Shown piece after piece: positions 1 to 27,202 of a stretch of 27,202 bases of DNA (position 1 is its first letter; every line of letters starts with the position of its first letter). A program made the translations under genes and the position numbers. The notes below the pieces were generated by a model that did not search any database, had not been told where the DNA came from, and saw only the letters and a list, made by a program, of their open reading frames with translations. Source of the stretch: Cochliopodium minus (lineage: Eukaryota; Discosea; Himatismenida; Cochliopodiidae). The stretch lies in contig JAMYWO010000359.1 of NCBI GenBank assembly GCA_024220525.1, forward strand, positions 8,903-36,104. The letters run 5' to 3'.

Positions 1-77
1 AAATAAATAAATAAATAAAAATGAAAAAGAAATTTTGGAAAAAGAAAATACCTCTTCCATAAATGACTTTGTTGTTA
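1..77. repeat. Left copy of a 77-base terminal direct repeat
   Basis: Bases 1-77 are identical to 27126-27202, the last 77 bases of the window. The repeat holds an AAAT run, the 5' end of a Roco intron and the last 26 bases of a Roco COR exon (52-77 of exon 52-215, minus strand). It is not low-complexity throughout, so chance identity is excluded. It reads as an overlap that closes the sequence into a circle of 27125 bases. Confidence 0.97.
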
Positions 78-3000
78 TCGATGGGGAAACGAGGCCATTT
101 ATCAGGGAGGGGAGGTTTAGGTAACAAATTAGGAATGAAAGCAGTTGTTTTTATTGAATCTGTTGGTCTTCCACATATTACTCCCTTTGTCTCCCTCACT
201 ATCAACTCAAACACCCTTTTTTAAATAAAAAAAAATTAATATTCACGTAACATTAAAATAAACCAAAAAATAAATAAAATAAAATAAAATATTAAAAAAA
301 TAAAATAAAACATATAAAATTAAAAATAAAAAATAACAAAATTAAAAATAATAAAATATTATAAAATAAAACATAAAACAATAAAATATACTAAAACTGT
401 TTAATAAAATCATAAAAAAAAAAAGGTTACGATCTCCAGAGATGAACGGGAAAAGATTGGTTTTGGTTCCATATTACTGGAAAATCTTTTAATTTCAAAA
501 ACCCTGTCAACACTTCTTGTGACTATTTTTTATAATTTAATAATTTAATAAATAAAGAATATATAAAATAATTTAATTTAATAATTTATAAAGAAAGTAT
601 AAAATAATTTATAAAGAATGTATAAAATAATGAAAGAATTGTAAATGTAAATAATGTAATTAAATAAATAATGTAATAAATTATAAAATAAAATAAAATA
701 ATGATTGAAAAAGAAGAGTAAAAAAGGAATGATAAATATTTTTTTTTTTGTTATTTTTACGAATAATTTTTCTTCCAAGTAATAAAGCCAGTTGGGATTT
801 AAAATGACCAAATTTGCTTGAGGATCTGGAAACTCATATACCACTATCTTTCCTGTTAACAAATAAAATAAAATAAAATTAATAAAATAAAAATAAAAAT
901 AAAATAAAAATAAAAATAAAATAAAATAAAATTAATAAAATAAAATAAAAATAAAATAAAAATAAAATAAAATAACTTTATGAAATAAATAAAAATATTA
1001 TGTTGTAAAAATTATTTTTTTATTGAATTACCGATACGTTGAAGATATTGAGAAACGGTGGAGATTTCATTGTCTTGAATGTTGACATATTTAAGGGAGG
1101 AAAGAAAATGAGAATAAGTGAGGGCAGGTGCATAACTTGTCACTGTTTGAAGTTGTGATATCTTTGTTTCTGCTAATTGCAAATAGTATGGAATCTTATT
1201 ATTCAAAAAAAAATCAATTCAATAAGAAATAAAAATAAATGATCAAAAAAATAAAAATAAAAAAAATAAAAAAAAAAAAAAATTCAATAAGAAATAAAAA
1301 ATTTTCATTTAAATAAGAAATGAAAAATATCTAATGAAACAAATATTGAAAAATATACCTGATAAAATAAAAAAACACCAAATTAACAAAAAACAAAAAT
1401 AAATGAAAAACAAAAAGTAGTTGTAAAAGATCTTGTAAGCTGAAAATAAAAAAAATAATTAATTCAAAAAGAAAACAATACCAAATTAATTAAAATGATA
1501 AAAATAAAATATATAAAATTTTAAATATAAAAAATAAAAATAAAAATATATAAATTTAAATATAAAAATTTAATTTTTATTTTACCTCGTTAGAAAAGAT
1601 TTCTTCTTTGGCAGCAGTGGAGTAGAGATAAGTTTTGAGAGTCAAAACACCTTCATCATTTTTTTTGGTGGGGTTGGTAGCATGAAAAGGAGTTTGCAAC
1701 ATGTCATAATCATCTCCATAAGTTTGGTAGATGTCATTATACAAATTTGTTATTTTTTCTTGAGTCAAATATACACTGTCTGCGTGTGTTCCACAAATAA
1801 ACACTGGTGACTTTGGTGCTTTTTCTTTAATTTTCTTCAACCAAAAATCTATAAAAAAAAAAAAAGTTTAAACAAAATGATTTAAAGAATATCCTTTTTT
1901 TTTTTTTGAAAAGAAATGAAATTTTTTTATGATTAAAAAAAATGAAAAATAAAATAAAATAAAAAAATAAAAAATAAAAAATAAAATATAAAAAAATAAA
2001 AAAGTAGAAAAGTAAAAAATAAAATCATAAAAATAAAAAATAAAAAAGTAGTAAAATAAAAATAAAAAAATGTGTTTTTTTTTGGGAGTACCAATGTTCA
2101 ACTCTTCGAAAGGTTTGGTATAATCAACAACAATGACATAAATGGAAAAATCAGAAAAGTGATGAGACCAAGTGTTGATATATAAATCATCGTATTTAGG
2201 ATTAAAATCCCACACCTGAAATATTATTGGGTTTTGTATTGGACTATCTTCGTTCACTGCTTTATACTCAAATGTGTGTCTAATAAACTTTCCATACCTT
2301 TTTCAAAATAAAATTTAAATGAAAAACACAAAAAAAATTGTTTTAAAAATAAAAATAAATAAAATAAATATAAATTAAAATAAATATAATAAATAAATAA
2401 AATAAATAAAAATTAAAAATAAAATATGAAAAATATAAAAAAATATGGATAAACCTGTTGCGGTGTTTTTTTTTGTCTTCTTGGTATAACTTTTTGGCTT
2501 GGGAAACAATTTCTTCTTTGGGAGGATTGTTTTCAATGGTATTATTTGCGTTGTTTTGGTTTGTTGGTTTATTCGTTTCTGGTGTTTGCGCTTTTTTTAA
2601 AAAATATCAAAAAAAATTAATGATAATAATGAAAATAAATATTAAAAATTTTAAAGAAATTAAGAATATTAAAATAAAAAAATATCAAAGTCTTAAAAGT
2701 ATTAAAAGTATTAAAAATATTAATGCAGATTTAGTTTTTTATAAAGTAATAAATGGGAATAAAAAAAGTGGGGAAATATTACGTTTCAAGTCCACAGTAG
2801 ACATGACAGAGGAACGAAATTGAGACTTTTCCATATTTTCAACTTCTTCCAATTGTTTCCTTTCTTCATTCAATGATGCTTTCGATACTTTTGATAATGC
2901 CGTTGACAATGTAGTTTTACCTTTACAAAAATTAAAAAAATTAAAATATTAAATAAAATGAAATAAAAATATTAAATAAAAAAATATTAAATAAAATCTT

Positions 3001-4536
3001 TAAATATTAAAAAATAAAAAATTTTAAATTTTTAAATTTTTAAAGATAAATATTATTTTTAAATGAAAAAAGAATACCAGATTTAGGATCACCAACCAAA
3101 TAAACTTTAACTTTTTTCTTAGTTTTGGGAATTTTGACATATTTTTGGATATCTTGCAAAAAGTTTTCACTGTAATTCAATGACAACAAATTTTTTGTTA
3201 AATCAAGCTTCAAAAAAAAAAAATTAAATAATATGAAATGATTAAATTTAATAAATTAAAAATAAATAATTTTTAAAATTTAAGAATTAATTTTTTTTTA
3301 CTTTGGAGATTTTAGTCATTAAAGGAAAATCAGAGGGGAGACCTTCATCAACAATTTTATTTCCTTTCAACAACAAAGTTTCTAAATTGGTGAGTAAACC
3401 GATGGTGTGAGGTAATTCTTTCAAATCATTAAATTCCGCTGTCAAAGTTTTCAAACTCATACACAATCCTATTTTCTCTGGTAGTTCTTTCAATTTGTTT
3501 TTATTTATGTTCACCATCTGCAATTTCGTCAAATTTCCCAACTCATTACTAATTATAAAATAAATGGTTATAAAAAAATGATAATCAAAAGATAATAAAA
3601 AGTTTCTCAAATCCATTATTATTTTTTTTTAAATAATTATACATAAATTAACTTTTTTAATTATATAATAATTTATCTTATTTAATTAATAATTATACAT
3701 AAATTATCTTTTTTTAAAAAAAAAAATTTACCTTATATATTCGATTTGATTATGACTGATATCCAATTCACGAAGGTTGGAAAGGAATTTAATGTTTTCA
3801 TCAATATATTCGAGAAAATTCTTTTGGAGATTCAAAACGCACAAGTGTGATAAATTATAAATATGAGAATTTATTGTAAATTTGACTCTTTGATGCAAAG
3901 TCAATGTATCTTTTCCTGATTGACACTAATTAAATTGTTAATTATTCTCCCAATAAAAATAAATTCCTTTTTTTGTACCTTTCTATAATTATCATTTTGT
4001 TCCATATAATTCTGTAATTTCTCGGTGTACTCTGGTGTAATAAACTCCCAATCTATATCTGAAAAAAATTCAATAGGATCTTCTCTATAAGCAAATGTCC
4101 TTAAATTCCATTTTGATTCTATCGCTTTAAGAATCAATTCACATCCTGGATTGCTCAATCTTAGAAGAAAAAAAAAATGAGAAAATATAGAATTTCAAAA
4201 ATAAATTTACTTGACATTTATCATTGTTAAATTGGTGAGGGTTGTATTGACATTTATTCCATCAACAAGTGCCTTTAATCCTTGTCCAATATCTCCTCCT
4301 ATTCTTCCCAATAATTCAGGATTTTCAGATAAATCAAGAGATTTTAAACATGTAGTTCTTTTTAGCCAATCTGATATACAAACTGCATGCCCAACCTTTA
4401 ATTTCATTTTTGATAATTTGGCTTCTGTCAGACTATCCTCATTTATTGATTGATAAATTTTATCCCATTTCGTATTTGACTGAATTAGAAAATTTCTAAA
4501 TCAAAAGGATATACTTAAAATGAAAATCTATACCAT
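52..4536 (-). CDS. Roco protein (LRR-Roc-COR-kinase), N-terminal two thirds; continues at the right end of the window
   Basis: This part encodes residues 1 to about 759 of a Roco-family GTPase/kinase. Exons, 5' to 3': 4534-4536, 4211-4479, 3979-4159, 3732-3925, 3302-3548, 3078-3207, 2783-2920, 2455-2590, 2092-2297, 1586-1848, 1032-1194, 761-852, 431-522, 52-215. All joins are GT-AG and in phase. Leucine-rich repeats fill residues 30-310. The Roc GTPase domain follows, with P-loop GDPKSGKTTLS split across two exons, and the guanine motif GTHAD. The switch II position reads DFNPKYD, so the usual DxxG glycine is proline. The COR domain begins at IPYYLQLAE and includes VILNPNWLYYLEE and FIPNLLPKPPLPDKW. 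The start codon is the last three bases of exon 1, before a 54-base intron; it is the best in-phase ATG but the least certain part. The last exon ends in phase 1 and pairs with the exon at 26881 across the window ends. Confidence 0.88.
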
Positions 4537-4699
4537 TTTCAAAAGACAACAATTTTTTTTATATTTGAATTTTCTCTGATTTTTTTAACAAAATTAAATA
4601 AATAAATGACTGATTCAAAGCTTTTTCAGAGAGATGGAATCTTTTTGATATTTCAAATATTTTTCATTTTAGTGTTGGTAATTGAAAAAATAAAAAAAA
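4537..4699. promoter_or_regulatory. Short shared upstream region of the Roco and PB1/F-box/WD40 genes
   Basis: The Roco start (4536, minus) and the PB1/F-box start (4700, plus) are 163 bases apart and point away from each other. The sequence is AT-rich with poly-A just before the plus-strand ATG. I see no defined factor site. That it drives both genes is inferred from position only, and weakens if Roco has a further 5' exon. Confidence 0.4.
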
Positions 4700-7408
4700 A
4701 TGTCTTCCAAAGAGGGAATTATTAATGTCAAAGCAATCTACAAAAATCAATTCAGACGAACCAAAATGGAATTGACAACATTTGAAGAATTAAAACAAAA
4801 ACTCAAAGAAATATTTAATATTGAGGATTCCAAGGATATAGAAGTATTATATTTAGATGATGAAAATGATTACATAACAATTTCAACAGACTTTGAATTG
4901 GAAATATCGTTGGATTTTATTGTTAAAAATTTGTTAAAGCTGAAAATAGTTAAAATGGCTAATAAATTGAAGAAAGAAACAATTCAATTTACAAATGCAA
5001 TAACATCATTAGATACCATCTACAATCAAGAAAATTTACTCAAAATAGAAGAAATAGAAAGAATAGAAGAAAATAATTCAACAAATGGATTAGTACAAGA
5101 AGAAAAAAGTGTGATACATTTAGAAGAAGAAATGATTGAGAAAAATCAGTCAAAAGAATCTCTTTTAATGGTTTCTGAGAATTCAATGATGTTCTCCGAA
5201 GATTCAAAATGGATCGTTATTAAACCTTCCTATGGCAAAAATCATCTCCTCTCTACCTTTCCTGATCTTTTGATGTTGTATATCTTTGGCTATTTGGATT
5301 TGAAGGGATTAATTTGTGTATCAAGAGTTTGTACTGAATGGAGAAGATTAACCAACGATAAAAAATTATGGAAAGAATTCTACACCAATAATTTCATCAA
5401 AAAGAAAAATCCCTCTTATAAAATCAACAATTACAATCATCTCATCAATTTAAATAATTTTGACAATTTAGATAAAAATTCACTGAATAAAAATAACAAT
5501 AATTCTTTGAAAGAAAACATTAGTGAAAATTTTGCGGTAGATTGGAAAGAGAAAGTAAAAACTAAATATATCCTTGATACCAATTGGAGTACTGGTGAAT
5601 ATCTTTCCAATAATTTAAGAGGACATACCGCATGGGTCACCGGTATAAAAAAATAATTTTTTAAAAAAAAACATTTTTTGGAAATTTCAATTAATTCTTT
5701 TAAACAATTTAAATTTAAAGGATTGGATTTTCATTCAAACAAATTGGTAAGATAATACTTTATTATTTCTTTTGTTGTTTTTTTAATAAAATTTTTTTAA
5801 AATTTAATAAATAATTAAATAAATAATTAAATAATTAAATAAATAATTAAATAATTAAATAAATAATTAAATAAATAATTAAATAAATAATTAAATAAAA
5901 TAAATAATTAAATAAATTAATAATTAAATTAAATTAATATAATTAAATAATTAAACTAAATAGGTGAGTTCATCATATGATGGGACAATAAGGTTGTGGA
6001 ACACCCAAACAGGAAACACTCTTTTATTACTTTCCAACTCTAATACTCAAAATACTCCCAACCCTCTTCCCCTTCAACCCAACAGCCCTCCTCCCCCTCC
6101 CGTTTGGTGTGTTGGTATGTTTGAAAATGAACAAAAAGTAAATTTTTTTTTTTTTATTCCAATAAAATTAATTTTTATTTTTAAATATAATTAAATGAAT
6201 AAAATTTATTTTTATTTTTTATTATAATTAAATGAATAAATTTTATTTTTATTTTATTTTAAATATAATTATTATTTAAAACTTTAATATTTATAAAATT
6301 ATTTTTTAATTTAATTATTAATTTAACTTTATCAAAAAAAAAATAGGTAGTGACGGGAAGTGGAGATGCAAAGATAAGAATGTGGGATTTAAATATAGGA
6401 AAATGTTATGCACAATACAGAAAACATTTAGGTGGTGTTAAAGCTCTCAAAATCGATCACCAAAAAGTTATTACTGGCAGTGATGATAAAACTGTCAAAA
6501 TTTTTGACATAAACAGGTAAAATAAAATAATAAATAATTAATATAAATAAATAAAATAAAATAATAAATAATTAATATAAATAAATAAAATATAAATAAA
6601 ATAATATAAATAAAAAAATAAAACAAAAAAATATTAAATATTTAAAATTAGTAATTTAAATTTTTTAAAATGGTTTAGTGGACAAGTAGTAAAAACGATC
6701 CAAGAAGAAGGAGCAGTGAGTTGTTTGACTTTTGACAAAAATCTGCTTTTCACATCCACCAAAACGAGTTGTAAAATTAGTTGTTTTGATTTAAGAAAAT
6801 ATGAAAAACTGTTTGAATTTGTTGGACATAAAAAAGCAATATACACCCTTTCTTATAATCCCTCTACTAAAATTTTGGGTAAAAAAAAAAAAAAAATACA
6901 ATTTTTTTTCAAATTAAATTAATTTTTTAAAAAATTAAAAATAAATTCTTTTAATCTAACATAAACAAAATTTTTTTTTTAAAAGCGTCAGGAGGAAGAG
7001 ACAAAAGTATTTTTTTGTGGGACGAAAATTGCAACGTTTTGAAAAAGTTGACAGGACACAGATACAGTGTGATGACTTGTCAAATAGACGATGAAAAAGT
7101 TGTATCAGGTGGTGCTGGTAAAAATAATTAAAATTTTCTTTAATTTTCTTTATTATTTTTTTAAATTTTTTAAATTTTTTATTTTTTTTATTTTTTTATA
7201 TTTTTTGTTAGATAACACAATTAGAATTTGGGATATTCATCCTTATGATAATGTAGCTTGTAGACAAATATTACAAGGACATGGTCAAATGGTCACTACT
7301 TTAAAATTTGACAGTGAAAAAATTATTTCGGGAAGTGCAGATAGGACCTTAATCGTCTCTGATTTTTCCCATAAAAAAAAAGGAGAAAAGTTTAATTTTT
7401 TTGGATAA
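4700..7408 (+). CDS. PB1, F-box and WD40-repeat protein (candidate SCF ubiquitin-ligase substrate receptor)
   Basis: Seven exons, 4700-5642, 5721-5746, 5964-6137, 6347-6516, 6679-6878, 6986-7117, 7212-7408, all in phase, give 613 residues. Residues 8-90 are a PB1 domain: a basic patch (VKAIYKNQFRRTK) and an acidic OPCA-type motif (YLDDENDYITISTDFEL), so it could bind both acidic and basic PB1 partners. A low-complexity acidic stretch follows. An F-box lies near 180-225 (FPDLLMLYIFGYLDLKGL, then CTEWRRLTNDKKLWKEFY). From residue 305 there are about seven WD40 repeats, including GHTAWVTGLDFHSNKLVSSS, SGDAKIRMWDL, GSDDKTVKIFDI and DNTIRIWDI, expected to form a propeller. By family knowledge the F-box would recruit Skp1/cullin and the propeller the substrate. 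The ATG follows a poly-A run and opens the PB1 domain. Whether the complex forms is inference. Confidence 0.9.
5805..5955. repeat. Tandem AATTAAATAAAT-type repeat in intron 2 of the PB1/F-box/WD40 gene
   Basis: An intron stretch built from near-perfect repeats of about 12 bases, mixing ATAATTAAATAA and AAATAAATAATT. It contains no coding potential and ends just before the acceptor at 5962-5963. Confidence 0.8.
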
Positions 7409-7590
7409 ATCAAAACTTTTTAAAAATCTTTAAAAACCCAAACTATTTTCTTTATATTCTTTAAAAAAAGTTAAAAGATATAAAGTTTGAGTTCAATTTA
7501 AAAGAAATATAAAACCATAATTTTCTTTTATGAATTTTTAATTCAAATAAAAATAATAAAAATAAAATAAAAAAAATCAGAAATAAACAA

Positions 7591-10551
7591 ATGAAAATTA
7601 ACTTCAAAAAGATTTCATTCAAGCCTAATTTTTTCAAATGCAGATTCCTTTCTTCTCATGCATCCCAAAATTTTAATGTTGATAGCTGGAACGAGAATAA
7701 TGGTGTTCTATTAGATAAAAACAAAAATATTCTTTTAAATACACTCACCTTTCCTGATCAAAAAATATTTTGTGGATTGGATTCATTGAAAGCAACATTC
7801 AATGCATTATTAGATGTAAACAAATAATTTTAAAACCAACAAGATAAAATTAAGAACCAAATAATATTTATAAATTATTCTTTAATTTATCTTGTATCTA
7901 TTATCTTTTCATATCTTACCTTTAATTTTAATTTTATATTTTCAGTTATTATAAATAATTTTCCTTACTTTCCTTTCTCCAGAAAACAAATGGAAAAGCT
8001 CAAAATACATTGATTGTAACAGACAATGGTATCTTCAAAAAAACCGAAGCAATAAACATAACAAAGAGTTCATTGGAAACCAAAATGAAGAAAATATCAA
8101 TTTACAGTGAAACTAAGGAAAATCCATCTGTCCATGATGTTCTCAATATAACAAAGAAATATCTGGAAAATGATTGCGATAATATTATTGCAGTTGGAGG
8201 TGGGGTAAATGAAAGCAAACAAAGAATAATAAAATATTAAAATTCAAAAAAAGTTAAAAAAAAGATTATCAAGATAAGAAATTTTTTATTCAAAAAAAAA
8301 TTTTATAAATATTATTATTTAGGGTCCTATGGATGCAGCAAAAGGTAATTTAACAAATTAAATTAATTAAATTAATTTATTATATTGTTTGATTTTAATT
8401 TATTATTTATTATTTATTTTTTAAAAAAAAATAGCATCAGCAGCCATGATAGGGAGAATTAAAATGGGAAATTTCTACGACTTAAACTCTGAAGAGGCAT
8501 TGATGTGGACTGTTAAAGATTTGAAACAATTATTGTCTACTGGTCAATTTCCTAAAGAAGCTTCTCAAAACATTCCCCCTTTAATTTGCATTCCTACCAC
8601 TGCTGGTATATTTTTTGATTTTTTTTTAATTTAATTTATATTGTTCATTTTTTTTTGATTATTTAAGATTTTTTAATTATTTAAGATTTTTTTAATTTTT
8701 TTTTATTTAATTTTTAAAATTTTTGAAATTATTTTTTTTTTTAAGGAACTGGAAGTGAAAGTGGAAAGAGTAGCGTAATAGCAGATAAAAATGGAGTAAA
8801 GTATGTTTTGGGACATCCTTCTTTCATGCCTTTGTATGTTGCTTTGGGTATAAATATCTCTTTAAAAAATAAATTTTAAAAACAAATTAATTTAAATATA
8901 TTAATTAAAATAATTTTAAAAATAAATTAATTAAAACCAAATTAATTAAAACCAAATTAATTAAAACCAAATCAATTTAAATATATCAATCAAATAATTT
9001 AATCAATAAAAATAATTTTTTATAATTTTATTTTGTAGCTCCTCAACTTACTTACTCCATGCCTCCTTCCCTCACTTCTTCCACTGTAAAAAAAAACACT
9101 TTTAAATCATATTCTTTTCTATTTCATTTAATTACTTCCTAAATTGTTATTTTATTTAATTATTAATTTCATAATAATTCATTATTAATTTAATAATTCA
9201 CAATTAATTTATTTTAATTTAATTATTAATTTAATAATAATTTTGTTTAATTATTAATAATAATTTTGTTTAATTATTAATTTATTTTTCTAAAATTCAT
9301 TTAAATTAAAAAAAATTAATTTAAAAAAATTATTTTTAAAAAAAAAGGCAGTGGATGCATTGTTTCATTGTTTGGAAGCATATTTGGTGACAGACAAAGA
9401 TGGGTTTGAAGACGGATTGGACAGAGAAGGGATAGATAACTGTGATCATTTCGCATTGGAAGGAATTAAATTGATTTTAAAACATTTGTCTTCTGCCCTC
9501 GCTTCTCCTCAATCCCCCAACTCTCGTTTGTCCCTCTTAGTTGGTGCCAGGTATTTAAATTTTTTTTTGATTTTTTTTTTTTTCAAATTTGTTTTTACTT
9601 TACATTTCTTTTTTTCTGTTCTTATTTATTATATTTCATATTTCATATTTTATTTCATTTTATTTTATTTTATTTTTATTTGTTTTATTTTTATTTTATA
9701 ATTATGTTTATTTATTTTAAATTATTTTTAAATTTAAATTTCTTCTTACAAAAAATTCTTTGAAAAAATAGTCTTGGTGCAAAGGCATTCAGAAAAGGTG
9801 CATTGGGTACTTTATTTTATTTTTTAAAAAATAAAAAAATTAAATTTTTTCATTTCCTTTTTTTTATTTGTCAAAAGGTGCTGTTCATTCCACTGCTCAT
9901 GCTCTCGGATTTGCTTGTCATATTCACCATGGTACCGCCATCGCAAGAATGTAATTTTATTAATATTTTGCAAATTTTATTTTCTTATTTTTATTTTATT
10001 CAAATTTTATTTTCTTATTTTTTTTTCATTTTATTCAAATTTTACAAATTTTATTTTCTTTATTTTTATTTTTCTTAATTTTCATTTTTTTTTTATTTTT
10101 ATTTTATTTTCTTTATTTTTATTTAAAATTTTAAATAGTTCATTTCTCTTTATTTAAAAATGTTTATTTCGTTATTTTTTTTAAAAAAAGGTCCGTGCCA
10201 GTTACCAATTACAATGAAACATTGTTAAAGAGAAGAAAAGAAGGAAACAATTTGACAAAAGAAGACGAAGATTCCCTCAAAAAATTGGCAAACCTCTACT
10301 CCCTCTTTAAAAACGTTGGTTTTGTAAACAATGATCCAACCCACTCCCTCAGTAATTCCATGATTGAATTTTTGAAATCAGTAAAGTTGAATGTGGGAAT
10401 CAAAGATCTCCTCCCTTCTGGCCAAACTCCTGATTCTTTCATTGATTCTTTAACTCAAATTGCTTCCAATGATGCTTGTCAAACCAATTTGATCAGATTA
10501 GATTCTAATGATTACAGATCCATCTTTCAATACGCAAATAGATCTTTCTAA
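7591..10551 (+). CDS. Iron-containing alcohol dehydrogenase family protein, probably mitochondrial
   Basis: Ten exons, 7591-7815, 7983-8204, 8323-8344, 8435-8605, 8746-8847, 9039-9085, 9348-9550, 9772-9806, 9878-9950, 10191-10551, all GT-AG and in phase, give 486 residues. The first 25 residues are basic, lack acids and end RFLSSHAS, a typical mitochondrial leader. The nucleotide-binding motif GGG-GPMDAAK is assembled over a 22-base exon, followed by PTTAGTGSE. All four usual metal ligands can be placed: Asp and His of AVDALFHCLEAY, His of HSTAHALG, and His of HIHHG. The enzyme should be an NAD(P)-dependent, divalent-metal (iron-type) oxidoreductase. The length is near that of hydroxyacid-oxoacid transhydrogenase (ADHFE1), but its C-terminal part (SVPVTNYNE onward) does not let me assign that activity. 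An AATAAA lies at 10575, just after the stop. Confidence 0.88.
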
Positions 10552-10670
10552 TTTATCTTTTTTCCCCTTTCAATAATAAATTACTTTAATTTTCCACCAA
10601 TTTGGTTTTTGATATTAATTATTTATTATTTAATTATATTATTTTTTTTATAATCAAAATAAAAAAAAAA

Positions 10671-12618
10671 ATGATTTCTGTTCAAAATGAAGAGTTGAAT
10701 ATGGATTACTATAGATGTTCTAATTATCCATGCAAGGAATTAGGAAGTAAAAAGTGTTCTTCGTGCTATGCAATTGGATATTGCTCTCCTGAATGGTAAG
10801 AACTCTCCATAAATTTTAAAAAAATTTGAAAAAATGTTTGCTTTTTTCAATATCTTTAGTCAAAAGGAAGATTGGCCAAGACATAAACAATATCAATGTA
10901 AATTGCCTTATGGACAACAAAATTGGAAACCTGAATTCAAAAAAAAAGATTTCACCTTTCTACAAAATCAGTTCACCCAAATCGAGAGGCAAATGTTCGA
11001 AAGATCAGGTAAAATAGAAAGAGAATAGAAATTGGATACAAATAAATCTTATTCAGTTCAATTCTTTTATCATTTTCTTTTTATTTTTCTTTTATAACTT
11101 TTATTCATCCACAATTATCAAAGATTATCTTTATGGAAATACACCTGCACACAGCTTTCTAGATGAAAAATTGCTGAAGAAAGAAGAAATAGAAATGGCG
11201 TTTGTGGGATGTGGCGATTTAAGAAATATCATTTTATCAATAAACTCTATTCCAAAAGAATACAAAGGAGAAGTGAAAATTGTGATTAATGATTTCAATC
11301 CCAAAATAATGATGAGAAACTTTTCCATTTTATTTCTATTAATGAAAGAAAAGAACAATGCAATTGACTCTTCTATTCACTTATGGTATTCTGCTTTTTT
11401 TAAAGAAATCCACTTTAAAACTATCAAAGAAGTTTTATCTCCTCTTCTATCTTTGGATCCTTCTAAATGGGAATTTAAGGATGATTATAATGTAGCAAAC
11501 TTTTTCTTTTAATTTGTTTAATTTAAAATGATTTTCATTTTTTTTTTTTTTTTAATCTTTTTTTTCAAAGCCAAACTTTAAATTGGTGGGTAATTTCAAA
11601 GAGAATGTACAGGATTGTTTGAAAAAAAGTTTGAAAACAGAATTAGAGTATAATTCTGCTAAAAAAATCAGATACGATAAACTTTTTCACAAAATAAGAG
11701 AAGACATTTTACTCAGAAGAGTCCACTTTTTACAGCCTCAATACAGAAATCCTCTTGTGTATAACAGAATAACAGGTATTGTTTATCCAATGGGATCGGA
11801 TATTAGTTCATTCAAAGTTGCAAATACTTTTCTTTTCAACACTGAAACCAAATTCTGGTCTTTATCGTAAAAAAAATAAAAAATAGAAATTATTTAAAGA
11901 ATTAATAAATCCATTAATTTATCATGTTAATAGTGACATTGGTGAACCTCTGGAAGGATGGCACGTGCCAGATGTGTTTAATAGTGAGAAAAAGACGAAA
12001 GTTCCACCAAATGATATTTTTGGAAACATGTTCTTTTATTTGAGAGAAATACTGGAGAAATTAGTGGAGAGATTGAGCACTTTGAAGATCAAAATTGAAA
12101 TGAGATGTGAAGATGCAAGATTATTGGCTAATTTATTTTTAGAAGAGAAAAGAAAGTTTGATTGTGTGGAAACATCTAATTTGGCAGATGAAGAGTACAT
12201 AGGAACTAACAATCTGTTACAAGACTGGAGTCCTCTTGTCAAAAAAGAAGGAATAATTTTCACCTATTTAATGAATTGGTTGGACAACAATGATCCAAGA
12301 CTACTGGAGTTGACAATGAAAAAAAACATGATGGGTGCATTCAATGGGATGATGAATGGAGATAGCAGCATATTCTGGGAAGTTCAAAGATATTCTGATT
12401 TGAGTTTCATTCTTTTTGATTATTTAAAAAAAAGAAATACTTTGGAGCTTTCAAAAAAACTGGGTTTGGAATTGAGCAAAAGGAATAGTGTTGTACCATT
12501 CAGAGATGGGACGAAAGTTGGAGAAGATATAAAAAAGATTCCTTACCTTGACAATGATCTCTTGTTGAAATTTCTTTCAAATAATTGCATTTACTTTTTC
12601 GAATGGAAAAAACTATGA
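10671..12618 (+). CDS. MYND zinc finger protein with DUF4470-like domain
   Basis: Five exons, 10671-10795, 10860-11008, 11124-11491, 11571-11866, 11934-12618, in phase, give 540 residues. Residues 14-55 are a MYND zinc finger with Cys and His spaced as in the family (CSNYPC, CSSC, YCSPECQKEDWPRHKQYQC); its second half is on exon 2. The next domain matches DUF4470: MAFVGCGDLRNIILSI, then VIVNDFNPKIMMRN-like text (IVINDFNPKIMMRN) resembling a methyltransferase-style fold. A distal block, FDCVETSNLADEEYIG, is also typical of MYND/DUF4470 proteins. MYND fingers usually bind proline-rich partners; the substrate or partner here is unknown. The C-terminal 150 residues I do not recognise. The gene is 120 bases downstream of the dehydrogenase and converges on fimbrin with 170 bases between stops. 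Confidence 0.87.
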
Positions 12619-12788
12619 ACTCAGATTTTATTAAATAATTATTTACTTCAAAATGCAAATGAACAATGACAATACCTTAAAAATGTTCAAATGAGGGATT
12701 GTGATAAGAAAATAATTTGAAACTCCAAAAATTTTTTTATTTTTTTTAATTCGATTTGTACTTTTAAAAATTTTTTTTTTGAAATATC

Positions 12789-14743
12789 TTAATTGTTCTT
12801 TTCCATACGGATGCTGACTTGCATCATAGCACCAACAAAAGTGAGGATCATCTTTTTGTTGACTTCAATGATATCATCAGGGAGAACAAAGATGAGGCAA
12901 CCAAGAGTTCTTGCGACAGATATAGCATACTTTGCATTTGACAAAAAGTCTTCCTTGGAACTAGGATTAGCATTAACAAGTTCATATTTAACAGATTTTT
13001 CTCTGATTGAAAAAAGAAGATCGATAAAGAAGAGAGAATTCTTAAGACTGGTATCACCAAAGTTAGCCATGGAAGTATTTTTACCAGCATTCTTTACTTT
13101 GTTGTTTGCCCAAGAGATGATTTCATTTTCTTCAATTTTCTTTCCACCACCCAATTCTTTCAAGATTTTGATGACGTGATGTCTCATTAATTGCCAGACG
13201 AATCCAAGAGTCAAAGTCTTGTTACCATCGACAATGTCGGAACCTTGAATGTTTACCAAAGAAAACTTTAATTCGTGACCAAGATCAACAGCATAATTGT
13301 TATTTGCTACTTTTTTGAATTTGTTGTTAGGATTCTTATCAACTTTCTTCCAATCAACAAATCCTTTTCCCTCAATTGCATCAATTACTTTGATCAATCC
13401 AAGACCATCTCTGAGATCTTGATAGAGATTGTTGCAGAAGTAATCTTCAATACCCAAAGAGTTTATCCACAAGGCAAATTGACGTGCTTCTCTATCTTGT
13501 CCTTCATTCCAGTCCATGTTTACATCCTTGAGCTCTTCCTCTTTAAGTGGTTCCAAACCAGGACATTTGTTGAACAATTGAGCAACAAAAGCCATATTCA
13601 ATTTAGTGTTACCTATCAAATTTAAGAAATAAAAAAAATTTATAAATATGAAAAAATGGTCTCATAATTATAAATTTTATTATAGTTGATCTACTTTATA
13701 TTTTTAAGGTGTTGATTATTTTTTACCATTCACAATATCACGAGGACGAATGAAATTTTTGCATCCGAGCTTGGTACCGTTATCCAAAACCATTCTAGCT
13801 CTATCATTCAAGTCAGATTTGTTAAGAGCATCTTTGTTGCAAGTTTTAGAATCCAATTGATTCATTACAATGGTATATACTTCACTATCTTTCAAATCAG
13901 TACCCCAGTTCTTTACACGTCTATTAGAACCAGCATTCTTGAGGTGATAGTTCAACCATCTCATCAAAAGCTTCTCAGGGGTCAATTTAAGCAAATCATT
14001 GATATCTTCTCCTTCTTCCAACAATCTGAAGAGTTCAGGGTGATGGGTAAGATCGATATTTGCCAACAATGCTACTTTAATGATTTGCCATACCAATCCA
14101 GAGATGATGTGTGGTCTTCCTTCATAGATAGTGGTTGGATGGATATTTACAACGGTACATCCGATTGCGGATGCACTGTTAATTGCAAGATTCAAATTGT
14201 CGGTACTTCTATAAATATCTAATGGTTTTCCTCCAGTTGGTTTGCTTAATGCACGTTCATCAATTGTATCTGGGACTGCTGCATTGATCAATTTGCTAAA
14301 AATTTGACAAAAAAAAAAAGGTTAAATTTTGTTGTAATTAATTTAATTATAACAAAAAAAATAAAACAACTTTTTCAAATAAAACCAAAATTCTATACAA
14401 TCAATAAGAAATTTAGATCAAAATTATATATTTTTTTTGATTGCATTTAAAAAGTAAACAAAAATCTTTTTAAAATATTTTTGAAATATGAAAAAAATTT
14501 TATTGAAGGAATTATTCTGTTATATTTTTTTTTTTGTCAAATTTTTTACCTCAAAAGAATACCATCCTTACATGCTTGAAACAATGCTTCACCATCAAGT
14601 GAAATTGGAATTACTCCTTTAAGATCTTGGTCACCAGCCAATGAATTGTTAATAAAATCTACAAAAGCTTCTTTTTCTTCATTAGAATATGAATGTGAAG
14701 AACCAGATGAACCGAGAACTAAATTTACACCTTCTTTTAACAT
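12789..14743 (-). CDS. Fimbrin/plastin: actin-bundling protein with four CH domains, no EF-hands
   Basis: Three exons, 14550-14743, 13727-14295 and 12789-13612, in phase, give 528 residues. Nearly the whole length aligns by eye with animal plastin from HSYSNEEKEAFVDFIN onward: VPDTIDERAL, NSASAIGCTVVNI, PEKLLMRWLNYHLKNAG, NMAFVAQLFNKCPGL, NNNYAVDLGHELKFSLVNIQG, TLTLGFVWQLMRHHV, ending with the fourth CH domain (LPDDIIEVNKKMIL). Two tandem actin-binding domains should cross-link actin filaments in the cortex and protrusions. Plastins are about 610-630 residues because of two N-terminal EF-hands; here only some 20 residues precede the CH region, and I find no EF-hand exon upstream before the divergent gene. 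Bundling is therefore probably not directly calcium-regulated. Codons are GC-richer than in the neighbours, as expected of a highly expressed gene. Confidence 0.95.
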
Positions 14744-15418
14744 TTATATAAATTTTTTTTAATTTTTTTTTATTTTTTTTTATAATATTTAAATTTATAG
14801 TTGTTTTTCTTAAATATAAATATTTTTTTAGTTGAAATATAAAAAAATCAAACTGAACAAAGCAAAGTCAAAAAAAAAAAATTTATGATATTCAAAATTA
14901 CTTCTTTGGAGAAATGCAAATTTGAAGATCTTTGTTCTTATATTTCAAAAAATATTAACAAAATCAAATTATCATAATAAAAAAAAAATTTTAAAAATAA
15001 GAAATCTCATTACAAAAAAAATAATTTCAGTTGTCAAATGTGAAAGAATAAATTCAATAAAAGAATTCTATCAATATCTCTTACATTGTGTATAGAAATT
15101 TGATATTTACTTTATATATATTTTTTAATATCTTTGGTTGCAATAATTGAATGGAATCGTCAATAATGCAAGGATATTCGTAAATAAAAGAAATAATTAT
15201 AAAAGAGGAAGTTTTATAAATATGTTCAGTTTATAGTTACAAACCTCCAAGAAAAGGAAGTTATATAATTATGTTGAGAATAATTCTCTCTTTTTAAAAA
15301 TAATACATTTTTTTTGATATTGATGATTTTGGATTGAAAATTATCAAAGTAAAAAATAATAAAGTGTTATTTTAAAAAAAAAAGGAAGAAATTACAAATA
15401 CAACCCACAATTAATCAA
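14744..15418. promoter_or_regulatory. Divergent intergenic region between fimbrin and the RGS/RCC1/DH gene
   Basis: 675 bases with no recognisable exon on either strand. T-runs lie beside the fimbrin start and A-runs beside the plus-strand start, giving both ATGs an A-rich context on their own strand. It presumably holds promoters for both genes. The only structure I see is the imperfect direct repeat at 15207-15278. No EF-hand-like sequence was found here. Confidence 0.5.
15207..15278. repeat. Imperfect 23-base direct repeat in the divergent promoter region
   Basis: The 23 bases at 15207-15229 and 15256-15278 begin GGAAGTT and end AG; they differ at three positions. The start-to-start distance is 49 bases. 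It lies 140-210 bases upstream of the RGS/RCC1/DH start. It may be a duplicated regulatory site; position and similarity are the only evidence. Confidence 0.55.
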
Positions 15419-18400
15419 ATGATCAAGGTTGATGAGATTCTTGATAAAATTTATTTGGATTCAGATTTAACAACGAGATTAGAAGAAATATTAAATAAGA
15501 ATTTCTCAATATGCAATTGGGACTTTTGGAAAGATGTAATCTTGATGATAAAATTGAGCCAAGAAACAGATCATTCAGAATTTGTTGGGAAGATCAAAAA
15601 TCTATTTTCACAAGCTCATGAAAAATATCTTCTTGAGAATTCGCAAGATGAAATATCACTCTCATTGATCTCTAAAAATAAGTGGATGAATTTTATCAAA
15701 TCAATAGAAAACAATGAAATCGGATTTGAGAAAGATTTGATCTCTTTTTTATATCAAGTGAAAAAGGAGATAGAAAGATTGATGATATATGATGTTTCTA
15801 TATTCAGCCAAGAGAATAAATTGAATCAATCATCCTTGTCATCAACACCAAGAAAAGAAGAAAAGAAATATACCCAAAGAGATGTAAGAAATGCTCTTTT
15901 GAATCAAGTATCAAACAATCCATCAACAAATCCGAGCGTATCGAAGAAAATTATAAGTATATATTCTTCAAAATTTCTTACGATAAAGCAATTCCAATTT
16001 TTTTTTTTTATATAATTTTATATCAGACTTTAAAGAAGATAATCAGTTAGATATATATGAAAATTTAAAGAAGATAGGAGCAGGTAAAATTTTCAAACTT
16101 TTTTCCTTTTCATTCTTTGTTTATTTAATTTTAAAAGAATTTCAAATCAATTTCTCTCAGGATCATTACACAAGTAATAAAGATATAGATGAAAATCAAT
16201 CTGTATTTTCATGGGGAATATCGAATAAAGGATCTCTTGGAATAAGTGGAACCTCGCAAACATCAAAACCAACGTTGATTCCAATGTTCATCGGAACATC
16301 AACAGAAAAGAGAATAAAAGATATCTACTGTGATAATTCAGAGAATACTATATTTTTAAATGAAGATGGTTATTTATCAATCAATTTCAAAAACATTTTT
16401 TTTTTAATCGGAATTAATTTATTCTTAGGAAACATTTATATAAGCGGAAACTATGTCAATTCAGAAGTTCCTATCAGGGTAGAATTCCAAATCAAATTGA
16501 ATGTTGTACTCGCTCAATTATCAGAAGAATATTTGATCCTCCTAGATGCTTCAGGGAAAGTATACACCTCCAAACTAGAAAAGATAAGCAGCTCCAAGAT
16601 GAAATTAAGAAAAGATGAAAATGAAATCGTCTCATTGGTGGAATTAAAATTGAATGAGAAGATCATCAAGATGGCTACATCAAGCAACTACTCTTTGCTA
16701 TTATCCCAAAAAAATGTGGCCTATTTCTATGGCCCTATCTCAAAATTAAGCTCATTACAAAAAGGAATGGAGGGAGATCAAGAAGAGAGCGGATTCATCC
16801 CTTTATCATATTCAAACATCATCGATTTGGATTGCAGCAAAAACAGTTGTGTATTCGTGGATAGCGAAGGAATAATCCATTGTTTGGGATTATTGAATTT
16901 GGACAGGCAATACAAAAATGGAATTGAAATTTTCAAAAAGATGTTTATCACACAGATAAAATGCACGGATGATTTTTTTGTATTTTTAAATCATTTGGGA
17001 AATTTTTTCATTTTTAATCCCAAACACAAACTCTTCAAACAAACCATCCCCAACCTTTCCTTTTCTTTGTTCTCCTCTTCCGTCAAATCTGTCACAATCA
17101 ACCAAAACCAAATTTTGGCTTTGAATGATTCTGGTGAGGTAATAAGTTTTGGCTTTGGTTCCGATATTCTTGGACTAGGTAAATGGAAAATTTATAAAAT
17201 ATTTTCTATTTAAAAAAATTTATAAAATGTTTTCTATTTAAAAAAATTTTAAACATTTTTTCAAATAAATTTTCTTTGTAAAATTTATTTTTTAATATTT
17301 TTTCAAATAATTTTATTTTTTTTAAATAATTTTTAATATTTTATGTTTATAAAATTTAATTAATTTTTTTTAAAGGAAGCAATGTTTCTCCAAATAATTA
17401 TATAGCACCTCAAACGATCACCTCCATAAGGAACTATGTGATTTCAAAGATAGTGACATGTGACAACTCTAGCTTTGCACTCACCGAAAATTCTAAGGAT
17501 CAAAAAAAGATGATTTTGTCTCATTTGTTGCAGATACAGAGGATTCATTGCAGGGAACTTTTCAGTTTCGCTCATCTTTATTGCTCTAAAATTTCCAAAC
17601 TCAAAAATTCCAAGCTTCACAAACTCGCGCTTAAAATTCAAAGTTATCAAGATATGGTTCTTGTATCTCTGAACAAATGTATTTTAATCTTAAATTAATT
17701 ATTATAAAATTTTAATCTTTTATTTTTAATTAATAAATATTAAATATTTTTTATATTTATTATTATTGTTATCTTTTAATTAATTTTTTGAATTCAAACA
17801 TACAGATTATTTTTATTTATTTTTTTTATCATTTTATTTATTGAAGATTAAATATATTTTAAATTTATTTTATCATAATTATAATTTTTTATTTATTATT
17901 TTTGAAAATCTGTTCTTTAAAGTAAAAAATTTAATTTTTATTTAATTCTATTATTATTTTTTTAAAATTTTATAAAAAATTATTTAAAAAATAAAGATTT
18001 AAATACACCAATTTGGAACGAAAAAGAAATGATAGAAAATATTTTTAGATCTTTAGCTTCAGAGTCATGGGTATCTTATTATTCGAAATGGACCATTATG
18101 ACACAATCAGTATACAACACCTACCCTCTCAACAAAGGTTCCTCCATAAATCAAATGAAGGAATCCCAAAAATTTGTAACTAAAATTCAAAAGAAGGATA
18201 GTAGAGAAGAAAATGAAAGAAATTTTGATTTTCATAATTTGTACTTTTTTTTTAAATATTTTTTTAATATATTTTTTTATTTATATTTTTTTAAATTATT
18301 TTTAATTTTTTTTCAAGATTACAAGCTCCACAAAGACACTTGTCAGCTTTATTTTTGTTTGTGGAAGAGTTGATCAAAGTGACCCCTAACAATCACCCGG

Positions 18401-21400
18401 ACTACAATTTCCTTTCGCTTTTCAAAACATTTCTGTTGAAATGTGAGAGCAAAGTAGAAAACGTTCATTTTCAAGAAACTTTCACCAAAATTTTGAAAGC
18501 AAATTCGCTTATTTTCTCCAAATCCAATTTAATCAAGACTGTTTCCCTTGTATTTTCCTTTTTTTTTTAATTTTTTTAATTTTTATTTTTTTTATTTTTT
18601 ACATTTTATATTTTTGTTTAATTTTAATTTATTTTGTTGATTTTTATTTATTTTGTTCATTTTATCTAATTATTTTATTACTTTTTATTACTTTATATAT
18701 ATTTTTATATATTTTTATTTTTTTTTAATTTTTTATTTTTTTTATCACTTTTATTTTTTCATTTTATTACTTTTATTTTTTTATTTTATTTTATCTTATT
18801 TATTTATTTTTTTGAAAAAATTCATTTTTAAATCAGAAGCAAAATCACACGGAAAACCATGATAATTCCAATATACCAAATAACACAAGTACAAGAGTTA
18901 GCTCCCAAATCAAGCCTCAAAGAAAGAGCATTACAGACATCAATTTCGACGAAGATGTAATTAACAATACTGTTCCATCTATTTCAGAAGGTTAAAATTT
19001 CAATAAATTATTCATTTTTTTTTATTCATTTTATTGATTTTATTTTAATTATTTTCTTATTTTTATATATATATATATATTTTTTTTTTATTTTTATTTT
19101 TATATGATAGAATCAAACACAAATAAATCGAATGCAAATATAGACTGGAAAGGGGAGTATGAAAAAGCAAGTGAGTTAATTGTAAAAATGAAGATAGAGA
19201 ATGAAACCCAAATCTCCAACTGGAAGAATAAATATGAAAAAATGGAAGAAAGGTGAAAAAAATTTAAATAAAAAAAATAAAATTTTTTTTTTTATTAAAG
19301 AATATTTTCCCAAATAAATTTTAAATATTTTTTTTTTAAAAAAGAATGAAAGTGTTTGAAGGAGAAAGGGAATTTATTTTCAATAAAATGAGCAACATGG
19401 AAGTAGATTTATCGAAACAGAAACAAAAATATATAAAAGTAATTTTAAAATTTTTTTTTTTTCAAAAAATAAAATTTTAAAAAACAATAATTAAAAAAAT
19501 AATTAAAATGAGAATTAAAATGATATTTTGAAAAAGGCAAAAATAGAAAGCAAAAAGAATGAAATTTCTAATTTTCAATTGGATGAGGAGAAATTGTCTT
19601 TGAATGAGACAGTCAGTAGTCTTTCAAACAAATGTGCCATCCTCAAAGGAAAAATTGAGATGATCGAAAAAAGTTGTACTTTTGTTGAAATAAGGTTATT
19701 CAAAATTGAAGACTTTTTTTTTTGATTTTATTAATTAAAATTATTTAGATTTTTTTTATTAAAATTTTTTTGTTCAAATTTATTTAAACAAGATTTTTAT
19801 TGAAAGTTTTTTTTTTATTTTATTTTTATTTTAAATTTTTATTTTTTGTTTTAAATTTTTTTTTATTTTAAATTTTTATTTTTTATTTTAATTTTTTTTT
19901 AGTGAAATGACCAAAAAGATGGAAAAATTGGCGATGGAGAATGCGATGTTGAAAATAAAACTGGAGACGAGCAATTTAGTTCAGCTGAGATTCAAAGACC
20001 TCATTCAACAACATCCTCACTCTTCAAGAATTCCCAATGATATCTTTAGACAACTCTTCATCCCTCCCAATGTAGAAAACATCTTAGGTATATTAGAATC
20101 AGATAATTAAAAATAAAATTAAAAATTAATAATTTAAAAATAAATAAAATAAATATAAATACAAATTACCAAAAATTAAAAATAAAATAAAAAAAATAAA
20201 TAAAAAATGAAAAATGTGATATTATTAAACTAATTAAATTAAAAATGAAAATAAATAAATAAATAAAAATAAAAAAAATAAAAAAAAAATTAATGAAGAA
20301 AAAATAAAAAATTAATTAACAGATAATTAAAAATAAAAATAAAATTAATAATTTAAATTAAAAAAATAAAAATAAAAGTTACCAAAAATTAAAAATAAAA
20401 ATAAAGAAAATAAATAAAAAATGAAAAATGTGATATTAATAAAATAATAAAAATAAAATAAAATTAAAAATTAAAAATTAAAAAATTAAAAAATAAAATT
20501 AACTAAAAATAAAAAAATAAAAATAAAATAAAAAATTAATAAAGAAAAAACAAAAAATTAATTAACAAAAAAATATGTGCAATTTAAATTTTATTCTTTC
20601 TATTCTTTAGACACAAACCAAGAATTTGAAAGAGAAAAAAATAATAATAATGGAGATAGTAGCCATGAAAACAATAACAATCAAATCAGTAGAAATTGTA
20701 GTTCAAACGAAATGCTGGAAGTTAAAGATAACAAAGGTAAGCACTTTAATCATTGCTGTTCCCAAAAACTTTAAAATTTATTTATTATACTTTTAAGTAA
20801 CAGAAGAAATGCATATTAAAAAAGAGACTAACAATAATATCAATAACAATAACAACAATAACAACAATAACAACAATAACAACTTTGATCTCCCTTCCTT
20901 CTTTTTAGATACACACATCATGATGAAAAACTCGAATGAAGGGAAAACTCTTTTGGACATTGACAATGTTTTCACTGCAGATATCATATCCACAGAAGAT
21001 GGACAGAGTTTAAAAGGGGGAACTTTGGTTAAAAAATTTTTTCTATACATTTCTCTTTTTTTTTTAAATTTTTTTTTTTTTTATTTATTTCTCTTTTTTT
21101 ATTTTTGAAAATTTTTTTTTTTGTTTCATTTCTCTTTTTATTTTCCATTTTTTTAATAAAAAAGGATAAAATTTTGGAATGGTTATTCATCATGGGAAAA
21201 CCACACTTTGAAAGCTTTTTGCTCTTTTACCAATATTTCACCACTCCACTCAATGTCTTACGCAAAACCATTTACATTTATTGTGAATCAAGTCCCAATG
21301 ATTTTTCCAACAATTCTAATTCCAACATCATTGTAATTTTTCATTTAAATTTGATAACAATTTTTTATCTAATTAAATTAAATTAATTTTTTATTTATTT

Positions 21401-21764
21401 TATTAATTAATTTATCTATTTTAATTATTTATTCATTTATTATTTTTATTTTACCGAAAATAAAAGAAAAATGGATCAGAATCAGAAGAAAACACAAATG
21501 AAGAAACAAGCAATACTGATAATGACAAAGAAAAAATGTGGAAGAATATTTGCAGATTCTTAAAAATCTGGATAACAAAACAAACAATGGATTGGGTAAT
21601 ATTTTTTTAATTAAATTTTCAACAAAATTTTTTTTTTTTCTTTAAAGGTGGATAATGAGAAATTGCAAACAGAACTCTTTCAATTTTTTGATGAAATAGT
21701 CTCCGTTACACTTCCTTCTTTCCCAATTCACTCACTCAAACAAAAAATTAAAATTGCTCAAAAA
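15419..21764 (+). CDS. RGS-like / RCC1-like / RhoGEF (DH) / coiled-coil / RasGEF_N fusion protein, 3' end missing at the gap
   Basis: Seventeen exons join in phase (1271 codons, no stop): 15419-15956, 16027-16083, 16183-16368, 16429-17178, 17376-17678, 17997-18240, 18318-18549, 18837-18990, 19111-19252, 19345-19438, 19537-19694, 19903-20087, 20611-20736, 20798-21027, 21165-21332, 21467-21595, 21648-21764. Residues 15-130 resemble a divergent RGS domain (FSICNWDFWKDVILM, then a helical C-terminal part). Residues 205-545 are RCC1-like blades (VFSWGISNKGSLG, FLNEDGNIYISGNYVN, SFGFGSDILGLG). Residues 555-760 are a Dbl-homology RhoGEF domain; its conserved helix reads LQAPQRHLSALFLFVEELIK then TPNNHPDY. 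No PH domain follows. Residues 825-1000 are charged coiled coil. After an Asn run comes RasGEF_N (LKGGTL, FESFLLFYQYFTTPLNVL, ICRFLKIWITKQTMDW). The catalytic CDC25 domain should come next but the sequence breaks at the N at 21916. The gene would tie G-alpha, Rho/Rac and Ras signalling in one chain; activity is inferred. Some donors (for example 18549 versus 18540) are uncertain. Confidence 0.82.
20101..20566. repeat. Diverged tandem duplication inside a long intron of the RGS/RCC1/DH gene
   Basis: The intron 20088-20610 holds two copies of the same roughly 220-245 base segment, 20101-20320 and 20321-20566. Shared landmarks in the same order are AGATAATTAAAAATAAAA (20101, 20321), TTACCAAAAATTAAAAATAAA (20166, 20379), ATGAAAAATGTGATATTA (20207, 20421) and AAAAAATTAATTAAC near the end of each. 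Offsets of 213-246 show small insertions and deletions since duplication. The sense strand is A-rich, unlike the gene's other, T-rich introns. Confidence 0.8.
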
Positions 21765-21847
21765 GTAAACTTTAAATTTTTTTTAATTTTTTTATTTTTA
21801 TTGTTACTTTTATTTTTTTGTTATTTTTTTTTGTTATTTTTTTTTTT

Positions 21848-21915
21848 ATTTTTATTTTTATTTTTATTTTTATTTTTATTTTTATTTTTATTTTTATTTT
21901 TATTTTTATTTTTAT
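21848..21915. repeat. TTTTTA microsatellite ending at the N
   Basis: About eleven perfect copies of TTTTTA immediately before the ambiguous base at 21916, inside what would be the intron after RasGEF_N exon 21648-21764. Such runs are common assembly break points. Read on the minus strand it is an A-rich TAAAAA tract, the kind of tail some LINEs carry. Confidence 0.9.
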
Positions 21916-21916
21916 N
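21916..21916. other. Single N: ambiguous base or collapsed assembly gap
   Basis: The only N of the window. To its left is a microsatellite in a RasGEF intron; to its right, directly, is minus-strand LINE endonuclease sequence. Neither the rest of the RasGEF gene nor the LINE reverse transcriptase is found on the far side. I read it as a gap of unknown size rather than one uncertain base. Confidence 0.75.
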
Positions 21917-22380
21917 AAAGATTACAATCAATCATGAGTTTCTTGAAAGTATTTGCTCTACGTATTTTTTCCAAGATTGTGTCTTCTTTGAGTTCTTTTT
22001 TGTCAAGTCTTTTGTAGTCGCGTTCTGTGTCCATGTATTCATTGAAATCGCCTGCAATGATCATATATTCTTTTCGAGGGTATTCGTGCTGAGGTTAGGG
22101 TTGTTTTTTAGGTTGGGGTTATAGTAGGAGACAAGTTTGAAAGAAAAGTTGTGGTTCTTTTTCAACATTCAGATTTCGATTACTCTGTGAAATGGTTTGT
22201 TAAAGAGTCTTTGAGGAATGAGAGTGGCAAAGCCATGCCTAGCAGGTTCAGCAGTAACATTGTTGCAAAAGATCCAGAAACTTTTTTTTGTTACTTGGTT
22301 GATGAAAAATAAAGTTGATGATTAGATGTTTTTTCCTTTGCTAATTCAACAAGTAAATTCACAGCATGCTGAAAAGAAAA
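21917..22380 (-). mobile_element. Decayed LINE (non-LTR retrotransposon) fragment, AP-endonuclease region of ORF2
   Basis: On the minus strand the pieces RHGFATLIPQRLF (about 22224-22246 onward), SFKLVSYYNPNL, and EYMIIAGDFNEYMD (GDFN at about 22039-22056) followed by ANTFKKLMIDCNL match the endonuclease domain of LINE-type elements, where GDFN carries a catalytic Asp/Asn pair. The pieces lie in order but in two reading frames, with a stop between VIEI and MLKKN and a frame change between NPNLKNN and EYMIIAG, so this copy is dead. An upstream piece, HAVNLLVELAKEK (about 22330-22370), may belong too. The element is cut by the N at 21916; no reverse transcriptase is present. GC content is higher than in surrounding non-coding DNA. 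Confidence 0.75.
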
Positions 22381-23725
22381 GAATCTTTGGAAAAAAAAAA
22401 ATAACAGATATTTTTAAAAAATAAAATAACTTCAATCATTTTTTTTTTTTTTTGCTTTGTTGATAAGGGAATCGGAACCGACCTACATGCAATGTTTCTT
22501 GAGGAGAAAATTCTGATCTACAAGGACGCACCATTAATTATATTCAATCTCTACCAATCTGAATTGATCACAATTACGAAGAAACAAATAGCAATCTTCG
22601 AAGAAATGGAAAAGTTTTTTCTTTTTGAGAGAACCTCAAAAAAGTTTCAAACGGAACTGAACTCTTTCACTTCTTCTCTCTCAACCATGTTCATTTTGGT
22701 CTGGAAAAGAAAAAACAAGTTGTGAAAAGAAGTAATCGAAAAAAAAGCAGTTTACTAAAAAAAAAAGAAGTAAACGGAAAAAAAAAAAAAATAAAAATAA
22801 AAATAAAAATAAAAATAAAAATAAAAATAAAAATAACTTGAATATAAGGATGGAAAATTTTGATTTTCTTTGTATCCTTCTTGTTTCAACTCAGTAACTT
22901 ACGGAAAGATTTCAAATGTCTCCTTCTTTTCTTTATTTTTGTCAAATTTTACGAAAAGTTGTCAAACAAATGTCTCAAACCTTCTGTGCTGCTTTCTGAT
23001 TTCTGAAACAAAATAATTCTTTTTCTTTCTATTCTTATTTTAATCTCATATAACCAAGGGATCTCAATAGAAAATAAAAAAAAGATGTGAAATATCAAAA
23101 AATAAATCAAAAAAAATAATCTTTCTCTTCAAAATCTTCTTTTCAATGCTACAAGGAAAGATGTCAAATATAGAAGAGTCTTGATAATCATTCTTGGACT
23201 TCCAATTTGGAGTCTACCAAATGTTGATTGAATTATCTGGAATAATTTTACTTTTTGTTTGATTATGTTTAATATTTTAAATAAAGATATCCCACTTTTT
23301 GGGTGTTTTAGATCAAAATAATCTAAAAAATTTCCAAAAAGCTGTTCTACGATAAAGACTTTACCTGTTCTTTTCACCAAACCAAAAACTTTGGGTGGTT
23401 AATAAAAAAGTGTGATCAACAAAAAGAGATCCATTTCAAACAAAATTGGATCATGCACCAGAATTTCAATCTTTAAAAACTTTTGTAGAAACAAAGAAGA
23501 TTGAGAAATATTGGCAAAAAACTTGATAAGAAGAAAATTGAAAGGTGACAAAGACTGATTGAAAAAAAAAATTGAGTGCTTGGAAAATGGTAATTTGAAA
23601 ATGAAAATGAAGATCTCATAAAAAACAAACTTAAGTTCTGATTGTGGCAAATACTTCCATGGAAAAAAAATTAAAAATCAAATTTAAAGACATATTTAAA
23701 GACACTCTTTTTTTTTTCACTAAAT
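22381..23725. other. No recognisable gene between the LINE fragment and the Roco 3' end
   Basis: Apart from the AAAAAT tract I see no spliceable conserved exon. Short open frames exist (plus 22492-22725; minus 23129-23380 and 23399-23650) but none matches a family I know. The two minus frames lie upstream, in LINE orientation, of the endonuclease fragment, so they could be worn 5' parts of that element; this is speculation. The last bases before 23726 are the 3' flank of Roco. Confidence 0.5.
22790..22834. repeat. AAAAAT microsatellite
   Basis: About seven copies of AAAAAT. It is the reverse complement of the TTTTTA tract at 21848-21915, so the two bracket the LINE-containing segment as inverted simple repeats. 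Confidence 0.85.
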
Positions 23726-26447
23726 TCAATTTTTGTTTCCAATAATATTCCCAAAAAGATTGGAAATTTTGTCCAAGTTTTTAATTTCCCAAATGGAAGA
23801 AGACAAGGAACCATTGGTCCAACCAATTGAATCAAAGTCATCAAAAACATAAGAAGAAGGAGGAAGTAGAAGAGGAAGGGCATGTTGAACATTAAGGGAA
23901 TCATAGTTTAACTTGTTTTTTAAATCTACCAAAACAGAAAGACAAACAGGAAAAGAGGGACGTGATGGGGCATCTCCACTCCAACATTTTTGAATTAGTT
24001 TTTGAAAAGTTGGATGTACAGTTTCTGGTATTGGCTTTCTTTCTCCATTTATCAATTGTTTTTCCACTGCAAACATAAATTTTTCTCCTCCAAAAAAATC
24101 TATATTTTTTGTTAAATAATAAAAAAAAAAAGAAAACTTTTTAAAAAAAGAAAAATAAAAAAAATTTTTAAAACCTTTTCTTGTAACCAATTCCCATAAC
24201 ATTACTCCAAAAGCATAAATATCAGACTTTTCCAAAATAAATAATTAATTCAATTTTAATTATTTTTAATTATTTGTTATAATTTTTATTTTTTAATTTA
24301 TTTTTAACCTGATTTTTAATATTTAAATTATTTTTAATTTGTAAAAATTTTTATTTTTAATTATTTTTAATAATTTTTATTTCATTTTTTAATTTATTTT
24401 TACTTTTTCATCATAGAGATTTCCTTTTAGAATTTCGGGAGCTAACCAAATGGGATTATCAACTTGTCTTCCCTTTATGTAAGGTCCTACTGGTCTTGTC
24501 AACCCAAAATCCGCCACTTTTGCCACCACCTCACTATCTATCAACTCCGCTGCCATCAAAACCTTTTTTCAAAAAAATATTTAAAAAAATTATTTTTAAT
24601 TTATTTTTAATTTATTTTTAATTTATTTTTTAATTTATTTTTAATTTATTTTTAATTTATTTTTAATTTATTTTTAATTTATTTTTTAATTTATTTTTAA
24701 TTTTAAATTTAATTTATTTTTAATTTATTTTTAATTTTTAATTTCTTATTTTTACATTGGGAGTTTTCAAATCACGATGAATGAAAGGAGGAGAAATGGA
24801 ATGCATGAAAGACATACCAGCAGCTATATCTATTGCTATTTTCAACACTAATGGAAATGACAAATCTTTTTGTTCATTGTGTATGTACCTTTTTTTCCAT
24901 TAAAAAAAATTTTTAATTTTCCATTTTTTTATATTTTTTATTTTTTTATTTTTTTATTTTTTATTTTTTATTTTTTTTATTTTATTTTAATTTAATTTTT
25001 ATTTTATTTTATTTTTTGATTTTTTATTTTTTAAAATTTTATAAATTAGAGACCCATATAAGTCACCATAAGGAATGAATTCAGCAACAATCATGAGAGG
25101 ACTCAAACAAATACCTGTCAATTCACAAAGATTAGGATGTTTCAAATACTCCATCACCCATAATTCTCTTCGAAACTATTTTTTATTTTTATTTTTATTT
25201 ATTTTAAAATAAATTTATTTTTATTTTTATTTTTATTTATTTTTTTATTTTTAAAAAAAAAATATTCTCAATATTATCTTCAATTTTAAATATTTAATGA
25301 TAAAAATAAATTTACAAATTAATAAAATAATTTTCTCAAAAAATGATAAATTTAGAATTATAATAATGATGAGATAAAAATTATTTTTGATGTTTTTTTT
25401 TATTATTTTTATTATTTTTATTATTATTATTAACATTTTTTTTTTAGGAAAAGATACCTCATTGAAAGCTTCTTGAAAATCAAATTTTTTTTCAGCACGA
25501 GGTTTGTCTTCCCCAAACAACTTCTTAACAGCCACCACTTGTCCATTCAATTCTCCCTTTTAAAAAATATGACAAAAAAAAATTTTCAAAAGAAAAAGTC
25601 ATAAATTAAATAAATTAAAATTTAAATAAAATAAATAAAATAAATGAATTAAAAAATTAAAATTTAAAAATAAAATTAAAAATATTAATAAAAAATAAAT
25701 TTAAGAAAATAAATTAAAATTTAAATATTTTTTTTTTTACTTTGAAAACTTCGGCGAAAGCACCTTCACCTAAATATTTACCAAGAGTCACTTCTTTTTC
25801 AGTGATTTTATAGTCATTCAAATTATAAAGGAAAATGTCAGGTGCCATCAACTGTATAGAGACAGGTATTGGTTGATTCAAATAATACTCCTGAGAACAT
25901 GGTAAGGTCTTTTCTCCTTTATTATTTTTTATTTAAATTTTTATTAATTTTTATTTTGAATATTATTATTTTATTTTTATTTTTCTTTTATTTAAATTTA
26001 TTTTATTTACTCATTATTTTTTATTTTGTTTATTTTTATTTATATTTGACATTTTTTATTATTTATTATTTTCATTTTCATTTTTATTAATATTCATTTT
26101 ATTTTGTTTATTTAGATTTATTTTATTTTGTTTATTAATATTTATTTTATTTTGTTTATTTAGATTTATATTTTGAAAATAAATAGTTAAATTTAATACC
26201 TTTTACGATGGCACGTTCAAGAGAAAGGATGGGAAAAGTGGAGTAGAGGGGAAGAGATTTTTCAGAATTTAAACAATGAGTACAAAAAAGATTTAAAGAA
26301 GAAAAAGACTTTGGATAAAAATCACGAATTAATTCATCTATTATTTCTATTAAAAAAATAAAACTTTTTTCAACACTCCCTTCTCCTCCACTCACACTCA
26401 CATACATCACTTCTTCTTCACTACTGCCACTACTGCTACTACCACTG

Positions 26448-26506
<59 letters not shown>

Positions 26507-27177
26507 GCTATTACTGTTATTATTCCTTCCTATTCTCTTTTCCATCATCTTTTCTCCTCTTCTAACAAACAGTATGTCTATCTCCACTTCACTTTCTTTT
26601 TTTTTCATTAAATGAAAAAAAAATTAAAGTTCAAAAAATTTAAATTGTAAAAATTTTAAAATAAAAATTTTTTAAAATATTTAAATTTATTTAAAAAAAT
26701 AAAAAATAAAGAAAAAAGTAAACAAAAAAATAAAAATTTTTAAAAAAGAAAGAAAGGGTACCATCATTGGAGTCTAGTAAATTGATTTCACGACAAGTCA
26801 ATTCGGTGACTTTGAAAAAGGCAGATAATCTCACAAATATTTCCCCAAAAAACTCCTCTGGAAACTTTTTGAACACAAACTCTAAAAAATTAAATCAAAA
26901 AAAAAAAATTTAATAATAAAATGAATAAAAAATATAATTCTAATAAAATGAAAATAAAAAAAAAAATTAATAAATAAAATATATAATAAAATATAATTAT
27001 AAAATGAAAAATATTATAAATAAAAATAAATAATAAAAATAAAAATAAAAATAAAAATAAATATAAATATAAATATAAATAAAAATAAATAAATAATAAT
27101 AAATAAATAAAAATAAAAATATAATAAATAAATAAATAAATAAAAATGAAAAAGAAATTTTGGAAAAAGAAAATACC
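23726..27177 (-). CDS. Roco protein, C-terminal part: end of COR, poly-Ser linker, protein kinase domain
   Basis: Continuation of the Roco gene, residues about 760-1291. Exons: 26762-26881, 26207-26595, 25741-25890, 25458-25556, 25054-25175, 24756-24888, 24404-24562, 24175-24226, 23726-24099. The first exon is the COR C-terminal part (KKFPEEFFGEIFVRLSAFF). The next carries a Ser run from an AGT/AGC repeat. The kinase is of the tyrosine-kinase-like type typical of Roco proteins and looks catalytically complete: glycine loop GEGAFAEVFK, lysine in VAVKK, helix C FRRELWVMEYLKHPN, HRDLKTPN, DFG, APE, SDIYAFGVMLWE and the late RPSF arginine. A short tail of about 60 residues ends at TGA. The 26 bases 27177-27202 repeat the end of exon 52-215. 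Summed over both parts there are 3876 coding bases with no frame break. Confidence 0.9.
24590..24740. repeat. Tandem 11-base TTTATTTTTAA repeat in a Roco kinase intron
   Basis: The intron between the HRDLKTPN exon (24756-24888) and the DFG exon (24404-24562) consists largely of about twelve copies of an 11-base unit TTTATTTTTAA with occasional one-base length changes. No conserved site is visible in it. Confidence 0.85.
26421..26519. repeat. Trinucleotide (ACT)n tract encoding poly-Ser in Roco
   Basis: A nearly pure ACT repeat on the plus strand, read on the minus strand as AGT/AGC serine codons in exon 26207-26595. Being a coding microsatellite in the COR-kinase linker, it is likely to vary in length between strains without breaking the frame. 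Confidence 0.9.
26882..27125. repeat. AT-repeat intron of Roco that runs across the circular junction
   Basis: This stretch is the 3' part (in gene sense) of one 295-base intron whose donor is at 27176 (equal to base 51) and whose acceptor AG is at 26883-26882. It is made of AAAAAT, AAATAT and AAAT repeats and holds nothing else I can recognise. Confidence 0.85.
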
Positions 27178-27202
27178 TCTTCCATAAATGACTTTGTTGT
27201 TA
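27126..27202. repeat. Right copy of the 77-base terminal direct repeat
   Basis: Exact copy of bases 1-77 (offset 27125). The splice donor that ends Roco exon 52-215 is present here too, at 27176-27175 on the minus strand. The intron that begins there continues to an acceptor at 26883-26882. The length of 77 equals a k-mer size widely used in multi-k de Bruijn assemblers, so it may be the node overlap of a circular graph path. Confidence 0.97.

What the first reader, a model, noticed from the sequence alone, without database searches (positions are those of the whole stretch)
1..27202. The window closes into a circle of about 27.1 kb
The first and last 77 bases are identical (1-77 and 27126-27202, seen directly). 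Ordinary nuclear genes with spliceosomal introns are not expected on a 27-kb circle. Three explanations fit: a real extrachromosomal circle, one unit of a tandemly amplified chromosomal segment, or an assembly path closed on itself. A 77-base overlap equals a common assembler k-mer size, which supports a graph cycle but does not say whether the cycle is biological.
Basis: partly seen in the sequence, partly recalled or inferred. Interest (0 to 1): 0.85.

Follow-up and report, generated by a model that had tools for sequence, protein, structure and literature searches.

The report
Assembly overlap mistaken for DNA circle
The matching ends of this stretch look like an ordinary join mark left by genome assembly software, probably with two pieces of a protist chromosome printed in the wrong order, so there is no good evidence for a DNA circle.

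Summary
In detail: bases 1-77 equal 27126-27202, and one N sits at 21916. But the window is not a free contig. It is the last 27,202 bases of a 36,104-base scaffold (C354) in a 44.65 Mb genome; the 8,902 letters before it read N. It consists of piece A (1-21915), a one-letter join, and piece B (21917-27202).

The two junctions of the "circle" differ. B to A, through the 77-mer, looks real: a ROCO gene (LRR-Roc-COR, then kinase) reads through it in frame, and a paralogue has one open frame across that point. A to B, at 21916, is doubtful: A ends in (ATTTTT)n after a RasGEF_N exon, no RasGEF catalytic domain was found, and B starts in dispersed repeats. Another single-N join here fuses Chitinophaga-like DNA to this genome.

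Eleven of 23 assembly edges tested share an exact 77-mer with another place; two other segments self-close likewise inside larger scaffolds. Best reading: a linear locus in order B-A, scaffolded as A-n-B. No reads were available, so a circle or tandem copy is not excluded.

The parts
1..77 (.). 77-mer V, first copy (start of piece A)
   Evidence: identical to 27126-27202 and to C25:206464-206540
27126..27202 (.). 77-mer V, second copy (end of piece B and of scaffold C354)
1..21915 (.). piece A, between an N stretch and the single N
   Evidence: that it is one contig is inferred
21916..21916 (.). single N: one-letter scaffold join of A to B, judged doubtful
   Evidence: 11 distinct single N's in the first 48 loci
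21917..27202 (.). piece B, from the single N to the scaffold's end
   Evidence: that it is one contig is inferred
52..4479 (-). 5' part of a ROCO-type gene (LRR, Roc, COR-A); the first exon is approximate
   Evidence: exons from my script and by eye; LRR_8 3.4e-11, COR-A 5.6e-5 and Roc 4.4e-4, the last two below Pfam's cut-offs
23726..26881 (-). 3' part of the same gene (end of COR, serine-rich linker, protein kinase)
   Evidence: PK_Tyr_Ser-Thr 3.1e-52; in-frame 295-base GT-AG intron through V; paralogue on C29
20798..21765 (+). RasGEF_N exons, cut off before any RasGEF catalytic domain
   Evidence: RasGEF_N 1.3e-10; RasGEF profile finds nothing in the window, best E 21
21789..21915 (+). (ATTTTT)n simple repeat at the end of A
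21917..23356 (.). dispersed-repeat DNA at the start of B, with a retroelement-like endonuclease fragment on the minus strand
   Evidence: 85 genome matches, the window's own included, to pieces of this stretch; endonuclease similarity shown on another copy only, below cut-off

Best explanation
The 'circle' is an assembly artefact on an ordinary linear nuclear locus of an A+T-rich protist. The assembler worked with k = 77. The 77-mer V became a branching vertex, because two contigs run into it (B and a C25 contig) and one leaves it (A); contigs were cut there and each kept V. In the chromosome B is followed by A: a ROCO gene runs across V. The scaffolder joined the far end of A to the start of B with a one-letter gap, inside simple-repeat and dispersed-repeat sequence, and so printed A-n-B, whose two ends necessarily share V. 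Shown: identical ends, the third copy of V, the gene through V, repeats on both sides of the n, the missing RasGEF catalytic part, and the same 77-base signature at other edges of the assembly. Inferred: the assembler's k, the meaning of the single n, and that the A-n-B join is false.
For: Window is the end of a longer scaffold and both its ends are assembly edges. 11 of 23 tested edges share an exact 77-mer with another place. Two further segments bounded by n or N, C5:341222-351602 and C138:70492-73993, begin and end with the same 77-mer on the same strand inside scaffolds of 419,577 and 110,215 bases. The ROCO gene is continuous through V: frame and GT-AG splice sites and a C29 paralogue open across that point. 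A ends in a simple repeat, B starts in dispersed repeats. RasGEF catalytic profile: 21 of 21 control loci found, window not; 50 of 61 RasGEF_N places in the genome are followed by RasGEF within 4 kb. A single-n join at C138:70491 fuses Chitinophaga-like DNA to this genome.
Against: No reads or depth were available, so the n join was never tested directly. 11 of 61 RasGEF_N places had no listed RasGEF partner, so a missing catalytic part is not rare, and a weak or much-split domain could be missed by the profile. 12 of 23 edges had no exact 77-base partner. B's own first 77 bases had none, and A's last 77 bases were left out of that search as simple repeat. The paralogue match across V is weak by itself (E 0.009), and no Pfam COR model spans the junction. 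The mate-pair links behind the n join may be true.
Confidence: 0.85

Rival explanations
1. A tandem duplication or amplified array of a 27.1 kb chromosomal unit: both junctions are true, and the novel junction would be A to B, perhaps made by recombination between copies of the dispersed repeat at 21917-23356.
For: V gives a coherent gene, and dispersed repeats lie at the A-B junction, a usual setting for unequal recombination (general knowledge).
Against: The A-B junction is known only from a single n, a mark that elsewhere in this assembly joins bacterial-like DNA. No exit from the array into other sequence was seen: the third copy of V, on C25, runs into V from a PH-domain gene and is followed by N. 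Depth not testable.
Confidence: 0.06
2. A real extrachromosomal circle of about 27.1 kb (eccDNA) that carries nuclear genes.
For: The printed ends meet in a gene that reads through.
Against: Needs the same doubtful junction at 21916. The scaffold goes on to the left of the window, though those 8,902 letters read N and cannot be compared. The same self-closing signature occurs inside two large scaffolds. No reads.
Confidence: 0.04
3. The 77-mer is a true repeat shared by two or more ROCO paralogues, and A and B belong to different genes.
For: The genome holds many ROCO-like genes (60 COR-A matches at E 0.001 or better, many below the cut-off), and the 77-mer has three copies.
Against: The COR piece has a single non-self match, 33% identical, among the 4 matches; the best non-self match to the kinase half is 50% identical (C53, where 90 of 244 candidates were scored). 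The C25 copy lies beside a PH-domain gene on the other strand, with no kinase exon seen there, and B and C25 differ at the first base upstream; their further likeness is that of A+T-rich background (16 of 70 control pieces score as high).
Confidence: 0.04

Closest known systems
Contig-end k-mer overlap in a de Bruijn graph assembly (SPAdes-like, k = 77; recalled, the assembler is not documented here)
   Same: Contig ends share exact stretches of one length, 77, with other contig ends or interior places; some segments share it with themselves
   Different: Nothing, apart from the additional one-letter scaffold join inside the loop
Scaffolder misjoin at repeats (single-n negative-gap join as in SSPACE; convention recalled)
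   Same: Single n between non-overlapping pieces, simple or dispersed repeats beside it; a bacterial-eukaryote chimera at another single n of this assembly
   Different: For 21916 itself the misjoin is inferred, not shown
Extrachromosomal circular DNA (eccDNA)
   Same: Chromosomal genes with introns on a sequence whose printed ends meet
   Different: No evidence of circular molecules; one of the two junctions needed is a scaffold join
Tandem segmental duplication
   Same: One end-to-start junction plus repeats at the other
   Different: No copy-number evidence; no second copy of the unit in the assembly beyond the 77-mer

Membership tests
de Bruijn k-mer overlap artefact | Exact sharing of one fixed length at contig edges across the assembly | tested here: met
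   11 of 23 tested edges have an exact 77-base partner; the shared stretch stops at 77 or at an N where it could be compared
de Bruijn k-mer overlap artefact | Loop visible in the assembly graph without molecular support | not testable with these tools
   no graph and no reads held
Scaffolder misjoin | Join mark without overlap, at repeats | tested here: met
   single N between (ATTTTT)n and dispersed repeat
Scaffolder misjoin | The joined pieces are not neighbours in the chromosome | tested here: inconclusive
   RasGEF catalytic part absent from the window, but 11 of 61 RasGEF_N places also lack a listed partner
eccDNA or episome | Both junctions of the circle real | tested here: inconclusive
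   end junction supported; junction at 21916 unsupported
eccDNA or episome | Circular molecules, exonuclease resistance, raised depth | not testable with these tools
   needs reads or DNA
Tandem duplication | Raised depth, or flanks entering and leaving the array | not testable with these tools
   no reads; the C25 copy of V is followed by N
ROCO protein family (for the gene through the junction) | LRR, Roc, COR and kinase in order in one reading frame | tested here: inconclusive
   LRR and kinase over Pfam's cut-offs, Roc and COR-A below theirs but in order; Roc-COR part matches LRRK2 at E 7.3e-4, within the A side only

The most novel reading that the evidence does not exclude
A 27.1 kb segment of a protist nuclear genome with at least six intron-bearing genes exists as a circle or a tandem array, formed by recombination between copies of the dispersed repeat now at 21917-23356.
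Probability: 0.1. Interest if true: 0.5.

Novelty: not a real feature. Interest (0 to 1): 0.07.

Why it matters
It shows how the end of a scaffold that carries the k-mer of its own start can look like a circular molecule. In draft eukaryote assemblies, identical ends of length k should be checked against the whole assembly before they are reported as extrachromosomal DNA. Here that check separated a sound junction (the gene through the 77-mer) from an unsound one (the one-letter join). It also shows that the genome record holds a misjoined locus and bacterial chimeras.

Tried and rejected
Chance identity of the ends: rejected. Phage origin: no megablast match of bases 1-25000 in the phage collection. 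tRNA genes and Rfam families at gathering scores: none. Near-identical ROCO paralogues as source of the 77-mer: not supported. The (ATTTTT)n at A's end as the tail of a retroelement whose endonuclease lies in B: considered, not shown; copies on C23 and C121 gave no clear 3' end. Likeness of V's last bases to a repeat beside C25's gap: a chance extension made by my concatenated query. C537, whose RasGEF match lies 0.9 kb from its scaffold start and has no RasGEF_N's list, as the continuation of A: not decidable. Acrasis kona as source genome (similar size, recalled): rejected, that assembly used MIRA and SSPACE (passages of PMC11589745). Literature on single-n joins and k-length ends: listings and passages of PMC8110574 and PMC8849508 did not document the conventions; they are cited from recall. 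Illumina adapter words in the window: none of 5 patterns found.

Corrections on the way: the first RasGEF profile used several wrong-strand sequences and was redone. In one search I left out 4 of the 65 RasGEF_N rows as second exons, and could use only the listed part of the RasGEF rows. In one search, 8 of 31 edges were dropped as simple repeats, A's own end at 21915 among them.

Full report
Observation. The first and last 77 bases are identical; no other exact terminal overlap exists up to 1999 bases, apart from a single base; one N lies at 21916. The window is G000:C354:8903-36104, the last part of a 36,104-base scaffold in a genome of 44,654,751 bases and 598 contigs. So the left window end is not a molecule end. 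The 77-mer has a third exact copy, C25:206464-206540, directly before 1,582 N. Upstream of it, B and C25 differ at the first base; the remaining sides cannot be compared, because they meet N or the scaffold's end. A BLAST alignment of B and C25 runs on upstream at 81% over 244 columns, 77-mer included; the upstream part alone scores no better than A+T-rich background (16 of 70 control pieces score as high).

Two pieces. Single N's recur in this assembly: in the first 48 loci (175,152 bases, overlaps and N letters included) I count 11 distinct single N's and 5 long N runs. Several flank simple repeats. One abuts what I recall as the end of an Illumina adapter (C25:205488). I therefore read the window as piece A (1-21915), a one-letter join, and piece B (21917-27202). 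That a single n stands for an estimated negative gap is recalled from scaffolder practice.

The end junction (B to A) looks real. On the minus strand A carries LRR, Roc and COR-A sequence, and B a protein kinase (LRR_8 3.4e-11; COR-A 5.6e-5 and Roc 4.4e-4, both below Pfam's cut-offs; kinase 3.1e-52). That is the order of a ROCO protein. The Roc-COR part matches human LRRK2 at E 7.3e-4, within the A side only. Read through the 77-mer, a 295-base GT-AG intron (donor at window 51, acceptor at 26882) joins the two parts in frame. A ROCO-like gene on C29, which also has COR-A and kinase matches, has one open frame of 231 residues that aligns to the joined protein through the junction, without a gap at that point. 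The match is weak alone (E 0.009). In shuffles, A alone was reached by 93 of 2000, B alone by 25 of 2000, and the joined score by 0 of 2000 when only B was shuffled. The exon models come from a small script of mine plus reading by eye and are approximate away from this junction. No Pfam COR model spans the junction.

The other junction (A to B, 21916) is doubtful. A's last unique sequence is a RasGEF_N exon ending at 21765 (RasGEF_N 1.3e-10), followed by (ATTTTT)n that matches many places in the genome. A RasGEF profile built from 11 copies of this genome finds 21 of 21 control loci (E 3.6e-53 to 2.6e-11) and nothing in the window (best E 21). Of 61 RasGEF_N places, 50 are followed by a listed RasGEF match within 4 kb on the same strand and 11 are not, so the absence is suggestive, not decisive. 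B begins in dispersed repeat DNA: pieces of 21917-23356 have 85 matches in the genome, the window's own included. One part resembles a retroelement endonuclease (Exo_endo_phos E 0.0011 on a copy from C121, below cut-off). Of the 12 loci fetched, the window's own among them, 9 contain an N mark.

How far single-n joins can be trusted. At C138:70491 a single n separates 880 bases of about 35-45% G+C, with a sigma-70 region 2 gene cut in mid-frame (2e-14), from the following DNA. The protein is 83% identical to one of Chitinophaga hostae; the 4 relatives found are 3 Chitinophaga and 1 Puia. A bacterial contaminant joined by an n is the simplest reading; a horizontal transfer is not formally excluded.

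The 77-base signature is routine. I took 31 edges beside N marks or scaffold ends, dropped 8 simple-repeat ones, and searched the other 23 in the genome. Eleven of 23 have an exact 77-base copy elsewhere; 12 have none. For ten of the eleven the partner was compared letter by letter or by alignment and the shared stretch stops at 77 or at an N; the eleventh is V. Two partner copies lie in this window (23172-23248 and 23205-23281). Two cases repeat the window's geometry: C5:341222-351602 (10,381 bases, a single n on each side) and C138:70492-73993 (3,502 bases, n on the left, N run on the right, another n inside) start and end with the same 77-mer on the same strand, inside scaffolds of 419,577 and 110,215 bases. 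I read their ends, not all of their interiors. A 77-base closure is thus a mark of this assembly, presumably of its k.

Conclusion. The simplest history is a linear order B-A, cut at the 77-mer because two contigs run into it, and printed as A-n-B after a scaffold join over repeats; identical ends then follow automatically. A tandem array or a circle would need the n join to be true as well. Nothing in the sequence supports that join, but without reads it cannot be excluded. The copy of the 77-mer on C25 lies beside a PH-domain gene (PH 3.2e-6) and shows no kinase exon; it is probably a chimeric graph edge, which I did not prove. The other genes in the window look ordinary: an F-box/WD40 gene with a PB1 domain, an iron-containing alcohol dehydrogenase, a DUF4470 protein, a fimbrin-like CH-domain protein and an RCC1-like protein.

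Noticed in passing
L045:1-880 (G000:C138:69611-70490): Chitinophaga-like DNA with an ECF sigma factor gene, cut in mid-frame at a single N and joined to A+T-rich DNA of this genome: a likely contaminant chimera in the assembly.
   Followed up: partly
L006:4489-4503 (G000:C25:205488-205502): A single N followed directly by what I recall as the end of an Illumina TruSeq adapter, left in the assembly.
   Followed up: no
window 21917-23356; copies such as L059, L060: Dispersed repeat family with a retroelement-like endonuclease frame; on C23 a CCCH zinc-finger-like frame (by eye) lies near it. 85 matches of the window stretch in the genome.
   Followed up: partly
whole genome G000: Many signalling genes: 168 RasGEF exon matches, 65 RasGEF_N matches and 60 COR-A matches at E 0.001 or better.
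   Followed up: no
window 15353-21765: RCC1-like, RhoGEF and RasGEF_N domains follow each other on the plus strand and may belong to one large exchange-factor gene.
   Followed up: no
G000:C5:341222-351602 and G000:C138:70492-73993: Two more segments with identical 77-base ends on the same strand, bounded by N marks; they would look circular if cut out as this window was.
   Followed up: partly
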